Assembly: GCA_003134785.1 (NCBI GenBank)
Contig: PLCN01000002.1
Location: 496,219-560,218, forward strand
Source of the DNA: Spartobacteria bacterium
Lineage (GTDB): Bacteria > Verrucomicrobiota > Verrucomicrobiia > Chthoniobacterales > UBA10450
DNA: 64,000 nucleotides
Direction of reading: 5' to 3'
The translations under genes and the position numbers were made by a program. Below are positions 1-64,000 of the stretch, piece after piece (position 1 is the stretch's first letter; every line of letters begins with the position of its first letter). Under the pieces are notes generated by a model that had not been told where the DNA came from, ran no database searches, and was given only the letters and a program-made list of their open reading frames with translations.

Positions 1-1
1 T

Positions 2-265
2 TACGAAGATTTCCCAGCGCTCAATCTCGCCCGGCGCGCGGGTAACACCGGCGGAACATTGCCGGCAGTTTTGAATGCGGCGAATGAAGTGGCCGTCTCA
101 GCTTTCCTTGATCGAAAAATTTCTTTTCCCCGCATCTGGCAACTGGTCGAGCAAGTCATGAATCGCCACACGAGCGTTGCGCACCCCGATCTCGATGCAA
201 TATTGCGGGCCGATCAATGGGCCCGCGCCGAAGCAGTTAAGCTGGCCACGGATAAACACGGATGA
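2..265 (+). CDS. dxr: 1-deoxy-D-xylulose 5-phosphate reductoisomerase, C-terminal part
   Basis: Only the last 87 codons are in the window; the gene begins upstream. DXR converts 1-deoxy-D-xylulose 5-phosphate to MEP with NADPH, the first committed step of the MEP isoprenoid pathway, in the cytosol. The visible part reads [14 protein letters not shown] followed by [13 protein letters not shown], the conserved stretch before the C-terminal helical domain. Together with ispG downstream it makes this an isoprenoid cluster, with rseP between them as is common in many bacteria. The last codons (ATDKHG and stop) lie inside the left arm of a palindromic repeat, so the natural C-terminus may have been altered by repeat insertion. 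Confidence 0.93.
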
Positions 266-333
266 AACACGGATTAAGAATTGGAAGACGTTTGGATTGT
301 TCTCATCCGTGTAAATCCGTGTTCATCCGTGGC
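245..333. repeat. ATCCGTG-type palindromic repeat between dxr and rseP
   Basis: The left arm (245-276) carries three spaced CACGGAT units and the right arm (304-333) carries three ATCCGTG units. The arms are near-perfect reverse complements around a loop of about 27 nt. It overlaps the dxr stop codon. It could form a large hairpin in the mRNA between dxr and rseP. Repeats of this wording are, from memory, widespread in Verrucomicrobiota genomes. Confidence 0.8.
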
Positions 334-347
334 TAAAAAAGAGACGT

Positions 348-1775
348 ATGCTTTCGCATATCTTACGCGTCATTTTCATCCTCCTCGAGGTCGTTCTCCT
401 CTTTAATTTGTTGATTGTGGTCCATGAGCTGGGCCATTTCCTGGCGGCCCGCTGGCGCGGACTTTACATCGAGAAATTTGGCGTCTGGTTCGGCAAACCG
501 CTTTGGAAGAAAACGATCAACGGCGTGCAGTACTCGTTAGGCTCGATTCCTTTCGGCGGCTTCGTCGCGCTGCCGCAGCTCGCGCCGATGGATGTGATCG
601 AAGGCAAGGTGGACGTGGACCGGGCGCGCCTTCCGAAAATTTCCGCGCTCGATAAAATCATCGTCGCGGTTGCGGGTCCGCTTTTCAGTTTGCTCCTGGC
701 CATGTTCTTCGCCTGTGTTGTCTGGGCTGTCGGTCATCCGGTGAGCGAATCGGATCTCACCACGGTGATCGGTTACGTGGAGCAGGATTCGCCGGCAGCG
801 AAAGCTGACTTACGAGCCGGAGACAAAATTCTCGAGGTCGATGGCCGGCCCGTGTCGCGTTTTTCTGGAATGAACGACAGCGTGGTGTGGAACGTCGTGC
901 GGAGCGAAGGTCCGGTCATTCCATTCAAGATCGAGCGTGATGGTGCGGTTTTGAACGTCGACGTGGTGCCGCGCATCGCGGAGACGAGTGGTTGGAGGCG
1001 GAAGAGCACTCGGCAAGTGATGATCCAGCCCGCGGTCACGCCGCTGGTCGACCAGGTGGACAAGGATACGCCCGCGGCCAAGGCCGGGTTGCGGGCCGGC
1101 GATGTCATTACCGGAGTGAACGGCGCGCGGATTTTCAATCCCCTGGCGTTGGTGGATCAGATCGAGAAACATCCGACCGATGAGCTGACGCTCGACGTGC
1201 GGCGCGGCGCCGAACAACTGCAAATCAAGTTGCGGCCTGCCTTGCTCGACACCGAAGGCACGAAAAAGCCCCGGATCGGAATTCATTGGGACGCTGGCGG
1301 ACGGATGTCGCTCTCGCATCCCGATCCGGTCGAGCAGGTTTATCACAGCATCACTAGCACACTGCAGACGATCGGCGCCGTCGCGTCTCCGAGCTCGGAC
1401 GTTAAGCTCCAGCATATGAGCGGCCCGATCATGATCGTGCGGATTTATTATTTGCTCTTCGAAAGCGACAACGGCTGGAAGCTCGCGCTTTGGTTTAGCG
1501 TCATCCTCAACGTCAATCTGGCGATCCTGAACATGCTGCCGATTCCGATTCTGGATGGCGGACATATTGTGCTGGCTTTGATTGAAGGAGTGCGCCGAAA
1601 GCCCGTGAACATGAAGATTCTGGAGTGGGTGCAAACGGCGTGCGCGACACTCATCATCGGCTACATGCTCTATGTGAGTTTCTTCGATATCGGAGATTTG
1701 TTTGGGAAAAACGGCGACGCGAAATCGCCCAAGAGGGAATTGAGTTCGCCGGGCGGGCCGAAGCCTTCGCCGTAG
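348..1775 (+). CDS. rseP: RIP (site-2) metalloprotease, RseP family
   Basis: Membrane-embedded zinc metalloprotease that cuts transmembrane substrates such as anti-sigma factors or remnant signal peptides. The zinc motif HELGH is at residues 26-30 in the first membrane segment. Two PDZ domains lie at about 135-210 and 225-300, each with a DSPAAKA or DTPAAKA core. The second active-site motif, NMLPIPILDGG, is at 395-405. Length (475 aa) is normal for the two-PDZ form. It sits between dxr and ispG, an arrangement seen in several phyla. The C-terminal tail after the last membrane segment is hydrophilic and Pro/Ser-rich. The start is ATG 348 with only a weak purine run upstream. Confidence 0.95.
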   Translation: MLSHILRVIFILLEVVLLFNLLIVVHELGHFLAARWRGLYIEKFGVWFGKPLWKKTINGVQYSLGSIPFGGFVALPQLAPMDVIEGKVDVDRARLPKISALDKIIVAVAGPLFSLLLAMFFACVVWAVGHPVSESDLTTVIGYVEQDSPAAKADLRAGDKILEVDGRPVSRFSGMNDSVVWNVVRSEGPVIPFKIERDGAVLNVDVVPRIAETSGWRRKSTRQVMIQPAVTPLVDQVDKDTPAAKAGLRAGDVITGVNGARIFNPLALVDQIEKHPTDELTLDVRRGAEQLQIKLRPALLDTEGTKKPRIGIHWDAGGRMSLSHPDPVEQVYHSITSTLQTIGAVASPSSDVKLQHMSGPIMIVRIYYLLFESDNGWKLALWFSVILNVNLAILNMLPIPILDGGHIVLALIEGVRRKPVNMKILEWVQTACATLIIGYMLYVSFFDIGDLFGKNGDAKSPKRELSSPGGPKPSP

Positions 1776-1779
1776 CTGC

Positions 1780-1955
1780 GATCGAAAGCCGTTAAAACGG
1801 CTTATTGCGCGCGCGATCTGGTGCCACCGGCCTGAAGGCCGGTGTTAGTGGAAAGGACGGCGAGCGCACGTTTGTGTCATCATGCACGCCACGGCGGACT
1901 GGTCGAGCAAGCCCGAGGCGTCGTGAATTCGTTCGGCGGACTGGAGACCGCCGCT
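1780..1955. repeat. Cluster of three short palindromes after rseP
   Basis: The gap between rseP and the YbjQ-family gene is built largely of hairpins: an 8-bp stem AAGCCGTT/AACGGCTT at 1786-1803, an 8-bp stem CACCGGCC/GGCCGGTG at 1825-1844, and a shorter GGCGG/CCGCC stem at 1935-1952 around ACTGGAGA. The last is preceded by another GGCGGACTGG copy near 1902. The first hairpin lies about 10 nt after the rseP stop codon and could act as a terminator or 3'-end stabiliser. No coding potential is seen here. Confidence 0.65.
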
Positions 1956-2009
1956 CCTTGGGGTCAAATCGGCAGTGCGTTGCGGGGAAATCGCGTCTAA
2001 ATTCTGGCC

Positions 2010-2348
2010 ATGAATTCAGCCATGACCACTACCACTTTTAACCTGGACGGTTATCGCGTGGTGAAAAATTTCGGAGTCGTTCGCGGGATCATCGTGCGTT
2101 CACGCTCCATCTTCGGAACGATCGGCGCGGGCTTGCAAACACTCGTAGGCGGCAACATTTCGATCCTGACGGATCTCTGCGAGCGGACCCGCCAGGACGC
2201 GCTCGCCCAAATGCTGGAACATGCGCGCGCTCTGGGCGCGAACGCCGTGATCGGTTTGCGCTATGACGCCACCGAAATCATGCAAGGCGTGACAGAGGTT
2301 TTGTGTTACGGGACCGCCGTGCTGGTCGAGCCGGTTGCGACATCATAA
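2010..2348 (+). CDS. YbjQ/UPF0145 family protein
   Basis: Small soluble protein of the UPF0145 (YbjQ, DUF74) family, thought to form pentamers; function unknown, with a heavy-metal role suggested for some members. The core reads [14 protein letters not shown], followed by the family's [15 protein letters not shown] segment and a C-terminal beta strand ([12 protein letters not shown]). Length (112 aa) fits the family. ATG 2022 ([10 protein letters not shown]) is an equally good or better start, since family members usually begin a few residues before the first beta strand. No clear ribosome-binding site precedes either ATG. Confidence 0.85.
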
Positions 2349-2391
2349 TATGCGGGATTGAATCACCGTGCCGCGGCGATAGGTTGCTCAA

Positions 2392-2628
2392 ATGACGTTC
2401 GAGGAGATCAAAAAATTTTACTATGCGGCGCCTTTTCGGCCGTTCGAGATTGTTTTGACGAGCGGAAGACAGGTGCGAGTGGACCATCCCGAATTCATGG
2501 CACTCTCGCCCGATGAGGATACGGTCGTTGTTTACGAGTCCGACGGTCATCTCACCATCGACGTGCCATTGGTCATCGCCGTGAAAGAACTCAAAAACGG
2601 CGCTCGCCCGCGTAAGCGCAAGCAGTGA
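2392..2628 (+). CDS. Small conserved protein of unknown function
   Basis: 78 aa. An N-terminal FEEIKKFYYAAPFRPFEI segment is followed by alternating beta-strand-like stretches containing SGRQVRVDHPEF and SPDEDTVVVYESDG, and the tail is basic (RPRKRK). Short proteins of this wording (RPFEI, then VxHPEF) recur, from memory, in Planctomycetes/Verrucomicrobia genomes without assigned function. The stop codon overlaps the ispG GTG start by 4 nt (GTGA), so the two are probably translationally coupled. No signal peptide or membrane segment. Confidence 0.75.
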   Translation: MTFEEIKKFYYAAPFRPFEIVLTSGRQVRVDHPEFMALSPDEDTVVVYESDGHLTIDVPLVIAVKELKNGARPRKRKQ

Positions 2629-4436
2629 ACTACTGCGAAAATCCGTACAGTTACCAACGCCGCCCGACGCGTGTGGTGATGGTCGGTCGCGTCGGCGTTG
2701 GCGGCGCCAATCCAATCCGCGTCCAGTCGATGATCACGTGCGATACGATGGATACCGAGGCGTCGATCGCGCAGACGGTGGAACTGGCGGAAGCGGGCTG
2801 CGAGATCGTGCGGATCACCGCGCCGACGGTGAAGGACTCGGCCAATTTCGAGCAGATCGTGCGCGGCCTGCGCGAGCGCGGCTGCGAGGCGCCGATCGTG
2901 GCCGACATTCATTTCAAACCCGAAGCCGCGATGGAAGCGGCGAAATGGGTGGACAAGGTCCGGATCAATCCGGGCAATTACGCGGACTCGAAGAAGTTCA
3001 AAATCCTCGAATACACGGATGAGCAGTATGCCGCGGAGTTGGAGCGCATCCGTGAGCGTTTTACACCACTCGTTAGGCTGTGCCGGGAGCGCGGGATCGC
3101 GATGCGGATCGGGACGAATCACGGCTCGCTTTCAGATCGCATCATGAACCGGTACGGCGACACGCCGCTCGGGATGGTGGAGAGCGCGCTCGAGTTTGCC
3201 CGGATCGCGCGAGATCTCGATTATCACGCCTTCGTTTTCTCGATGAAGTCGAGCAACCCGAAGGTGATGATCAATGCTTACCGGCTGCTGGTCGCGCGCC
3301 TTCACGAGGAGGGAGACGATTGGAATTATCCAATCCATTTGGGCGTGACCGAAGCGGGTGAAGGGGAGGACGCGCGAATCAAGAGTGCGATCGGAATTGG
3401 CTCGCTGCTTCACGATGGGATCGGGGATACGATTCGCGTTTCGCTGACTGAAGATAGCGTGCACGAAATCCCGGTCGCGCGCGCGTTAGCGAAGATGGTG
3501 GAGGAGTTGCATCAATCGTCGCATGAGACGGAGCAAGCCGAGCGCTTATCCTACAACCCGTTCGAGTACGAGCGACGCGGATCGAACAAGATCGAGCGCG
3601 GCAGGATAAGACTGGGCGGCGACGAATTGATTCGGATCGTTGTCCGGCAATCGAATTACGACAAGGTCGCGCACAAGCTCGATCGGCTCGGCGACTATCA
3701 GCCTGAGATCGTTTACGAAAAAGCCGGCATCGTGGAACTGGATCCGCGCGACGAAGCCGCGATTGCGCGACTGAACGAATCGACCGCCGCCGAGTTCGTC
3801 ACCGTTCGGGACGATGTGCCGATGCCGGTTATCACCGCGTTTCGTTTGCTAGCTTCGAAGGTGGCGCCGCGTCATCCGATTCTTTTAAAGGATGTGCTTG
3901 GAAAGTGGGAGGAATCTCAGCGTCTCGACGGTCGCGGCCCTGAGGCCGCTCCCACATTTCTCGAGACACTCCTCACCGCGGCGACGAACATCGGCTCGCT
4001 GCTTTGCGATGGGATCGGCGATGCGATTCTAGTGCAAGGTGAAGAAGCGCCGGGCCAGGCGCTGCGTTTGAGCTACAACATTTTGCAGGCGGCCGGCTCG
4101 CGCATTTTCAAGACCGATTATGTGGCGTGTCCATCGTGCGGCCGGACGTTGTTCAATCTCCAGACCACGACCGCGCGCATCAAGGCGGCGACCTTGCATT
4201 TGAAAGGCGTGAAGATTGCGATCATGGGTTGCATCGTCAACGGCCCGGGAGAAATGGCGGACGCGGACTTCGGATATGTGGGCGGCGCGCCGGGCAAAGT
4301 GAATTTGTATGTGGGCAAGACCGCGGTGAAATTCAATATTCCGGAAGCCGATGCGGTCGATCGCCTGCAGGATTTGATTCGAGAGCATGGCAAGTGGGTG
4401 GAACCGCCGGCCACGACTGCGCCGGTTTTGGTTTAA
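2625..4436 (+). CDS. ispG: (E)-4-hydroxy-3-methylbut-2-enyl-diphosphate synthase, long form
   Basis: IspG (GcpE) is a [4Fe-4S] enzyme that reduces MEcPP to HMBPP in the MEP pathway. The TIM-barrel part (VRIxNPGNY, RIGTNHGSLSDR) fills about residues 1-290. A long insertion domain (about 300-470) marks the three-domain type known from plants, Chlamydia and Bacteroidetes. The C-terminal ferredoxin-like domain has the cluster ligands C502 and C505 (CPSC) and C536 (MGCIVNGPGE) plus the conserved Glu543. The start is GTG 2625, overlapping the upstream small gene by 4 nt. Residues around 435-445 (DGRGPEAAPTF) are encoded by a palindromic repeat-like sequence inside the insertion domain. Confidence 0.95.
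   Translation: MNYCENPYSYQRRPTRVVMVGRVGVGGANPIRVQSMITCDTMDTEASIAQTVELAEAGCEIVRITAPTVKDSANFEQIVRGLRERGCEAPIVADIHFKPEAAMEAAKWVDKVRINPGNYADSKKFKILEYTDEQYAAELERIRERFTPLVRLCRERGIAMRIGTNHGSLSDRIMNRYGDTPLGMVESALEFARIARDLDYHAFVFSMKSSNPKVMINAYRLLVARLHEEGDDWNYPIHLGVTEAGEGEDARIKSAIGIGSLLHDGIGDTIRVSLTEDSVHEIPVARALAKMVEELHQSSHETEQAERLSYNPFEYERRGSNKIERGRIRLGGDELIRIVVRQSNYDKVAHKLDRLGDYQPEIVYEKAGIVELDPRDEAAIARLNESTAAEFVTVRDDVPMPVITAFRLLASKVAPRHPILLKDVLGKWEESQRLDGRGPEAAPTFLETLLTAATNIGSLLCDGIGDAILVQGEEAPGQALRLSYNILQAAGSRIFKTDYVACPSCGRTLFNLQTTTARIKAATLHLKGVKIAIMGCIVNGPGEMADADFGYVGGAPGKVNLYVGKTAVKFNIPEADAVDRLQDLIREHGKWVEPPATTAPVLV
3934..3949. repeat. Palindromic repeat core inside the ispG reading frame
   Basis: GCGGCC-CTGA-GGCCGC is a perfect 6-bp stem with a 4-nt loop, flanked by GGTC on the left and TCCCACATT on the right. 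That is the wording of dispersed intergenic hairpins (gcggcc...ggccgctcccaca) in soil bacteria. It lies in frame, encoding GRGPEAAP within the IspG insertion domain. Confidence 0.5.
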
Positions 4437-4468
4437 CCTTGGCGTTCACAAAACCTTGCGGCGGAAGA

Positions 4469-4485
4469 GCAAGCGCCTTGCTTGC
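4469..4485. repeat. Short hairpin GCAAGC/GCTTGC after ispG
   Basis: GCAAGC, a 5-nt loop (GCCTT), then GCTTGC, about 35 nt after the ispG stop and followed by ATGGCTACC. The wording resembles the other dispersed palindromes in the window. It could serve as an ispG 3'-end hairpin; no T-tract follows. Confidence 0.4.
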
Positions 4486-4545
4486 ATGGCTACCCTCGGA
4501 TAATATCCGGCCAGGTTCAGTCGAAACACGAACTAAGGAAAACAT

Positions 4546-4773
4546 ATGAAACACAAACTTGCTGTGCTGTTGGCCGCGCTCCTTTGCGCGGGCGCTCTCG
4601 CTCCGATGACTTCCCAGGCCATCGGAATCAATATCGAGATCGGCGATCGCGGATATTACAACCACGGTGCGTGGTATTATAATAACGGCGCGCGCTGGTT
4701 TTGGATACCGGGCCATTGGGGATGGCGTCACGGCCATCGCTTCTGGATTCACGGCCATTACGCTCCGCGGTAG
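4546..4773 (+). CDS. Small secreted Trp/His/Gly/Tyr-rich protein
   Basis: 75 aa with a clear signal peptide (MKHKLAVLLAALLCAGALA, predicted cleavage after SQA near residue 25). The mature part is rich in aromatic residues, His and Gly (WYYNNGARWFWIPGHWGWR, then HGHRFWIHGHY). This resembles YXWGXW-repeat exported peptides and could bind metal or the cell surface; the function is not known. A good ribosome-binding site (AAGGA at about 4533-4538) precedes ATG 4546. It stands alone between ispG and a small lipoprotein gene. Confidence 0.8.
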   Translation: MKHKLAVLLAALLCAGALAPMTSQAIGINIEIGDRGYYNHGAWYYNNGARWFWIPGHWGWRHGHRFWIHGHYAPR

Positions 4774-4934
4774 CGCGCAAACGAACGCGATTACGATCGC
4801 GGAGGCTTTGACGGAGGCGCCGCACGAAAACCTCGTGCGGCGCTCCTGTCTTTTCCCGGTTGCCGATTCATCGCCGTCGCGGTAGCAGTGAAAGGCTGGC
4901 GGTTGCTTAACCCGGCGGCTCAGTTCCTGGCTTT

Positions 4935-5156
4935 ATGAAAACGATCCTAATTACTCTCTTACTCGCGTCCGCTTTCGTTGGAGGGGCGTGTTCCCGTTCG
5001 AACAATTCGGACGCAACCAGCGCTCAGCCAACCGCGGCTCCAAATCAAAATGTGAAAGCGGATGCTGAACGCCTGCAAGCGGCGACAGCTAAGGTAGCGA
5101 AAGAGAGAGAGCTAGCCGCTCAGCTATCTCCAACTCCGACGGCGTCTCAGCCGTAA
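4935..5156 (+). CDS. Small putative lipoprotein
   Basis: 73 aa. The N-terminal hydrophobic segment ends in VGGAC (Cys19), a plausible though not ideal lipobox. The mature part is Ser/Asn/Thr-rich, followed by a short charged helix (VKADAERLQAATAKVAKEREL) and a Pro/Thr tail. No recognised domain. Probably an envelope-anchored small lipoprotein. Confidence 0.6.
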   Translation: MKTILITLLLASAFVGGACSRSNNSDATSAQPTAAPNQNVKADAERLQAATAKVAKERELAAQLSPTPTASQP

Positions 5157-5239
5157 CACCTTTAGTTCCTGATCTGCGTTCCTTGTCGCAGAAGGAGCCG
5201 GCTTCCAGGGTAAACTCATTCTTGAGTTCGCCCTCGCTT

Positions 5240-5626
5240 TTATTGAATGAGTCGCGGATCCCTCTGGGCGCACGGTATTTCCAGGACCGTATATTGCTTC
5301 TTCAGGCGTTGGACCTCTTGAGCCTGGAGCGCGAGACGTTCCTCGTAATCCACGGGCGGGTTACCCCAGCACCCAATCAGGTGGAAGAAGTAGATCTCTC
5401 TGCCGGCCTTGTCCACGAGCTTACTCTCCTGGCAGCGTGCTTCGAGGAGGCGCAACGCTTCCCCGACGGTCACGCCTTTTTGCTTTTCGCCGCTTGCTGA
5501 CTTGAATTCCTCGCCGGAAACCAGCGTTTCTTGAGATAGGTCTTTCGGTAAGCACGGCAAAATCGAATCGGATGCTCGCGCGGGAGAAAGAGAGCAGAGC
5601 AGAACGACCACCAGCAGGCTTTTCAT
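5240..5626 (-). CDS. Secreted protein of unknown function
   Basis: 128 aa with a signal peptide (MKSLLVVVLLCSLSPARA). The mature protein has four Cys residues (LPCLPK, ARCQESK, IGCWGN, EIPCAQ) that could form two disulfides, and a central helix (VTVGEALRLLEARC). I recognise no family. It is transcribed away from the giant surface-protein gene at 5839; the two share an upstream region holding an AT-rich palindrome. The plus-strand frame over the same DNA looks like a shadow. Confidence 0.7.
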   Translation of the reverse strand: MKSLLVVVLLCSLSPARASDSILPCLPKDLSQETLVSGEEFKSASGEKQKGVTVGEALRLLEARCQESKLVDKAGREIYFFHLIGCWGNPPVDYEERLALQAQEVQRLKKQYTVLEIPCAQRDPRLIQ

Positions 5627-5688
5627 TCGTCCGGTTTGTGATGGCTTATCATGCCTGCTTGGTCATGTCGCGCGGAATCGCCCGCGAG

Positions 5689-5728
5689 ATTACATTTTCG
5701 TTATTATGCAATAATAAGATTGCTTCAC
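5689..5728 (+). promoter_or_regulatory. AT-rich upstream motif shared with the second giant gene
   Basis: This 40-nt stretch (ATTACATTTT, then ATTATGCAA, then TTGC and CAC) matches 10634-10673 at 31 of 40 positions without gaps, by hand alignment. The matching stretch lies upstream of the other giant secreted-protein gene. It contains a perfect 7-bp palindrome TTATTAT-GCA-ATAATAA at 5701-5717, striking in GC-rich DNA. It ends 110 nt before the ATG. Likely a promoter or regulator-binding element; the exact role is inferred. Confidence 0.5.
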
Positions 5729-5838
5729 GATTCGCGCCTGGGATATCACGTTTCTAATCGTCGACACGTCGGGTCATATGGGCGGGCCCTTATGCCGAGT
5801 GAAAACATCCGACCCTTAAGTTAGATAGGAATCCAATT

Positions 5839-8800
5839 ATGCCGCGTATTAAGATTACCGCCCTCGTCGCTCTCTGTCTTACTTCTGCATTCTTGCTCGT
5901 CTTGAGTTTCCGATTACCCGCCAGCGGGCAATGGCAACCTGTTTCCTCCAGCCTCGATCCACAAGACAACATGGATCCTGACCTTCCGTCGAAGCCCTTT
6001 CTCCGGGACAGAATCAATAAGGAGGAATACATGCGATTGCGGGATGAGTACATCGCTGGGTTGCGCGGCCTCGATCTCAACAGGCCATTCGATCCCACCC
6101 TGCGTTCCAGAGCTATCGAACAATTGCAGGAGCAGCAATCAGCGTTGCTAAGCGCTGCGGCGAATGGAATATTCCAGCCGGCTTCGTTGACAAGCTGGAC
6201 GGAACTCGGTCCCTTTGCGCTGCCGAACGGCCAAACCCAGCAATTTCCTGCGACCACTTCGGTCAGCGGCCGCGCGACCATGGTGGTGGTAGACCCGACA
6301 AATTCGAACAAAGTTTACCTCGGCACAGCTCAGGGAGGAGTATGGCGTTCCACGGATGGCGGCACAACCTGGAAAGCCATCTTCGATTCCGCGCAATCGT
6401 TATCGATTGGCGCCCTTGCTCTCGCTCCGTCAGATCCGACCAAGCTCTATGTCGGCACCGGCGAGCCGGATAACTCGGCGGATTCTTACTTTGGCGTTGG
6501 TGTCTATCGCATTGATAACGCCGATACGACGGCTGATCTGGTCGGGCCAATAAACCCGTTAATCACGACCGGCACGACCACCGCGCTGACATACAATTGT
6601 TTCAGCGGACGCGGAATCAGCAAGATAGTGGTCAGTGAGACCGACTCCGCCACAATTTTCGTTTCGACTGCGGCAGGGGTTGCCGGAGCGGGCGGCAATG
6701 CGTTAAGCAATACAGTTCCTCCGCTTGCATTACGCGGCGTCTTTCGCTCGACCAATGCGACATCGGCCGCCGCCGCGGTCACTTTCTCCAAGCTTATTGT
6801 GAATACAGATGGCAGCCTGGATAATCCTGGTACTGGCAATACCTCCATCTTTGACATGGTTTTGGAGCCGGGTAACTCCAATAACCTTCTTGTAACTACC
6901 TCCGGTAGTTCGACTGGCGGCGTTATTATGCGCTCGACCAACGCGCTTGGGGCTACCCCCACGTTCACGCAGACGCTTTTCCCCGGATTCAACGGCTTGG
7001 TTATGCATCTGGCAATTAACAAAGTAGGAGCAGTTGTAACAGCCTACGTCGCTTCCAACGAACCGTCGAGCGTCACCGCTTGCTCCAGTGTAGGTCAGGC
7101 CGGAAGGTTGAGAAAATCGATCGATGGAGGCGCCACGTGGTCTGCGCCCTTGGCGGCAGCGGAAGGCTATTGCGGCGGGCAATGCGTCTACGACAGTCCC
7201 GTGGGCGTTGATCCAACCGATGCCACCATTGTTTACCTCGGCGGCAATGCGCGCGGCACTTGTTCGGATGTTTTAAAGAAATCAACCGACGGTGGCACCA
7301 CTTTCACTCGCGATGACACCGGCCTGCACGCCGATAGCCACTACCTCTTCTTCGATCCTTTGACCACGCCTCATACCGTCTGGTTTGTGAATGACGGCGG
7401 CGTCTGGAAACGGCCGGATGCTGCGGCCGGGACTGCCTGGGTGACCCAGAATAATCCGCTGGGGACGATCCAATTTGTCAGTCTCGCCGTGCATCCAACC
7501 GATCAGTTCTTTACTATCGGCGGCACCCAGGACAACGGCACCGAAGCTCAACAAGTCTCCTCTGGAAACTGGGTCTCTGCTGAAAGCGGTGATGGCGGCT
7601 TCGCCCTGATCGACCAGAGCGCCACCGATACCACCAACGTCACGATGTATCATACCTTCTTTAACCAGACGAATAACCTCATAGGCTTCGACCGAACCAA
7701 TCTGGGATCATGTCTAACGGTCAAGGACTCCTGGGAGTTTCGTGGGTTTGGCAACACTCCCAGTGCGTCGCCTTCATGCGACGGGACTGCCTTTGCCGCC
7801 ACCAATGGAATCAACGGCGCTGACACGGTTTTGTTTTACGCGCCAATGGCTCTGGGCCCCGGAACGCCAAACACTTTCTATTTCGGAACCAACAAGCTCT
7901 ACCGCTCCACAGATAGGGGTGATACGATGGCGATTGTCAGCCAGGACCCGCTCATAGCGGGCGTGGCCGTCTCTGCAATTGGGATTTCGCCGCAGGACGA
8001 CAATGTGCGCATCGTGGGCATGCGCAACGGTAAAGTCTTTGCCACCACCACCGGCTCAACCACTCTGACCGACACAGCCTTCCCCTTCCCGACCAACGCG
8101 ACGGCCAGCACGACTAACCGGCACGTCTCCCGGGCTGTAATCGACCCCACCAATTCAAACACCGCTTACGTAACCCTAGCTTATTACACCAATCCATCGA
8201 CGTCGGGACAGATATGGCAGACGACCAATCTAAATTCAGCGACGCCGACCTGGACTTCAATTGGCAATACCGGGACGGGCTTGCCGAACATTCCGGTCAA
8301 CGGATTCGCCGTTGACGCAAGTGATCCGACTCATCCCGGTGTTTCTGTCCTTTACGCCGGCACGGACATCGGAGTCTATGCTTCGACCGACTCGGGGGCC
8401 AGTTGGGTGCCCTTCGGGACTGGACTGCCGCGCTCGGCCGTATTCGATATGGCGATTCAACCCAGTAGCCGACTTTTGCGTGTTGCAACTCATGGCCGCG
8501 GCGCGTGGGAGATCGAACTCCCGCCGGGATTAGCCACGCCTACCCCCACGCCGACACCAACAGCTACACCGACAGCGACTCCCACGGCAACGCCTACAGC
8601 TGCACCGACAGCGACTCCCACGGCGACGCCGACAGCTGCACCTACCGGCACACCGACGCCCACTCCTACGATTGGGCCGACGGGTACGCCCACGGCGACA
8701 CCTACCGCTACACCTGTAGCCACGCCGACCCCGACTCCGGGGCCAACCACGGTGTTGCTCGACACGTTCACGGACGCCGACTCGTTCAACGCGACCAGCA

Positions 8801-10428
8801 GCACACCGCATACGTACATGGGCGATGGGTTTACCAACAATACGTTGCCAGTTGGCACGACCCAATTTCAGATCACGTCCTTGACCATGTATATGGTCTC
8901 CAACACCGCCGTGTCGTACAACGATGTGGTGGCTCGGATTCAATTCTGGAACACTTATAACGGGAGCACGACTCCCGTCTTCAGTAGTGCAGCCGGTGGA
9001 CTGGTGACGGTTGATCTCGGGCCGATTACCACCGCGGCGAATAATATTTATACCATCAACGTCACGCTCAACACTCCGATCACGTTGCTCGGCGGTCCTG
9101 GGACTAACTGGGGTTTTGCCCAGAATTTCCAAGGTGACACGGGCAGTGGGCTGGCTGATACGACCGACCTGACCTCGCTGATCACGTCGAATACGGCCGG
9201 GACCTACGCGGCGGGACAGATCACCACGGGGACCTCACCGGTGTTTGGCTATTATCGCAACGCGAGCGGCGAGACCGACTTCAATTTCGCCTCGACTGAT
9301 GCGCGCTCGCTGACGGGCCTCAATGGGCAAGGAATTGGGATCATCATCGTCGGCAATGTGGTAGGAGGAGGTCCTACGCCAACGCCAACGGCAACGCCTG
9401 CAACGACAGCTACACCTACAGTTACGCCGACCGTTGCACCGACAGCTACACCGACCGCCACGCCGACTGTTGCACCAACCGCAACTCCGACGGCGACTCC
9501 GATACCGACCCCATTACCAACAGCTACGCCGACTGTTGCACCTACCGCTACACCGACAGTTGCACCTACGGCTACTCCTACAGCTACGCCAACTGCTGCA
9601 CCTACAGCCACACCCACACCAACTCCGACCCCAACGGGGCAGACGGTGAACCTCTCTACTCGAGTGCGGGTCCTGACTGGGGATAGCATTGGCATCGGCG
9701 GCTTTATCATCACGGGCAGCGCGCCCAAGCATGTGATTATCCGTGCCATTGGTCCGTCCTTGACGCAGTTCGGGTTTACGGCCGCTGAGGTGCTGCCTGA
9801 TCCGACGCTGGAATTGCACGGTCCGGGAGCGTTCGTCACCCAGAAGAACAATAACTGGAGAGACACGCAGGAAGCGCAAATCCAGGCCGATGGCGTTCCG
9901 CCCACGAATGATCTCGAGTCCGCCATCGACGCGACGTTGGCTCCGGGTAATTATACGGCACTAATTGCGGACAAGAATGGGGCCTCAGGTGTCGGCGTGG
10001 TGGAGGTGTACGACCTGGATACGGCAGCTGACTCGAAGCTGGCGAACATCAGCACGCGGGCCTTCGTCGGCACGGGTGGGAACGTGATGATCGCGGGCTT
10101 TATTCTCGGGAGCGGCGCGGGCAATGACAGAGTGGTGGTGCGCGGCCTTGGTCCCAGCCTGGCTGACTTCGGAATAGCTAACACTCTGGCCGATCCCACG
10201 CTGGAACTGCGTGACGGTAATGGAACGCTGGTGCGCTCGGATGACGACTGGCAGGATGATCCAACGCAAGCTGCCACCATCACCGCCGCCGGCCTCGCGC
10301 CTTCCAATACGAAGGAGTCGGCCATAGCCGAAACACTCGCGCCGGGAATGTATACCGCGATCCTTGCCGGAAAGAACAACACGACCGGGGTTGGCTTGGT
10401 GGAAGTCTACGACCGCGGCGGACCTTAG
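5839..10428 (+). CDS. Giant secreted beta-propeller protein with Thr/Pro linkers
   Basis: 1529 aa, exported (hydrophobic signal sequence within residues 1-30). Residues about 120-890 hold sialidase/BNR-type propeller repeats, with Asp-box-like motifs [27 protein letters not shown] and [10 protein letters not shown] Thr/Pro/Ala linker (about 900-970) leads to a beta-rich domain (970-1178) resembling carbohydrate-binding or choice-of-anchor modules, then a second linker (1178-1268). Two related C-terminal modules follow (about 1270-1400 and 1400-1529; [12 protein letters not shown]... and [12 protein letters not shown]...), each with a RxxGPSL motif. The C-terminal pair also ends the protein at 10746-14858. 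Propellers of this type bind or process extracellular polymers; no catalytic residues can be assigned. Surface adhesion or polymer binding is the likely role. Confidence 0.85.
8536..8750 (+). repeat. Low-complexity Thr/Pro/Ala linker-coding tandem repeat
   Basis: Degenerate tandem repeat of 6-nt units of the form ACNCCN, encoding [11 protein letters not shown]-like sequence, inside the giant gene. It separates the propeller from the following beta domain. The opposite strand reads as a Gly/Val-rich open frame, which is an artefact. Confidence 0.85.
9373..9640 (+). repeat. Second Thr/Pro/Ala/Val linker-coding tandem repeat
   Basis: Like the first linker but longer, and mixed with GTTGCACC units ([10 protein letters not shown]). 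It joins the middle beta domain to the C-terminal module pair. Such tracts are prone to length change by slippage. Confidence 0.85.
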
Positions 10429-10745
10429 CCTAACGAGAGATCATTTTCCTTCCGTTCACGCGCTCTTCCTATCCTCCTCACTGAGGGCTGGCGAGTGAAG
10501 TAAAGGCGACCGGCAAGCGAAGACTAGAACCGGGTCATTATTGGCCTAACGAATCGCGGCGTTCAGCATTTACAGGTCGATTCGTTAATATTACAGTTTA
10601 GTAATCTAAAGTGTCCTGGAAGCACCTGATAACATTACATTTTAGTCATTATGCAAGAAAAGTGTTGCCACACATTCTGTGACTGCGTAAAAAAACATCC
10701 CTTCACCGTCGTGGATTAAATTAAGAAACAATTAGAAGCCATCCT
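10429..10745. other. 317-bp intergenic region between the two giant genes
   Basis: No gene seen. The first 120 nt are GC-rich and contain two copies of the 9-mer GCCTAACGA (10428-10436, overlapping the previous stop codon, and 10544-10552). The second half is AT-rich and holds the regulatory repeats listed at 10590-10673. No convincing intrinsic terminator follows the upstream gene. Confidence 0.6.
10590..10673 (+). promoter_or_regulatory. Putative control region of the second giant gene, with direct repeats
   Basis: Contains two direct repeats, ATTACAGTTTAGTAAT (10590-10605) and ATTACATTTTAGTCAT (10634-10649), 44 nt apart, or about four helical turns. The second begins the 40-nt block shared with 5689-5728 upstream of the other giant gene. 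The block ends 72 nt before ATG 10746. The spacing suggests cooperative binding by one regulator (inference). Confidence 0.45.
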
Positions 10746-13700
10746 ATGTCTCGTCATCTAAGAAAACTGTTCCCGTTCACTATCCTGATCCTGCTCGTGG
10801 TTGCTGTGCTTACCTTACGCGGTCAGGCGCAACAGCCGAAAAAGGCAAATGACAGCGGCACTGGTATGGTCAAACAACCTGAGGCCGCCGGTCCGATCGT
10901 GCGAGTTGCCGAGCATTTCGCGATCTCTGAAGCGATCCGCGATCTTCCTGACGCAGCGACTGCTACCGATGAGTCGCTGACCAGCAAGGAGGGCAAAGAA
11001 AAGAACGAATTGAACGTGGCCCGGGTGAAAAGTGCAACGGAAGAGGCGCTGACCAGGCCGTCGGTTGATGGTGCACTGCAAGGTCGGAGGCAAATTTTTT
11101 CCAGCGCACCGGGAGCGCCCTTGGCCAATTTTGACGGGTTGGCGGATGTTGATAACGCTGCGTTGGTCGCACCATCAGATGAGAACCTCGCCGTGGGTCC
11201 CAACGATGTCGTGCAAATCGTGAACGATGCGTTTCGGGTCTATAGTAAGACCGGCACACCCAAAATTGCGGCCAAGCTAATCAGCGGTCTATTCAAAAAC
11301 CTTGGCGGAGTCTGCGCGAGTTTTGATCGGGGCGATCCCATTGTTCAGCACGATCGGATGGCGGACCGCTGGGTCATCAGTCAGTTTAACTTTGCCAGCC
11401 AAACCGCCGCTCCGTTTCACCAGTGCATTGCCGTGTCGCAGACGCCCGATCCGACAGGGGCTTATTATTCCTATGACTTTATTACTGTGGGTAACAACTT
11501 TCCGGATTATCCGAAGGTCGCCACCTGGCCCGACGGCTATTACATGACCGTCAATCAGTTCGCGGCGCCTGCTCTGAGCTTCAATGGCGCCGGTATGTAT
11601 GCCTTTGACCGTCAGAAAATGTTGGTGGGCGATCCTTCGGCCTCATTCGTCTACTTTAACCTTGATCTTGCTTCGCATCCTGAAGGCATTTTCGCCATGC
11701 AACCTTCCGACCTGGACGGGTTCCAACTTCCGGCTGCCGGGTCACCGAACGTTTTCTCTTACCTAAACTCCGATGAAGAAGAGAGTCCTCCGTTCAACGT
11801 AGACGGGGTGAGGCTTTTCAATTTTCACGCCGACTTCATCAACCCGGGCAACTCAACGTTTACGGAACGAACGGAGAGTCCGCTCCACACGGCGAACTTC
11901 GACCCTCTTTCTCCAGAAGAAATCACTGGCACAAGGGCCGACATCAAGCAGCCGCCTCCGGCTGCCAACGCCGACGCGCTGGATTGCATCTCCTACCATT
12001 TGATGTACCGCCTGCAGTATCGCAAAGTAGGCGTGAACGAAAATCTCGTTTTCGCCTTCCCGGTGAACGTGAGCGGTGTGAATCCTAATACGATCGCCAA
12101 CTATCAGGCGGGCGTGCGTTATACCCAACTTAGAAAGACCAGTCCGGGTGGGGTCTACACCTTGTTTGACAACGCTACCTTCTCGCCTGATGCCGGAAAT
12201 CCCGCTACGGGGTTGAATCGCTGGCTGCCGAGCGCGGCCATCGACGTCCAGGGAAACCTTGCGGTCAGTTACAGCACCTCCAGCACGACTGTCTTCGCGT
12301 CGATTGCGTACGCGGGCAGAGACTTCAATGCGGCAGGCTTCCCAACTGCCGGGTTGACTGGAGAGCAAACCCTCTTTTCGGGCACGGGTCCGCAACTGGG
12401 AAGTGGAAACCGCTGGGGCGATTACCAATCGCTCCAGGTTGATCCCACGGACGATTGTACCTTCTGGACCACCAATCAATATTACAACGTTCCGGCGGGT
12501 AGCTCGTTTAACTGGCGGACAAGAATCGGTTCGTTCAAGTTTCCTGCTTGCACGGCGCCGACACAGGGAACCCTCAGCGGGACTGTTACCGCCTGCGATT
12601 CGGGCGCACCGATAGCGGGGGCCATGGTTCAGGTCTCCAATGGGTTCTCCACTGCCACATTGCCAGATGGCACGTACTCCGTTAAGCTTCCGCCTGGGTC
12701 GTATACCGTTACGATTTCGGACCCTTCGCGCTCCTGCACGAGCTCTTCCATACTTACAACCACTATCACCAATGCCGCCACGGCCACGCTTAATGCGTGT
12801 CTGAACGGGACGGCCCACCCTGTTATTGATAACAGCGACCCGACATCGGTTACAATCTCAGGAGGCAACGGGAATGGCATCATCGACCCGGATGAATGCA
12901 ACAGCCTCATCGTAAAGCTTCAGAATATCGGATGCGCACCAGCTCGAAACGTCACGTCAGTTTTGACTACCTCGACGCCTAACGTTACTATCTTTCAACC
13001 AAATTCCGGCTATTCAAATATTGCGATAAATGGAAATGGGAGCGATACCACGCCATTTAAGGTCAGTACCTCAGCCGGTTTCGTGTGCGGCACGACCCTC
13101 AACTTCACGTTGACGACGTCGTTCGTAGGCGGGAGCACGGTAAGTACTTTCAGTCTGCCCAGTTGCACCGAGACTCAGCCGACTGTGACGCAGAGCGCCG
13201 CGGTTACTCCTGCTACGGACCCACACAGTCCCTCCGGTCGCACCGGACGCGATGGTGTCGTAAACGCTTGCAGTCCGACAAAGGCGTGTCCTGGACCCCT
13301 TGCTGGCAGCAGCAACAACCTGTATCATGAGCTTTTCTTCGTGAACAGCGGCCCGGCGCCAGCGTGCGCGACGGTCACGCTCACCGCGACTCGCGGCGAT
13401 CAATTGATTGGCTCCGCCTATCTCGGCACTTTTAACCCGGCTACTGCGGGCACATTCTGCACCAACTATCTCGGTGATCCAGGTGGCAGCGCTGCGGCGG
13501 GTAGTCCCACTGCCCCTGTCTCCTGGAAGGTTAATCTGGCGCCTGGGGCGACCCTGGATGTCGTTGTCATGGAGGTCACTGCGGGCACCATAACCACTCC
13601 CAACGCATATACCGTCACGGTATCGGGCCTTAGTGCAGTTCCTCTCGCTGGTGGCGGGGCCTGCGCTCCTGCGAGTCCGACTTTAACGACCCAGGCCTCA

Positions 13701-14858
13701 CCATCGGTAAGGCTCGGTAACAGCATTAGAGACACGGCTACCATCGCGGGTGGAAACAACCCCACGGGCACGATTACGTTCCAAGCTTTTGGACCGAACG
13801 ACGCGCCCTGTGGCTCAGCCGTTGCATTCACCTCGACCGTGTTTGTCAATGGCAACGGTAGTTACGATTCCGCGACGTTCACGCCGACGACGGGGGGCAC
13901 CTATCGATGGGTAGCGACCTACAGTGGGGATGGCGCGAATAGCGGAACAACGACCGCCTGCGGTGACGCAAACGAGACGGTGGTTGTGGATTCAAGCACG
14001 CCAACCCCAACGCCATCGCCAACCCCGTCGCCATCGCCAACCCCATCGCCATCGCCATCGCCAACGCCAACACCGGCATCGCAGACAGTGAACCTGTCGA
14101 CCCGGATGTTCGTGCAGACGGGAGATCAAGTCGGGATCGGTGGTTTCATCATCACTGGAACGGGAACCAAGCACGTCATCATACGGGCCATTGGACCTTC
14201 GCTGAGCCAGTTCGGCATCGACAATCCCCTGGCTGACCCCGTGCTACAACTACAGGGTAGCTCGATTGCGACGGTAACCAACGATAACTGGAGGGACTCG
14301 CAGGAGGCGCAGATCCAAGCCGACGGTATCCCGCCGACGAACGATCTGGAGTCAGCGATCGATGCGAACCTGGCCCCGGGCAATTATACAGCCACGGTTA
14401 GCGGCAAGGATGGCGGCACTGGAGTTGCGCTAATCGAAGTTTATGATCTCGACACGGCTGCCACCTCAAAGCTGGCGAATCTGAGCACACGGGCCTTTGT
14501 CAGCACTGGAGGCAACATCGTCATTGCGGGCTTCGTCCTGGGCAACAATAACGGGGATGACCGAGTGGTGGTTCGGGGCCTCGGCCCAAGCCTGGCCGCC
14601 TCCGGCGTGGGGAATGTGCTGGCTGATCCGACGCTCCAGTTGCGTGATAGTAACGGTACCACCCTCTTCACCGATGACGACTGGATGGACAATGCAGCGC
14701 AAGCGCAGGAACTCACGGCCGACGGTCTGGCGCCCAACAACGCGAAGGAAGCTGCCATAGCGGCAACGCTGCCGCCGGGGGCTTACACGGCGTTGCTCTC
14801 GGGAGTGAATAACACCACCGGCAATGGTCTGGTGGAGATATACGACCTCGGGCCATAG
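10746..14858 (+). CDS. Giant secreted multidomain surface protein
   Basis: 1370 aa with an N-terminal signal sequence (residues 1-29). The region about 110-610 is an unrecognised, probably beta-rich domain that includes NGAGMYAFDRQ and VDPTDDCTFWTTNQYY. A carboxypeptidase-regulatory-like fold follows (about 615-690, AGAMVQVSNG and PDGTYSVKLPPG), then a CARDB-like region (690-800, GNGIIDPDECN), a beta domain similar to convertase-type modules (800-965) and an Ig-like repeat (980-1080). A Ser/Pro/Thr linker (about 1085-1110) leads to the same pair of C-terminal modules as in the protein at 5839-10428. The shared C-terminus suggests common surface attachment or sorting. Function unknown. Confidence 0.85.
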   Translation: MSRHLRKLFPFTILILLVVAVLTLRGQAQQPKKANDSGTGMVKQPEAAGPIVRVAEHFAISEAIRDLPDAATATDESLTSKEGKEKNELNVARVKSATEEALTRPSVDGALQGRRQIFSSAPGAPLANFDGLADVDNAALVAPSDENLAVGPNDVVQIVNDAFRVYSKTGTPKIAAKLISGLFKNLGGVCASFDRGDPIVQHDRMADRWVISQFNFASQTAAPFHQCIAVSQTPDPTGAYYSYDFITVGNNFPDYPKVATWPDGYYMTVNQFAAPALSFNGAGMYAFDRQKMLVGDPSASFVYFNLDLASHPEGIFAMQPSDLDGFQLPAAGSPNVFSYLNSDEEESPPFNVDGVRLFNFHADFINPGNSTFTERTESPLHTANFDPLSPEEITGTRADIKQPPPAANADALDCISYHLMYRLQYRKVGVNENLVFAFPVNVSGVNPNTIANYQAGVRYTQLRKTSPGGVYTLFDNATFSPDAGNPATGLNRWLPSAAIDVQGNLAVSYSTSSTTVFASIAYAGRDFNAAGFPTAGLTGEQTLFSGTGPQLGSGNRWGDYQSLQVDPTDDCTFWTTNQYYNVPAGSSFNWRTRIGSFKFPACTAPTQGTLSGTVTACDSGAPIAGAMVQVSNGFSTATLPDGTYSVKLPPGSYTVTISDPSRSCTSSSILTTTITNAATATLNACLNGTAHPVIDNSDPTSVTISGGNGNGIIDPDECNSLIVKLQNIGCAPARNVTSVLTTSTPNVTIFQPNSGYSNIAINGNGSDTTPFKVSTSAGFVCGTTLNFTLTTSFVGGSTVSTFSLPSCTETQPTVTQSAAVTPATDPHSPSGRTGRDGVVNACSPTKACPGPLAGSSNNLYHELFFVNSGPAPACATVTLTATRGDQLIGSAYLGTFNPATAGTFCTNYLGDPGGSAAAGSPTAPVSWKVNLAPGATLDVVVMEVTAGTITTPNAYTVTVSGLSAVPLAGGGACAPASPTLTTQASPSVRLGNSIRDTATIAGGNNPTGTITFQAFGPNDAPCGSAVAFTSTVFVNGNGSYDSATFTPTTGGTYRWVATYSGDGANSGTTTACGDANETVVVDSSTPTPTPSPTPSPSPTPSPSPSPTPTPASQTVNLSTRMFVQTGDQVGIGGFIITGTGTKHVIIRAIGPSLSQFGIDNPLADPVLQLQGSSIATVTNDNWRDSQEAQIQADGIPPTNDLESAIDANLAPGNYTATVSGKDGGTGVALIEVYDLDTAATSKLANLSTRAFVSTGGNIVIAGFVLGNNNGDDRVVVRGLGPSLAASGVGNVLADPTLQLRDSNGTTLFTDDDWMDNAAQAQELTADGLAPNNAKEAAIAATLPPGAYTALLSGVNNTTGNGLVEIYDLGP
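13999..14076 (+). repeat. Ser/Pro/Thr linker-coding tandem repeat
   Basis: Runs of CCATCGCCAACC-type units encoding PTPSPTPSPSP. It joins the Ig-like module to the C-terminal pair, and its unit composition differs from the Thr/Ala linkers in the other giant gene. Confidence 0.8.
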
Positions 14859-14884
14859 CCGGGAATTCCTCATTCTGTTCCGCG

Positions 14885-14914
14885 GCGTGTTCGCCCTTAA
14901 ACGGGCGAACACGC
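14885..14914 (+). terminator. Strong hairpin after the second giant gene
   Basis: A perfect 12-bp stem GCGTGTTCGCCC / GGGCGAACACGC around a TTAAAC loop, 26 nt after the stop codon. It is extended by further imperfect pairing out to GAATTC on both sides (14863-14929). No T-tract follows, so it may act with Rho or as a 3'-end stabiliser. Confidence 0.6.
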
Positions 14915-15136
14915 GCGGCGGACGGAATTCACCCCGGGAACTATCTTCCAACGGGCTTTAGTTATTTTCTGCATAACGAGCCGGTATTTGTCGGCGTAAC
15001 TCCCGGAATCGCGGAAGGGCCTGTTCGACCTGATCCCGGAGCAGAGAGTCTAAGCCAAGGGTTACCGCGCTCCCATCACAGAAGCGGCACAGGAAGCTTC
15101 AGAAAACGGTTCCCCTCGCGTTTTGGCCCGGCGAGG

Positions 15137-15652
15137 CTACTGCTTGGATGGCTCGTCTTTTTCTTTCGGCTTCTCTTTCTCTACGTCTTCTCGCGTTTGA
15201 GCGACGAGACGCCACCGTCCCGCGTTCTTCGTCCAGAGGCGGCGAATATGAAGCCATTGTTCCTCCTGCTCCGTGTCAGTCACCAGGGCAGGAGGGTTTC
15301 GGGAGAGACCTTCGACCGTGACCAGGTCACGCCTCTGAGTGACCTTTTGTTGCCGCTCGATCGGATAGGAAATCAAGGTTCCGGCCTGGGACCTCGCAAG
15401 CGTCCCTTTCTTGCTAATGGCGCTGTCGCTTCCTTCCCGCGAGTCCGCGTAGTAGTCTGCTAGAACTCGATCCAGCGTGCCAGCATCGCGTGCCTTAATA
15501 GCCTCGGCGAACTGGCGTTCCATCTTGAGAATCTCGTGGACGATTTTCGGATCGACCTCCGCTTCCGTGTTCGACGGTTTCTCTTTCGCCGGAATAGTCG
15601 CCGGACAGCAGGCCGCAAACATAAATAATAGGAACGTTAATGATTTAATCAT
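15137..15652 (-). CDS. Exported DUF4440/NTF2-like protein
   Basis: 171 aa with an N-terminal signal peptide that could be of lipoprotein type (FMFAACCPA). The mature part matches the DUF4440/SnoaL-like NTF2 fold: a helix with MERQFAEAIKARDAGTLDRVLADYY, then a beta-rich half ending in GRWRLVAQ. Such folds often form small-ligand pockets; no catalytic role can be assigned. The C-terminus is a charged Lys/Glu tail. It is transcribed toward the giant gene and is probably independent of it. Confidence 0.7.
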   Translation of the reverse strand: MIKSLTFLLFMFAACCPATIPAKEKPSNTEAEVDPKIVHEILKMERQFAEAIKARDAGTLDRVLADYYADSREGSDSAISKKGTLARSQAGTLISYPIERQQKVTQRRDLVTVEGLSRNPPALVTDTEQEEQWLHIRRLWTKNAGRWRLVAQTREDVEKEKPKEKDEPSKQ

Positions 15653-15756
15653 TTGGACAAACTAACAAACACGCGCCGCGGTAAGACCGCTTGAGTGGGG
15701 GCGGAGGGTCCGCAAAATAGTCCATGGTTGGCGTGATGAATCTACACAGTGTCGTT

Positions 15757-16161
15757 TCACCGCATTCCACTGTCGCACTCCCATCGAACTTTCTGCATCT
15801 TGCCGGCGACGACCTCAACTTGAAAAGGTCCGTACATGCCAACTCCGCGTTTGGCGCCCTTGGCAGACACGCTGTAACGGCCGGGCGGCAACAAAATCTG
15901 GAAGCGGCCGTGATCATCGGTGCTAAACCCCCCGACTATCTTGTCTTCAGCGGAGACGACAAAAGCGGTGCTCGCCACCGGTCTTGAATCATCCTCACCT
16001 TGTCTTATTGGGCCGCCGTGACTTGGGCTCATCATGATCAAACCTTCAATTCCCGTTTGCGTGACGGGAGCGGGTGATGGTTGTGCCTGCGCCATGACGA
16101 GCGGGAAGCTTAGGGTAAAGAGCAGCAGAGAGGCGACGAGAGTTACTGCTAGCTTTGCCAT
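15757..16161 (-). CDS. Exported carboxypeptidase-regulatory-like domain protein
   Basis: 134 aa from ATG 16161, chosen because it begins an evident signal peptide (MAKLAVTLVASLLLFTLSFP, cleavage near AQA); a frame extension to 16269 would put 36 unlikely residues before it. The mature part contains a prealbumin-like beta sandwich with the DDHGRFQILLPPGRYSVSA signature (CarboxypepD_reg-like), common in exported proteins. It ends ECDSGMR. Function unknown; probably periplasmic or surface-exposed. Confidence 0.7.
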   Translation of the reverse strand: MAKLAVTLVASLLLFTLSFPLVMAQAQPSPAPVTQTGIEGLIMMSPSHGGPIRQGEDDSRPVASTAFVVSAEDKIVGGFSTDDHGRFQILLPPGRYSVSAKGAKRGVGMYGPFQVEVVAGKMQKVRWECDSGMR

Positions 16162-16287
16162 GGTTCTTTGCTGCGTGCACGCGGAGCGGCGAGGTGCGGC
16201 ATGGCACATCTTAATGGGGACAGCGTTTTGTGACAAGCGGATCGCTGGAGAGATCAAACGCGACGGCACGCTAGCTCGGCGTCCATC

Positions 16288-16953
16288 TCAATTCTTCGGT
16301 GTTTTTGATGGATCGAGCGCCGCATCGATATCGGCACGCAATCCTTGTTCGACGTCGGACTGGAGCTGTGCGCGCTTGCCGTTGACGAAGACGACAGGCG
16401 TCCGATCAATCCCGAGGGATTCTCCACGATCCCAATCGGCTTTGATCCGCTGCGCTATTTCGGCGGAGTCCAAGTCTTTCTTGAAACGGTCGACATCCAA
16501 TCCCAACCTTCCGGCAAAGACGCTGAAAACGGCGCGTGGATCGTCCGCCCGCGCCCACTGCGATCGACTGAGATAGAGGAGATCGTGCATCTCCCAGAAC
16601 CGCCCCTGCAAGCCCGCGGCTTCCGATGCCCGAGCCGCATCCGGCGCGCGGCGATGCTCGATCATCGGATGCTGGCGAAACGTCACGGCCAGGCGATCTC
16701 CGTAATCGTGCTCGAGATTCCGCAAAGCCGGCCAGAGCAGAAAGCAAGGCATGCATTCGAAATCGCCGAACTCTTCGAGCGCTACTGGAGCGGTCGCGAG
16801 GCCTCGAATGTGCGCAGGTTCGGCTCCGGGTTTCCCGTTCGCCGTGGTGCCGCGCACGATCGGCGGCTGGTGAAACCGAAAGAAAAGAACGCCCGATATG
16901 AGAGCCATGATGAAGACAGCGCCGATAACGGCGTAGGGTAGATAACGTCTCAT
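16288..16953 (-). CDS. Membrane-anchored DsbA-like thiol oxidoreductase
   Basis: 221 aa. An N-terminal membrane anchor (about residues 5-27) is followed by a periplasmic thioredoxin-like domain of the DsbA/thioredoxin_4 type. The redox motif C67-M-P-C70 follows FGDFE, and the TPVVFVNG segment carries the cis-Pro. A helical insertion (AARASEAAGLQGRFWEMHDLLY) is typical of the family. It probably forms or isomerises disulfides in exported proteins; the Cys-bearing exported proteins nearby are candidate substrates (inference). Confidence 0.88.
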   Translation of the reverse strand: MRRYLPYAVIGAVFIMALISGVLFFRFHQPPIVRGTTANGKPGAEPAHIRGLATAPVALEEFGDFECMPCFLLWPALRNLEHDYGDRLAVTFRQHPMIEHRRAPDAARASEAAGLQGRFWEMHDLLYLSRSQWARADDPRAVFSVFAGRLGLDVDRFKKDLDSAEIAQRIKADWDRGESLGIDRTPVVFVNGKRAQLQSDVEQGLRADIDAALDPSKTPKN

Positions 16954-17151
16954 ATATGTCCGTGTCAGACCGGGTAGAAATGCCGCGCGTACGACGCGAG
17001 GGTTATTTTCAGTGATTTGGCAGCGGTTGCAATAGTGTCACAGTGCTCGGCGGCTAGAATTTCCCATGCGGAACCCACGCGAATATTTCAACCATATCGC
17101 ACCGTCAAGGTTATAGAATGAGCCGATCCCCGCGGCAATTTCCCGCTCGGG

Positions 17152-17180
17152 TTGACGCAACACCCGGTCGCGACCATATT
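17152..17180 (+). promoter_or_regulatory. Candidate sigma-70-type promoter of typA
   Basis: TTGACG (17152-17157), a 17-nt spacer and CATATT (17175-17180), ending 30 nt before the typA ATG. Matches to consensus are 5/6 and 4/6. A Shine-Dalgarno GAGGA follows at about 17197. Confidence 0.45.
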
Positions 17181-17210
17181 CGCGCTCCTCAATTTCGAGG
17201 AACTCGTCCC

Positions 17211-19019
17211 ATGGACAAGATTCGTAACATCGCCATCATTGCGCACGTTGACCACGGCAAGACCACGCTGGTCGATCAATTGCTGCGCCAATCGGGCACC
17301 TTTCGTTCCAACCAGAAGGTCGAGGACCGCATGATGGATTCGATGGATCTCGAGCGCGAAAAAGGAATCACCATTCGCGCGAAGAACGCGGCGTTCCAGT
17401 GGAACGGTTACCGGATCAACATCGTCGATACCCCGGGCCACGCGGATTTTGGCGGCGAAGTCGAGCGCATCATGAAGATGGTGGACGGCGTGCTTCTCGT
17501 GGTCGATGCGCACGATGGACCGCAGGCGCAGACCCGTTTTGTTTTGCGGAAGGCGCTCGAGAATCACGTCAAACCAATCGTCGTGATCAACAAAATCGAT
17601 CGGGAAAATGCGCGGCCGCATAAGGTGCTCGATCTCGTTTTCGATCTTTTCGTGGAACTGAAAGCCACCGACGAGCAGCTCGATTTTCCGATCATTTATG
17701 CGAGCGCAAAAAACGGTTTCGCGATGCGCGAGTTGCACGAGAACAGCGAGGACATGACTCCGCTCTTTCAGGCGATCGTGAAGCACGTTCCGCCGCCGCC
17801 GACTTCACCCGAGCCCTTCTTTCAAATGCTGGTTTCGAATCTCGACTACAGCGACTACCTCGGGCGCATCGCACTTGGCCGCATCGTCAGCGGCCGCGTG
17901 AGCGTGGGAGATTCGATCGTTTGCATTCACCGCGATGGCCGGCGTGAGCGCGCGAATGTTACCGGCCTCTATACTTTCGCCGGGATGGGACAGGTGGAGC
18001 TGAAGCACGCGAGCGTGGGCGACATCATCGGATTGACCGGCTTTGAAGAAGTTTACATCGGCGAAACGTTGACCGATCGCGAGGAGCATCCGCCGCTGCA
18101 GTTCGTCGATATCGATCCGCCGACGATCCGCATGCGCATCCTGGTCAACGATTCGCCTTTCGCGGGACGCGACGGGAAGTTCGTGACCGCGCGTCACGTG
18201 CGCGAGCGCCTGATCCGCGAGACGCGCGGTAACGTTTCCCTTCAGGTCAAGGACACTGAAGTAGCCGGCGCTTTCGAAATAAATGCGCGCGGCGAGATGC
18301 AGATCGCGATCCTGGTGGAGCAAATGCGGCGCGAAGGTTACGAAGTCATGGTCTCGCGCCCGGAAGTAATTTATCACCGCGACGAAAACGGCGCTCTGCT
18401 CGAGCCGATTGAGAATCTTTACGTCGAGGTGCCGAATGAAAATCTGGGCGACGTCTTGCAATCGATGGCCGCGCGCAAGGGCGAGGTCGTGAGCATGGAT
18501 CATCACACCACGCGCGTTTCAGTCGAAGCCGTTATCCCGACACGCGGCTTGATTGGATTCGAAAGCGACCTGGTGAATCTCACTCGCGGCGAGGGTTTGA
18601 TGAGCCATCTCTTCAAGGAATACGCTCCTTTTAAAGGCGAGCTCGAGGGTCGGAATCGCGGCGTGATGATTTCGATGGAGCCGGGGACGAGCACGGCCTA
18701 CGCGCTGAATAACATCCAGGCGCGCGGAAAGCTTTTCATCGGCCCACAGGAGGAAATTTACGCGGGCATGATCGTGGGCGAAAACGCGCGACCCGAGGAT
18801 CTCCCGGTCAATCCTTGCAAGGCGAAGCATCTCACCAATATGCGGAGCCAAGGCGACGGCAAAGGCATTCAGCTTGAAGCGCCGTTGCGCATGACTTTGG
18901 AACGCGCCATCGAATACATCAGCGCGGATGAATTTGTCGAGGCCACGCCGAAGTCGCTTCGCCTGCGCAAACGCATCCTCGATCCCACCGCCCGGAAGCG
19001 CGCGCAGAACGCGGCTTAA
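17211..19019 (+). CDS. typA: Translational GTPase TypA/BipA
   Basis: Ribosome-binding GTPase of the EF-G family, acting in 50S assembly and stress or cold adaptation. From ATG 17211 the protein is 602 aa, the normal family length; this start follows a GAGGA ribosome-binding site, and an in-frame start at 17118 would add 31 unrelated residues. Visible motifs are G1 AHVDHGKTT (residues 11-19), switch GITI, G3 [15 protein letters not shown]4 [10 protein letters not shown] and the conserved C-terminal domain ([17 protein letters not shown]). It heads a plus-strand housekeeping run with yebC and rho. Confidence 0.97.
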
Positions 19020-19096
19020 ACGCCGAGGTTCACTCCTCGCTCGAAAACGATGGCGCGTCACCGAGCCTCCGTTTAGCGAAAAAAATACCGCTTGAG

Positions 19097-19125
19097 TTGA
19101 CAAAAACCGGGGAAAGCGGTTGAAT
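19097..19125 (+). promoter_or_regulatory. Candidate sigma-70-type promoter of yebC
   Basis: A perfect -35 TTGACA (19097-19102), a 17-nt spacer and TTGAAT (19120-19125; 4/6 to the -10 consensus), about 105 nt upstream of the yebC start. This implies a 5' leader of roughly 100 nt. Confidence 0.5.
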
Positions 19126-19229
19126 GGGAGCGTTAGTTTGCCTCCTCGATTAAGTTCTGTTCGAGGCGTTCCAGTTCCGGGTTTCTCGCGAACACAGGTC
19201 TGTCCGGCAATTTCCAGAATTCCCATCTC

Positions 19230-19985
19230 ATGTCGGGACACAGCAAGTGGTCCAAGGTTAAACGCTTCAAGGGCGCGCTCGACTCCAAGCGTGGCGCGCT
19301 TTTCAGCAAGCTTTCCCGCGAAATCACTATGGCCGCGAAAATCGGCGGCGGCGATCCCGGGGCCAATGTCCGTCTGCGCAGCGCCATCCTCTCGGCGCGT
19401 GGCCAGAGCATGCCTAACGACAACATCGAACGCGCGATCAAACGAGGGACGGGTGAAGGAACCGAGGCGGTTCACTATGACGAAATGGTCTACGAAGGTT
19501 ACGCGCCCGGCGGTGTGGCCGTGATCGTGGAAGCGGCTACCGATAATAAGAACCGTACCGCGGCCGAGATTCGCAGAATCTTTACCAAGAATGAAGGCAA
19601 CCTCGCCACGAGCGGCAGCGTCTCCTACATGTTTCACAAGAAGGGCCGGATCACCGTGCCGCGCGGCGCCATGGATGAGGAGCGCATTTTCGAGCTGGCC
19701 CTGGAAGCCGGCGCTGAGGAGTTGACAACGGAGGAAGAACAGTATGTTATTACGACCTCCCACGATCAGCTCTATGCAGTAGCTGAGGCGCTCAAACACG
19801 CGGGCGTTACCACCGATGGGCAAAAGTTTACTTTCATCCCAGATACGACAGTTCCGGTTAACGACGAGGCCGTGGCGCTGCAAGTCTTGCGCTTGTGCGA
19901 CAGTCTCGAAGACGACGACGACGTTCAAAACGTCTATTCCAATTTAGATATTCCCGAGGAGTTGCTGGCGAAATTGCCGGCGTAG
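19230..19985 (+). CDS. yebC: YebC/TACO1-family protein
   Basis: 251 aa. It matches the YebC/PmpR/TACO1 family throughout: N-terminal MSGHSKWSKVKRFKG, the NDNIERAIKRGTGEG motif and the central YEGYAPGGVAVIVEAATDN. Family members act either as transcriptional regulators or, as shown more recently, in translation of difficult (proline-rich) sequences. The latter would suit the Thr/Pro-rich giant proteins here (inference only). It is followed by rho after about 60 nt. The C-terminus is acidic (DSLEDDDDVQNVY). Confidence 0.95.
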   Translation: MSGHSKWSKVKRFKGALDSKRGALFSKLSREITMAAKIGGGDPGANVRLRSAILSARGQSMPNDNIERAIKRGTGEGTEAVHYDEMVYEGYAPGGVAVIVEAATDNKNRTAAEIRRIFTKNEGNLATSGSVSYMFHKKGRITVPRGAMDEERIFELALEAGAEELTTEEEQYVITTSHDQLYAVAEALKHAGVTTDGQKFTFIPDTTVPVNDEAVALQVLRLCDSLEDDDDVQNVYSNLDIPEELLAKLPA

Positions 19986-20047
19986 AAAAAACGCTGCCGT
20001 TGATGGCGCAGCACGCTGCTTCGGCAGCCGAGATCATCTCTGTAATT

Positions 20048-21436
20048 ATGAGCGAAGAAACCGATAACCAGCGACCGCTGGAAACTAACGCGCCCTCGGA
20101 ACGTCCACGGCGTCCGCGCCGGCGCTTTCCCCGGCGGCATGATGGTCCGCGTGGGCGAGGGCCGGCGGAACAACAGCGCGGCGATCTCAATGGACCGGCT
20201 GATCGGGTCGAGTCGGAATCCGATCGGGGTGCGTCGAACATGGGAGGCAATGAAGGGGACCAGCGCGATCACCAGCAGCGTTCCGATCAGGATCAGTCGG
20301 CTGTTCCTTCGCAGAACGGTGAACTCGAGCGCGAGCCGGAGTTTGGCGACGGTATCATTGAAATTTCGGGCAAAGGCTTCGGTTTTCTGCGCGATGCGAA
20401 ACGCAATTTCGTTCAGACGCCAAACGATATTTTCGTGACGCCGGAAATCGTGCGCCGTTTCGGATTGCGCGATGGCATGTGGATTTATGGCGAGACGCGA
20501 CGCGGAAATCGCGGGCCGCAACTTGTCCGGCTGAACAAAATCAACGAGGACGAGCCGACTAAGTACCAGGGACTGCGGCCGTTCGAAGAGCTAACGACGA
20601 TCAATCCGAACCGGCGGATCAAGCTCGAGACGGTGCCTGATCGCTACACGACGCGGATCATGGATTTGATGACGCCGCTGGGAATGGGGCAGCGCGGTTT
20701 GATCGTCGCGCCTCCGCGCACCGGCAAGACGACGTTGCTCCATCATATCGCCGACGCGGTGGTCAAGAATCATCCGGAGATGAAGCTGATCATTCTCCTG
20801 GTCGACGAACGTCCGGAAGAAGTGACGGATTTTCGGCGCTCATGTCCGATGGCGGAGATCATGGCGAGTTCGAACGATAGCGACATCAAGAGTCATACGC
20901 GCATCGCTCAGCTCGCGGTCGAGCGCGCCAAGCGTCTGGTCGAGGCCGGCAAGGATGTTTTCATTTTGCTCGATTCGATTACGCGCACGGCCCGCGCTTT
21001 CAATAACGCCACCGGCGGCGGGGGCCGCACCATGAGCGGCGGCATCGACGCGCGCGCCATGGAAATTCCGCGAAAGCTTTTCTCCGCCGCGCGCAATACC
21101 GAGGAAGCCGGCTCGCTTACAATCGTGGCGACTGCGTTGATCGACACCGGCAGCCGCATGGATGAACTCATCTTCCAGGAGTTCAAAGGCACGGGGAACA
21201 TGGAGATGGTGCTCGATCGCAAGATCAGCGATCAGCGCATTTACCCGTCGGTGGATATATTTCTCTCCGGCACGCGCCGCGAAGAGTTGCTCATGCAGCC
21301 GTGGGAGCTGGAAAAAATCAACATGATCCGCCGCGGTCTCGCGGGGCATAAGCCCGGTGAAGCGATCGAGCGTCTCCTGATGTTCGTAAAGAAATTTCCG
21401 ACCAACACGCAGATGCTGAAGGAAATTCCGGGTTAA
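20048..21436 (+). CDS. rho: Transcription termination factor Rho
   Basis: Hexameric RNA-dependent ATPase that ends transcription. From ATG 20048 it is 462 aa; ATG 20003 is an alternative, and a frame extension into yebC is not credible. Residues 1-100 are an Arg/Gly/Pro-rich disordered extension (RPRRPRRRFPRRHDG), as in high-GC phyla. Then come the RNA-binding cold-shock-like domain (ISGKGFGFLRD), the Walker A APPRTGKTT (221-229), the Walker B region FILLDSITR and the GGGGRTMSGG Q-loop region. It probably shares a transcript with yebC. Confidence 0.96.
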   Translation: MSEETDNQRPLETNAPSERPRRPRRRFPRRHDGPRGRGPAEQQRGDLNGPADRVESESDRGASNMGGNEGDQRDHQQRSDQDQSAVPSQNGELEREPEFGDGIIEISGKGFGFLRDAKRNFVQTPNDIFVTPEIVRRFGLRDGMWIYGETRRGNRGPQLVRLNKINEDEPTKYQGLRPFEELTTINPNRRIKLETVPDRYTTRIMDLMTPLGMGQRGLIVAPPRTGKTTLLHHIADAVVKNHPEMKLIILLVDERPEEVTDFRRSCPMAEIMASSNDSDIKSHTRIAQLAVERAKRLVEAGKDVFILLDSITRTARAFNNATGGGGRTMSGGIDARAMEIPRKLFSAARNTEEAGSLTIVATALIDTGSRMDELIFQEFKGTGNMEMVLDRKISDQRIYPSVDIFLSGTRREELLMQPWELEKINMIRRGLAGHKPGEAIERLLMFVKKFPTNTQMLKEIPG

Positions 21437-21440
21437 TCTG

Positions 21441-21475
21441 GAGCGGCCCCGAAAGCGTGGCGGGGCCGACCGCTC
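21441..21475 (+). terminator. Hairpin after rho
   Basis: GAGCGGCCCCG (21441-21451) pairs with CGGGGCCGACCGCTC (21461-21475) with a small bulge, starting 4 nt after the rho stop codon. No U-tract. It could be a 3'-end hairpin or one of the dispersed palindromes; it ends only a few nt before the putative start of the next gene. Confidence 0.45.
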
Positions 21476-21479
21476 AACA

Positions 21480-22028
21480 GTGGCGCTCGAACAAAGGCCC
21501 GGCGGTCATAGACCGCCGTTACAGGAAGTCGACTGGGAAGTTCTCCCGCCGGAAGAAAAGCGGAAGCGCCAGGGACTCGAGCCGCTTTTCAAATGGCTCG
21601 CGCTCATCATGGATGAATTCCTGCGCGTGCCCGGAACGAAATTTCGTTTCGGGCTCGACCCGCTGATCGGCTTGATCCCCGGCCTCGGTGATACGGGCTC
21701 AGCTCTGGTCTCTGCCTTCGCGCTGATTCAGGCTCTGCGCGTGGGCGTGCCGAAGATCCTTCTCGTTCGCATGTCGATGAACATTCTGATCAACGAAGTC
21801 GTCGGCATCGCCCCGATCGTGGGCGACGCGTTCTCTTTCTGGTTTAAGTCGAACTCGCGCAATTATCAGATCATCAAGGACCACATCGCCGTCCCGGGCA
21901 CTTCGCGCCGAAGCGATTGGATTTTTGTCATCGCGATCCTGGTCCTTCTCTTCGTCGTAGTTTGCCTTGGACTAGCGGTCACCATTTTCTTTTTGCGGGA
22001 ACTGGCGAAACTATTCGCCAGTTTTTGA
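21480..22028 (+). CDS. DUF4112-domain membrane protein
   Basis: 182 aa by the GTG start at 21480. The DUF4112 signature is clear: LFKWLALIMDEFLRVPG, then FGLDPLIGLIPGLGD, then a hydrophobic hairpin and INEVVGIAPIVGDAFSFWFKSN. A C-terminal membrane segment (FVIAILVLLFVVVCLGLAV) follows. Function unknown. The first residues (MALEQRPGGHRPPLQEVDWE) are partly encoded by a palindromic repeat at 21501-21517, so the true start is uncertain and may be a non-ATG codon further in. It converges with glnE. Confidence 0.8.
   Translation: MALEQRPGGHRPPLQEVDWEVLPPEEKRKRQGLEPLFKWLALIMDEFLRVPGTKFRFGLDPLIGLIPGLGDTGSALVSAFALIQALRVGVPKILLVRMSMNILINEVVGIAPIVGDAFSFWFKSNSRNYQIIKDHIAVPGTSRRSDWIFVIAILVLLFVVVCLGLAVTIFFLRELAKLFASF
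21501..21517. repeat. GGCGGTC-ATA-GACCGCC palindrome at the DUF4112 5' end
   Basis: A perfect 7-bp stem with a 3-nt loop, followed by GTTACAGG. The wording (ggcggtc...gaccgccgntaca) is that of a dispersed repeat type. It lies inside the annotated N-terminus of the DUF4112 protein. Confidence 0.6.
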
Positions 22029-22036
22029 GCCGGAAA

Positions 22037-24766
22037 TCAGCGCAAGTAGCGCGAGTAGATCTCGTGAATGCTTTCCCGCGCTTCGCGATACCGCTTGCCA
22101 AACGCGTCGATGCTTTCGGCTCCGACTCGTAAGGCCAGCTTTCGCTGTTCCATTTCATTGGTCGGCAAGATCGAGACGCTCTTGTTTTCCCAGCGCCGAA
22201 GGACCGTTTCGATTAGGCGAAGATATTCATAACTTCGTTGCACCACCGCGGCCTCTTCCTTTCGCAGCAGACTCTTCCTCGCCAGTTCCTCCAGCGCGCT
22301 CAACGTATGCGAATTCCAAATGCCCGCGCGCATTTGCAATGCCTGCACCAGAAACTCCGCCTCGATCACGCCGCCGGCGCCGGTTTTGAAATCGAGATCC
22401 GAAGCGCTTCCCCGCTCGTGCCGGATGCGTTGCAGCATCCAGTTGATCTGCCGAAATAAATCTTCGCGCTGTCCGGCCTTGCGCCACACGCGCTCGGCCA
22501 GATCCATGAAATCATTTTGCAGCGGCCCGGCCAATGGACGCGCCCGCGTCAGCGCCTGGATTTCCCAGAGTTGAGCGCGCGTTTCGTAATACGCCTCGTA
22601 GGTGGCAAGCGAGCTGGCGAGATTTCCTTTTTCACCTTCGGGCCGGAGGCGGGCGTCGAGACTCGAGATGCTCCCCTCCGCGGTCGGTTGCGCCATTGTG
22701 ACGACAAGTTGTTGGGCGGCGCGAATATCTTCTCCCACGAACAGCACATCCAGGTCTGCGCCGTAACCGATCTCGGCGCCGCCAAACTTTCCGAGCGCGA
22801 TGATCGTCAGGTTACTCTCGTTCCCGCGCAACCGGTTGATGCAGACCAGGCAGGCCTCGGCCAGCGCCGAATGTTCGGCGAAGAGCGAAGAAAGCGTGGC
22901 CAGACCAAGGACATCGCGCAGAAAAATTCGCAAGAATTGCGTTTGACGATAAACCCGAAGAAGATCGAGCGACGTGGCCCCGATCTTGAGCGCGTCCAGC
23001 CGCCGCAAATGTTGTGCGACTGAAATCTCCCGGTCGAGCGTTCCGCCGCGAGTGATCTCCTCGAGCAGTTGCGGCCGGCGAATGAGCAAATCTCCGGCGT
23101 AACGGCTGCCATCAAAAGTTTTCACCAGCAGCTCGAGGAGTTTCGGATTAACCACGAGCAGCTCGAAAAGCATACTGCGCAATCCATAGGCTTCCACGAA
23201 GCGGATGAACTGATTTAGCGTCACATCCGGATCGACGGCGCGCGCCAGCCATTGAAACAAAAGGGGGCGTAAGTTTCGCAGGACCTGGCGCGTGCGCGGC
23301 GCGACGTGAAAACCACCGGCCCCTTTGGCCAGATTGGCGAGCGATTTCGCCGCGGCCTTTTCATCCCGGAAAATGCTCAGGCTTTCCGCCGCTGATTCCA
23401 CTCCGGGGCCTGGCGCCGAAATGATTCGGTGGAAAACCGCGCGGACTTCCTGTCGGTGCTCGCGCAATGAAGCGGTGAATCCTTCCTTCGAAGAAAAACC
23501 AAGGCTTCGCGCCAGCCGCTCCAGCGCCTCGCCATTTTCCGGAATGGTGTGGGTTTGCTGCTCAGCTTCGATTTGCAAGCGATGCTCCACGCGGCGCAGG
23601 AAACGATACGCCGCTTCCAAAGCGCGGACTTCGGAGCGCGGGATCAATTCCAATTCCGCGAGTATTGGCAGCGCCTTTAACGTGCTCGTCTCCTGTAGAA
23701 ACGCGTGCCGGGCGCCGTGCAAAAGTTGCAACGCCTGCACGACGAATTCGATTTCGCGAATGCCGCCGGCACCCAGCTTTACATCTCGCTCGATGTTCTC
23801 CTGGCCGACGATGTCCCGCTCGATGCGACGCTTGATCCCCGCGATTTCCTCGAGGACATCAGGGGTCGGGCTCTTGGGATAAATGAACGGCTGATGCTGC
23901 CGCAAGAATTCGTAAGCCAGCTCGCGGCTGCCGCCGATGCCGCGCGCCTTGATCAGCGCGAGCCGCTCCCACGTCTCGCCAAAGCCGGCGTAATAATTTT
24001 CCATGCTCTCGAGCGAACGCACGAGCGGCCCTGCGGTGCCTTCCGGCCTGAGACGCAAATCGATGCGAAAGAGCGCGCCGGCCGGGTCGTGGGCCGCGAA
24101 GGTTTCAATAATCTTCGCTCCGAGTTGATTGAACCACTCGTGGTAAGTCAGATTGAGCGAAACCTGTCCTTCATCTCCGTAAAGAAAGATGACGTCGATA
24201 TCGGAGCTATGGTTTAACTCCCGGCCACCGAGTTTTCCCAACGCGAGAATTGCGAACTGCGTGTCCGGCCCATCGCGCCGGCTGCGCAACTCGCTATTCC
24301 AGTAGCGGTAAACCTCTCGCAGGCAGGTTTCCGCCAGTTGAGATAATTCCAGAGTTGTTTCCTCCAAGGGTGCGATTTCGGCCACTTCGCGGAGGGCGAT
24401 CCGCAGCATTTCGCGCCCCTTCCAAAAACGGAGCGCTTGGAAGTTCCCCGAGAAAGTTGAGCCGGCGCCGATTCTTTGCAGATCTGTCAGCATTCCCGGC
24501 TGGTTTCGCGGTGCCGAACAAATCTCGGGATTCGACAGCCAAAGAAGGATCTCCGGATGCCGCACGAAGCGCGCGGCGCAGATGCTTGAGACCGAAATCA
24601 AATGGAGAAGAGACGCTTCTCCCAGAGGGAATCCTTCGATGAGATCGCGCAAAGGCGGCGCTTCCGCGGGCCAACTCCCGGCCATGCGCTCGAGCGTGCT
24701 CTCGACCTGAGCCGGATTGAGCGTCTCCGCTGCCTTCCGCCGGATCCAGGCTGGCCCTTCGGTCAT
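22037..24766 (-). CDS. glnE: Glutamine synthetase adenylyltransferase/deadenylase
   Basis: 909 aa, the usual size of GlnE, which switches glutamine synthetase activity by adding or removing AMP in response to PII. Two nucleotidyltransferase domains are visible: GGRELNHSSDIDVIF at about residues 178-193 and GGAEIGYGADLDVLF at about 660-675, the second with A-D-L-D in place of the usual S-D-L-D. Each is followed by a GlnD/GlnE helical domain with RLRPEG motifs. ATG 24766 begins MTEGPAWIRR. It is downstream of, and probably co-transcribed with, the rhomboid and lipid-kinase genes. Confidence 0.95.
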   Translation of the reverse strand: MTEGPAWIRRKAAETLNPAQVESTLERMAGSWPAEAPPLRDLIEGFPLGEASLLHLISVSSICAARFVRHPEILLWLSNPEICSAPRNQPGMLTDLQRIGAGSTFSGNFQALRFWKGREMLRIALREVAEIAPLEETTLELSQLAETCLREVYRYWNSELRSRRDGPDTQFAILALGKLGGRELNHSSDIDVIFLYGDEGQVSLNLTYHEWFNQLGAKIIETFAAHDPAGALFRIDLRLRPEGTAGPLVRSLESMENYYAGFGETWERLALIKARGIGGSRELAYEFLRQHQPFIYPKSPTPDVLEEIAGIKRRIERDIVGQENIERDVKLGAGGIREIEFVVQALQLLHGARHAFLQETSTLKALPILAELELIPRSEVRALEAAYRFLRRVEHRLQIEAEQQTHTIPENGEALERLARSLGFSSKEGFTASLREHRQEVRAVFHRIISAPGPGVESAAESLSIFRDEKAAAKSLANLAKGAGGFHVAPRTRQVLRNLRPLLFQWLARAVDPDVTLNQFIRFVEAYGLRSMLFELLVVNPKLLELLVKTFDGSRYAGDLLIRRPQLLEEITRGGTLDREISVAQHLRRLDALKIGATSLDLLRVYRQTQFLRIFLRDVLGLATLSSLFAEHSALAEACLVCINRLRGNESNLTIIALGKFGGAEIGYGADLDVLFVGEDIRAAQQLVVTMAQPTAEGSISSLDARLRPEGEKGNLASSLATYEAYYETRAQLWEIQALTRARPLAGPLQNDFMDLAERVWRKAGQREDLFRQINWMLQRIRHERGSASDLDFKTGAGGVIEAEFLVQALQMRAGIWNSHTLSALEELARKSLLRKEEAAVVQRSYEYLRLIETVLRRWENKSVSILPTNEMEQRKLALRVGAESIDAFGKRYREARESIHEIYSRYLR

Positions 24767-24832
24767 CTAGGAAATGAAAAACGCGGCGTTGAGTGCGGGC
24801 GCAGACATCGGCCTAACGACAAGACAAGCGAT

Positions 24833-25678
24833 CTATTCGCCGTGCACCTGCGTTTTCTCCGCGATTTTTTCTTGGGCTCGCGCGAGCGTGCGCCGTTCGA
24901 TCCAGGTCAGGCTGTGCATGCCTTCGCGGGAAATCTTGTCCAGGACCGGGTCGACTTCTTCGGAGATGAATTGATCGGGGCTCATGCCCCGATAGCGTTC
25001 CGCTTCCACGCGGCGTTGGCGAAGCGCGCGCTGCAGAATGGAAGGACGGCCGAAGCCCAGGAGATGAGCGTAGAACCATCCGGCCACGCAGCCGCCGAGA
25101 TAGGCGCTGTGCGTCATAGGGCCGGCGCGAAGGAAGACCGCGCCCAGAATTGCGATGGCGAACGCGCCCCACGCAAGATGCTTTGCTTTCAAGCGAATGG
25201 GCAGAAGGTAGAAAATCATCGAGGTCAATTCCAGCTCGGGCAGGATGGTCGCGTAGGCCACCAGCACTGCCGCCACTCCGCCCGACGCCCCCAGTAACAC
25301 GGAGGTCGCGGGCATCAGGAACAAGTGGCCAAGTTCTCCGGCGGCCGCTCCAGCGAGATAGAGAAAAAGAAACTGGCGCTGGCCGATGATCGATTCCACA
25401 TCGCGTCCGAGCAGATAAAGAATGAGCATGTTCCCAAGCAGATGCCATGGGCCGTCGTGCAGGAACATCGCGGTGAAAAATTGCCATCCATAGGCGGCGC
25501 CCAGGCCGCGGTCACTCAAGCTGAGATATTCGCGGACAAAGCCCGGCTGATACGCTTCGAGAAAAAGCTGCGCGATAAAGGTGGCGACATTTACGCCGAT
25601 CAGCGCGAGCAAGACCACGCGCGGCCGCTGCGTCCAGCGCCGCGTAAACAACGAAGGCTTTCGGCCGGACAGGCGCAT
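24833..25678 (-). CDS. Rhomboid-family intramembrane serine protease
   Basis: 281 aa with six or so membrane segments. Rhomboid hallmarks are present: the HxxxN-type FLHDGPWHLLGNM motif, the catalytic Ser in GASGG, and the catalytic His in MTHSAYLGG. The C-terminal soluble tail (about 85 residues, RVEAERYRGMSPDQFISEEVDP) resembles the tail seen in many bacterial rhomboids. Substrate unknown. A copy of GCCTAACGA lies just downstream at 24811. Confidence 0.93.
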   Translation of the reverse strand: MRLSGRKPSLFTRRWTQRPRVVLLALIGVNVATFIAQLFLEAYQPGFVREYLSLSDRGLGAAYGWQFFTAMFLHDGPWHLLGNMLILYLLGRDVESIIGQRQFLFLYLAGAAAGELGHLFLMPATSVLLGASGGVAAVLVAYATILPELELTSMIFYLLPIRLKAKHLAWGAFAIAILGAVFLRAGPMTHSAYLGGCVAGWFYAHLLGFGRPSILQRALRQRRVEAERYRGMSPDQFISEEVDPVLDKISREGMHSLTWIERRTLARAQEKIAEKTQVHGE

Positions 25679-25729
25679 GTCACGAGAATATCGCAGCCGA
25701 AATCCGTTGTCGATAAAATGTCAGAGTAT

Positions 25730-25808
25730 CACAGGCATCTTGCCCGTTTGGTATTGAAGACTGCGCAACGGGCGAGACGCCCATTGCCCCACAGGCAAGA
25801 TGCCTGTG
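25730..25808. repeat. 79-bp palindromic element with 15-bp perfect inverted arms
   Basis: The arms are CACAGGCATCTTGCC (25730-25744) and GGCAAGATGCCTGTG (25794-25808), with an inner hairpin GGGCG-AGA-CGCCC. The right end continues GCTACAGG, and the TAG stop codon of the lipid-kinase gene (reverse strand 25809-25811) lies in that flank. No open frame inside. Probably a non-autonomous palindromic or REP-like element. Confidence 0.8.
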
Positions 25809-26672
25809 CTACAGGGGCGCGAGGACGTGCAAGCCGCCGGCGCGAATCTTGAATTCCACCGGGCAATTTCCAATTAGCTCGCCGTCGATTTCCACTGGCA
25901 CGTTCTCGTCGCTGCTCACCCGTAGTCGCCGAGTCTGAAAGTACTCCACTTCCGGTGAGGTGATTTGCGGAGTGAAAATCACGTTCTGCAAATACCGGAT
26001 GATTTCGATGTAGTTCAAGCGCTTGAAAACAACCACGTCGAGCAGGCCGTCATCGATCACGGCCTGCTTGAAGAAAGGGAACCGGCCGCCGTAAAGCCGG
26101 CCATTACCCACGAGGACGAATGATCCTTCCTCCGTCACGGCGTTTTCCGATTCAATCCGAAGCCGGGGTGGTGCGCGCGAGGCGATTTGCGCCGCGGAAA
26201 TCATGTAACTGAGCGGGCCGAAATTCCGTTTGAAAGCGCGGCTCGTTTCCTTCACCGCCTGGGCATCGAGACCGACGCCGCCGAGCTGGACGAAATGTTT
26301 TCCGTTGGCGCTGGGCAAATCCACCGGGCGGATCCGGTTCTCGCGGATGATCTCCCAGCAACGCGACAAGTCGTTCGCCGGTAAGCCAAGCTCGCTCGCG
26401 AAAACATTCATGGTGCCCAACGGCAGCAGACCGAGCGCGACGTTCTTCCCGGCGATTCCGTTTACGATTTCATTGATGGTGCCATCGCCTCCTGCCGCGA
26501 CGATTTTGCCAAAGCCTTCCGCGACAGCGTGCCGTGCCAGAGCTTCCGCTTCACCCGAACGCGAAGTCGCGCACAAAATCGCTCCGCGCGTGAGCGATTC
26601 GACCTGCGCGCGGAGGCGATGCGCCCGGGAACCGCGCGCCGCGGGATTAAGAATGACGACGGTGTCTTTCAA
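25809..26672 (-). CDS. Diacylglycerol-kinase-family lipid kinase
   Basis: 287 aa of the YegS/BmrU/DagK family. The nucleotide-binding signature is AAGGDGTINEIVNGIAG, followed by LGLLPLGTMNVFASELGLP, and the C-terminal beta-sandwich domain is complete. It phosphorylates a lipid alcohol (diacylglycerol, sphingoid base or ceramide are all known substrates in the family); which one is not decidable here, though a sphingoid substrate would fit the locus at 33-45 kb. The start appears to be TTG 26672 (KDTVVILNPAARG follows). The stop codon is contributed by the flank of the palindromic element. Confidence 0.87.
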   Translation of the reverse strand: MKDTVVILNPAARGSRAHRLRAQVESLTRGAILCATSRSGEAEALARHAVAEGFGKIVAAGGDGTINEIVNGIAGKNVALGLLPLGTMNVFASELGLPANDLSRCWEIIRENRIRPVDLPSANGKHFVQLGGVGLDAQAVKETSRAFKRNFGPLSYMISAAQIASRAPPRLRIESENAVTEEGSFVLVGNGRLYGGRFPFFKQAVIDDGLLDVVVFKRLNYIEIIRYLQNVIFTPQITSPEVEYFQTRRLRVSSDENVPVEIDGELIGNCPVEFKIRAGGLHVLAPL

Positions 26673-26731
26673 CGAAAAAGGGCTTAGGGCTTTGGTCTTT
26701 TCTTCAAACTGGGAGGGCGTAACGTTCGGGC

Positions 26732-28339
26732 GTGAAAAAAATGAGGCGCATTTTGCTCTTCGTGCTCGGCGCGATCCTGGGCGTGGCGATTCTCATTTTG
26801 CTTGGAGTGAACCTGTATGTGCAGTCGCAAGGGACACAAGCCAGGATTCAGCAGGAACTCAGCCAGCGTCTCGGCACAACCCTGCACGTGCGGCGAATCA
26901 GCGTCACCCCGTGGGCGGGATTGAAATTGAGCGGGATAACGATTCCGCAAAGCCAGTCCGGCGTCGCCCCAAATTTTCTCACCGCGAAAACCTTTCAGCT
27001 TCGGATCAAGTTCGGCTCTCTCTTCTCGCAACGTCTGGTGATAAAGGAGATTTCGTTGATCAATCCCGATGTCGTTTGGGCGCAAAACGCCGATGGAAAA
27101 TGGCGGCTGCCCTCTCTACCTCCGGAGCCGGTGATAGTTGTTCCGCCCGCAGAAAAAATCAAACCGGCTCCGCCCACAATTCCAACACCTCCCGCAAAGA
27201 CGGAGTCTGCTCCCGCCGTGGAGAAAAAAGAGCCGGCAGCGGAAGCGGCACCGGTGGTTGTGCAACAGGAGTCTGTGGCTGCGCCAATGGAAGTCGAGCA
27301 GGCAACCGCCTTCACTCCGGAAATTCAACGCGTCAATTTACTGCGAGGCCGCTTTCTTTTCCTGGACGAAAAACTAAAGAACGTGGCGATGTTCGATGAC
27401 GTGCGGTTTCGCTCGAACTTCCGGACCGCGAACGATCTGCGCGGCAACATTAGCATCGGGAAGACTTCGCTCCGCGATCGATTTTTTCTCGAGGAACTTC
27501 AATCGCCTTTGCGCTACGCGCCGGACGAGCTCGATTTTTCCCAGATCAGCGCGCGCGCGGGCGGCGGCGAAATTACCGGCCGCTTCACCTTGCTGCCGCA
27601 GACTGAGGATTCTCCGTTCACCGCCAGCGTCAGATTTCGTGACGTGCAGGCCGATCGGATTGTGTCGGACGCAGGCGGTGTTCCCGGGATGATTACCGGC
27701 AAGCTCGAAGGTCACCTCGACGCGAATGGCACCACCGCCGACAAAAACGCGCTCGCCGGCGCGGGCGAAATTATTTTGCGAGATGGCCGCGTCCAACAAT
27801 ACAGCTTGCTCGTCGCGCTTGGGCAGTTGCTCCAAATCGAAGAGTTGCGCCAGCTCCAGCTCGATCAGGCGCAGGTGAAATTTCACCTCAGTCCGAGTGT
27901 GGTGACCATCGACGAATTGATCTTCCGCTCCAGGAACATCCGGCTTTCCGCCGTCGGGACGGTTTCCTTCGACGGCAAACTTCATCTCGAATCGCAACTT
28001 GCCGTGAATGAAAAAATGCGGAGCCAGCTCTTTCAGGCGATCCGCGGAAACTTCAAGCCCATCGATGAGCCCGGATATTCTGGTGTCAGCTTTCAGGTCA
28101 GCGGCACGGTTGGCCGGCCGAAGACGAACCTGATGGACAAACTGATTGGGCGCGACCTCAGCAGTGTCATCAGCAGTTTCATGGGTGGCGGAAAATCCGA
28201 CAAAACGAAAAAGAAAAAATCCGCCGACGAATCACCGGTGGCACCAGTCTCGGCGGTGACGCCTGCTCCCGCGGAAAGTCCGCCGCCGGCCGCCACGGCT
28301 ACGCCCGGCGACTCGCCTCAGCCCAGCGCCACGCCATGA
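26732..28339 (+). CDS. AsmA-like envelope protein
   Basis: 535 aa. The N-terminal membrane segment (about 5-27) is followed by an AsmA-type beta-rich domain (GTTLHVRRISVTPWAGLKL). A Pro/Ala/Glu-rich insert (about 128-190) interrupts it, then the C-terminal AsmA domain (GRFTLLPQ, GAGEIILRDGRVQQYSLL) and a disordered Lys/Pro/Ala tail follow. AsmA-like proteins are periplasm-spanning bridge proteins linked to outer-membrane lipid transport. The start is GTG 26732, with ATG 26741 an alternative. It overlaps rsmD by 4 nt (ATGA), forming an operon with rsmD and waaA. Confidence 0.82.
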   Translation: MKKMRRILLFVLGAILGVAILILLGVNLYVQSQGTQARIQQELSQRLGTTLHVRRISVTPWAGLKLSGITIPQSQSGVAPNFLTAKTFQLRIKFGSLFSQRLVIKEISLINPDVVWAQNADGKWRLPSLPPEPVIVVPPAEKIKPAPPTIPTPPAKTESAPAVEKKEPAAEAAPVVVQQESVAAPMEVEQATAFTPEIQRVNLLRGRFLFLDEKLKNVAMFDDVRFRSNFRTANDLRGNISIGKTSLRDRFFLEELQSPLRYAPDELDFSQISARAGGGEITGRFTLLPQTEDSPFTASVRFRDVQADRIVSDAGGVPGMITGKLEGHLDANGTTADKNALAGAGEIILRDGRVQQYSLLVALGQLLQIEELRQLQLDQAQVKFHLSPSVVTIDELIFRSRNIRLSAVGTVSFDGKLHLESQLAVNEKMRSQLFQAIRGNFKPIDEPGYSGVSFQVSGTVGRPKTNLMDKLIGRDLSSVISSFMGGGKSDKTKKKKSADESPVAPVSAVTPAPAESPPPAATATPGDSPQPSATP

Positions 28340-28914
28340 GAGTGATCGCCGGGGCAGCGGGCGGCATCCGGCTCGATGTTCCCAAGACCGAAGTGCGGCC
28401 GACAATGGACCGCGTGAAAGCGGCCATTTTTTCCAGCCTCGGCGCCGACGTGATTGGCGCGCGCGTTCTCGATCTCTTCGCCGGAACAGGCGCGCTCGGG
28501 ATCGAAGCGTTGAGTCGAGGCGCGGCTTCGGCGTTGTTCGTGGAGGACAATTCCGCGGCGATCGCCGCGATCGAGCGAAATCTTGCGCGGACAAAATTGG
28601 AGGGCCGCATTCGCAAGCAGGATGTCTTTGCCTTCCTTCGTTCGACCCAGGCGCGAGAGCCCTTCCGGATCATTTTTGCCGATCCACCCTATGACAAAAC
28701 AAAGTCGGGTGGTGAGTTCACGAGCCTCTTGTTGGAGGACAGGCAGCTGGAGGAATTGCTGGAACCGTCTGGGATTTTCGTGCTGGAGAAGCGTCCCTCG
28801 GAGGCGATGCCGAGGATGCCACTTTGGAACGTCCTTCGGGCCAGAGCGTACGGCGCCACCGAAGTGTTGTTCCTGCAACGGGCCGGCAATCCCGCCGAGG
28901 CGCGCGAACGCTGA
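28336..28914 (+). CDS. rsmD: 16S rRNA (guanine(966)-N2)-methyltransferase
   Basis: 192 aa, full length. It begins MRVIAGAAGGIRLDVPK, the standard RsmD start, with the phosphate/anticodon-like TMDRVKAAIF segment. The SAM-binding motif is DLFAGTGALGIEALSRGA and the catalytic motif is DPPYD. Methylates G966 of 16S rRNA during 30S assembly. It overlaps the AsmA-like gene by 4 nt and abuts waaA directly (TGA then ATG). Confidence 0.95.
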   Translation: MRVIAGAAGGIRLDVPKTEVRPTMDRVKAAIFSSLGADVIGARVLDLFAGTGALGIEALSRGAASALFVEDNSAAIAAIERNLARTKLEGRIRKQDVFAFLRSTQAREPFRIIFADPPYDKTKSGGEFTSLLLEDRQLEELLEPSGIFVLEKRPSEAMPRMPLWNVLRARAYGATEVLFLQRAGNPAEARER

Positions 28915-30222
28915 ATGATCAGGCTTTTTTACAATCTTCTCTATCCGCTCGGGTTGCTGCTTTTTCTCCCGGGCCAGATCTCGAAGTTGCTGCGGCGGGG
29001 GAATTACCAGCACAAAATCGGACAGCGCTTCGGCCTGTATGATCGCGACGTCCGATCGCGACTGGCGGCGCGCCGTTGCACCTGGATTCATGCTGTCAGC
29101 GTCGGCGAAGTGGCGATCGCGCTGAAACTCTCCGCGAAACTGAAAGTGCTGGACCCTGAATTCTTCTGCGCGCTCACCACCACTACGACCACCGGTTTCG
29201 CTTTCGCGACAAGGGAAGCGACCAACGAAATGGAAGTCCTTTATAGCCCGCTCGATTTCTGGCCGATCATGCGCCGGGCTTACGCGGTCATCCGGCCGGT
29301 GCGGGTGGTGCTGGTCGAGGCCGAAGTCTGGCCAAACCTCGCCGCCGAAGCGCGCGGACGCGGTCTCCCCCTCGCGCTGGTTAACGCGCGCTTGTCGCCG
29401 CGATCGGAGCGGAGATTCCGCCGTTTCCTTTTTCTGGTCGCGCCGACCTTTCGTTGCCTCGATCTCGTCTGCGTGCAGGAACCGGAGGACATCGAGCGCT
29501 GGACCGCGCTCGGCGTTCCGCGAGAGCGGATTCATTACGTCGGCAGCATCAAATACGACCCGGCCGAGACAAGGGTGAATCCTGATCTTCCCTTGCAAGT
29601 GTTGCGCTCCTTCGGGATCGACGGAGACCGGCCGATTCTCTTCGGCGGAAGCACGCACGCCGGTGAAGAAGAAGTGCTCGGCGAAATTTTCCAGAGACTT
29701 CGCGCCGATTTTCCGGCATTCACCTTGATCGTCGCGCCGCGTCACGTGGAGCGAGTGGGCGAAATCCGCACGCGACTCACGCGGCTTGGGTTGAGTGTCA
29801 GTTTGCGGAGCGAGGCGGAAACCGCGCGGATTTCGCCGCCCGATTGCATTCTTCTGGACAGCACGGGCGAGCTGCAAAATTGGTACGCCGTCGCCACGAT
29901 TGTCTTTGTCGGCAAGAGTCTTACCGCTCGGGGCGGTCAAAATCCCGTGGAACCGATTCTCGCCGGAAAGCCCGTTCTCTTCGGCCCGCATATGGAGAAT
30001 TTTTCCGCGCTGGCCCAGGCATTGGTTGCGAACGAAGCCGCGATCCAAATTCACGATCCGAATTCATTGCGTGAGAAAATCGCCTGGCTCCTGCGCGATC
30101 GCGAAGCAGCCTTGCGTCTGGTCGCGAATGCTCAAGCGATCCTGGCCCGGCACAGCGGCGCCACCGCTCGAACGGCGACGCTCGTGATGAAACCGAGAAC
30201 GACTTCCAGGCCTCCGCGTTGA
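28915..30222 (+). CDS. waaA: 3-deoxy-D-manno-octulosonic acid transferase
   Basis: 435 aa. WaaA (KdtA) adds Kdo to lipid A from CMP-Kdo at the inner membrane. It has an N-terminal membrane helix, the HAVSVGE motif near residue 60, the EAEVWPNL motif, and a GT-B C-terminal half with FGGSTHAGEEE and GKSLTARGGQNPVEP. Its presence shows that the cell makes an LPS-type outer membrane. Co-transcribed with rsmD. Confidence 0.95.
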   Translation: MIRLFYNLLYPLGLLLFLPGQISKLLRRGNYQHKIGQRFGLYDRDVRSRLAARRCTWIHAVSVGEVAIALKLSAKLKVLDPEFFCALTTTTTTGFAFATREATNEMEVLYSPLDFWPIMRRAYAVIRPVRVVLVEAEVWPNLAAEARGRGLPLALVNARLSPRSERRFRRFLFLVAPTFRCLDLVCVQEPEDIERWTALGVPRERIHYVGSIKYDPAETRVNPDLPLQVLRSFGIDGDRPILFGGSTHAGEEEVLGEIFQRLRADFPAFTLIVAPRHVERVGEIRTRLTRLGLSVSLRSEAETARISPPDCILLDSTGELQNWYAVATIVFVGKSLTARGGQNPVEPILAGKPVLFGPHMENFSALAQALVANEAAIQIHDPNSLREKIAWLLRDREAALRLVANAQAILARHSGATARTATLVMKPRTTSRPPR

Positions 30223-30239
30223 AGCGATCCGCAAATAAC

Positions 30240-30268
30240 TTGCAACGCAGGGACGCGCTTCTGATATT
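30240..30268 (+). promoter_or_regulatory. Possible tRNA-Glu promoter
   Basis: TTGCAA (30240-30245), 17-nt spacer, GATATT (30263-30268), ending 14 nt before the mature tRNA. Both hexamers match consensus at 4/6, so this is a weak call supported mainly by position. Confidence 0.3.
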
Positions 30269-30282
30269 GCCCCCGCTTTCCT

Positions 30283-30355
30283 GACCCTATCGTCCAGTGG
30301 CCTAGGACACCGCCCTTTCACGGCGGTAACACGGGTTCGAATCCCGTTAGGGTCG
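30283..30355 (+). tRNA. tRNA-Glu (anticodon TTC)
   Basis: A complete cloverleaf can be drawn: acceptor GACCCTA/TAGGGTC, anticodon stem CCGCC/GGCGG with loop CTTTCAC (anticodon TTC), and T-arm ACGGGTTCGAATCCCGT. The discriminator is G. The 3' CCA is not encoded (GCCC follows), so it must be added after transcription. 73 nt. Confidence 0.97.
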
Positions 30356-30409
30356 CCCTTCCGCATTGGTGCGGTTGCTCCGCAGAGCGAACCGAAGTAA
30401 GGGACAGCA

Positions 30410-30919
30410 ATGAAAACACTTTTTCGTCTCTTCTCCGTCGCCAGCCTCGCGTTTGCGGCATTCACGACCCAGGCCGGAACGATCGAGTATCCGGCCGGCA
30501 ATCCGCTCTTTAAGCTGGAGCTGCCGGATGGATGGACGACGGCGTCGGACAAGGACGGGAATCTGGACGTGAAGGCGAATGACAAGAGTGATTTCGATTT
30601 CTCCATCATCCCGGCAGCGCTCGGGACGGGACAGGATGTAAAGACGTTCCTGCCGGAGTTGGCGAAAACGATGGGAAAGGGAATGAAGGAATTCGAGACC
30701 GACGAAATCAGAGACGTAACGAGTAAAACGGGAATGAAAGTAATGGTCCTGGCCGCAAAGGGAAAAATCGAAGATCAAAACATGATCATCACGCTGGCGG
30801 CGTTCGCTCCGGTGAAGAACAAATATTTCATCATCATGAGCATCGCGGAGAAGAGCGTTGATGAAGCGCACGACAAAGCGATGGGTGAAATTGTCAATTC
30901 GATCAAAGCGATCGAATAG
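30410..30919 (+). CDS. Secreted protein of unknown function
   Basis: 169 aa with a signal peptide (MKTLFRLFSVASLAFAAFTTQA). The mature part looks like a single alpha/beta domain (FKLELPDGWTTASDKDGNLDV, and a later KYFIIMSIAEKSVDEAH), loosely similar to PsbP/DcrB-like periplasmic proteins; this is only a shape impression. A good ribosome-binding site (TAAGGGA) precedes ATG 30410. It stands alone, just after tRNA-Glu. Confidence 0.8.
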   Translation: MKTLFRLFSVASLAFAAFTTQAGTIEYPAGNPLFKLELPDGWTTASDKDGNLDVKANDKSDFDFSIIPAALGTGQDVKTFLPELAKTMGKGMKEFETDEIRDVTSKTGMKVMVLAAKGKIEDQNMIITLAAFAPVKNKYFIIMSIAEKSVDEAHDKAMGEIVNSIKAIE

Positions 30920-31824
30920 CTGGAGCTCCGGTTCACAACTGATTCGGGCGGTAGCTAGAAAGCTGCGGCACTAGGGCGCGCTACGCGCGTGCCGAGTGTG
31001 CCCAGATTGGTGACGGTGTAGTTGTATTGCGGCTGGGCGTGAATGAAAGCTGGCGAGCAGGGTGAATGTAGCCGCGAAATCTCAGCTTCCATGTTGATGA
31101 ATTCTGTGACTCGAGAACATTCGGCGCTCCTAACGGGCGCCGTCCTTCTGCTTGAGTTTGTTCATGGCCAGATGGCATTCAGGAGTGCAGCCAGTCGGTA
31201 TCCGCCCCAAGCGACGCGCTGACGGACAACCTTCAGTGCTTTGCTCCTGTAGGCTGCGTTTGGTTGAGTGCCGTTTGTCATGCCTGGATAAGCGACATCC
31301 CTTGCCAGAATAAAACTCTCGTTCGCCCACGACTGAAAGTTGAACGGATCGTTCCCAGCCGGGACGATTTATCAGCCGATCGACATCCGCGAAAATGAGG
31401 AAGAAGACCGGCGGACGGTCGCATTTGCCCGACGCGGGCCCCTGCGCCGGTGGAGATCGCTGTGCCGACGGTCCATATGGCAACCGCCGCGTTATCGCGC
31501 TCTGGTCACCGACACTTACATCTCGCGCTGGCGTTACACCGCGAGCCGCTACCTCTTCTCTGGAGTGCAAAGGCGGGACGGCACCGCGGTAGAAGGCGAA
31601 GAATGGTTACGTGAAGCGCGGACACTCTACGCCACCGCAGCGGAGATGTACGAGATGCTTCCCGACGTTTCCGCGCCGCCACGACAGTTCGAAACTGAAG
31701 TGCTGCCGCAACCTTGACGTCAACGCTATCGCGACGCATCAAGGAGCGGCGTTTTGCAAACCACCGTGCTTTAGCTGTGGCTGCGAGGGCGGTTTGGAAA
31801 GCGCCACTCCCTGCCACAACCGGC
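30920..31824. other. 0.9-kb region of decayed sequence
   Basis: No intact gene is supported. The minus strand near 31162-31359 encodes the end of an S1/P1-type nuclease. Another minus-strand scrap at about 30985-31090 reads QYNYTVTNLGTLGT, reminiscent of HAF-type repeat proteins. The part 31400-31720 has open frames on both strands, but none with a recognisable domain or start signal. I read the stretch as a gene graveyard downstream of a tRNA, a common integration target, but see no attachment-site duplication of the tRNA 3' end. Confidence 0.55.
31162..31359 (-). pseudogene. C-terminal remnant of an S1/P1-type nuclease
   Basis: Reading the minus strand from 31359 gives 65 residues and a stop: DPFNFQSWANESFILARDV, then a Tyr-Pro-Gly turn, then VVRQRVAWGGYRLAALLN. 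This matches the C-terminal helix pair of zinc-dependent S1/P1 nucleases (WxxESxxLAxxVxYPG and RLAxLLN). Upstream the frame meets stop codons, and the zinc-binding N-terminal four-fifths is missing, so it is a fragment. Confidence 0.65.
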
Positions 31825-33354
31825 CTAGCGAATCCGATAGATGACACCTTGCGCTGTTCGCGCCACCGGTTCGTAATGTTCCGCCAGGAGTTTGGCCAGG
31901 ATCGGGAAGTCTCGCACCGGATACTGCGCGTCAGGACTTGAGTAATGATCGCCAATGTAGAGCGGCGGATGTTTGCCAAAATCTTCTTCGAGGTTATCCC
32001 ATGCGCCCGGCACGATGCGATCACGCGTGTCGAGACCCGGCAGTTCTTCTCCGAAGATCATTCCCGTAAGCGGAAACGTTAGGACATAGCGGCAGGCTGG
32101 GCGCCGGCGCGCGTGAAGATAGACCTCCGCCGCGCTCCGGCCCCAGATGAAGACATAGTCGTTAGGCGAAGAATGCTCGGAGAGATATTGCGCTGTCTCG
32201 GAAGGCTCACGATGCCAGGCTAGAAACTTCCAATGCGAGATGGAGAAAGCGGCCACGGTGATCGCCAGCCACAAGCACGTCACCGCAGGTCGAAAGAACC
32301 AGACCGGAGGGACGTGCTTCTGCCCGTTCCGTCGGTCAAACCAGAGCCGCGCATAATAGGGCGCCGCGAGCAGAGCGAGCGGTGGGACCAACTGAATGTA
32401 GTAATGAGGGTAGAAACGCGCGCCCGCCGCAGCCCCAAGCACTGAGGCCGCCAGCAGCCCCAAAAGCGCCGCGTACTCAGCTTTTCTATTTGCCCAAAGG
32501 CCATCCTTGTCGCGGAACGCCATCGCGGCGCCGAGGACGAGCGGCAGACAGGCCCCAATAAACGCCAGCGTGTAGAGGACTCCGGCGGTCCAGAAAACGT
32601 GAGGGACCGAGTGGTTCGTAAACGTCCAGTAGAACGCTTCGCGCAAAATCCCTTGCCGTTGGAGCACCAATGCCACGCCACCGGCGGCGGCGAAAAATCC
32701 AGCCGTGAGCATCACCGCATGAAAAATGGATTCAGTTTGGCCGATCCTTCGACTCGCTCGATGGCTCGGAAGAAGAAGGTAAATTCCCAGCGGAACCGCG
32801 GCGATCGCTGCCGGCTGTTTGAACAAAAATCCCGCACAAAGCAGCGCCCCCGCCGCGAACAGTTCGAACCGCAGCCGTGATTTGCTCGGTCCAAAGGTGA
32901 TGGCCCACGCCCAAACGAGCGGCAGATTCATCATCAACTCGCCGTTGAAAGCGAGATTGTTCGCTGTGGCCCAAGGCTGGAAAACGCTATAGAGCAACGC
33001 GGCAATCAAACCGGTCTCACGATTGAACAAGCGCCGGCCGATAACGTAAAGACCGGCCATCGTCCCGAGCGTCCACGCCAGCGCGACGATGTGCAGCGCC
33101 GTCCAGTTATATTTCCCCGCAAGACGGAAGACCGCCGCGTAGGTCCAGAACAGGAGCGGCGGCTTGCGTTCCACCGCATCGACATACGGCCGCCCGCCGT
33201 CGACGATCTCATTCGCCACCACGGAATAGACGGCTTCGTCGTCGATCGCTTGCGGATGGACCAACGACGGCAGCCGCGTCGCCACCGTGAGCAGAATGAG
33301 GGCAAGCGCGGCGAGCCGAAACTGCCGGAGATTGCGCGCGAAGGATACCGCCAT
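31825..33354 (-). CDS. GT-C / GT39-type membrane glycosyltransferase
   Basis: 509 aa with about ten membrane segments. The first periplasmic loop carries DDEAVYSVVANEIVDGGRPY and ERKPPLLFW, the Asp-bearing loop typical of ArnT/PMT-like (GT39/GT83) transferases that use polyprenyl-phosphate sugars. The C-terminal soluble part is short (SPNDYVFIWGRSAAEVYLHARR). Probably adds a sugar to a lipid or surface polymer on the periplasmic side. Contains one TCGTTAGGC at 32159. Confidence 0.82.
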   Translation of the reverse strand: MAVSFARNLRQFRLAALALILLTVATRLPSLVHPQAIDDEAVYSVVANEIVDGGRPYVDAVERKPPLLFWTYAAVFRLAGKYNWTALHIVALAWTLGTMAGLYVIGRRLFNRETGLIAALLYSVFQPWATANNLAFNGELMMNLPLVWAWAITFGPSKSRLRFELFAAGALLCAGFLFKQPAAIAAVPLGIYLLLPSHRASRRIGQTESIFHAVMLTAGFFAAAGGVALVLQRQGILREAFYWTFTNHSVPHVFWTAGVLYTLAFIGACLPLVLGAAMAFRDKDGLWANRKAEYAALLGLLAASVLGAAAGARFYPHYYIQLVPPLALLAAPYYARLWFDRRNGQKHVPPVWFFRPAVTCLWLAITVAAFSISHWKFLAWHREPSETAQYLSEHSSPNDYVFIWGRSAAEVYLHARRRPACRYVLTFPLTGMIFGEELPGLDTRDRIVPGAWDNLEEDFGKHPPLYIGDHYSSPDAQYPVRDFPILAKLLAEHYEPVARTAQGVIYRIR

Positions 33355-33650
33355 GCGCCCAAGATAGAGGGCCCGCAGGACAATCTCTAGAGCATCTGAA
33401 TCCTGTTGCGCGCCGCCGCGCCAGCCGTAGACTCCGCGCTCCTAGGCGAAAAGCGGGAATTTCCCGCGCCTGAACTTTGGAATGACAACCATCGAGTGAG
33501 GCCCATTTTATTTATGGACGTTTTGCGCCGGTTTCCATATCTTGCTGGGCTGCTCAATCGAATGACCATCACGGCGATCGCTGCTGCATCGTCTTTCATT
33601 CGCTCCTTCAACAAGAACCACGATGCGCGGGAGCGCCGCCTGTCCGGATT
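33355..33650. other. 296-bp divergent intergenic region
   Basis: Separates the minus-strand GT39 gene from the plus-strand oxoamine synthase. The palindrome GCGGGAATTTCCCGC at 33452-33466 is the only clear structure. No gene seen; promoters for both genes should lie here, but none stands out. Confidence 0.5.
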
Positions 33651-34952
33651 ATGCAATTGAATCAAGACACTCCAGAGCCGCAGAACAATGCCGATCTGAC
33701 CGTGGAAAATGATCCAGGAAAATTCAGCCTGAGCGATTTCCTGGTCGGGGACAGCAAGGATCCGCTGAAACCGCCGCCGGCTTTCACGCGGTGGCATCAT
33801 GTCGGTGAGTGGGCCATCGAGTTGTACGAACCTCAACTTCTCGGACCGGCCGAAGCGCGGACGACGCTGAACTACAACGGCAAATCACATCCGGTCATCA
33901 ATCTTTGCTCCTACAATTATCTTGGCCTGGCCAACCACCCGGAAGTGATCGCCGCCGCGCACGAGGCTTTACGCACGCACGGTCTGGGCGCGTGCGGCTC
34001 GCCCATGCTCTCGGGCATGACCGATCTTCATCGGCAACTGGAAAAGAAGATGGCGGAGTTTCTCGGTTACGAAAACGCGATGCTTTTCAACAGCGGTTTC
34101 GGCGGAGCGCTCGGCACAATCTCCGGACTGTTGCGCAAGAGCGACGTGGCCGTGATGGACAATCGCTCTCATCTTAGCCTGCGCGACGGCGCCGTGCTGG
34201 CGCGTACTCGCTCCGAGCGCTTCGAGCATAACGATCCGGAATCGCTCGATGCCGCCTTGACTCGTCACAAGGGAAAACGCCAGCTCGTAATCGTCGAGGG
34301 CATTTATTCGATGGATGGCGACTTCGGCAATTTGAATGCGTTGATGGATGTGGCCGACGCGCATGAAGCGCAGGTCTTCGTGGATGAAGCGCATTCGATG
34401 CTCGCCTGCGGGCAGCATGGTCGCGGGGCGGTTGAACATTTCGGCGTCGAAAAGCGAATTCGAATTCTCTACGGGACTTTCTCGAAAGCGTTCGGAGCGC
34501 TGGGTGGATTTGTCGCTTGCTCAAAGGAGACGCTCGATTACCTCCGCTTTTATTCGCATCCGTATGTCTATTCCTGCGCGCTTCCGCCGGTTGTTGTTGC
34601 CGCCATTTTGAAAGCGCTCGAGCTGGGGACGACCCAGCCTGAATTGCGCACGCGTCTCTGGGAAAACGCGGATTATTTTCACAAGCAGCTGACTGGTCTC
34701 GGCATCGACACCGGAAATTCGACCACCTACATCATGCCGCTCGTCATCGGAGATCGTGAGCGCATGTATCGCCTCGGACATGAGCTTCGCCATTGCGGTC
34801 TTTGGGTCGCGCCGGTCGATTATCCGGCGGTGCCGCAGGATAAAATTTGTTTCCGCGCCTGCGTGACGGCGAATCACACGCGCGCCGATTTGGACGAGGC
34901 GCTGAATATCCTCTCAGACACTCTTGTGCCGTCGCAGTTGCAGCACACTTAG
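33651..34952 (+). CDS. Alpha-oxoamine synthase, serine-palmitoyltransferase-like
   Basis: 433 aa PLP enzyme (aminotransferase class I/II, AONS/SPT group). Markers are INLCSYNYLGLANHP, the GLGACGSPMLSG loop, EGIYSMDGD, VDEAHSM, and the Schiff-base lysine K279 in GTFSKAFGALGG. An N-terminal extension of about 75 residues before the core is of the kind seen in bacterial SPTs. The reaction would be decarboxylative condensation of an amino acid with an acyl-CoA or acyl-ACP: L-serine plus a long acyl chain if SPT, or L-alanine plus pimeloyl if BioF. No biotin genes are nearby, whereas lipid genes are, so I favour sphingoid-base synthesis. Converges with the desaturase gene. Confidence 0.85.
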   Translation: MQLNQDTPEPQNNADLTVENDPGKFSLSDFLVGDSKDPLKPPPAFTRWHHVGEWAIELYEPQLLGPAEARTTLNYNGKSHPVINLCSYNYLGLANHPEVIAAAHEALRTHGLGACGSPMLSGMTDLHRQLEKKMAEFLGYENAMLFNSGFGGALGTISGLLRKSDVAVMDNRSHLSLRDGAVLARTRSERFEHNDPESLDAALTRHKGKRQLVIVEGIYSMDGDFGNLNALMDVADAHEAQVFVDEAHSMLACGQHGRGAVEHFGVEKRIRILYGTFSKAFGALGGFVACSKETLDYLRFYSHPYVYSCALPPVVVAAILKALELGTTQPELRTRLWENADYFHKQLTGLGIDTGNSTTYIMPLVIGDRERMYRLGHELRHCGLWVAPVDYPAVPQDKICFRACVTANHTRADLDEALNILSDTLVPSQLQHT

Positions 34953-34972
34953 CGCACAGCGGCGGAGCCGCC

Positions 34973-36013
34973 CTATCTTCCGTATTGCTCGCGCACGTGG
35001 GGTGGCACGAGACTCTTCTCAGGCAAGATCCCAGCCCAGGTGGATTTGAAAAAATCCCGGAGGAAAGGCACGTAACCCGAATAGATCGACGCCGAGGAAG
35101 CGAGGCGCTCCGGCTCGATGATCGCGTGCAACTTGCGCAGGTGGTACCACGGCGTCGCGGGGAAGAGATGGTGTTCGAGGTGATAATTCAAATTCGACAT
35201 GAAGAAGCGGACGAAGCCATTGCTGACGACGGTGCGCGTTTCGGAAAACGGATTCCCTGAAGTCGTTAGGCCGTGCTCGGCCAGACCGCGGACGTTGGCC
35301 AGTTGGCCGGCGACCAAAATGGGAAAGATCCAGGCCTTCAGCACCACCGCGACCGGGAGAAACCAAAACGCCAGGGCGATCGTGGCGACGATCAGGACGA
35401 ACTCGAACAGGATCCGTTTTCGGCAGGTCGCATTCGCGTGCCGGTAACCGACCACGGCCACGGTGACCAGGTAAATATAAATCCCGGCCAGGAGCACGAC
35501 GTAATAGACCAGAACGAGCGGGATCGACTTGGGTGCACTCCGCTCGATATCGTCCGGATCGACTTCACTACGCGCCAGGGAATGATGGACCAGATGAATA
35601 GAACGATAGGCGGACATCGAGACCAGGCCCGGTATTCCGCAGAGAACGCCAAGCCACCGGTTGAGCGATTTGTTTTTGCTGAGCAATGAATGACACCCCT
35701 CGTGCATCAACACGGTGAGGCCGGTAATTGAACAGCCGGAGAGAGCGATTCCGGTCCAGGTAACCAGGAGCAACGACGAGGCGAGGCTAAGCCAGATACC
35801 GATGGCCCAGAGCCCAAAGAGCAAGAGAATCTTCCAGTTCTTCCGGGTATCCAATTGCTGGAGCGACTTGATGATCTCCATCTGCCCTTTGGAGAAACTG
35901 CGCCGGTCCAGATCCGGCATTTCCACGGCGCCATCGACGAAATAAATATCCTGCCGGCGCGTGGGAATGCTGACCGAGGCTGGCGGACTTGGGCTGAGAA
36001 CGTCCGTAGTCAT
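34973..36013 (-). CDS. Membrane fatty-acyl/sphingolipid desaturase
   Basis: 346 aa integral membrane di-iron enzyme. The three histidine boxes are HEGCH (104-108), HLVHH (140-144) and NYHLEHH (276-282), with about four membrane helices in two pairs. The H-x2-H-H third box places it in the group including acyl-lipid and sphingolipid desaturases or hydroxylases. Last gene of a seven-gene operon; its start overlaps the previous stop by 4 nt. Given the neighbouring oxoamine synthase, it may desaturate or hydroxylate the sphingoid base or acyl chain (inference). Confidence 0.87.
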   Translation of the reverse strand: MTTDVLSPSPPASVSIPTRRQDIYFVDGAVEMPDLDRRSFSKGQMEIIKSLQQLDTRKNWKILLLFGLWAIGIWLSLASSLLLVTWTGIALSGCSITGLTVLMHEGCHSLLSKNKSLNRWLGVLCGIPGLVSMSAYRSIHLVHHSLARSEVDPDDIERSAPKSIPLVLVYYVVLLAGIYIYLVTVAVVGYRHANATCRKRILFEFVLIVATIALAFWFLPVAVVLKAWIFPILVAGQLANVRGLAEHGLTTSGNPFSETRTVVSNGFVRFFMSNLNYHLEHHLFPATPWYHLRKLHAIIEPERLASSASIYSGYVPFLRDFFKSTWAGILPEKSLVPPHVREQYGR

Positions 36014-36993
36014 GCCAGCGGCAATTCTACCCTAAGCCGGTAGGCCTGTCGAATGACTGAGAGGCAAACGGCCGCTTCTTGGAAAGATTCAAGAGCACGT
36101 TCGGGCCGATGAAATTGGGCCACGATGTCCGGCAACATCGCCGCAAACCAATCCGCATGATGCGATCCGGCCGACAACCCGCTCTCGAAACGAATCGGCT
36201 CGCCGCCGGCGTTTAGCGTGTCGTCATCGATCGCGATCACGCCGCGTTCGCCGGTCAACCGCATGGTGTTTCGCCGCACGTCCGCTCTCCAGGTGAGGAA
36301 AATCTTCGCCTGACCGTTTGGAAAAGTGAGCGTCAGCGTCGCTTCGTCTTCGACTCCGTTCGATGTGGGTCGATGCAGGTCCGCGTGGGCCTCGGTCGGT
36401 TCCTGACCAAACCAATGACCCGCGAGGTAGATCGCATGCCAGCCGTGATCCATCAGCACACCGCCGCCCGCGATGGCGGGATCGCGTCGCCAGTTTGGAT
36501 GATCAGGATCGGCGACCGCGCAATCCTGAATCCGCAAAGTTTCGATCTCCACCTCACGCACCTGCCCTATCGCGCCTGAGCGTAATATCTCGGTCGCCCG
36601 CCTAACGATAGGTGCGTATTTCCAATTGTGGACCGGCACCACGGCTCGTCGGCCCTCCCGCGCCAGACTTCGCGCTTTCTCGAGTTCAACCAAATCCAAC
36701 AACATGGGCTTTTCGCACAGAACGTTCCATCCGCGCGCGAGCGCCTCGAGCATCGGCTCTCCATGCAGCGCCGGTGGCGTGCAAATATCGACGAAATTAA
36801 TATCAGCGCCTGCGGCTAGTTCCTCGATGGTGGCAAAGGTTGCAACTCCCGGCACCGTTTCGCGCGCGGCTTTCCGCCGCGTTTCCGTTCGGTCAACTAC
36901 CGCGACAATCTTCGCCTCGTGCGAATCCGCGTAAGCGGGCCAGTGTCCGTTCCGAGCAACCTCACCGAAGCCGATTATCGCTCCTCGCAGCAC
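36010..36993 (-). CDS. Gfo/Idh/MocA-family oxidoreductase
   Basis: 327 aa NAD(P)-dependent dehydrogenase. A Rossmann motif near the start (GAIIGFGEVARNGHW), the family EKP motif in LCEKPMLL, and the C-terminal beta domain with the GGGVLMDHGWHAIYLAGH active-site stretch. Family substrates are sugars and cyclitols, including myo-inositol. Next to a class III aminotransferase it could oxidise a hydroxyl to a ketone for amination (inference). The start is GTG 36993. It overlaps the desaturase start by 4 nt. Confidence 0.85.
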   Translation of the reverse strand: MLRGAIIGFGEVARNGHWPAYADSHEAKIVAVVDRTETRRKAARETVPGVATFATIEELAAGADINFVDICTPPALHGEPMLEALARGWNVLCEKPMLLDLVELEKARSLAREGRRAVVPVHNWKYAPIVRRATEILRSGAIGQVREVEIETLRIQDCAVADPDHPNWRRDPAIAGGGVLMDHGWHAIYLAGHWFGQEPTEAHADLHRPTSNGVEDEATLTLTFPNGQAKIFLTWRADVRRNTMRLTGERGVIAIDDDTLNAGGEPIRFESGLSAGSHHADWFAAMLPDIVAQFHRPERALESFQEAAVCLSVIRQAYRLRVELPLA

Positions 36994-36997
36994 GCCT

Positions 36998-38308
36998 CTA
37001 TTCCATCCGTTCCAGCGCGCGGTCGATAATGGCCAGCGCGGAATTCGCTTGTTCCGCCGAAAGAATCAGCGGCGGATGAACGCGAACTCGCGGCGTGTAA
37101 CTCATCATGATCAGGCCGTCGGCCAGGCAACCCTTGAAGAACTCGATGCATTTCTCCTTCGGGAGAAGTGTCTTAGACTTCTGATCCGCCACCAGGTCGA
37201 AGCCGATCAATAACCCTTGCCCTCGGACGTTGGCGATCGAACGATGGCGGGTGGCGAGCGCTTGCAGTCCGTCGCGCAGCACAACTCCGACCGAGGCGGA
37301 ATTCTCCACGAGTTTGTCAGACAAGATCGTTTGAATCGTCACCAGCGCCGCCGCGGCCGCGAGCGGATTTCCCCCGTAGCTGGACGATGAAGCGCTCGGC
37401 AGCGAGAACGGTTTCGCAGCCATGATCTCATCCGTTGAAACGAGCGCGCTCACCGGAAATCCGGAGGCCATGCCTTTGCCGAGAGTCATGACGTCGGGAA
37501 CCACATCGTCACCGCTGCATCCGAATATTCGACCGGTGCGGCCGAAGCCTGTGATCATTTCGTCGGCGATCAAGAGCGCGCCGTACTCATGCGCGACATC
37601 ATGCACTTCGCGAAGAAATCCCGGCGGCGGTACGATGTTGCCAGCTGTTCCTTGAATCGGTTCGATCACAATGGCCGCGGGGCGCCCTGCGATGTCCTGC
37701 TCGATGAGTCGCCGAAGTTCCTTGATCGCGTCTTCCCGGCATTCCGTCTGGGAGCCTTCGTATCTGGTCGGATCCGCGTAAGGCGCGAGATGATGACCGG
37801 TGGGAAGAGGCCCGATCAAATGTTTCCAATCGACATCTGAGAGCGGAAGCACGCCGGCAGTCTTCCCATGAAAACCGCCAGTGAAACCGACGATGTCGGT
37901 TCGCTTGGTATAGGAACGAGCCAGTCGAATCGCCGCTTCAACAGCTTCCGCGCCGCCGCTGAAGAATTGAGTGCGCGAGAGTTCTCCTGGCGCCAGATCT
38001 GCGATCAACCTAACGAGTTCAGCGCGCGGCTGTGACGTGAAGCTGCCGACGGTTACGGCCTCGAGTTGTTTGGTCAGCGCCGCAATGTAGCGCGGATGCG
38101 CATGACCGAGGCTCGCGACCGATACGCCAGCATTCAAATCGAGATAAGTATTTCCATCGAGATCGGTCAGAGTGGCTCCGGTCCCGTGATCAATCGCCAG
38201 CTCCGATAACAAGGCGATCGTCTGTAATCCCGGCGCGATGAATTGGTGTTCTTCATCGAAAAGCGCTTTCGTTCGCGCCTGAGCGGAGGTGTAAGTCTTA
38301 GCTGGCAT
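36998..38308 (-). CDS. Class III PLP aminotransferase
   Basis: 436 aa of the omega-aminotransferase fold (ornithine/GABA/glutamate-1-semialdehyde group). Features are NAGVSVASLGHAHPRY, the cofactor region FFSGGAEAVEAAIRLAR, IVIEPIQGTAG, DEMITGFGRTG and the PLP lysine in LGKGMASGFPVSAL. ATG 38308 is preferred over GTG 38314. It overlaps the end of the ATP-grasp gene. The substrate is unknown; in this operon it probably makes an amino-alcohol or amino-sugar for a lipid head group (inference). Confidence 0.87.
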   Translation of the reverse strand: MPAKTYTSAQARTKALFDEEHQFIAPGLQTIALLSELAIDHGTGATLTDLDGNTYLDLNAGVSVASLGHAHPRYIAALTKQLEAVTVGSFTSQPRAELVRLIADLAPGELSRTQFFSGGAEAVEAAIRLARSYTKRTDIVGFTGGFHGKTAGVLPLSDVDWKHLIGPLPTGHHLAPYADPTRYEGSQTECREDAIKELRRLIEQDIAGRPAAIVIEPIQGTAGNIVPPPGFLREVHDVAHEYGALLIADEMITGFGRTGRIFGCSGDDVVPDVMTLGKGMASGFPVSALVSTDEIMAAKPFSLPSASSSSYGGNPLAAAAALVTIQTILSDKLVENSASVGVVLRDGLQALATRHRSIANVRGQGLLIGFDLVADQKSKTLLPKEKCIEFFKGCLADGLIMMSYTPRVRVHPPLILSAEQANSALAIIDRALERME

Positions 38309-39110
38309 GAACACGCCTGGTGATGAAATCAGCTATGGCATAAGACGCTCTCTCCCGACAGGGAGCGAATGACGGCCAGTCGTTTAGATCGATCAAAGTC
38401 AATTCGCCGGAAGTCGAAACGATTACGTCTCCGCCAAAAATATCCAGTCCAGCGGCGGTCGCCGCCCGGTTGGCCAGGGTCTCCAAGTGCGAAAAATTGA
38501 AAGGATATTTGCGCGCTTCTCCCGAGTAGAACCAATGGAAAAATGCGCTGCCGGCGACGCCGTAAAATTTGATCTCGTCGCCCGCCCGATGCGCCTGGAC
38601 CGCGGCCATGTCGATTCCACGCCTCGAGAATTCCGCCAAGCCCGCATCCAGGCGCTCCCGCGAATCGACCCACTGCACATCCGCCGTGACGGAGGCATGG
38701 ACATCGCCGCGCTTCAGCCAGATTCCGCCATCGAGATCGAGTGCATGCAGATCAACACTGCCCTTCGTGCCGACCAGGTGCGTTTGCGGAAACGAGACGC
38801 CGGCCTCGACCATCAAGGCCGGCAGGCGATCGCGATGTGTGTTTAAAGCGGCGCGCGGGCTGTTGATGATTTTGGCGCCGTCACGTTCCCACTCGGCGAG
38901 CCTCTCGAGCGCGGATCTTCCCTGGCACATCGAGAAGACTATCGCCGTGTCGGACCGGTGGTTGTTCGCTTCACCGAGGGTGAGGAGATCGACCGCGAAT
39001 TCGCGCTCGCGCAATCGATGCGCAATCTGATCGAGCAGCAGAACATCGTTTGATTGGTGACGGCCGGGCGAGTATTGCTTTTCCCGATACAAACCGAGCA
39101 ACCGCTTCAT
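38298..39110 (-). CDS. ATP-grasp (RimK-like) enzyme
   Basis: 270 aa. The fold is ATP-grasp: an N-terminal Rossmann-like part (INSPRAALNTHRDRLPALM), the lysine strand in GGIWLKRGD, and a metal-binding end in LTLIDLNDWPSFAPC. Such enzymes join a carboxylate to an amine, or phosphorylate inositol phosphates in the ITPK branch. Here it probably forms an amide or phosphorylates the head-group precursor; which is not decidable. It overlaps the nucleotidyltransferase stop by 4 nt (ATGA). Confidence 0.72.
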   Translation of the reverse strand: MKRLLGLYREKQYSPGRHQSNDVLLLDQIAHRLREREFAVDLLTLGEANNHRSDTAIVFSMCQGRSALERLAEWERDGAKIINSPRAALNTHRDRLPALMVEAGVSFPQTHLVGTKGSVDLHALDLDGGIWLKRGDVHASVTADVQWVDSRERLDAGLAEFSRRGIDMAAVQAHRAGDEIKFYGVAGSAFFHWFYSGEARKYPFNFSHLETLANRAATAAGLDIFGGDVIVSTSGELTLIDLNDWPSFAPCRERASYAIADFITRRVHAS

Positions 39111-39847
39111 ACGGACGCACTCCGGAGTAAGGCTTCTGCCGTTCCGATATCCGCCGGACGATCGACGTCGATTGATTCTGGAATCGGAATGCCGGCGAGC
39201 TGGTAACCACGATCGAGCAGACGGCCCAGAAAAGTTCGGAGTGCGTCGATCCCTTCACGTCGGGCTGCCTCGGCTTCGCGGAGAACCGACGCGCGGACCG
39301 CGTACACTCCCGCGGTCGCGTATTCGGAGGGCGCCGCTGCTTCACCGATCGCGATGACGCGTGAGTCTTCCCGTACCGTTCGCACGTAGAGTGGCTTTTC
39401 GTCGTCCCCCGGTGAAGTGAGCGCGAGTGTCAGCACCGCCTCTTCGAGCTGGCGGGCTTCGGCGATGAACCGGGCAAACGTCTGCGCGCCGGCCACGGTA
39501 TCGACCGTGGAAAGGAGAAACGGCCCTTCGTCTCCATCAGCCGCGAGCGTTTCAACGAGACGAAGAAAACTATGCATGGAGGTCGGCGTGGTCTCGACGA
39601 TCCAACTGAGGGCGAAAGGCCACTTTAGTTCGGCGACGTGATCGCGCACCGCGAGGGAGTCCTCATTAATAATCACGACGACTTCAGTGGCGCCGGCGTC
39701 TGACATCGAGTGCAGAACGTGCTCGATCAAAGTCTGATCGCCTACTTTCACGAGCGGCTTCAAACGGTTCAATTGCGTCTGCAATCGCTCACCGCGGCCC
39801 GCGGCGAGCACGCCCGCTCTCAGCGAAAACTTTCCGGGCGCGTTCAT
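39107..39847 (-). CDS. Sugar/alcohol-phosphate nucleotidyltransferase
   Basis: 246 aa. An NTP-transferase fold with the pyrophosphorylase loop AAGRGERLQ near the start, KPLVKVG, the STVDT metal site and a C-terminal DVDRPAD. It would activate an alcohol phosphate as a CDP (or NDP) derivative. Because the HAD phosphatase and a CDP-alcohol phosphotransferase are encoded directly upstream in the same operon, CTP is the likely nucleotide. Start and stop overlap both neighbours by 4 nt. Confidence 0.8.
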   Translation of the reverse strand: MNAPGKFSLRAGVLAAGRGERLQTQLNRLKPLVKVGDQTLIEHVLHSMSDAGATEVVVIINEDSLAVRDHVAELKWPFALSWIVETTPTSMHSFLRLVETLAADGDEGPFLLSTVDTVAGAQTFARFIAEARQLEEAVLTLALTSPGDDEKPLYVRTVREDSRVIAIGEAAAPSEYATAGVYAVRASVLREAEAARREGIDALRTFLGRLLDRGYQLAGIPIPESIDVDRPADIGTAEALLRSASV

Positions 39848-40545
39848 GCGAGAGCCAGGGAAGCTGCTGACAAAGCGGCGGGAAGATCGGCGAGCCGGCA
39901 GAGATGAAGATCGACCAGCGACGGGTCAGGACATTCGCGAGCCGCGGCGCCTTCGAGCCACGCCGTTGTCATGCCCGCCTTTTTCGCTGGCACCACATCG
40001 CGCTCAAACGAGTCGCCAACCATCATCATTGTTCCTGGATCGCCTCCGAGTTTTTCGGCGGCATGGCGAAAGATCGCGGGGTCCGGTTTGAAAAGCCCCA
40101 CCCGCCGCGAATCGACGACGACAGAGAGAAATGGCATGTAGCCAAGATCCTCGCAGAGCCGCTCTACGTTGCCGCAGCCGTTTGAGACGACGCCCAATTC
40201 AAAACCGCGCGCGACCAGGGTCGCCAGTAACTGCGCGTTCTCCGCCGCGGCCTGCCGGACCGGCGCGATGAAACCGTCAATGAGATGTTGCTCGAGATCA
40301 GGGTCCTTCAATTCCAGATGCGCGAGCTGCCACTCCACGTGAAGATCGATCATCCGCGCGAGATCTGCCGCCGCGATCCCTTCGTCCTGAGCGGACCTGC
40401 GTTCGGCTTCGTCGAACGCGCCGCGGATCGTTTCGCGCGGAAGCTGCACGCCGAAATTTTGGTAAAGCGCGAGAAAGCGATCAAGCCAATGCACGCCCTC
40501 GCCGTCGAGAGTGCCCCCCATATCGAAGAGAAGCGTGCGGATCAT
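39844..40545 (-). CDS. HAD-superfamily phosphatase
   Basis: 233 aa from ATG 40545, which begins exactly at the HAD domain (MIRTLLFDMGGTLDG); an upstream extension to 40602 would run through the previous gene. Motif I DMGGT starts at Asp8, motif II is VVSNG, motif III GLFKPDP and motif IV VGDSFERD. The cap domain is helical (about 15-90). It probably removes phosphate from the head-group precursor or product. Its start overlaps the CDP-alcohol phosphotransferase stop by 4 nt. Confidence 0.87.
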   Translation of the reverse strand: MIRTLLFDMGGTLDGEGVHWLDRFLALYQNFGVQLPRETIRGAFDEAERRSAQDEGIAAADLARMIDLHVEWQLAHLELKDPDLEQHLIDGFIAPVRQAAAENAQLLATLVARGFELGVVSNGCGNVERLCEDLGYMPFLSVVVDSRRVGLFKPDPAIFRHAAEKLGGDPGTMMMVGDSFERDVVPAKKAGMTTAWLEGAAARECPDPSLVDLHLCRLADLPAALSAASLALA

Positions 40546-41426
40546 GGGGAAAGCCGATTCGCCAGACTGGCGCGAAAGCGCCGGTCGGCCCAATCCTGCC
40601 AAAGCGAGAGTGAGAACGCGGCCGCGTTCATTGGGATCAGAACGAAAAGGAAGAACAAATCGAGCCGATGCAGCAGGGCGAGTATTCCGATGGCGTAGAA
40701 GCGGGTGTTGGCGCCGAGCAAATTCCAGCCCCGTTTCGGCCAGTAAAAATGGCGCGCATACTCCAGGCGATCGTCCTCCCGCACCTGTTCCTTACCGGCG
40801 CGAGAGCGGAGGAGGCGCGCGATTTCCATCTGTCCGCCGATGAGGCACTGCCGCAGGAGGGCATACCCGGTCCGCAGCGCACTCAGCGAACCGGACCGCG
40901 CCGCCGGCAGGTCATCCCTCGAGGCCACGCCTTTCCCCACTACTAAAGAATAAGCAGCGCGGTGGTAGACATAGAGCATCGCCTGAATCCCGAGGCACAC
41001 GTTCGCGAGGAGCGCCCATCCGATGATTGAACTCGAGCCGCCGCGATGGAGAATCCCCGCCGCGATCCCTAGGCAGATCGCGGCGTCCGTAAAGTAATCG
41101 GAGACTCCGTCCAAAAAAAATCCCCCCTCACTGCTCCGGCCCGTTAGGCGGGCGAGCTGGCCGTCCGCGGAATCGAAGAGGCCGTGCAGAATGAGCAGGC
41201 CGAAAGCAAAGAGCCCCAGGTCTTCGTTGTATAGGAGCAAGCCCGCGACCGTTCCCACGACGCCCGCCAGGATGGTAACCTGATTGGGCGTGAAGCGGCC
41301 GGCGTGCGCCGCCCGCGTGATCACGGCGCCCACTGGGCGAAAAAAATAGACGTCTGCTAATTCCTCCGTGTCGTACGCTTTGAGAGCGAGCGGCGGCTCA
41401 ACCGAGCGAGCTTCGGAAGAAATCAT
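40542..41426 (-). CDS. CDP-alcohol phosphotransferase (canonical motif)
   Basis: 294 aa membrane enzyme. The full CDP-alcohol phosphotransferase motif is present: D85-x2-D88-G-x2-A-R93, eight residues, G102, then D106 and D110. About six membrane segments. It moves a phospho-alcohol from a CDP carrier to an acceptor alcohol, as in phosphatidylinositol-phosphate or phosphatidylserine synthesis. ATG 41426 is chosen because the 64 residues of a possible extension to 41618 lie in the divergent promoter region. First gene of the seven-gene minus-strand operon that ends with the desaturase. Confidence 0.88.
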   Translation of the reverse strand: MISSEARSVEPPLALKAYDTEELADVYFFRPVGAVITRAAHAGRFTPNQVTILAGVVGTVAGLLLYNEDLGLFAFGLLILHGLFDSADGQLARLTGRSSEGGFFLDGVSDYFTDAAICLGIAAGILHRGGSSSIIGWALLANVCLGIQAMLYVYHRAAYSLVVGKGVASRDDLPAARSGSLSALRTGYALLRQCLIGGQMEIARLLRSRAGKEQVREDDRLEYARHFYWPKRGWNLLGANTRFYAIGILALLHRLDLFFLFVLIPMNAAAFSLSLWQDWADRRFRASLANRLSP

Positions 41427-41522
41427 AGGGCAATTGTAGTACTCAGATTCGCGCTGCCCGCAACGTCCGCGCCCAGCGGTCGCATTGCAAAAGTGGGCAG
41501 CCACTTTGACAATACCGCTGGC

Positions 41523-42680
41523 ATGCCACCGCAAGTCTCGCCCATAGAAATCACTCGCGTCGCATCGCGTGCCGAGCGGGACGCCTTCATCAAGTTTCCG
41601 TTTCGCATCTACGCGCATGATCCGGTCTGGGTGCCGCCGCTATTGCTGGAGCGTAAGCAGTTTCTCAACCGGGAGAAACACCCATTCTACCAGCACGGTG
41701 ATGCCGCCCTCTTTCTAGCCCGTCAGAATGGCGAAATCGTCGGGCGAATCATGGCCAGCGACGACCCGCGCTACAATGCACTTCATCAAACTAACGTTGG
41801 CTGCTTCGGCCTTTTCGAATGCATCGACAACCGCGACGTGGCCGCCGCTTTGTTTGCAGCGGCCGGAGACTGGCTGCGAGCGCGCGGCCGCAGTGAGATC
41901 ATGGGCCCGATCGATTACTCCACGAATTATGTGTGTGCGTTGTTGATCGACGGTTTTCAACATCCACCCACGATTCTTACCTCGCATAATCCGCCGTATT
42001 ATGCCGCGTTGATCGAAGCCTGCGGTTTCACGAAGGTAAAAGACTGGTACGCCTGGTTATTCAAGGATTTTTCCGGGCCCACCGAACGGCTTTGTAGAAT
42101 TGCGAAGGCGCGCAGGGGCAAACAGGGTGTGACGATTCGTCCGATCGATCCAAAAAAAATCATCGAGGAAAGCCGGCATCTTCATGCCATCTACGATCAA
42201 GCTTGGGAAAAAAACTGGGGCTTCGTGCCGTTCACCGAAGCCGAGTCCGAGCACATGGCGCGGGAGATGAAACCGTTGATCGTTCCGCGGAGCATCCTAA
42301 TCGCGGAGGTCGCTCGGGAGCCGGTTGGTTTCGCCATCTGCATTCCGGACATCAATGTCGCCCTGCGCCGCATTAATGGCCGGCTGACCTGGTTCGGTTT
42401 GCCGATCGGATTGGTCAGGTTCCTCTATTATCGAACCAAAATCCGGCTCGTCCGATTCATCGCGCTCGGGGTGGTGGAAAAGTATCGTCGCGCTGGCATC
42501 GCCGAGATGCTCGTTTTGCAAATGATGGATGAGGTTTCCCAGCGCGGATCGATCGGTGAACTCAGCATGACGCTCGAGGATAATTTTATGGTGAACCGTT
42601 TTGTCGAAGCGCTTGGGGCCACGCGTTACAAGACGTATAGGATCTATCAGCGTTCTCTGGATGGAAAAGGCTCGGAGTAA
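41523..42680 (+). CDS. GNAT-fold acyltransferase, bacterial ceramide-synthase-like
   Basis: 385 aa from ATG 41523 (GTG 41493 is an alternative). The N-terminal half contains FPFRIYAHDPVWVPPL, NREKHPFYQHGDAALFLA and GPIDYSTNYVCALLIDGF. The C-terminal GNAT half has IALGVVEKYRRAGIAEML, the acyl-CoA loop, and a final strand TRYKTYRIYQR. This layout is that of the YghO-like family to which, as I recall, the Caulobacter ceramide synthase bCerS belongs. It would N-acylate a sphingoid base. It is coupled to the next gene through a TAATG overlap and divergent from the operon starting at 41426. Confidence 0.72.
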   Translation: MPPQVSPIEITRVASRAERDAFIKFPFRIYAHDPVWVPPLLLERKQFLNREKHPFYQHGDAALFLARQNGEIVGRIMASDDPRYNALHQTNVGCFGLFECIDNRDVAAALFAAAGDWLRARGRSEIMGPIDYSTNYVCALLIDGFQHPPTILTSHNPPYYAALIEACGFTKVKDWYAWLFKDFSGPTERLCRIAKARRGKQGVTIRPIDPKKIIEESRHLHAIYDQAWEKNWGFVPFTEAESEHMAREMKPLIVPRSILIAEVAREPVGFAICIPDINVALRRINGRLTWFGLPIGLVRFLYYRTKIRLVRFIALGVVEKYRRAGIAEMLVLQMMDEVSQRGSIGELSMTLEDNFMVNRFVEALGATRYKTYRIYQRSLDGKGSE

Positions 42681-43864
42681 TGGCTGAAATTCGATCTTTT
42701 CGTCGCGTTCTGATCGTCGCCGATGAATCGGCGGATTGGATGGTCGCCGGTTTGCGACAGCTCGATCGTCTCGCGCTTTCGATCGATGAATTTGCGGTGG
42801 AGAACAAGGAGGCGGCGCCTGTTCTCGTCGGCATTTTTTGGCGGCCGGACCTTGATCAATCCCAGAGGTGGGTGCCGAAACACGAGCGGTTGACCAGAGT
42901 CGCTTTCACGGACGACCTGGATGGACAATCATTCGATCTTGTCCTCGGCACGCGGCTGTTCCTTTACCGCAAAGCCGTGCGGCGCTTGATGGAGGCCTCG
43001 GTTTCGCCGCCCCTGATTATCGCGCCGACCAGCGAGAAGGAATCGTGGGAAATCTGCTTTCGCCAAATGGAATCGCTGCCCCGTTCGCGGGAGGCCGCGT
43101 GGGAATGCATCACCGACGGGGACCAGATTGACGGGATCGAGATAAGGTTCCTGCGCGGCAGCGGCAAGTCCCAGGACGGTTTCGTTTCGCGATATTTGAA
43201 TCGTCCGATCTCGCGCGTGGTTACGCGCCTTCTTCTCAGATTCCCCACCACTCCAAACGCATGGACCTTGTTGATCTTCCCGATTCCAATCGCCGCGTCG
43301 CTCATTTTGCTCCACGGGAGCCATTGGTCGTTTTTGTGGGGCCTTATACTTTTTCAGGTCTTCAGCATCCTGGACGGTTGCGACGGCGAGATTGCGCGCG
43401 CGAAATTCTTGGAAAGCGAGCGCGGCCGCCAGCTCGACGATCTCTTCGATATCCTCAGCAATATTCTGCTCGTGGTCGGCCTGGGATTTGGACTCTCCTG
43501 GCAAACGAATCTCGCCGATCGCTCGCGCTGGTTCTACCTCATTGAAGGACTGGCCGCCGCCGCCTTGATTGGCGTGAATGAGTTTTATCTCGCAAGACGG
43601 AAGCCGCCAATGGACGAAGGAAAATCTGAGTCGTTAGGCGGCGCCCTTTATCCGCGTCATCGCGAATTGGTGGAGCGCTCTGGGGTTCTGGTCTTCGGAG
43701 AGAAGTTCGCGTCTTGGTTAATTCAGCTGACCAAACGTGATGTCGCGATGCTCTTCTTTGTGTTGTTGGCAGCAGTGGGACAACCCGCCTGGATTTTGCA
43801 TCTGCTTCTTGTCGTAACGGCCGTGAGCCTCGCACTCGCGTTGCGCGCGCGGGCGACGCTGTAG
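42680..43864 (+). CDS. CDP-alcohol phosphotransferase with degenerate nucleotidyltransferase N-terminus
   Basis: 394 aa. Residues about 1-165 resemble a nucleotidyltransferase-like domain without the G-x-G-x-R loop. Residues 175-394 are a membrane CDP-alcohol phosphotransferase with the complete motif D232-GC-DGEIAR, G, D and D, preceded by LNRPISRVVTRLLLRFPTTPNAW. The layout matches the fused IPCT/DIPPS enzymes that make di-myo-inositol phosphate in thermophiles, but here the cytidylyltransferase half looks inactive and an active one is encoded separately at 43901-44656. The TAG stop codon lies in a palindromic element. Confidence 0.82.
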   Translation: MAEIRSFRRVLIVADESADWMVAGLRQLDRLALSIDEFAVENKEAAPVLVGIFWRPDLDQSQRWVPKHERLTRVAFTDDLDGQSFDLVLGTRLFLYRKAVRRLMEASVSPPLIIAPTSEKESWEICFRQMESLPRSREAAWECITDGDQIDGIEIRFLRGSGKSQDGFVSRYLNRPISRVVTRLLLRFPTTPNAWTLLIFPIPIAASLILLHGSHWSFLWGLILFQVFSILDGCDGEIARAKFLESERGRQLDDLFDILSNILLVVGLGFGLSWQTNLADRSRWFYLIEGLAAAALIGVNEFYLARRKPPMDEGKSESLGGALYPRHRELVERSGVLVFGEKFASWLIQLTKRDVAMLFFVLLAAVGQPAWILHLLLVVTAVSLALALRARATL

Positions 43865-43942
43865 CCGCTTCGCTGTGCGAAGCGCGGGACCGAAGGTCGT
43901 TTAGCGCGAAAGCTCACGCCGCCCACAGGGCGGCGGCTGTAG
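43859..43942. repeat. CTGTAGCCGC-type palindromic element between convergent genes
   Basis: Begins CTGTAGCCGCTTCGCTGTGCGAAGCG. The first 26 nt are identical to those of the element at 59804. Contains three nested hairpins: CTTCGC-TGT-GCGAAG, GACC-GAA-GGTC and CGCCGCCC-ACA-GGGCGGCG. It supplies the stop codon of the upstream phosphotransferase (43862-43864) and encodes the last residues of the convergent cytidylyltransferase (PPPCGRRELSR). Confidence 0.75.
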
Positions 43943-44656
43943 GAGTCGCTCTGCTTCCTGCGCGGCTCGAGCCAACATTTCCGGCGTGTCGATGTCCTGC
44001 CACCACGCTTCACCGATATCGACCGCCAAGGCGTTCCCGTCCGCAGCCATGAGTCGGACGCCATCGGCCAGACTGCAGTCGTCGTTCTTGAGAGCGCGGC
44101 GCAGATAATCAAATATGATCGCGGGGCAGATGAAAATTCCGGTGTCGATCGCATTGTAGTTTTCGAGTTTCTTTCCGATCGCGACAATCAGGTTATCTCG
44201 AGTCTTCACTTTCATCGCGTCGTCCAAGTCGAAGATCGAATCGATTTTCTTGTCGACGGCCAGGTTCAATCGGCTGAGGTCCGCCCGTGCGACGAGGGCG
44301 TCGAGAATTGCCGGTTCAAAGACATGATCGCCCATCGCGAGGAAGAACGGCGCGCTCACGTTCCTCGCGGCAGTGAGCAGTGAGATTCCGTTTTGTTTCT
44401 GCCAATTCGGGTTTGAGATCGGACGGAACCGTATATGCGCGGGAAGAAGCGGCGCCACGGCGGCGGCCAGCGTATCACCATTCGGGCCGACCACCGCATG
44501 CAAGGTTCTCACGCCGACCTTGTCGAACGAATCGATCGCGTAGGAAATCAGCGGACGGCCGGCAATCGGGATCAGCGGTTTGGCAATCGTATCCACGGAG
44601 CCGCGGAGACGCGAACCAGTTCCTGCCATAAGAATGACCGCGTCAGTGATGCTCAA
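43901..44656 (-). CDS. Inositol-1-phosphate cytidylyltransferase-like enzyme
   Basis: 251 aa nucleotidyltransferase resembling the IPCT domain of archaeal and thermophile IPCT/DIPPS. The pyrophosphorylase loop AGTGSRLR is at 11-18, AKPL at 25-28, NPNWQKQNG at 82-90, the metal site GDH at 109-111, then NYNAIDTGIF and WWQDIDTP near the end. It would make CDP-inositol from CTP and inositol-1-phosphate; a choline-P or other alcohol-P substrate is possible. The start appears to be TTG 44656, just after the SDR stop. The C-terminal 14 residues come from a palindromic repeat. Confidence 0.75.
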   Translation of the reverse strand: MSITDAVILMAGTGSRLRGSVDTIAKPLIPIAGRPLISYAIDSFDKVGVRTLHAVVGPNGDTLAAAVAPLLPAHIRFRPISNPNWQKQNGISLLTAARNVSAPFFLAMGDHVFEPAILDALVARADLSRLNLAVDKKIDSIFDLDDAMKVKTRDNLIVAIGKKLENYNAIDTGIFICPAIIFDYLRRALKNDDCSLADGVRLMAADGNALAVDIGEAWWQDIDTPEMLARAAQEAERLLQPPPCGRRELSR

Positions 44657-44659
44657 TGG

Positions 44660-45463
44660 CTACAACCCATAATACTTCTTCAACCCCCAAACGCGCACGA
44701 GTTGCGGAAGAAAACGAAAGATGAACGGAGCGACGATTGCCTGAAACGAACCGCCCACCGTTACGCGCGGTGGGGGATTATCGGCGTCGATCACGCTGGC
44801 AATGCGACGCGCGACCAATTCGGGCTTGGGCGCAGCTTTCATGTTTCGATCGACCACCCGCCACGCGTGCTCGACCTGCGCGGTGTAACGGGCATCGCCG
44901 CCATCCGTCCTCGCGATGGCATCGTTAAAGTCGGTGCAGATATCGGCGGGCTGCAAATCGATGACGCGGATGTTTGATCCTTCGAGTTCGAGTTGCATCG
45001 TCATGGTAAAGGAAGCCATGGCAGCTTTCGCCGCGTTGTAAGCGCCCATGAATGGGACGGGGAGGCGTGAAGCCAGCGAGGTGACATTGATGATGCGTCC
45101 GCCGCCGTGGTGCCGCATCGAGGCCAGGGCGAGGCGGCAAAGCTCGATGTGGGCGAAGACGACCGTTTGAAATTGAATGTGCACGGCTTCCGTCGAGAGG
45201 AATTCCGCAGGTCCGAAATGTCCGCTGCCGGCGTTATTAATCACGATATCGAAATGACCCGCTTCACGGAGCGCGGCGATGAAGCACTGGCCTAACGACA
45301 CGTTGTCGCTGAGGTCGAGACGAACGGGATGCAGGCGCGGTAACGACGGGAGGCGTGCGATGTCCCGCGAAGTTCCCCAGACTTCATCGCCGCGGCCGGC
45401 CAGGAGTTTCGCGGTGGCGAGACCGATGCCCGCACTCGCGCCGGTAAGAAAAACGCGCTTCAT
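44660..45463 (-). CDS. Short-chain dehydrogenase, ketosphinganine-reductase-like
   Basis: 267 aa from ATG 45463. Classical SDR: cofactor motif TGASAGIG near residue 8, NNAGSG, catalytic Ser in NVTSLAS and Y-x3-K in AYNAAKAAM. The C-terminus ends in a hydrophobic stretch (FQAIVAPFIFRFLPQLVRVW) that could attach it to the membrane, as in 3-ketodihydrosphingosine reductases. It sits next to CDP-alcohol enzymes and within 10 kb of the oxoamine synthase, which supports a 3-keto reduction role, though the family is very broad. Confidence 0.75.
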   Translation of the reverse strand: MKRVFLTGASAGIGLATAKLLAGRGDEVWGTSRDIARLPSLPRLHPVRLDLSDNVSLGQCFIAALREAGHFDIVINNAGSGHFGPAEFLSTEAVHIQFQTVVFAHIELCRLALASMRHHGGGRIINVTSLASRLPVPFMGAYNAAKAAMASFTMTMQLELEGSNIRVIDLQPADICTDFNDAIARTDGGDARYTAQVEHAWRVVDRNMKAAPKPELVARRIASVIDADNPPPRVTVGGSFQAIVAPFIFRFLPQLVRVWGLKKYYGL

Positions 45464-45488
45464 GGAAGGAATTGTCGCGCCAATAAGT

Positions 45489-47018
45489 TCATGGCTCGGC
45501 CCCAGAGCGACGGTAATAGAACCACGCTCCACCGTAGACGAGGAGGAACGCAGCGCTGGCCATGACTTGACCCGCGGCGCCGTCGATCAGTGTGCGACAC
45601 AAAACTGCGGGCATGGCTGCAAGTAACGCAGCGATCAAAGGACGACCGATATCTCCCCAAGGATTGCGCCAGCGAAAGACCATTCGCAGCGCGCGATAAC
45701 GCAGAATTCCCTGGAGCACGTACGGAAGCAAAATGCCGAAGGCGGCGCCGGTCACGCCGAATCGGCTGATGAGCCACAGGTTCGCGCTCAGCGCGACGCC
45801 GCAGGTGATGATTGAATTCAGCAAATTCAATCGCGGCTTTTGCACCATGATCACAGTTTCGGCGAGGCTGACGAAGGCATTCGTGGCGCAGGCGATCGCC
45901 ACGATACCGAGCCACATCCCGCCCTGTTGAAACACGGGACCGTAAATCCCGAGGATGACGGAACCGCCCAGGACCATCACCGCTACGATCGGCAAGAGAA
46001 TCCAGAGCATCCATTGCGACACGCGCGAAAATGCGATGGCGGCATGCTCCTGGTCGCCGTCGACGGTGAGGCCGGCCACGATCGGTGCGAAGATGGGATT
46101 GAACGCCTGGTTAATTTTCCGAAGACCGCCGGCGACTTCTACGGCCGCGCCGTAAATGCCGAGCGTGGTTAGCGTCACACCGGGCGCGTGTCCGACAAAG
46201 CATCCCAGCATGACGACATCCAGACGGACGATGATGGCGTTGAGCAAATCATACGCGCTGATCGGCGCGGCGTAGGCCAGCAGCCTGCGGGCTTCCGCGC
46301 GGTAGGAAAGCGAGGTTGAGCGCGGCGGTGCGGAGCGAAAGAGCGACGCGGCCAGAAAGAGGGCGACTACCCCCGAAGCGCCCATCCCGACGATCACCGC
46401 GATTTCCGGCGCGAATGTCCTTAGCCCGAACCAAAGCGCTGCGAGAAATGCCAGCGTGGTGACGATCGTTTCCGTAATGCCGCGCGAGAAGATGTCATGC
46501 CGCATTACTTTCATTCCGCGCGACACAGCAGTGTTGATGCGATACAAAGCGACCACCGGCATCGCGCAAAACATGACTGAAAGTGCGGCGGCCATTTGCG
46601 GATCGAGGCCCAGCCGACGACCGAAAATCCGGACAAACGTGATCGAGATTCCCGCGAGAAGAGCGCATTGGAACACGCCGAGAAAAACGGCCAGGCGAAA
46701 GAGTGCGCGGCTGCGGGACCGATCGCGGGCTGCCTCGGCTCGCGCAATGAAGGTGATGATGGTGTCGTCGAGGCCGAAGACGCCGATCTTGCTCACGAGA
46801 TCCGTTGTGGCCCATGCAACGGAGAAAATGCCGAGCGCGGCAGGACCGAGCAGCCGGGCCACGAGGAAGGTGAAGATGCCTCGGAAATTCGAGGCGAGCA
46901 TCGCGATGAGGTTCGTCCACGCGCCGCGTTTCAATTCCGCTGCGTGATCGACGGACGCGTCTCGCTCCAAGTCCCCCGGCGGAAGGATGAGGCGCAACAG
47001 GGTTTCGGCGGCAGTCAT
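45489..47018 (-). CDS. MOP-superfamily flippase (Wzx-like), copy 1
   Basis: 509 aa from ATG 47018, with about 12-14 membrane helices. The polysaccharide-flippase signature lies in the N-terminal part (NFRGIFTFLVARLLGPAALG), with RGMKVMRHDIFSRG in the middle. It would flip a polyprenyl-linked sugar or lipid across the inner membrane. It is clearly paralogous to 51779-53338 (for example xFRGIFTFLVARLLG and GGLRK, then FxPIFAP in both). Followed by the SDR on the same strand and preceded by an ABC ATPase gene. Confidence 0.87.
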   Translation of the reverse strand: MTAAETLLRLILPPGDLERDASVDHAAELKRGAWTNLIAMLASNFRGIFTFLVARLLGPAALGIFSVAWATTDLVSKIGVFGLDDTIITFIARAEAARDRSRSRALFRLAVFLGVFQCALLAGISITFVRIFGRRLGLDPQMAAALSVMFCAMPVVALYRINTAVSRGMKVMRHDIFSRGITETIVTTLAFLAALWFGLRTFAPEIAVIVGMGASGVVALFLAASLFRSAPPRSTSLSYRAEARRLLAYAAPISAYDLLNAIIVRLDVVMLGCFVGHAPGVTLTTLGIYGAAVEVAGGLRKINQAFNPIFAPIVAGLTVDGDQEHAAIAFSRVSQWMLWILLPIVAVMVLGGSVILGIYGPVFQQGGMWLGIVAIACATNAFVSLAETVIMVQKPRLNLLNSIITCGVALSANLWLISRFGVTGAAFGILLPYVLQGILRYRALRMVFRWRNPWGDIGRPLIAALLAAMPAVLCRTLIDGAAGQVMASAAFLLVYGGAWFYYRRSGAEP

Positions 47019-47043
47019 GGAACGCAAGTGCCGAAACCCGAAT

Positions 47044-47748
47044 TCATCTGCGCCCGCGCGGATGGCTTCCGACGATCAATCCATCCTGCATCTCGTGAAT
47101 CCAATCGCACGCCTCGGCGATTTCAGGATTGTGCGTCACCAGCAACAAAGCCTTTCGCTCTTCCTGCACGACGCGTTGCAGCAGTTCAAAGGCGCGCCGT
47201 GAATTCGCGCTGTCGAGATTTCCAGTCGGCTCGTCCGCCAGAATCACGCTCGGATTATTGGCGAGCGCGCGCGCCACGGCCACACGCTGTTGTTCTCCGC
47301 CGGAGAGATGGCGGCTTGGCCGCTTCAACTTGCTGCCGAGCCCGACGGCATCGAGCAGGTGCTTGGATCGTTCATGCATCTCTGGTTCGCTCAGCGCAGC
47401 TAATCTCCGCATCGGGATCATCACATTTTCCTGCGCGGTAAAATCCTCGAGGAGAAAATGGAACTGGAAGATAAATCCCAGAAGTTCATTCCGTTTTTTT
47501 GCCAGAGCATCATCGACCAAATGAGAAACGGCCTCGCCTTCAATCGTGACCCAGCCGCTATCGGCCTGATCAAGCAATCCCAGGATATAAAGCAAAGTGC
47601 TCTTGCCGCAGCCGGACGGACCGACCACCGCATGCACGGTGCCGCGTTCGAGTTGCAGTGACACTCCGCGCAAGGCATGCACGCGCGAATCCTCCTCGCC
47701 CAGAAAGCGTTCGATGCCTTCGCAACTGAGCGAAACTTCGGCGTTCAT
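47044..47748 (-). CDS. ABC transporter ATP-binding protein (LolD/MacB type)
   Basis: 234 aa from ATG 47748; an extension to 47832 reads into the divergent promoter. Walker [10 protein letters not shown] (43-51), Q-loop [14 protein letters not shown], signature LSGGEQQR, Walker [10 protein letters not shown] and the H-loop in VTHNPE. The sequence belongs to the LolD/FtsE/MacB branch that partners with FtsX-type permeases. No permease is adjacent; the best candidate partner is the permease at 56061-57305, whose operon lacks an ATPase. A truncated duplicate lies at 53388-53523. Confidence 0.9.
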
Positions 47749-47811
47749 GAATTTTAAGGTAGCTTCACTCGCAACGGCAGTGAAACCTTTTTGCTCCGTC
47801 TCCTTCGCTTC

Positions 47812-49083
47812 ATGGAATCGTCGCGACCGCAATTAATCATCCTCGCTGACGCACCGGCCGCGTTTTGCAATCTTTTCGGTATTTCGCTTCTGGAGCGGCT
47901 GCTTCGGGTCGCGCAACGGCTCGGGTTCCGCGAAGCCATCATCGTTTCGAATTCGCCGGAAGAGATGGCGACCCATCTGGCGAAACCGTCATGGGCGCGC
48001 GCGGATGTGGCGTTGAATTTCCGTCCGCGAAATGCGGCCGGCGTGCGAGTGAGCGAAGTGGCGACCGGCGCCAGCCACATCCTGATTGTCTCTGCCGGAT
48101 TTTATTATGACGCGCGGTTGTTGATAACGATGGCCAAACAAACCATGACAACGATGCTGATCGATTCCGCTCCGCCTCCGGAATGCCTGGGGTTATGGAA
48201 AAATCAGGGCGGCGTTTTCCGCGCGGCCGCGTTGCTGGAAGGAGATTGGCTCTCGCGCCAGGATCACACGGCTGCGTTGATGGATCAGCTTTCCTCCGAC
48301 GCCGGCACCGGGCGAATCGAAGTTTGCGATGCGGCGCGACAGCCAACTTACGTGATGCCGCTGCGCAAGCACGTGCGGCCGGTCTTTTTTCCTGCCCCAT
48401 CGCCGAATCTCATTTCGCTGGCCGAACGATTCCCGCGCCAGGCAGCGCAGAACGGAACATTGGATTTTCCTGGTTGGGTTGACGCCCCGATCGAGAACTG
48501 GATCGTTGCGCGCCTTTGCCTGACCTCGATCAGGCCCAATCAAATCACATTTGTGACCGCACTGATCGGCCTGCTCGTCACGGCCCTTTTCGCTACGGGC
48601 TATCTTTGGCTCGGGCTGGCGTTCGGTTTCGCGGTCGAGGTGCTGGATGGCGTGGATGGGAAATTGGCGCGGACGAAAGTCGAGACGACCGCGGCGGGGG
48701 ACTGGGAGCACGTGGTCGATTACTGCATCGAGCTATCCTGGTGGACGGCGCTCGCGTATCATTTTCACGCGGAGAATCTGCGTTCCGCTTACTGGCTGCT
48801 CCTCCTCCTCGTCGGCTCGGACTTGGTCGATCGCCTCGCGAAACGCGCTGTGAAAAAGAAAGTCGGACGCAATCTGGACGACGTTTCGAATTTCGATCGC
48901 TTCGTCCGGTGCATTGGCAGCCGGCGTAATATCAATATCTGGATCTTCGCTGCAGCTCTCGCCCTCGGCGATGCCGCGAATGGATTTGTTCTGATTTGCT
49001 GGTGGATGGCTGCGACGGCGGCGTCGCATGTTATCCGCGCGTTGCAGATCCCGTTCTCCCCAAACGGAAGAGACCCGCGCTAA
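47812..49083 (+). CDS. CDP-alcohol phosphotransferase, variant motif, with nucleotidyltransferase-like N-terminus
   Basis: 423 aa from ATG 47812 (TTG 47791 possible). Residues 1-215 resemble a nucleotidyltransferase fold without its P-loop; residues 220-423 are a membrane phosphotransferase. The motif starts canonically (D279-GV-DGKLAR287, G296), but the usual Asp at +4 and +8 are His300 and Tyr304, with Asp303 and Glu307 nearby (GDWEHVVDYCIE). I recall a CDP-alcohol phosphotransferase subgroup with such an EH-x2-D-x3-E pattern, so it may be a distinct active subfamily rather than a dead enzyme. Its stop overlaps the convergent radical SAM stop. Confidence 0.78.
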   Translation: MESSRPQLIILADAPAAFCNLFGISLLERLLRVAQRLGFREAIIVSNSPEEMATHLAKPSWARADVALNFRPRNAAGVRVSEVATGASHILIVSAGFYYDARLLITMAKQTMTTMLIDSAPPPECLGLWKNQGGVFRAAALLEGDWLSRQDHTAALMDQLSSDAGTGRIEVCDAARQPTYVMPLRKHVRPVFFPAPSPNLISLAERFPRQAAQNGTLDFPGWVDAPIENWIVARLCLTSIRPNQITFVTALIGLLVTALFATGYLWLGLAFGFAVEVLDGVDGKLARTKVETTAAGDWEHVVDYCIELSWWTALAYHFHAENLRSAYWLLLLLVGSDLVDRLAKRAVKKKVGRNLDDVSNFDRFVRCIGSRRNINIWIFAAALALGDAANGFVLICWWMAATAASHVIRALQIPFSPNGRDPR

Positions 49084-50153
49084 GAAACCGCCGCTGGCTG
49101 CGGTGGTTGGGTTGGTCCGCTCGCTTCGGTTCGGCTAACCGCCTGCTTGATCAAACCGGGAATGCGTCTGGCGCGGGAGACGATCTCCTTCGTGATCACG
49201 CTCGCCGGTTTTTGCACGAGCAGCGAAGTGCTCACTGCGCAGTAAACGCCACACCCTTCCTGGCAGCTTTTCTTGCGATTGTTCGCATACAGATCATCGA
49301 GCGTGATGTCCATGATGTGCTTGTCGGTGTGCACCATGCTGCAAATCCAAAATTTCCCCTGCGCAGAAACGAAGAAAAGTTTGTAGCCGGCGTTGCAGGT
49401 CCACTCGACCGGCTCGTTGCGCAAAAGACTTTTCTGGTAGCTCAGGATCGCTTCGTTGGTATGGATTTTTTCGCCGTGGCGTTTTCGCTCGATCATTGAG
49501 TCGACGAACTCTTCGAGCTCTTCCTTCGAGCCGCGCGCCACACGGTAGCGGCTGAGCGGATCGGCATGGACGAGACGCACCTCAGTCGGGATACCCCGCG
49601 ACAGTCCGGTTTCCAAGACGGCTTTTGATTCCGGAAGTGTGTCCGCGCAGATCACGCCGGTGATGTGCAGGCTGATTTTGGAATCCTTGAAGTAATCGAG
49701 CTTCGGCAAAATCGTCTTGAACGATTTCTTCGTGATCGCACTCGGTGTCATGCGATCGACGCTGATCTGCATCACTTGCAGCCCAGCATCTTCCAGCTCC
49801 TTCAGCAGCTTGCGTGTGAGCAGAAACCCGTTGGTCGTTAGGCTGGTGGCAAATCCGAGTTCGCGGCAGTAGCGAACGATTTCGACCACGTCTGGGTACA
49901 GCAACGGCTCGCCGCCGACCAAGGCGATTCGCATTGTTCCAAGATCGCGGATTTTACGGATCCAGAGTTTGAGGTCTTCGAGTTTCGGATGCGGCTTCGA
50001 GTTATCGTACTCGGTGCAGTAAGAGCAATCGAGATTGCACTTATCGGTCAGATAGAGGCTGCACTGAAGAGGCTTGCGGTCGAAAATGCGCTTGCCGGAT
50101 TCGAGCAGATTGTAGCCGGAAAATTCGCGGCCGATTTTATCGAGCAGGTTCAT
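49080..50153 (-). CDS. Radical SAM enzyme with extra C-terminal cysteines
   Basis: 357 aa. The [4Fe-4S]-SAM motif is C39-x3-C43-x2-C46 (CNLDCSYC), followed by VGGEPLLYPD and a TIM-barrel core. The C-terminal third has further Cys (WTCNAGYK, FWICSMVH, CQEGCGVYC) in a SPASM/twitch-like arrangement that would bind another cluster. Reaction unknown. It is convergent with a CDP-alcohol phosphotransferase and next to sugar-polymer genes, so a lipid or sugar modification is likely, but a maturation role cannot be excluded. A degraded copy of its 3' end is at 53593-53688. Confidence 0.85.
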   Translation of the reverse strand: MNLLDKIGREFSGYNLLESGKRIFDRKPLQCSLYLTDKCNLDCSYCTEYDNSKPHPKLEDLKLWIRKIRDLGTMRIALVGGEPLLYPDVVEIVRYCRELGFATSLTTNGFLLTRKLLKELEDAGLQVMQISVDRMTPSAITKKSFKTILPKLDYFKDSKISLHITGVICADTLPESKAVLETGLSRGIPTEVRLVHADPLSRYRVARGSKEELEEFVDSMIERKRHGEKIHTNEAILSYQKSLLRNEPVEWTCNAGYKLFFVSAQGKFWICSMVHTDKHIMDITLDDLYANNRKKSCQEGCGVYCAVSTSLLVQKPASVITKEIVSRARRIPGLIKQAVSRTEASGPTQPPQPAAVS

Positions 50154-50646
50154 GCAGTCCCCAAGTGGAGTTCGACATTACGGGGCGTGTCCCCCACTGT
50201 CAGCTCTAATCTCCATCCGGAAAGCATCACGTCCAAGACGAACAAATCATGCCGGCCCCAGGCCCGATCGGGTCGAGGGCCTGGGCGTTTTCATAGAAAG
50301 CCCGACTTATTCCGCCGGGTCGCGTTTCATCGCCGTGACTTGCCGCGGAGACCATCGACCGAAGCACGGCCACAACAGAGCTAACGGTGGGATGACCGGC
50401 AGATTACATTATTGCAGGGTTCTGAACGAGGCGATCGCTCTTCGGTCGAACCGCTGATGATAATAGTCCGCACCTCGGCACAAGGCGAAACGCCGGGCAC
50501 CCAGGCGAAAGAAACCGCCGGGGATCGCTCGACGAAATGAATCGAAACCTGGTGTTGCCGTTCGCGCGGTGGCCATCATCGAGAAGGCGCACCATCGCAT
50601 CTCGAAAGAAATCCCCTCTTGATTCCGCCCGAGGAAAACCGGTGCA
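50154..50646. other. 493-bp divergent intergenic region with one hairpin
   Basis: Lies between radical SAM (minus) and GT4 (plus). Contains a 9-bp stem CCCAGGCCC / GGGCCTGGG (50257-50285) followed by CGTTTTC, terminator-like on the plus strand although no plus-strand gene precedes it. ATTACATTATTGCAGG at 50404-50419 resembles the motif upstream of the two giant genes. No coding sequence is supported. Confidence 0.5.
50257..50285 (+). terminator. Terminator-like hairpin in a divergent region
   Basis: Perfect 9-bp GC-rich stem with an 11-nt loop and a short T-run after it (GTTTTC). With no upstream plus-strand gene it may end a small leader or antisense transcript, or be chance. Confidence 0.35.
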
Positions 50647-51774
50647 GTGAAATCTGGAAAATCAATCACCGTCGCGATCGACGCGAGATACGTGCAGGAA
50701 AAACCGAGCGGCATCGGCGTTTATGTGAAAGCTCTTGTGAGCCGTTTGCCGGATGATGGACCTTCGGACCGCTTTCTTTTCTGGGCGCATCGCCTTGCGT
50801 CGCGTCCGCTTTCGCCGGCCTCAAACACGTCCGAGGTAACTGTCAGGCCTGGCCCGAATTCGCCCTTGACCACATGGTGGCCGGAACACTTTGCCTCCTT
50901 GACCGGGATCGATGTTTTTCACAGCCCGCACAACCTGCTGCCGCGAAACGTAAAATGCGCCAGCGTTGTGACCGTCCACGATTTGATGGCGCTGGAACGT
51001 CCCGACCTTCACCTTCATGGTGTGGAGCGATGGTCTTACTACACGGGTGCGGTCTGGCGTGCGTTGCGCGAGGCGACGTTTGTGATTGCGCCGAGCCAGG
51101 CGACGGCCGATCGCATTTGCGCAATGATGCCGGCGGCCGCAACGCGCGTAATCGTTATTTGGGAAGCAGCCGACGACTGTTTTCGACCGGGGGAGGATCT
51201 TTCCGCTGCGCAAAAACGCGCCGCGTCGCTTCTTGCTGGAGACTGGCCATATCTTCTCGTGGTCGGTGCGAATGTTCCGACAAAGCGGCACGATCTCGCT
51301 CTCGAAGCGTTCGCCGCCGCCGCCCCGCCGCCGTGGCGTCTCGTTTTTGTCCAGCGGCGAAAGAAGAGCGAGCGGCTTATGCGCCGCGGCCGCGATTTGC
51401 ACATCGAGGACCGGCTTATCTGGCATGAGGCAATCGCGCTGGAAGATCTGGTCGTGCTTTTGCAGGGGGCAGAGGCGTTGATTCAGCCGTCGGTCTATGA
51501 AGGTTTCGGTTTGCCCGTCCTCGAGGCAATGGCGTGCGGCTGTCCGGTGATCTGCAGCGACATTCCAGCGTTACGCGAGATCACCGCCGGCGCGGCATTA
51601 CTCGTTAGGCCGGAGGAGCTGGAGTCGCTGGCCTCCGCGCTTCGTCAACTGATCGCGGCACCCGAGCTGCGCTGCTCCCTCGCCGGGCAAGGGCTGGCGC
51701 GGGCGTGCGCATTTTCTTGGAATCGTTGCGCGCGCGAGACGCTGGAAGTTTATCGTGCGGCGGCTGCGCGTTGA
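50647..51774 (+). CDS. Glycosyltransferase family 4 protein
   Basis: 375 aa, GT-B fold, from GTG 50647. N-terminal DARYVQEKPSGIGVYV loop, mid-protein VTVHDLMALERPD, nucleotide-sugar site with YEGFGLPVLEAMACGCPVICS (the E-x7-E motif) and ITAGAALLVRPEE. It transfers a sugar from an NDP-sugar to a lipid-linked or surface glycan at the cytosolic face. The following flippase gene starts 4 nt after its stop, so the pair forms an operon. Confidence 0.9.
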   Translation: MKSGKSITVAIDARYVQEKPSGIGVYVKALVSRLPDDGPSDRFLFWAHRLASRPLSPASNTSEVTVRPGPNSPLTTWWPEHFASLTGIDVFHSPHNLLPRNVKCASVVTVHDLMALERPDLHLHGVERWSYYTGAVWRALREATFVIAPSQATADRICAMMPAAATRVIVIWEAADDCFRPGEDLSAAQKRAASLLAGDWPYLLVVGANVPTKRHDLALEAFAAAAPPPWRLVFVQRRKKSERLMRRGRDLHIEDRLIWHEAIALEDLVVLLQGAEALIQPSVYEGFGLPVLEAMACGCPVICSDIPALREITAGAALLVRPEELESLASALRQLIAAPELRCSLAGQGLARACAFSWNRCARETLEVYRAAAAR

Positions 51775-51778
51775 CCGT

Positions 51779-53338
51779 ATGCCTGGGACCACCGTTCAAC
51801 TAGCCGAGAGCGCCGCCCACGAATCGGCTTCGCGCGGCGCGCTCCTGGCGCGGGGCGCCTTTTTCAACACGATCGCTTTTCTCAGCTCGAACCTGCGGGG
51901 TATTTTCACCTTTCTCGTCGCCCGCCTCCTTGGAAGCGAAGCTTTGGGCATATTTGGGATTGCGTGGGCGACGATGGATCTCACGAGCAAGTTCGGCGCG
52001 TTGGGGCTGGATCAAAGCGCGGTCGCGTTCGTGGCGAAATGTGAAGCGGCCGGGGATCGCTCCGGCAGTCGAAAGATCAGGCAGGCAGCGTTGCGAATCT
52101 CGATCTGGAGCAGCGTCCTCGTCGCATTGGTTGGATCGTTTTTCGTCTGGCAGGTCGGACCGCATTTCATCTCGCGCCCGGAATTGCCGCGCGCCATTGC
52201 TCTGATCCTCCTCGCCATTCCCGGCATGGTGCTTTACCGGGTGAGCAACGCGCTTTCCCGGGGCATGGCGATCATGCACCACGACATTTATTCACGCGGC
52301 CTGACGGAAAGCCTCGGCACCGCGGCCGCGTTGCTTCTCGCCATGCTTGCCGGAATGAGGCAGCTCGCCCCGGAAATGGCCGTGATCGGCGGGACGCTCG
52401 CTTCGGGACTGGTCGCCTTCACCTTGATGCGACGCCTGTTCATCCCGCTTCCTTCTTCGGGTGCGGTCAATGAGGCGAACCTGATCCCCAAGCTGCTGCG
52501 CAATTCAGCCCCGATTGCGCTCTACGATTTTCTCAACATCGCCCTGATGCATCTCGATGTGCTCATTCTTGGCACATTCATCGGCCGCGCTCCCGGCGTG
52601 ACCCTGGAAACGGTCGGCATCTATGCGGCGGCCGTGCAGCTCAGCGGCGGGTTGCGCAAAGTCAGCCAGATCTTTACCCCGATCTTCGCTCCAGTCATCG
52701 CGCCCAAGATCTTCAGCGGAAAAATACCGGAAGCCGAACAGAGCTTTGGTTATCTCGCTCGCTGGATGCTGGCGCTTCTGCTGCCGACCGTTGCCGTCTT
52801 TGCGCTCGCCGGGAGTGCGATCATGACCATCTTTGGTCCTGGCTTTGCTGCCGGAGGTTCCTGGGCGGCGATTCTTGCCGTCGCCTGCGCGACCAACGCG
52901 TTCGTCAGCCTGGGCGAGACCATCCTGATGATCGACAGTCCGCACCTTAACCTACTCAATTCCGCGATCGCCTTGGCCACCGCGATCGGGCTCTGCTTGC
53001 TGTTGATTCCGGTGCTTGGTCCGCTCGGTGCCGCCCTCGGCATTCTTGCTCCTTATTGCGTCCACGGATTGCTGCGCGGACTTGAGATCACGCATTTTCT
53101 TCACTGGCGTTGGCCCTGGCGCGCGATGATGAAACCGTGGTGGGCCGCGCTCGTGCCGCTTCCGTTTAGCTTGTTGGTGCGCCTCTGCTGGCACGGAACG
53201 ATTTTCGAACTCGGCGCGGCTCTCCTTTACCTGGGCGGCTACTTTATCATGTGGCGCATCATCGGGCTCGATCCCACAGATCGCGCGATCCTCGATCATC
53301 TTTTCAAAAAGAAAGCCACCGCGCCTGTCTCGCCGTAA
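51779..53338 (+). CDS. MOP-superfamily flippase (Wzx-like), copy 2
   Basis: 519 aa from ATG 51779. About 12-14 membrane helices. It shares long conserved stretches with the flippase at 45489-47018 (NLRGIFTFLVARLLG, GIAWATMDLTSKFG, RGMAIMHHDIYSRG, GGLRKVSQIFTPIFAP), so the two are paralogs, here on the opposite strand. It probably moves the product of the preceding GT4 enzyme across the membrane. Just downstream lies the remnant of a duplicated ABC gene. Confidence 0.87.
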   Translation: MPGTTVQLAESAAHESASRGALLARGAFFNTIAFLSSNLRGIFTFLVARLLGSEALGIFGIAWATMDLTSKFGALGLDQSAVAFVAKCEAAGDRSGSRKIRQAALRISIWSSVLVALVGSFFVWQVGPHFISRPELPRAIALILLAIPGMVLYRVSNALSRGMAIMHHDIYSRGLTESLGTAAALLLAMLAGMRQLAPEMAVIGGTLASGLVAFTLMRRLFIPLPSSGAVNEANLIPKLLRNSAPIALYDFLNIALMHLDVLILGTFIGRAPGVTLETVGIYAAAVQLSGGLRKVSQIFTPIFAPVIAPKIFSGKIPEAEQSFGYLARWMLALLLPTVAVFALAGSAIMTIFGPGFAAGGSWAAILAVACATNAFVSLGETILMIDSPHLNLLNSAIALATAIGLCLLLIPVLGPLGAALGILAPYCVHGLLRGLEITHFLHWRWPWRAMMKPWWAALVPLPFSLLVRLCWHGTIFELGAALLYLGGYFIMWRIIGLDPTDRAILDHLFKKKATAPVSP

Positions 53339-53387
53339 AAAGGAAACCGGTTCCGTCTAGCTTCGCATAGGGCATTTGCGATGAGCG

Positions 53388-53523
53388 CCGAGGGGCCGAC
53401 GACCGCGCGCACGGTGCCGCGCTCGAGCTGGAGCGACACCCCGCGCAAGGTGTGCACGCGTGAGCCTTCCTCGCCGAGGTAGCGCTGGATTCCCTCGCAG
53501 CTGAGCGAAACTTCGGCATTCAT
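53388..53523 (-). pseudogene. Truncated copy of the ABC ATPase gene (N-terminal 45 codons)
   Basis: Minus-strand translation from ATG 53523 reads [19 protein letters not shown], nearly identical to the intact ATPase at 47044-47748 through VVGPS. The frame then leaves the homology inside the Walker A loop. The DNA match extends a few nt upstream (CATGAATTTTAAGGTA in both). It cannot make a working ATPase. Confidence 0.85.
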
Positions 53524-53592
53524 GAATTTTAAGGTACCCGCCCACGCCTCAGGCTGCGCCGCCTCAGTTGACTCAGGCGGAGCTCGCGAGCT

Positions 53593-53688
53593 AATCGCCT
53601 GCTAGATCAAAGCGAGAATGTGCCGGGCGTGAGTGCATCCCCAAAATTTTCCCTGCGCCGAGACAAAGAAAAGTGTAAGCCCGCATTC
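53593..53688 (-). pseudogene. Degraded copy of the radical SAM 3' region
   Basis: The plus-strand text CGCCTGCTAGATCAAAGCGAGAATG matches 49140-49164 near the radical SAM stop. ATCCCCAAAATTTTCCCTGCG and the following GACAAAGAAAAGTGTAAGC match about 49345-49390. The roughly 180 nt between these two parts of the intact gene are deleted. Together with the ABC fragment it marks a duplicated block whose middle has decayed. Confidence 0.65.
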
Positions 53689-55089
53689 GTGACAAAGAAG
53701 CTAAAATTGCTGTTCTCATTGGTGGTGTTGGTGGAGGCATTGCTTATTGCCTTCGCGCTTGTCCAGCGATACCCGACGTCTGGCGACGACTACTCCTACC
53801 TGTACCAAGCACAGCTCTTTGCCTCAGGAAAAATGTATGCGGAGAGTTCTTTCTACGACGAGGCCAATCCGCTCCACGAATGCGTCAGGACGAATTGCAT
53901 CACCGACAATCACGGCCGTCGATTCTCAAAGTACCCCCCGGGCGGGCCGGCTTTTCTCGCACTCGGCGCTCTGCTCGGAATGCCGTGGCTGATTAATCCG
54001 ATACTTGGTGCCCTCCTCGCGTTTCTCATTCTGCGATATGTGGAGCAGCAGATGGGCAAGGAGCTGGTAAGAGTCACTGGATTTTTGCTGACACTTTGTC
54101 TTTTCTTTTCTTACTACGCGGCTTCGCTTCGTCCTCACATTGCTACCGCGCTCTTTGTGTTCGCGGCCTTTGTCGCCTACGACGCTGCGCAGCGCCGCCC
54201 TGGGTCTTCGCGACTGCTGCTCTTCAGCGCGGGCGCTCTCCTTGGCTATTCGTCCCTGATCCGATACATCGATTGGGTTCCTTTGGCCGCCTGGATTGGA
54301 GTGAGGCTGCTACGTCGCAAGAGGTTCTCCGAGCTCATTCTCTTTGGTGTTGGGTTTGGGCTTCTGGCCAGTGGTAACCTTCTTTATGACACACTCCTTT
54401 CGGGCGATCCGCTTCAAACACCTACCGCATTAAACCATTCACCGGGCATGCACGATCGTCTCATGATTTCATGGATTGGAATCCTCAGAACCGTGTCGCG
54501 CCTCGTAAATCTTCTCTGGGTTTTCCCACCATTCGTCCTGCTGGTCGTTTTCTGGAAACGCTACCAGGCTCCACCCAAGGTAAGAATGTACCTCGCCTTA
54601 TTCTTAATGAACCTTGGGCTTTATTTTTTCTACCCAGCCTCCGGGGGCGGTCCCGGCCCGCGTTACCTCCTGGGTTACTTTCCATTCCTTCTTCTGGCTG
54701 TAGTCGATCTCTACAGATGGCTCGGGCGCGATGCTGGAGCTGGTTCGCGTCGCCTGTGGAACTATGCTCTCGCTCTCCAGATTATTGGCAGTGTCTCTTT
54801 TTTGGCGGTGCAAGGCTATTCCAGTTACTGCCAGCGAGACCTGGAACGGACAGCGGCACAAGCGGGAGATGGAAAAAAAATTTTCTTCCTTAAAACCGGC
54901 ACCTACCCTGACATTGATAACGTCTGCGATTTTACTCGAAACCCACCTGATATCTCGTCCGCCAGTAGCCTCTATTTCAACTGGTGCGGCCAGCCGGAGC
55001 GGGATGCGCTTCTAAAACAGCTTCCCGGTCGTGAGGTCTTCGTTTACGAATATCCGGCTCACCTATCTCGGGTAGCCGATAGTCGGTAA
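53689..55089 (+). CDS. GT39/GT-C-like multispanning glycosyltransferase
   Basis: About 466 aa from GTG 53689, chosen because the frame upstream (to ATG 53620) is antisense to a radical SAM remnant. Ten or so membrane segments. The first loop after helix 1 carries GDDYSYLYQAQLFASG and KYPPGGPAFLALG, typical of Asp-containing GT-C enzymes such as ArnT/PMT relatives. A C-terminal periplasmic part has several Cys. The base composition looks less GC-rich than that of its neighbours, hinting at transfer. Probably uses a polyprenyl-P-sugar, such as the product of the adjacent GT2 enzyme. Confidence 0.72.
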   Translation: MTKKLKLLFSLVVLVEALLIAFALVQRYPTSGDDYSYLYQAQLFASGKMYAESSFYDEANPLHECVRTNCITDNHGRRFSKYPPGGPAFLALGALLGMPWLINPILGALLAFLILRYVEQQMGKELVRVTGFLLTLCLFFSYYAASLRPHIATALFVFAAFVAYDAAQRRPGSSRLLLFSAGALLGYSSLIRYIDWVPLAAWIGVRLLRRKRFSELILFGVGFGLLASGNLLYDTLLSGDPLQTPTALNHSPGMHDRLMISWIGILRTVSRLVNLLWVFPPFVLLVVFWKRYQAPPKVRMYLALFLMNLGLYFFYPASGGGPGPRYLLGYFPFLLLAVVDLYRWLGRDAGAGSRRLWNYALALQIIGSVSFLAVQGYSSYCQRDLERTAAQAGDGKKIFFLKTGTYPDIDNVCDFTRNPPDISSASSLYFNWCGQPERDALLKQLPGREVFVYEYPAHLSRVADSR

Positions 55090-55170
55090 CTCCGCTCCCG
55101 CCGACAAGTTTACGATCGCCTCCGATCCCTTGCCGCGGATAACGTCCCGATAGGTAAAGCTGGTGCGATC

Positions 55171-55860
55171 TTACGGAAAAATACTATAGCGCAAAATCGC
55201 GTAGATCGCCCGGAACCCATCTTTCCAATTCACTTTTTTGCCTTCACGGTAGGTCCGTCCGCTATAGGAAATGCCTACTTCGTAAATGCGACATCGCGTC
55301 TTCGCGAGTTTCGCGGTGACTTCCGGTTCAAATCCGAAACCGTTCTCACGAAGCCGAAGGCTCTTCAGCAGCGGCGCACGGAACGCTTTATAGCCGGTTT
55401 CGATGTCAGTCAGGTTAAGGTTCGTAAACATGTTCGAGAGCAGCGTCAAAAACCTGTTGCCGACCATGTGCCAAAAATAGAGCACGCGATGCGCCTGACC
55501 ACCCATGAAGCGCGAACCGAAAACCGCGTCAGCCTTTCCGGAAAAAATCGGCTCGAGCAAGACCGGGTACTCACTCGGATTGTATTCCAGGTCGGCATCC
55601 TGCACCAGGATCACATCTCCAGTAGCCACGGCGAAGCCGGCGCGCAGAGCCGCGCCCTTACCGCAATTGTGTGGTTGATAGATGATTTGATCGGCCAACG
55701 ACGAGACTTTCTCTTTAAGAACTGCTGCGGTGCCATCGGTTGATCCGTCATCCACGACAACGATTTCAATATTCGCCAGTGGCGCCCCCCGCACCGTCCG
55801 CACGATATATTCGATAGTTCCCACTTCATTGAAACAAGGAATGACAACCGAAACTTTCAT
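55171..55860 (-). CDS. GT2 family, polyprenyl-phosphate mannose/glucose synthase-like
   Basis: 229 aa. GT-A fold with [17 protein letters not shown], the DDGSTDGT motif, the metal site in [13 protein letters not shown] and a WKDGF motif near the end. The length and absence of C-terminal membrane helices fit DPM1-type enzymes that make polyprenyl-phosphate sugars, the donors for the GT-C enzymes at 53689 and 31825 (inference). Convergent with the GT-C gene. Confidence 0.88.
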
Positions 55861-56060
55861 AATCGCTCGTCTTGGAAAAATTCAACGCTCGGCATTTGCT
55901 TCTTCTTCACGCTGACCTCTGACTCCACCTTCCGCCTTTACTAATACCCCAAAGAGAGCTGCGCTCCATTCATGCACCCACCAGCGGCGAGGGAGACATG
56001 CCCCCGCGGGACGATTGTGATATCTTCGGCAAGCACATTTGTCGCGGGAGCAAGCCTGAA

Positions 56061-57305
56061 CTAGGCGCTAGAACCACGAAGAGTCTCTACTGGTGCGAGC
56101 TGCGCGGCGCGGCGGGCCGGGACGTAGCTGGCGATGAAGACCGCGATGATGGCGAGCACCGTCGCCAAGACGTAATGCCGCCAATTCCATGTCACTGGAA
56201 AATGGTTCGCGTAAATCAAGCCGCGGACTTCAATCGGAATCAGGGACACGCCCCAGGTGAAAAGCGCGCCGAAAAGGGAGCCGATGATCGAGCCCAGGAC
56301 GGCGATCATCGCGCCCTGCCACAGGAAAATGGCGCTGATGTCGCGGGCGCGATAACCCATCGAACGCAGGATGGCGATCTCTTTAATTTTCGACAGCACC
56401 GACATCGTGAGCACGTTGAAGATGCCGAAACCGGCCAGCAGAATAATCAGCGAGACGGTGATCGCGGCCGACATTCTCAAGGTGAGAAAAAGCTGAAGAT
56501 TGGCTTCCTCGCGATCCTGCCAGCTTTGCGACTCGTGCTGGAAGAGTGTTTCAAAGGTGCGCGAAAGCGCCGGCGCGCGATCCGGATCGCGCAATTTGTA
56601 AACGATCATGGAGGCGGGAAAAGGTTTGTGCAGCAACGTCTGAGCGACCCGCACATGAGAATAAACACGGCCGATATCGACTACGCCCACGCCGCTACGC
56701 GCGATCGCGGCGACGGTAAATCGGCGATATTCTCCGCCCGGCGAAAGTAACTGGATCGCGTCGCCGACCGTTACCTCGAGCAGGTCCGCCAGGCGCGAAC
56801 CGATAATGACGGAGTTCGAGTTATTCCGAAACTCGTCAAAGCTCCCGGCGATAAGCTGCTGGGCGAGATTGGTAGTCTGGAGATGAAAAGCGGGCTCGAT
56901 CCCGTAGAGATCGACGGTGGCATTCTCGAAACCCGCTCGCGCGCTGAGGGTGCCGCGGAGGACAGGCGAACAGGCAGCCACGTCCGGGAATTGCCGGCTG
57001 ATGCGCATGATTTCACGGGCGTTCGTTATTCCGCCGAGATAATGGCGGCGTGGTTTTCCCTCGGTGGTGACCGAGTTTTTTGGCGGAACCACCAGCTCGG
57101 TGGCGCGAGATTCGAAACGCGAACGCAGGACCAGCGCGCCGTTGCTGCCGAGGGTGGAGTCGATAAAATTCCGGGCGAACCCTTGTGTCTGCGCCTGCGT
57201 GCAAATGAAAATCGCGACGCCAAAAACCACACCGCCGAGACTCAGGATAAATGCGCGCTTACGATGGCCCAGGAAACGAATCGCGATGTAAAGCGGCGGC
57301 GTCAC
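56061..57305 (-). CDS. ABC transporter permease (FtsX/LolE/MacB type)
   Basis: 414 aa. Four membrane helices in the LolE/MacB layout: one near the N-terminus (AFILSLGGVVFGVAIFI), a large periplasmic domain (about 40-270), then three at the C-terminus including FGIFNVLTMSVLSKIKEIAILRSMGY and the final VPARRAAQLAPVETLRG. It would work with a LolD-type ATPase and the adjoining adaptor and outer-membrane factors as a tripartite exporter. The start is GTG 57305, overlapping the HlyD-like stop by 4 nt. No ATPase is in the operon. Confidence 0.9.
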   Translation of the reverse strand: MTPPLYIAIRFLGHRKRAFILSLGGVVFGVAIFICTQAQTQGFARNFIDSTLGSNGALVLRSRFESRATELVVPPKNSVTTEGKPRRHYLGGITNAREIMRISRQFPDVAACSPVLRGTLSARAGFENATVDLYGIEPAFHLQTTNLAQQLIAGSFDEFRNNSNSVIIGSRLADLLEVTVGDAIQLLSPGGEYRRFTVAAIARSGVGVVDIGRVYSHVRVAQTLLHKPFPASMIVYKLRDPDRAPALSRTFETLFQHESQSWQDREEANLQLFLTLRMSAAITVSLIILLAGFGIFNVLTMSVLSKIKEIAILRSMGYRARDISAIFLWQGAMIAVLGSIIGSLFGALFTWGVSLIPIEVRGLIYANHFPVTWNWRHYVLATVLAIIAVFIASYVPARRAAQLAPVETLRGSSA

Positions 57306-58468
57306 CGAGCGTCTCTTGGCGGCGCGATCTTGGCGACTCGCTGTCTAACGAGTTTTCCCGGCCGCAGTTGATCTTGATCGGAAAGAATGGCGCGTTCGCC
57401 TTCCGAAAGGCCATCGATGATTTCAGAATAATCGAGCGTCCGGTAACCGATCTTCACCGTTCGGGCCTGCACCACGCTGCGCTTCACGATGAGCACCTGA
57501 TCGACCATGATCGCGCGCGTCGGGAGCACGAGGACGTTTTCGTGCGTGCCGGTGATGATGTTCATCTCGCCGGTCATCCCTGCCATCAAGTTCTCCGGCG
57601 GATTCTCCAAATCCAAAACGACGGTATAGCGCTGCGTCTCGGGATCTGCCGCCGGCTGGATGGCCGAGACTCTCGCGTTGAATTGCCGGGTCCGAAACGC
57701 GTAGACCTGCAAAACGGCTTCCATGCCGACCTTCACTTCGCCTACGTCTTCCTCGTCCACTTCGCCGCGCACGTAATTCTTGCGCGATGAAATCGTGAAG
57801 AGTTCGGCCCGCTCGGCCACCAGTTCGCCCTCAATGGTCTTGATCGCGGTGAGCAATCCGTCCATGGGCGAACGGATCTCGGAATTTTTCATCTGCGCTT
57901 CGAGCTTTTTGCAAGTGTCGTCGAGCATGGCGAGATTGCGATCCCGCTCGATTCGTTCGCTTTCGAGCAGACCGCGCAAGCGTTTCACTTCGCTCCTGGC
58001 TTTTTCGTATTCGACGGCGGGGACGTTGCTGAGCGCGGTCAATTTTTCGAGGCGGCCCAAATTGTCTTCGGCCACTTTGAGCTGCTCGGCCGAGGGCAGG
58101 GGGAGGTCGGCGCGTTGCGTCGCGGCCTGGAGATCGGCGCGCGCCTGCTTCAACTGCCGCGCCGTGCTTTCATCAGCAATCGTGGCGAGCAATTCGCCTT
58201 TCTCGACCGTCTTGCCAATCGCGCCGCGACCTGCGGACAAATTTTCGGCCAGTTGGATGAACCCGGCATTTTGCGCGCGAACCGGAACCAACAGAGTCGG
58301 CTCGATGCGGACCGTTCCGTAAACCGCCGAGATAGCGGTTCCCCGCCGCACGATCGCGATCTCCGCCACTGGCAAGGTAAGAAAATAAATGCAGCCGGCG
58401 ACCAGCAACAACGCGGCGACGGCAATCCAAACGAGCTTCTTCGGCGGAGAAAACTTCAAGTGCTGCAA
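57302..58468 (-). CDS. HlyD/MacA-type periplasmic adaptor
   Basis: 388 aa. N-terminal membrane anchor (about 12-30), lipoyl half-motifs around residues 60-100 and 205-235, a coiled-coil hairpin between them (QARADLQAATQRADL through ESERIERDRNLAMLDD), then beta-barrel and membrane-proximal domains with NLMAGMTGEMNI. It bridges the permease at 56061 to a TolC protein. The start appears to be TTG 58468, directly after the TolC stop. Confidence 0.9.
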   Translation of the reverse strand: MQHLKFSPPKKLVWIAVAALLLVAGCIYFLTLPVAEIAIVRRGTAISAVYGTVRIEPTLLVPVRAQNAGFIQLAENLSAGRGAIGKTVEKGELLATIADESTARQLKQARADLQAATQRADLPLPSAEQLKVAEDNLGRLEKLTALSNVPAVEYEKARSEVKRLRGLLESERIERDRNLAMLDDTCKKLEAQMKNSEIRSPMDGLLTAIKTIEGELVAERAELFTISSRKNYVRGEVDEEDVGEVKVGMEAVLQVYAFRTRQFNARVSAIQPAADPETQRYTVVLDLENPPENLMAGMTGEMNIITGTHENVLVLPTRAIMVDQVLIVKRSVVQARTVKIGYRTLDYSEIIDGLSEGERAILSDQDQLRPGKLVRQRVAKIAPPRDAR

Positions 58469-59959
58469 CTAATGCAACTTTCCGGCGGTGTCCCCGGAAA
58501 ATTGAAAGTAGCGGCCGGTGGCGCGGTCCCATTCGGCCCGGGCCACATTTTGTTGAAACGCCGCGGACAAAAGCGCGCTTTTGGTTTCGAGGAAGCTGCT
58601 TTCCGCCGTCCGGAATTCCAATTGCGACGAAAGCCCCTCCGCCAGCGTTCGCTGAACGACGGTCACGTTCTGATCGGCGCTGGTGACCGCCGCGTTCAAC
58701 GATTTCCAGCGCCCTTCGATCGCGTGGAAATTATTGTGAATGCGTTTCAGCTCGAGCGCGACGTTCGTTTCCAGTTGGCGAAGCGAGATTTCATTCATCT
58801 CGCGGATCGCGCGCGCGCGTGCCACCTGGCCGCCGACTTTGCCGTTATCAATGACTCGCCAGGTGTAGGAAACGCCCGCCGTCGCGTCGGAAGAAATAAT
58901 GTCATCCGATCGGCGCGAGCTGCCTCCATTTGCACTTTGAATTGTAACGGGAATGTAGGTGCCCGTCATCGTCGCATCCAACGCGGGATAATAGGCGGCC
59001 TGCATGATTTTCTGATCTTCCGCGGCCGCCCGGACAAGGGTGCGAGCGAGCTTTAAGTCCGCGCGATCTTCCAGCGCCTCCGCGGTTTCCGATTCGAGAT
59101 TGTGATTCGCGGCCTCGAACGTCAGCTCTCCCTCCGGCCTAACGACTTCCGCCGCCGCCCCGAGATCGCTTCCCATGCACATCGCCAGAGTGAGGACCGC
59201 GCCTTGATAACCACGGCGCATTTCTTCGATCCGCGGATTGAGTTCGCGCTCGAGCAATTGGGCGCTCGTCATCGCCCCACGATCTGCCTGGCCAGCCTGA
59301 TAGCGGTCGGCCTGAGTAGTGACGTTTTCGGTGAGGCGTTGCTGTTGCGCCTCTCCAAGCTCACGGAGCGAGTCATCGAAGAGCGCGGTATAAAATGCGA
59401 TCCGCGCTGTATGCAATTGCTCGACGACCGCCACGTTCAATCGCTGCTTGGCGAGCAGGACCTCGATGTCGCCGCGCCGACGCGATGGCGGAACGGCGGC
59501 GTCGAAGAGCGGCTGCGTAAAAAACCCGCGGCCGAATCCAAACGGCTGTGTATCTGCCTGGCCGGCGCGCTTTCCGCCCTGGATTCCAACGATGCCTTGA
59601 ATCCTCACATCGGGGAGGCCGTTCGAGCGCAAGACGAGGCGGCGGCCCGCAGCCTGTTCGAGCGCAATCTTGGCCTGGAGAATTTCCGGATTTTTCTCGA
59701 GCGTTCGCGCGAGCGCGGCGTCGAGCGTGATGGCATTCGCGCTCGCGATGCTGGCGACGATCAAAATGATAGAGAGGATTACCAAATGCGCGGTAGGCGT
59801 CTTCTGTAGCCGCTTCGCTGTGCGAAGCGTGGGAATGACGCGATGCCCGGAGATGGCGCGCAACCCCGCGCCGCCCACCCGCCTCCGCCTTGCTTCGGCG
59901 TGGCAAGCAGGGCGGCTACAGGTGCTGAATTCACGATTGAGCGTAAAGGTCGCCTTCAT
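58469..59959 (-). CDS. TolC-family outer-membrane factor, copy 1
   Basis: 496 aa as an open frame. The TolC fold is seen from about residue 78 on (ITLDAALARTLEKNPEILQAKIAL, and a second half around LSRQLETN-type helices). The signal peptide is HLVILSIILIVASIASANA at about 58-76. The first 55 residues (after MKATFTLNREF) are encoded by a palindromic element, 59804-59921, and are unlike a normal leader. ATG 59959 overlaps the previous TolC stop by 4 nt. Either the element has inserted between the old start and the signal peptide, or translation starts later, for example at a TTG before VILSIIL. Confidence 0.85.
   Translation of the reverse strand: MKATFTLNREFSTCSRPACHAEARRRRVGGAGLRAISGHRVIPTLRTAKRLQKTPTAHLVILSIILIVASIASANAITLDAALARTLEKNPEILQAKIALEQAAGRRLVLRSNGLPDVRIQGIVGIQGGKRAGQADTQPFGFGRGFFTQPLFDAAVPPSRRRGDIEVLLAKQRLNVAVVEQLHTARIAFYTALFDDSLRELGEAQQQRLTENVTTQADRYQAGQADRGAMTSAQLLERELNPRIEEMRRGYQGAVLTLAMCMGSDLGAAAEVVRPEGELTFEAANHNLESETAEALEDRADLKLARTLVRAAAEDQKIMQAAYYPALDATMTGTYIPVTIQSANGGSSRRSDDIISSDATAGVSYTWRVIDNGKVGGQVARARAIREMNEISLRQLETNVALELKRIHNNFHAIEGRWKSLNAAVTSADQNVTVVQRTLAEGLSSQLEFRTAESSFLETKSALLSAAFQQNVARAEWDRATGRYFQFSGDTAGKLH
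59804..59921. repeat. 118-bp element with CTGTAGCCGC / GCGGCTACAG inverted ends
   Basis: Ends are 10-bp perfect inverted repeats (59804-59813 and 59912-59921). Its first 26 nt equal those of the element at 43859. Internal hairpin CTTCGC-TGT-GCGAAG, then Gly/Arg-coding GC-rich sequence. Too small for a transposase; it looks like a MITE- or REP-type element mobilised in trans. It lies in frame within the TolC copy 1 open frame. Confidence 0.75.
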
Positions 59960-61338
59960 CTACCGCTCCCCAAAGTTGAAGGCGGCGCGGCTACTTCGAG
60001 GATCGGTTTTCCCGAGGATGGACCTTCCGCAATTTTCGAGGCAAATCCGAGCGTCTCCGGTTCTCGCGCGGTGGCCCGGGCCAGCCGCGCGAGCGCGACG
60101 TTGTGAAGATAGATCGCGCCCAAGCGCGTCGTGCGAGTGCGGGTCACGTCCGAGGCGGCTTGGAGAATATCCAGCTGCGTCCCCAAGCCGGCGCTCAGAT
60201 TTCCTTTCGCGATCTCGAGTGATTCATCGGCGTTTTGCACATTGCGCGTTTCCGAAAGCAGAACGCGATCCGATTGCTGGAGATCGAGAAACGCCCCCCG
60301 CACATCCGAGTTCACGGAACGCCGCGCCGCCTCCAACGCAAGAACGGCTGCATCGCGTCGCGCGCGGGTGGCCTGGAGGCGACCCTTGGTCGCGAATCCA
60401 TCGAAGATGTGCCAGGCGGCGTTTATGCCCACGATGTAACCGTGGTTGAATTCCGGCCCGACCAGCGGGTCTCGCTCGCTGTAGAATTCGTAGCCGGTAA
60501 AAGCTTCCACGCGGGGGCGCATCTCGCTCCGATCGAGAATCAATTGCCGGTTCTCGATTTCCACATCGATCTCCCGCGCTCGGATTTCCGGCCGGGTCAC
60601 ATCCGCGTAGGCAAGGCATTCATTCAAATCCGGATGGCGCGGATGATATTGCAACTGCCCGGCCGCCTCGAATCGCGAGGTCGCTTTGGAACGCACATCG
60701 ACGCCCATCAGCTCGCTCACTCTCAAATAGGAATTTTGAAGCCGCGTTTGCGCGTCAATCAGCTCGGGCTGTTCGTTCGCGAGCGCGACCTCGGCCCGGC
60801 TCACATTCAATGCGCCCACTAATCCGGCCGTCATCCGTTCTCGTTGCGTCTTGAGTTCCTCCTCGAAAACGCCGACCGATTGTTCCCGCACCTGAATCTT
60901 CGCGCGGTTCAGCAGAAGCTCGTAAAAGGCGACCCGCACATCCATGGTGACGCGATTCACGAGCGCTTGATATTCGAGCGACCGCTTCTCCTCGATCAAT
61001 CGCGCGATCGCGAGTTGGCTGGAGACCGCACCGCCGGTGTAAAGATTCTGCACCACGCGTACCGAGGCGTCATAATCCTCGGGACGCAGGCGTGACGCTT
61101 CCTGGCTTTCCCTCTTGCGCGCCAACCCGGTGGAGACAACCGACGGAAGAAAACCGGAGCGCGCCTCGATGACGGTGCCGCGGGCTGCTTCCAGTTGCTT
61201 CGCCGCGATTTGGATTTCCGTGTTCTGCTTCTTGGCCACCGCCACCGCTTCTTCCACCGTGTAAGCCGGCACGGCAGAGTTAGCCCTCATCACCAATGCC
61301 AGCAGCACAAAAAAGGCGATCCAGACACTGCGGCGCAT
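59956..61338 (-). CDS. TolC-family outer-membrane factor, copy 2
   Basis: 460 aa from ATG 61338, chosen for its signal peptide (MRRSVWIAFFVLLALVMRANS) and the AGGA ribosome-binding site just upstream; a frame extension to 61392 is unlikely. The typical two-repeat TolC architecture has YTVEEAVAVAKKQN at the start of the mature part, and NLYTGGAVSSQLAIAR and HIFDGFATKGRLQATRA at equivalent places in each half. It heads the exporter operon (TolC, TolC, adaptor, permease) and is divergent from inositol-phosphate synthase. Confidence 0.9.
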   Translation of the reverse strand: MRRSVWIAFFVLLALVMRANSAVPAYTVEEAVAVAKKQNTEIQIAAKQLEAARGTVIEARSGFLPSVVSTGLARKRESQEASRLRPEDYDASVRVVQNLYTGGAVSSQLAIARLIEEKRSLEYQALVNRVTMDVRVAFYELLLNRAKIQVREQSVGVFEEELKTQRERMTAGLVGALNVSRAEVALANEQPELIDAQTRLQNSYLRVSELMGVDVRSKATSRFEAAGQLQYHPRHPDLNECLAYADVTRPEIRAREIDVEIENRQLILDRSEMRPRVEAFTGYEFYSERDPLVGPEFNHGYIVGINAAWHIFDGFATKGRLQATRARRDAAVLALEAARRSVNSDVRGAFLDLQQSDRVLLSETRNVQNADESLEIAKGNLSAGLGTQLDILQAASDVTRTRTTRLGAIYLHNVALARLARATAREPETLGFASKIAEGPSSGKPILEVAAPPSTLGSGR

Positions 61339-61560
61339 CCGTCCTATCTGCGGGTCGGCCCCTTGTTTTTCAATCAAAATCCCCCGTGGCACGAGGGCAT
61401 TATATCAGATGAAGCCACTTGCGCGCGTTCGAGTGCGGGTTTCAGCGTCCGCCAACTCCTTGCGAGCCGCGATTGCATCGCCTCACATTTGCTTTATGAT
61501 GGGCAACTTTGCGCCTTGCTCGGAGCGAGGGGCTGCGTCTATCCTTGGAATTTTCCTGCA

Positions 61561-62664
61561 ATGAACAAAATCAGAATTGCCGTCGTCGGGGTCGGGAACT
61601 GCGCGAGTTCGCTGTTGCAGGGCATCAACTTCTATCGCGACTCTTCCGGCAATGGCGCGGACGTCGGATTGATGCACCGGCAGGTCGGCAAGTATCAGCC
61701 GCAGGATATCGAGGTCGTCGCCGCCTTCGACATCGATCGCCGGAAAGTTGGTCTCGATATGGCCGAGGCGATTTTCGCGCCGCCTAATTGCACCAAAGTC
61801 TTTTGCAACAAGATCAAGCCGACCGGCGCGGTCGTGATGATGGGTTGCGTTTTCGATGGTTATGCCGCGCACATGAAGGATTACGACGCGCCGCGCACCT
61901 TCCTGCCGCTGGAAAAGGAATCGACGCGAGAGCAGATCATCGAGGAGCTGCGCAATTCCGGCGCGGAAATCATGGTGAATTATTTGCCAGTCGGTTCGGA
62001 GGAAGCCACGCGCTTTTATGCCGCCTGCGCGCTCGAAGCGAATCTCGGGTTCGTTAATAACATCCCGGTCTTCATCGCCAGCGACCCCGTCTGGGCCAAG
62101 CGATTTGCCGACAAAAATCTGCCGATCGTGGGCGACGACATCAAGGCGCAGATGGGCGCGACGGTTTTGCACCGCACCATCGTCGATCTTTTCCGCAAAC
62201 GCGGCGTGAAAGTCGAGCGCACCTATCAGCTCAACACCGGCGGCAACACCGATTTTCTGAACATGCTCAACCGGAACCGGCTCGCGTCGAAGAAAACTTC
62301 CAAGACCGAAGCGGTGCAATCGGTCATCGGCGAGCGTTTGGCGGACGACAACATCCATATCGGTCCGAGCGATTACGTTCCGTGGCAGAACGACAACAAG
62401 ATTTGTTTCATTCGCGTGGAAGGAAAACTTTTCGGCGACGTGCCGATGGAACTCGACGTGAAACTTTCCGTCGAAGATTCACCGAACTCGGCCGGCGTGG
62501 CGATCGACGCCATCCGCTGCTGCAAGCTGGCGCTCGATCGCGGCAAAGGCGGCGTGCTCCATTCGGCCTCCGCTTATTTCTCGAAGCATCCGCCTGTGCA
62601 AATGACGGATGACGAAGCGCATCGGCGCGTGGAAGAGTTCATCAGCGGCGAACGCGATAGTTGA
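61561..62664 (+). CDS. ino1: Myo-inositol-1-phosphate synthase
   Basis: 367 aa from ATG 61561; the reading frame is open further upstream over the divergent gene, but that part is not coding. It converts glucose-6-phosphate to L-myo-inositol-1-phosphate using NAD. The Rossmann motif VVGVGNCASSLLQG (8-21), the CVFDGYAAHM region, NYLPVGSEEATRFY, LNTGGNTDFLNM and the KKTSKTEAV catalytic-lysine region identify the short bacterial/archaeal form of the actinobacterial type. It is the obvious source of substrate for the CDP-inositol enzymes at 42.7-44.7 kb. Confidence 0.95.
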   Translation: MNKIRIAVVGVGNCASSLLQGINFYRDSSGNGADVGLMHRQVGKYQPQDIEVVAAFDIDRRKVGLDMAEAIFAPPNCTKVFCNKIKPTGAVVMMGCVFDGYAAHMKDYDAPRTFLPLEKESTREQIIEELRNSGAEIMVNYLPVGSEEATRFYAACALEANLGFVNNIPVFIASDPVWAKRFADKNLPIVGDDIKAQMGATVLHRTIVDLFRKRGVKVERTYQLNTGGNTDFLNMLNRNRLASKKTSKTEAVQSVIGERLADDNIHIGPSDYVPWQNDNKICFIRVEGKLFGDVPMELDVKLSVEDSPNSAGVAIDAIRCCKLALDRGKGGVLHSASAYFSKHPPVQMTDDEAHRRVEEFISGERDS

Positions 62665-62710
62665 TCGAGCCAGGTTGAGTAGCGCGGATGCCTGCGCACA
62701 TTCTTCCCAG

Positions 62711-63382
62711 ATGCGAATTCTGCTGATCGAAGACGAAAACAAAACCGCGGCCTTTCTGGCCAAGGGGCTGCAAGAAGCCGGCTACACCGTGGACATCGCA
62801 AGGGACGGCGAGGCAGGAGTGGAGATCGCGGTCGGGACGCGATTCGATCTCCTCGTGGTGGATGTAATGTTGCCCAAGAAAGATGGCTGGGCCGTGGTCG
62901 AGGAACTGCGAGGCGGCGGCACTCTAAGCCCGATTCTTTTTCTCACGGCGCGAGATGCGGTTCGCGATCGGGTCAAAGGGCTCGAGCTGGGCGGAGATGA
63001 TTATCTGGTCAAGCCGTTCGCCTTTTCCGAATTTCTCGCGCGGGTTCGGTCGCTCCTGCGGCGATCTCCGGAGCGTGAGCAGACGCATTTGCGAGTGGAG
63101 GATCTCGACATCGATACGCGACGGCACAAAGCGGACCGGGGTGGCGTCGCGCTCAATTTGACGGCCAAGGAATTTCTACTCCTGGCGCATTTGGTCCGTG
63201 CTGCGGGCGACGTGGTGTCTCGCGCCGAAATCGCCGAGCATGTCTGGGACATTAACTTCGAGACGGACACGAATGTCGTAGACGTCATGGTGCGACGATT
63301 GCGAGCGAAGGTAGACGATCCTTACAAGCTAAAGTTAATCCATACGGTGCGCGGCGTCGGTTATGTTCTCAAAGCCGGCTGA
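62711..63382 (+). CDS. OmpR/PhoB-family response regulator
   Basis: 223 aa from ATG 62711. The receiver domain has acidic residues E7 and D8, phosphoacceptor D51 (LLVVDVMLP) and K101 (YLVKPF). The C-terminal winged helix has LNLTAKEFLLLAHLV and RRLRAKVDDPY, closest in feel to CusR/CopR heavy-metal regulators. It overlaps the sensor-kinase start by 20 nt. Targets unknown; the divergent exporter operon upstream of ino1 is a candidate. Confidence 0.93.
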   Translation: MRILLIEDENKTAAFLAKGLQEAGYTVDIARDGEAGVEIAVGTRFDLLVVDVMLPKKDGWAVVEELRGGGTLSPILFLTARDAVRDRVKGLELGGDDYLVKPFAFSEFLARVRSLLRRSPEREQTHLRVEDLDIDTRRHKADRGGVALNLTAKEFLLLAHLVRAAGDVVSRAEIAEHVWDINFETDTNVVDVMVRRLRAKVDDPYKLKLIHTVRGVGYVLKAG

Positions 63383-64000
63383 ACCGCGGTCGATCGCTTC
63401 GCAACTGGTCATCCTCTTTACCCTGGCCGCGGCGTTTTTGCTCTGCTGCGGGCTAGGAGTCTTATACTGGATCTTCGTTCGACACGCTTTCGAAGAAGAC
63501 AACGCCGTCCTGGCGGACAAGATCTCAGCCTTACGCGCCGATTTTAATAAAGCCGGCGATCCGAAAGGCCTCAATGAAGAGCTAAAAATCCTGCACGCAG
63601 GAGAGCGGGCTGCTTACTGGATTCGGGTTATCGATCCCCAAGGTGCGACGGTGGCAGAAACGCCGGGAATGAGCTTCTTGTTGCCTGCTGCTGTCTTTCC
63701 GAAGCCAGAATCCCAAAATCCATCGGCTCTGAAGCCGAAGGACTATCGAACGAGCGACAAATTATTTTCCTTGGCGGCGACGGTCGAGGAAGCAGGCGGT
63801 CAGCTTTGCACCATTCAAGTCGCGCAAGATCGTTCCGGCGACGAAGAATTCATGAAGGAATTCGGGTCCCTGCTGGTTGTGGTGTTGGCCCTCGGAATTC
63901 TGGCCTCGACGGTCATCGCGCTCACTGTCACCAGGAAGGGTTTGCGCCCGATTACGGAAATGACTCGCTCATTGAAGCGCATCGGACCAAAGCGCCTGCA
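63363..64000 (+). CDS. Sensor histidine kinase, N-terminal part
   Basis: The frame is open from ATG 63363 to the window end (212 codons), so the kinase core lies outside. Visible are a first membrane helix (LVILFTLAAAFLLCCGLGVLYW), a periplasmic sensor of about 130 residues (AYWIRVIDPQGATVAETPG), a second membrane helix (LLVVVLALGILASTVIAL) and the start of a HAMP linker (GLRPITEMTRSLKRI). This is the layout of CusS-like kinases. Partner of the preceding regulator, which it overlaps by 20 nt. Confidence 0.88.
   Translation, partial: MFSKPAEPRSIASQLVILFTLAAAFLLCCGLGVLYWIFVRHAFEEDNAVLADKISALRADFNKAGDPKGLNEELKILHAGERAAYWIRVIDPQGATVAETPGMSFLLPAAVFPKPESQNPSALKPKDYRTSDKLFSLAATVEEAGGQLCTIQVAQDRSGDEEFMKEFGSLLVVVLALGILASTVIALTVTRKGLRPITEMTRSLKRIGPKRL

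Follow-up and report, generated by a model that had tools for sequence, protein, structure and literature searches.

Bacteroidetes bearing the alternative inositol lipid cluster, namely B. vulgatus and P. veroralis, make inositol-phosphodihydroceramide (Heaver 2022, PMC9246714). CDP-inositol was proposed in 2022 as the head-group donor for inositol lipids in these mesophilic gut bacteria, with phosphatidylinositol formed first and a HAD protein serving as exchange enzyme (Heaver, PMC9246714). How inositol sphingolipids could arise by a PIP-synthase-free route has been a question since the two species turned out to produce them while lacking the known genes. Caulobacter CpgD and CpgA further provide a precedent for the placing of a CDP-activated head group on ceramide (PMC12275187, PMC11324152). 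Given these two systems, an earlier note on the DNA analysed here overstated the novelty of a CDP-inositol lipid route in a mesophile. The idea of CDP-inositol is already known; what would be new is the lineage, a different cytidylyltransferase, a transferase inside an SPT/ceramide-synthase operon and an inositol linkage predicted to be unusual.

We analysed a 64,000-nucleotide stretch of a genome from the order Chthoniobacterales (the window). Family-model searches of the window found in place every gene that the earlier note had named: the SPT-type synthase, the KDSR-like SDR, the GNAT, the desaturase, three CDP-alcohol phosphotransferases, the IPCT-like gene and inositol-1-phosphate synthase. 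The features are as follows.

33651..34952, + strand: SPT-type alpha-oxoamine synthase, predicted serine palmitoyltransferase (PF00155 and BioF/Kbl/SPT models)
34973..36013, - strand: fatty acid desaturase/hydroxylase, accessory (PF00487, E 4e-41)
36010..36993, - strand: Gfo/Idh/MocA oxidoreductase of an accessory block, at the locus only in the window's genus (PF22725/PF01408)
36998..38314, - strand: class III aminotransferase of the accessory block, at the locus only in the window's genus (PF00202, E 3.5e-98)
38298..39110, - strand: ATP-grasp protein ATPG (33-35% to a gene of the Bacteroidetes alternative inositol-lipid cluster that is itself uncharacterised)
39107..39847, - strand: NTP2, second cytidylyltransferase-like protein (30-34% to the NTP transferase of the same cluster)
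39844..40602, - strand: HAD hydrolase (PF00702; 26-33% to the HAD of the same cluster)
40542..41618, - strand: COP1, in its genus-specific form COP1b, a six-TM CDP-alcohol phosphotransferase (PF01066 above cut-off); true start probably near 41426
41493..42680, + strand: GNAT of the bacterial ceramide synthase (bCerS) kind, from similarity to sphingolipid-cluster GNATs and SPT neighbourhood; true start probably near 41535
42680..43864, + strand: COP2, DIPPS/AF2299-type CDP-alcohol phosphotransferase with a degenerate N-terminal nucleotidyltransferase domain (PF01066 above cut-off)
43901..44656, - strand: IPCT, predicted CTP:L-myo-inositol-1-phosphate cytidylyltransferase (profile scores, motifs, MIPS linkage/fusion)
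44660..45532, - strand: KdsR-like SDR, predicted 3-ketodihydrosphingosine reductase (NF049977, E 3e-46, under the curated cut-off); true start probably near 45463
45489..47027, - strand: polysaccharide-flippase-type membrane protein (PF01943)
47044..47832, - strand: LolD/DevA-like ABC ATPase of an exporter (TIGR02211, 235 bits; TIGR02982, 178 bits)
47791..49083, + strand: COP3, CDP-alcohol phosphotransferase with a degenerate N-terminal domain (PF01066 above cut-off)
56061..61392, - strand: four-gene exporter, kept in relatives, of a MacB/FtsX permease, an HlyD adaptor and two TolC-type outer membrane proteins
61195..62664, + strand: INO1, inositol-3-phosphate synthase (PF01658, E 6e-37; TIGR03450, 436 bits); true start probably near 61570

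Of 20 genomes sampled from one Chthoniobacterales family, 19 keep the gene set, one of the 19 only in fragments. Since it is syntenic in 19 genomes from nine genera, the grouping did not arise by chance. The members of this family are uncultured soil bacteria. The earlier note had stated that the genes are not a single operon, which holds for the window but not for its relatives, where SPT-COP1-GNAT-COP2 is one operon. The arrangement SPT-COP1-GNAT(-COP2) was tight in the six relatives checked, with gaps of -14 to +40 bp and a single exception of 172 bp where the COP1 model is truncated; COP1 lies between SPT and GNAT in relatives with gaps of at most a few tens of bases. Wherever the locus is complete enough for a verdict, COP2, COP3 or both are present. 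The flippase-type gene is either present in relatives or replaced by a glycosyltransferase plus a flippase, and the desaturase falls outside the family-wide core set. The ABC ATPase next to the MacB/HlyD/OEP genes is also kept, as is the position of the MacB/HlyD/TolC-type exporter between the lipid genes and INO1.

For the SPT-type synthase, whose orthologues (71-92%) occur in 19 of 20 family members, the NCBIfam scores of the BioF, Kbl and SPT models lay close together and could not place the family, so we relied on the lysine motif and on a tree. The motif is GTFSK as in SPTs, compared to GTLGK in Kbl. In the tree the protein did not group with Kbl or BioF, a grouping that would have spoken against the earlier note; its family forms a clade of its own, and the separate Kbl encoded by the host genome joins E. 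coli Kbl at 100/100. The synthase is thus predicted to belong apart from Kbl and BioF, its exact place among SPTs being left loose by the tree. Both it and the KdsR-like SDR, which adjoins IPCT in the same direction in nearly all family members, score below NCBIfam cut-offs. The GNAT shares 38.5% identity over 98% of its length with the GNAT of a Roseomonas sphingolipid cluster and 42% with a Streptomyces GNAT whose gene sits in an SPT-GNAT-epimerase operon, although E. coli YghO is also about 36% identical to it. SPT-GNAT adjacency recurs in other families of the order, in Streptomyces, in Rubrobacter and in the Roseomonas sphingolipid cluster. With the Roseomonas relatives standing in for Caulobacter CC_1154, the GNAT thus shows both the full-length similarity and the SPT neighbourhood of a bCerS; a comparison of the GNAT with the PDB returned nothing beyond a short weak match to NAA30.

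Among NCBIfam models, IPCT matches the IPCT-DIPPS family NF041135 best (E 8e-33, below a cut-off set for the full bifunctional protein), and its best PDB matches are the inositol-1-P cytidylyltransferases 4jd0 and 2xme. Its profile gives 110 and 103 bits to solved IPCTs compared to 47 for LicC and 40 for PntC. Catalytic residues named R16/K26/D112 in CpgD (PMC12275187) correspond to R16, K26 and D110, which are invariant in 18 orthologues. IPCT has MxDH and IGKxLxx(Y/F)xxxDTGxF, whereas the Roseomonas CpgD-like protein, used as the stand-in for CpgD, has NGD and SIG at these places; CpgD N110 and S170 contact glycerate (PMC13228409), and T. maritima IPCT carries CGDS at the first motif position. 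Because long branches in the IPCT tree leave T. maritima IPCT and the CpgD-like and phosphoglutamine-type proteins without firm position, the motifs and profile scores carry this assignment. They support a predicted inositol-1-P enzyme that looks unlike the choline-P, glycerate-P or sugar-P enzymes; use of choline-P or a sugar-P had been named in the earlier note as a possible refutation.

The co-occurrence of IPCT with ino1, suggested there as a check across Verrucomicrobiota, held within the order: every one of the 19 genomes with an IPCT orthologue has INO1 (19/19, compared to 9/98 without one), as do 20 of 20 sampled family members compared to 8 of 97 other genomes of the order. At the scale of the phylum it was uninformative, since a profile search of 289 Verrucomicrobiota genomes matched only three, all from this family, and we thus turned to other phyla. 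INO1 and IPCT lie 6-24 kb apart in all 14 genomes having both on one contig, and INO1 orthologues at 80-94% are linked to the locus. In Myxococcota, Nitrospirota and Sphingomonas, IPCT homologues either have MIPS as a neighbour or form a fusion with a DIPPS-type transferase. MIPS, of two subfamilies, was present in 12 of 14 IPCT genomes outside the family and adjoins the IPCT homologue in four Nitrospirota loci (L214, L222, L234 and L235) and in Sphingomonas; at least eight loci have the homologue fused, as in A. fulgidus, to a CDP-alcohol transferase whose motif is of the DGCDGEIAR type.

Phylogeny and structure prediction against DIPPS and PIP synthases, which the earlier note had also suggested, placed COP2 with DIPPS, AF2299 and the fused IPCT-transferases (96/96) and aligned its model over full length with 4mnd (Z 22.1 over 319 residues), but left COP1 only weakly sister to PIP synthases (85/85). 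COP2 has the DIPPS/AF2299-type motif DGCDGEIAR...G...D...D, and its motif SILDGCDGEIARA is the same as in A. fulgidus DIPPS. COP3 groups with the transferase of the Roseomonas sphingolipid cluster (96/95) and has an altered active-site motif, G..EH..D. COP1 clusters at 98/98 with transferases beside MIPS and IPCT in Sphingomonas and L234, and its model gives Z 19.0 to AF2299 and 16.9 to DIPPS. Its R156 and R242 are invariant, the PIP synthase pair R153/R191, which binds inositol phosphate, being beyond reach of any reliable alignment. A Sphingomonas plasmid carries an overlapping COP1-MIPS-IPCT operon, and genome G408 has COP1-MIPS-IPCT plus SPT and GNAT. Solved lipid-acceptor CDP-alcohol phosphotransferases (CEPT/CPT) have three to four extra C-terminal TM helices (PMC4634129). 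The models of COP1 and COP2 comprise the six-TM core alone, which places them outside the CEPT/CPT type, fits a soluble acceptor and counts against a lipid one.

The transferase of the Bacteroidetes alternative inositol lipid cluster shares 32-42% identity with COP1 of other genera and 29-40% with COP1b of the window. COP1b is only 24% identical to COP1 of the congener G045, a divergent replacement whose substrate may thus differ. Homologues of the Bacteroidetes NTP transferase, HAD and CDP-alcohol transferase are all adjacent in the window (39107-41618), with MIPS 20 kb away, whereas other genera have counterparts of the transferase and MIPS only. NTP2 lacks the IPCT motifs. ATPG, whose profile matches, all weak, are headed by an ATP-grasp ligase (25 bits) followed by inositol 1,3,4-trisphosphate 5/6-kinases, is possibly an inositol kinase. 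The HAD and ATP-grasp genes occur at the locus only in the window's genus, and HAD was rejected for that reason as an essential step for the family at large.

From this gene content, synteny, family membership, motifs and linkage, we infer the following reactions and products. SPT would condense serine with an acyl thioester, the SDR would reduce the ketone and the GNAT would N-acylate the product to dihydroceramide, while INO1 would form L-myo-inositol-1-phosphate and IPCT would join it with CTP into CDP-inositol. COP1, the best candidate for the enzyme forming inositol phosphoceramide, would most likely pass inositol-phosphate from CDP-inositol to the primary alcohol of ceramide as a Kennedy-type inositol-phosphoceramide synthase, and COP2 or COP3 would probably catalyse a further transfer, either dependent on CDP-inositol or extending the head group. 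The window's genus carries an added second set, related to the Bacteroidetes inositol-lipid cluster and made up of NTP2, ATPG, HAD and COP1b, and the ABC/MacB/HlyD/TolC system may export the lipid. The IPCT motifs and profile scores, the linkage or fusion with MIPS and DIPPS-type proteins and the homology of COP1 all support the CDP-inositol chemistry put forward earlier. We consider it fairly probable that the product of the locus is an inositol phosphosphingolipid derived from CDP-inositol, most likely inositol phosphoceramide. A fuller scheme is tentative: COP1 would be a direct CDP-inositol:ceramide inositolphosphotransferase creating a D-3 (L-1) myo-inositol linkage, COP2 or COP3 would attach another inositol phosphate, and the Bacteroidetes-type module would include an ATP-grasp inositol kinase. 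Linkage through the D-3 (L-1) hydroxyl is the mirror image of that in eukaryotic inositol phosphoceramide.

CDP-inositol could instead serve diacylglycerol as acceptor, giving phosphatidylinositol whose inositol phosphate reaches ceramide later or never. We regard this as doubtful: it is the published proposal for the homologous Bacteroidetes cluster (PMC9246714) and a HAD homologue was found in the window, yet outside the window's genus, where HAD is missing from the locus, COP1 is still in an operon with SPT and GNAT. The weak affinity of COP1 for PIP synthases, its six TM helices and two invariant arginines that could bind phosphate would also suit a classical PIP-synthase-like enzyme acting on CDP-DAG or another CDP-lipid, with IPCT and COP2 separately producing a soluble di-inositol-phosphate solute, as hyperthermophiles do. 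The likeness of COP2 to DIPPS spans the whole protein, and IPCT occurs with COP2-type transferases, including as fusions, in genomes with no detectable bCerS-type GNAT, so the pair need not make a sphingolipid. However, Sphingomonas and L234 have COP1, MIPS and IPCT with no COP2 nearby, so that CDP-inositol would have no obvious consumer there if COP1 were not one, and we find this division of labour unlikely.

It is more improbable still that the substrate of the IPCT-like enzyme is a different phosphate ester (2-phosphoglycerate, as for CpgD, phosphocholine, phosphoglutamine or a sugar phosphate) and that the head group is not inositol. The cytidylyltransferase family does have such members, and the closest solved fold to CpgD is also an IPCT (PMC12275187), but MxDH and DTGxF match IPCTs and not the CpgD-like or phosphoglutamine-type protein, and INO1/MIPS linkage extends across phyla. 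The sub-threshold scores of SPT and SDR against equivalog models, together with the resemblance of YghO to the GNAT, would allow the SPT/GNAT pair to make some other acyl-amino ketone lipid in a coincidental neighbourhood; the recurrence of SPT-GNAT adjacency outside the family leaves this very little probability.

With SPT and ceramide synthase linked to a recognisable IPCT and COP1, donor and acceptor become testable with a few purified enzymes. The locus also suggests inositol-sphingolipid production in some Sphingomonas and in soil Verrucomicrobiota of the Ca. Udaeobacter group; our literature search found no publication on sphingolipids of the Ca. Udaeobacter group. In environmental lipids, the stereochemistry of inositol could tell apart the CDP-inositol and PIP-synthase routes.

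Among known systems, B. thetaiotaomicron BT_1522-1526 and the mycobacterial PIP synthase route likewise build an inositol lipid from MIPS-derived inositol phosphate, but with CDP-diacylglycerol as donor and the need for a phosphatase step. The di-myo-inositol-phosphate enzymes IPCT and DIPPS (A. fulgidus 4MND, T. maritima 4JD0) share the IPCT motifs and align with COP2 over full length, including the degenerate IPCT-like domain; unlike them, the genes here are split, lie in a soil-bacterial sphingolipid locus and have a predicted lipid acceptor. The Caulobacter ceramide diphosphoglycerate pathway follows the same logic, in which a head group is activated with CTP and a CDP-alcohol transferase acts on a ceramide lipid, and is clustered with SPT and N-acyltransferase as here. 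It differs in using CDP-glycerate where CDP-inositol is predicted here, has no MIPS described, and has a ceramide kinase and Lpt-type transport, neither of which was seen in the Chthoniobacterales locus. The Bacteroidetes cluster shares MIPS, a cytidylyltransferase-like protein, a COP1-type transferase and CDP-inositol as proposed donor; its NTP transferase, HAD and ATP-grasp genes also have homologues in the window, and its bearers produce sphingolipids. In contrast to that cluster, the family-wide cytidylyltransferase is a true IPCT type, the transferase lies inside an SPT/ceramide-synthase operon, and DIPPS-type COP2 and Roseomonas-type COP3 are extra. The gene set described here ties sphingolipid and inositol steps together more tightly than in the Bacteroidetes case.

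All of the genes named in the earlier note were confirmed in the window, which is carried by contig C25 of a 4.4-Mb Chthoniobacterales genome from an uncultured bacterium. Its named relatives, 'Spartobacteria', Chthoniobacterales and Ca. Udaeobacter MAGs, are, judging from record titles and general knowledge, probably mostly soil bacteria. Two groups of genes had been overlooked:

38298-40602: NTP transferase (NTP2), ATP-grasp protein (ATPG) and HAD hydrolase (HAD)
47044-47832 and 56061-61392: exporter, with a LolD/DevA-like ATPase, a MacB/FtsX permease, an HlyD adaptor and two TolC-type proteins

The best-supported reading of the locus is CDP-inositol chemistry, its reactions being predicted. 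Across the order, orthologues of the IPCT-like cytidylyltransferase (IPCT; 51-84%) and of SPT (71-92%) were found in the same 19 of 117 genomes, all from one family, and the inositol-phosphate synthase gene INO1 in 20 of 20 sampled family members versus 8 of 97 other genomes; since members of a single family are not independent samples, Fisher values for this pattern are purely descriptive. GNAT orthologues (62-72%) occur in 17 of the 19; outside these are G095, a fragmented genome, and G058, in which a different GNAT (28% identity) replaces the ceramide-synthase-type gene in place (L129:14412-15557). The core order of the family is SPT-COP1-GNAT-COP2 (or a COP3-type gene) facing IPCT-SDR, then the exporter, then INO1. 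Spacing among SPT, COP1, GNAT and COP2 ranges from -14 to +40 bp in six relatives, except for 172 bp behind a truncated COP1 model, and IPCT lies 5.8-23.7 kb from INO1 in the 14 genomes with both on one contig. One family member, G115, is without SPT, GNAT and IPCT orthologues and its sole INO1 is divergent (53%). This second, divergent form of INO1 (53-54%), found in G115 and G099 (L153, L155), lies near a glycosyltransferase gene, away from the sphingolipid locus.

Against solved IPCTs, a profile of 18 IPCT orthologues scored 110 bits for the A. fulgidus and 103 bits for the T. maritima enzyme; its scores against LicC and PntC were 47 and 40 bits. The catalytic residues R16, K26 and D110 are invariant. 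The motifs MxDH and IGKxLxxYxxxDTGxF are common to the IPCTs of the window's family, A. fulgidus and Sphingomonas and to fused IPCTs; the T. maritima enzyme has the second motif, with CGDS in place of the first. In a CpgD-like protein from Roseomonas the two motifs are replaced by NGD and SIG, at positions where residues of CpgD contact glycerate (PMC13228409). IPCT homologues are fused to a CDP-alcohol transferase with a DGCDGEIAR-type motif in Myxococcota and several other bacteria, and a Nitrospirota homologue (L214) is likewise part of a fusion. MIPS adjoins IPCT homologues at L214, L222, L234 and L235 and is present in 12 of 14 non-Verrucomicrobia genomes with IPCT homologues. Simple hitch-hiking is an unlikely explanation for this association, since the MIPS partners fall in two subfamilies. 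A plasmid of Sphingomonas parapaucimobilis (L241:10053-12720) carries a COP1-type CDP-alcohol transferase, MIPS and IPCT in an overlapping operon. Inositol-like sphingolipids have been reported in sphingomonads, and to our knowledge the genes for them are not known; an operon of this type could explain them.

The window's oxoamine synthase has the GTFSK motif found in SPTs, and a separate Kbl (GTLGK) in the same genome groups with E. coli Kbl (100/100). GNAT shares 38.5% identity over 98% with a protein of a Roseomonas mucosa cluster that also includes SPT, acyl carrier protein and DAG-kinase-family genes, and 42% identity with a Streptomyces protein of an SPT-GNAT-epimerase operon. For SDR the best-fitting models are those of oxidoreductases and KdsR, with scores below the cut-off. 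SPT and GNAT homologues are adjacent in other families of the order (L147, L148, L150-L152) with neither IPCT nor INO1 nearby, so these bacteria are probably producers of sphingolipids that carry a different head group.

Among the CDP-alcohol transferases, COP1 groups (98/98) with those of Sphingomonas and L234, which have MIPS and IPCT as neighbours. COP2 falls in a clade with DIPPS and AF2299 (96/96). Its model matches the IPCT-DIPPS fusion protein along its entire length (Z 22.1, 319 residues), which identifies the N-terminal portion of COP2 as a degenerate nucleotidyltransferase domain. COP3 groups (96/95) with a Roseomonas sphingolipid-cluster transferase that may be the counterpart of CpgA (CC_1159) of Caulobacter; CpgA contains a CDP-alcohol transferase domain and is needed for the second phosphoglycerate (PMC11324152). 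COP3 (47791-49083) has an altered active-site motif, DGxDGK.AR...G..EH..D, with the usual third and fourth aspartates shifted or replaced, and this motif is kept in seven relatives. The genome encodes three more CDP-alcohol transferases, which have counterparts in 8 of 8 genomes examined and are probably housekeeping.

In the proposed route, SPT, SDR and GNAT, presumably in that order, would yield dihydroceramide; INO1 would produce L-myo-inositol-1-P, IPCT would convert it to CDP-inositol, and COP1 would use the latter to form inositol-phosphoceramide. COP2 or COP3 would perform a second transfer, and an ABC/MacB/TolC export step would follow. If no inversion occurs between the MIPS product and CDP-inositol, the phosphodiester would be on the D-3 (L-1) hydroxyl, unlike in eukaryotic IPC; the stereochemistry of both MIPS and eukaryotic PI is established. 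The main structural objection is that the COP1 and COP2 models have none of the extra TM helices of known lipid-acceptor CDP-alcohol transferases (PMC4634129). The LolD/DevA-type ATPase, MacB, HlyD and two TolC-type genes, conserved across the family between the lipid genes and INO1, resemble DevBCA-kind glycolipid exporters and may serve to export the lipid.

Within the plasmid collection, ATPG matched only proteins from Prevotella, Parabacteroides, Bacteroides and Phocaeicola. At these loci (L284-L287) an ATP-grasp gene lies between NTP transferase and CDP-alcohol transferase genes, followed by HAD; MIPS adjoins in Prevotella and Bacteroides and is nearby in Phocaeicola. These loci are the alternative inositol-lipid cluster of Heaver et al. 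2022 (PMC9246714), who found inositol-phosphodihydroceramide to be made by B. vulgatus and P. veroralis although both lack the B. thetaiotaomicron genes, and who proposed a CDP-inositol step; of the three genes they name for the cluster, none is the ATP-grasp gene. That gene is conserved both there and in the window's block (38298-39110). The ATPG profile weakly matches ATP-grasp ligase and inositol 1,3,4-trisphosphate 5/6-kinases, and we can only speculate that ATPG might be an inositol kinase. The NTP2/ATPG/HAD block accompanies a divergent COP1 (COP1b) in five of the six genomes of the window's genus; the sixth, G045, has the COP1 typical of the family. The genus-specific block also holds a Gfo/Idh dehydrogenase and a class III aminotransferase (36010-38314), which might conceivably produce an amino-modified inositol.

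COP1 from genera other than the window's shares 32-42% identity with the transferase of the Bacteroidetes cluster. Because HAD and ATPG are missing outside the window's genus while COP1 lies in the ceramide operon, direct transfer of inositol phosphate to ceramide is a likelier step in this locus than the exchange that was drawn for Bacteroidetes. The earlier note had taken the CDP-inositol route to be new; its general idea was already published in 2022, and the locus is therefore a variant of a known route rather than a new kind, what is new being a second lineage, a true IPCT, directly linked ceramide genes and additional transferases.
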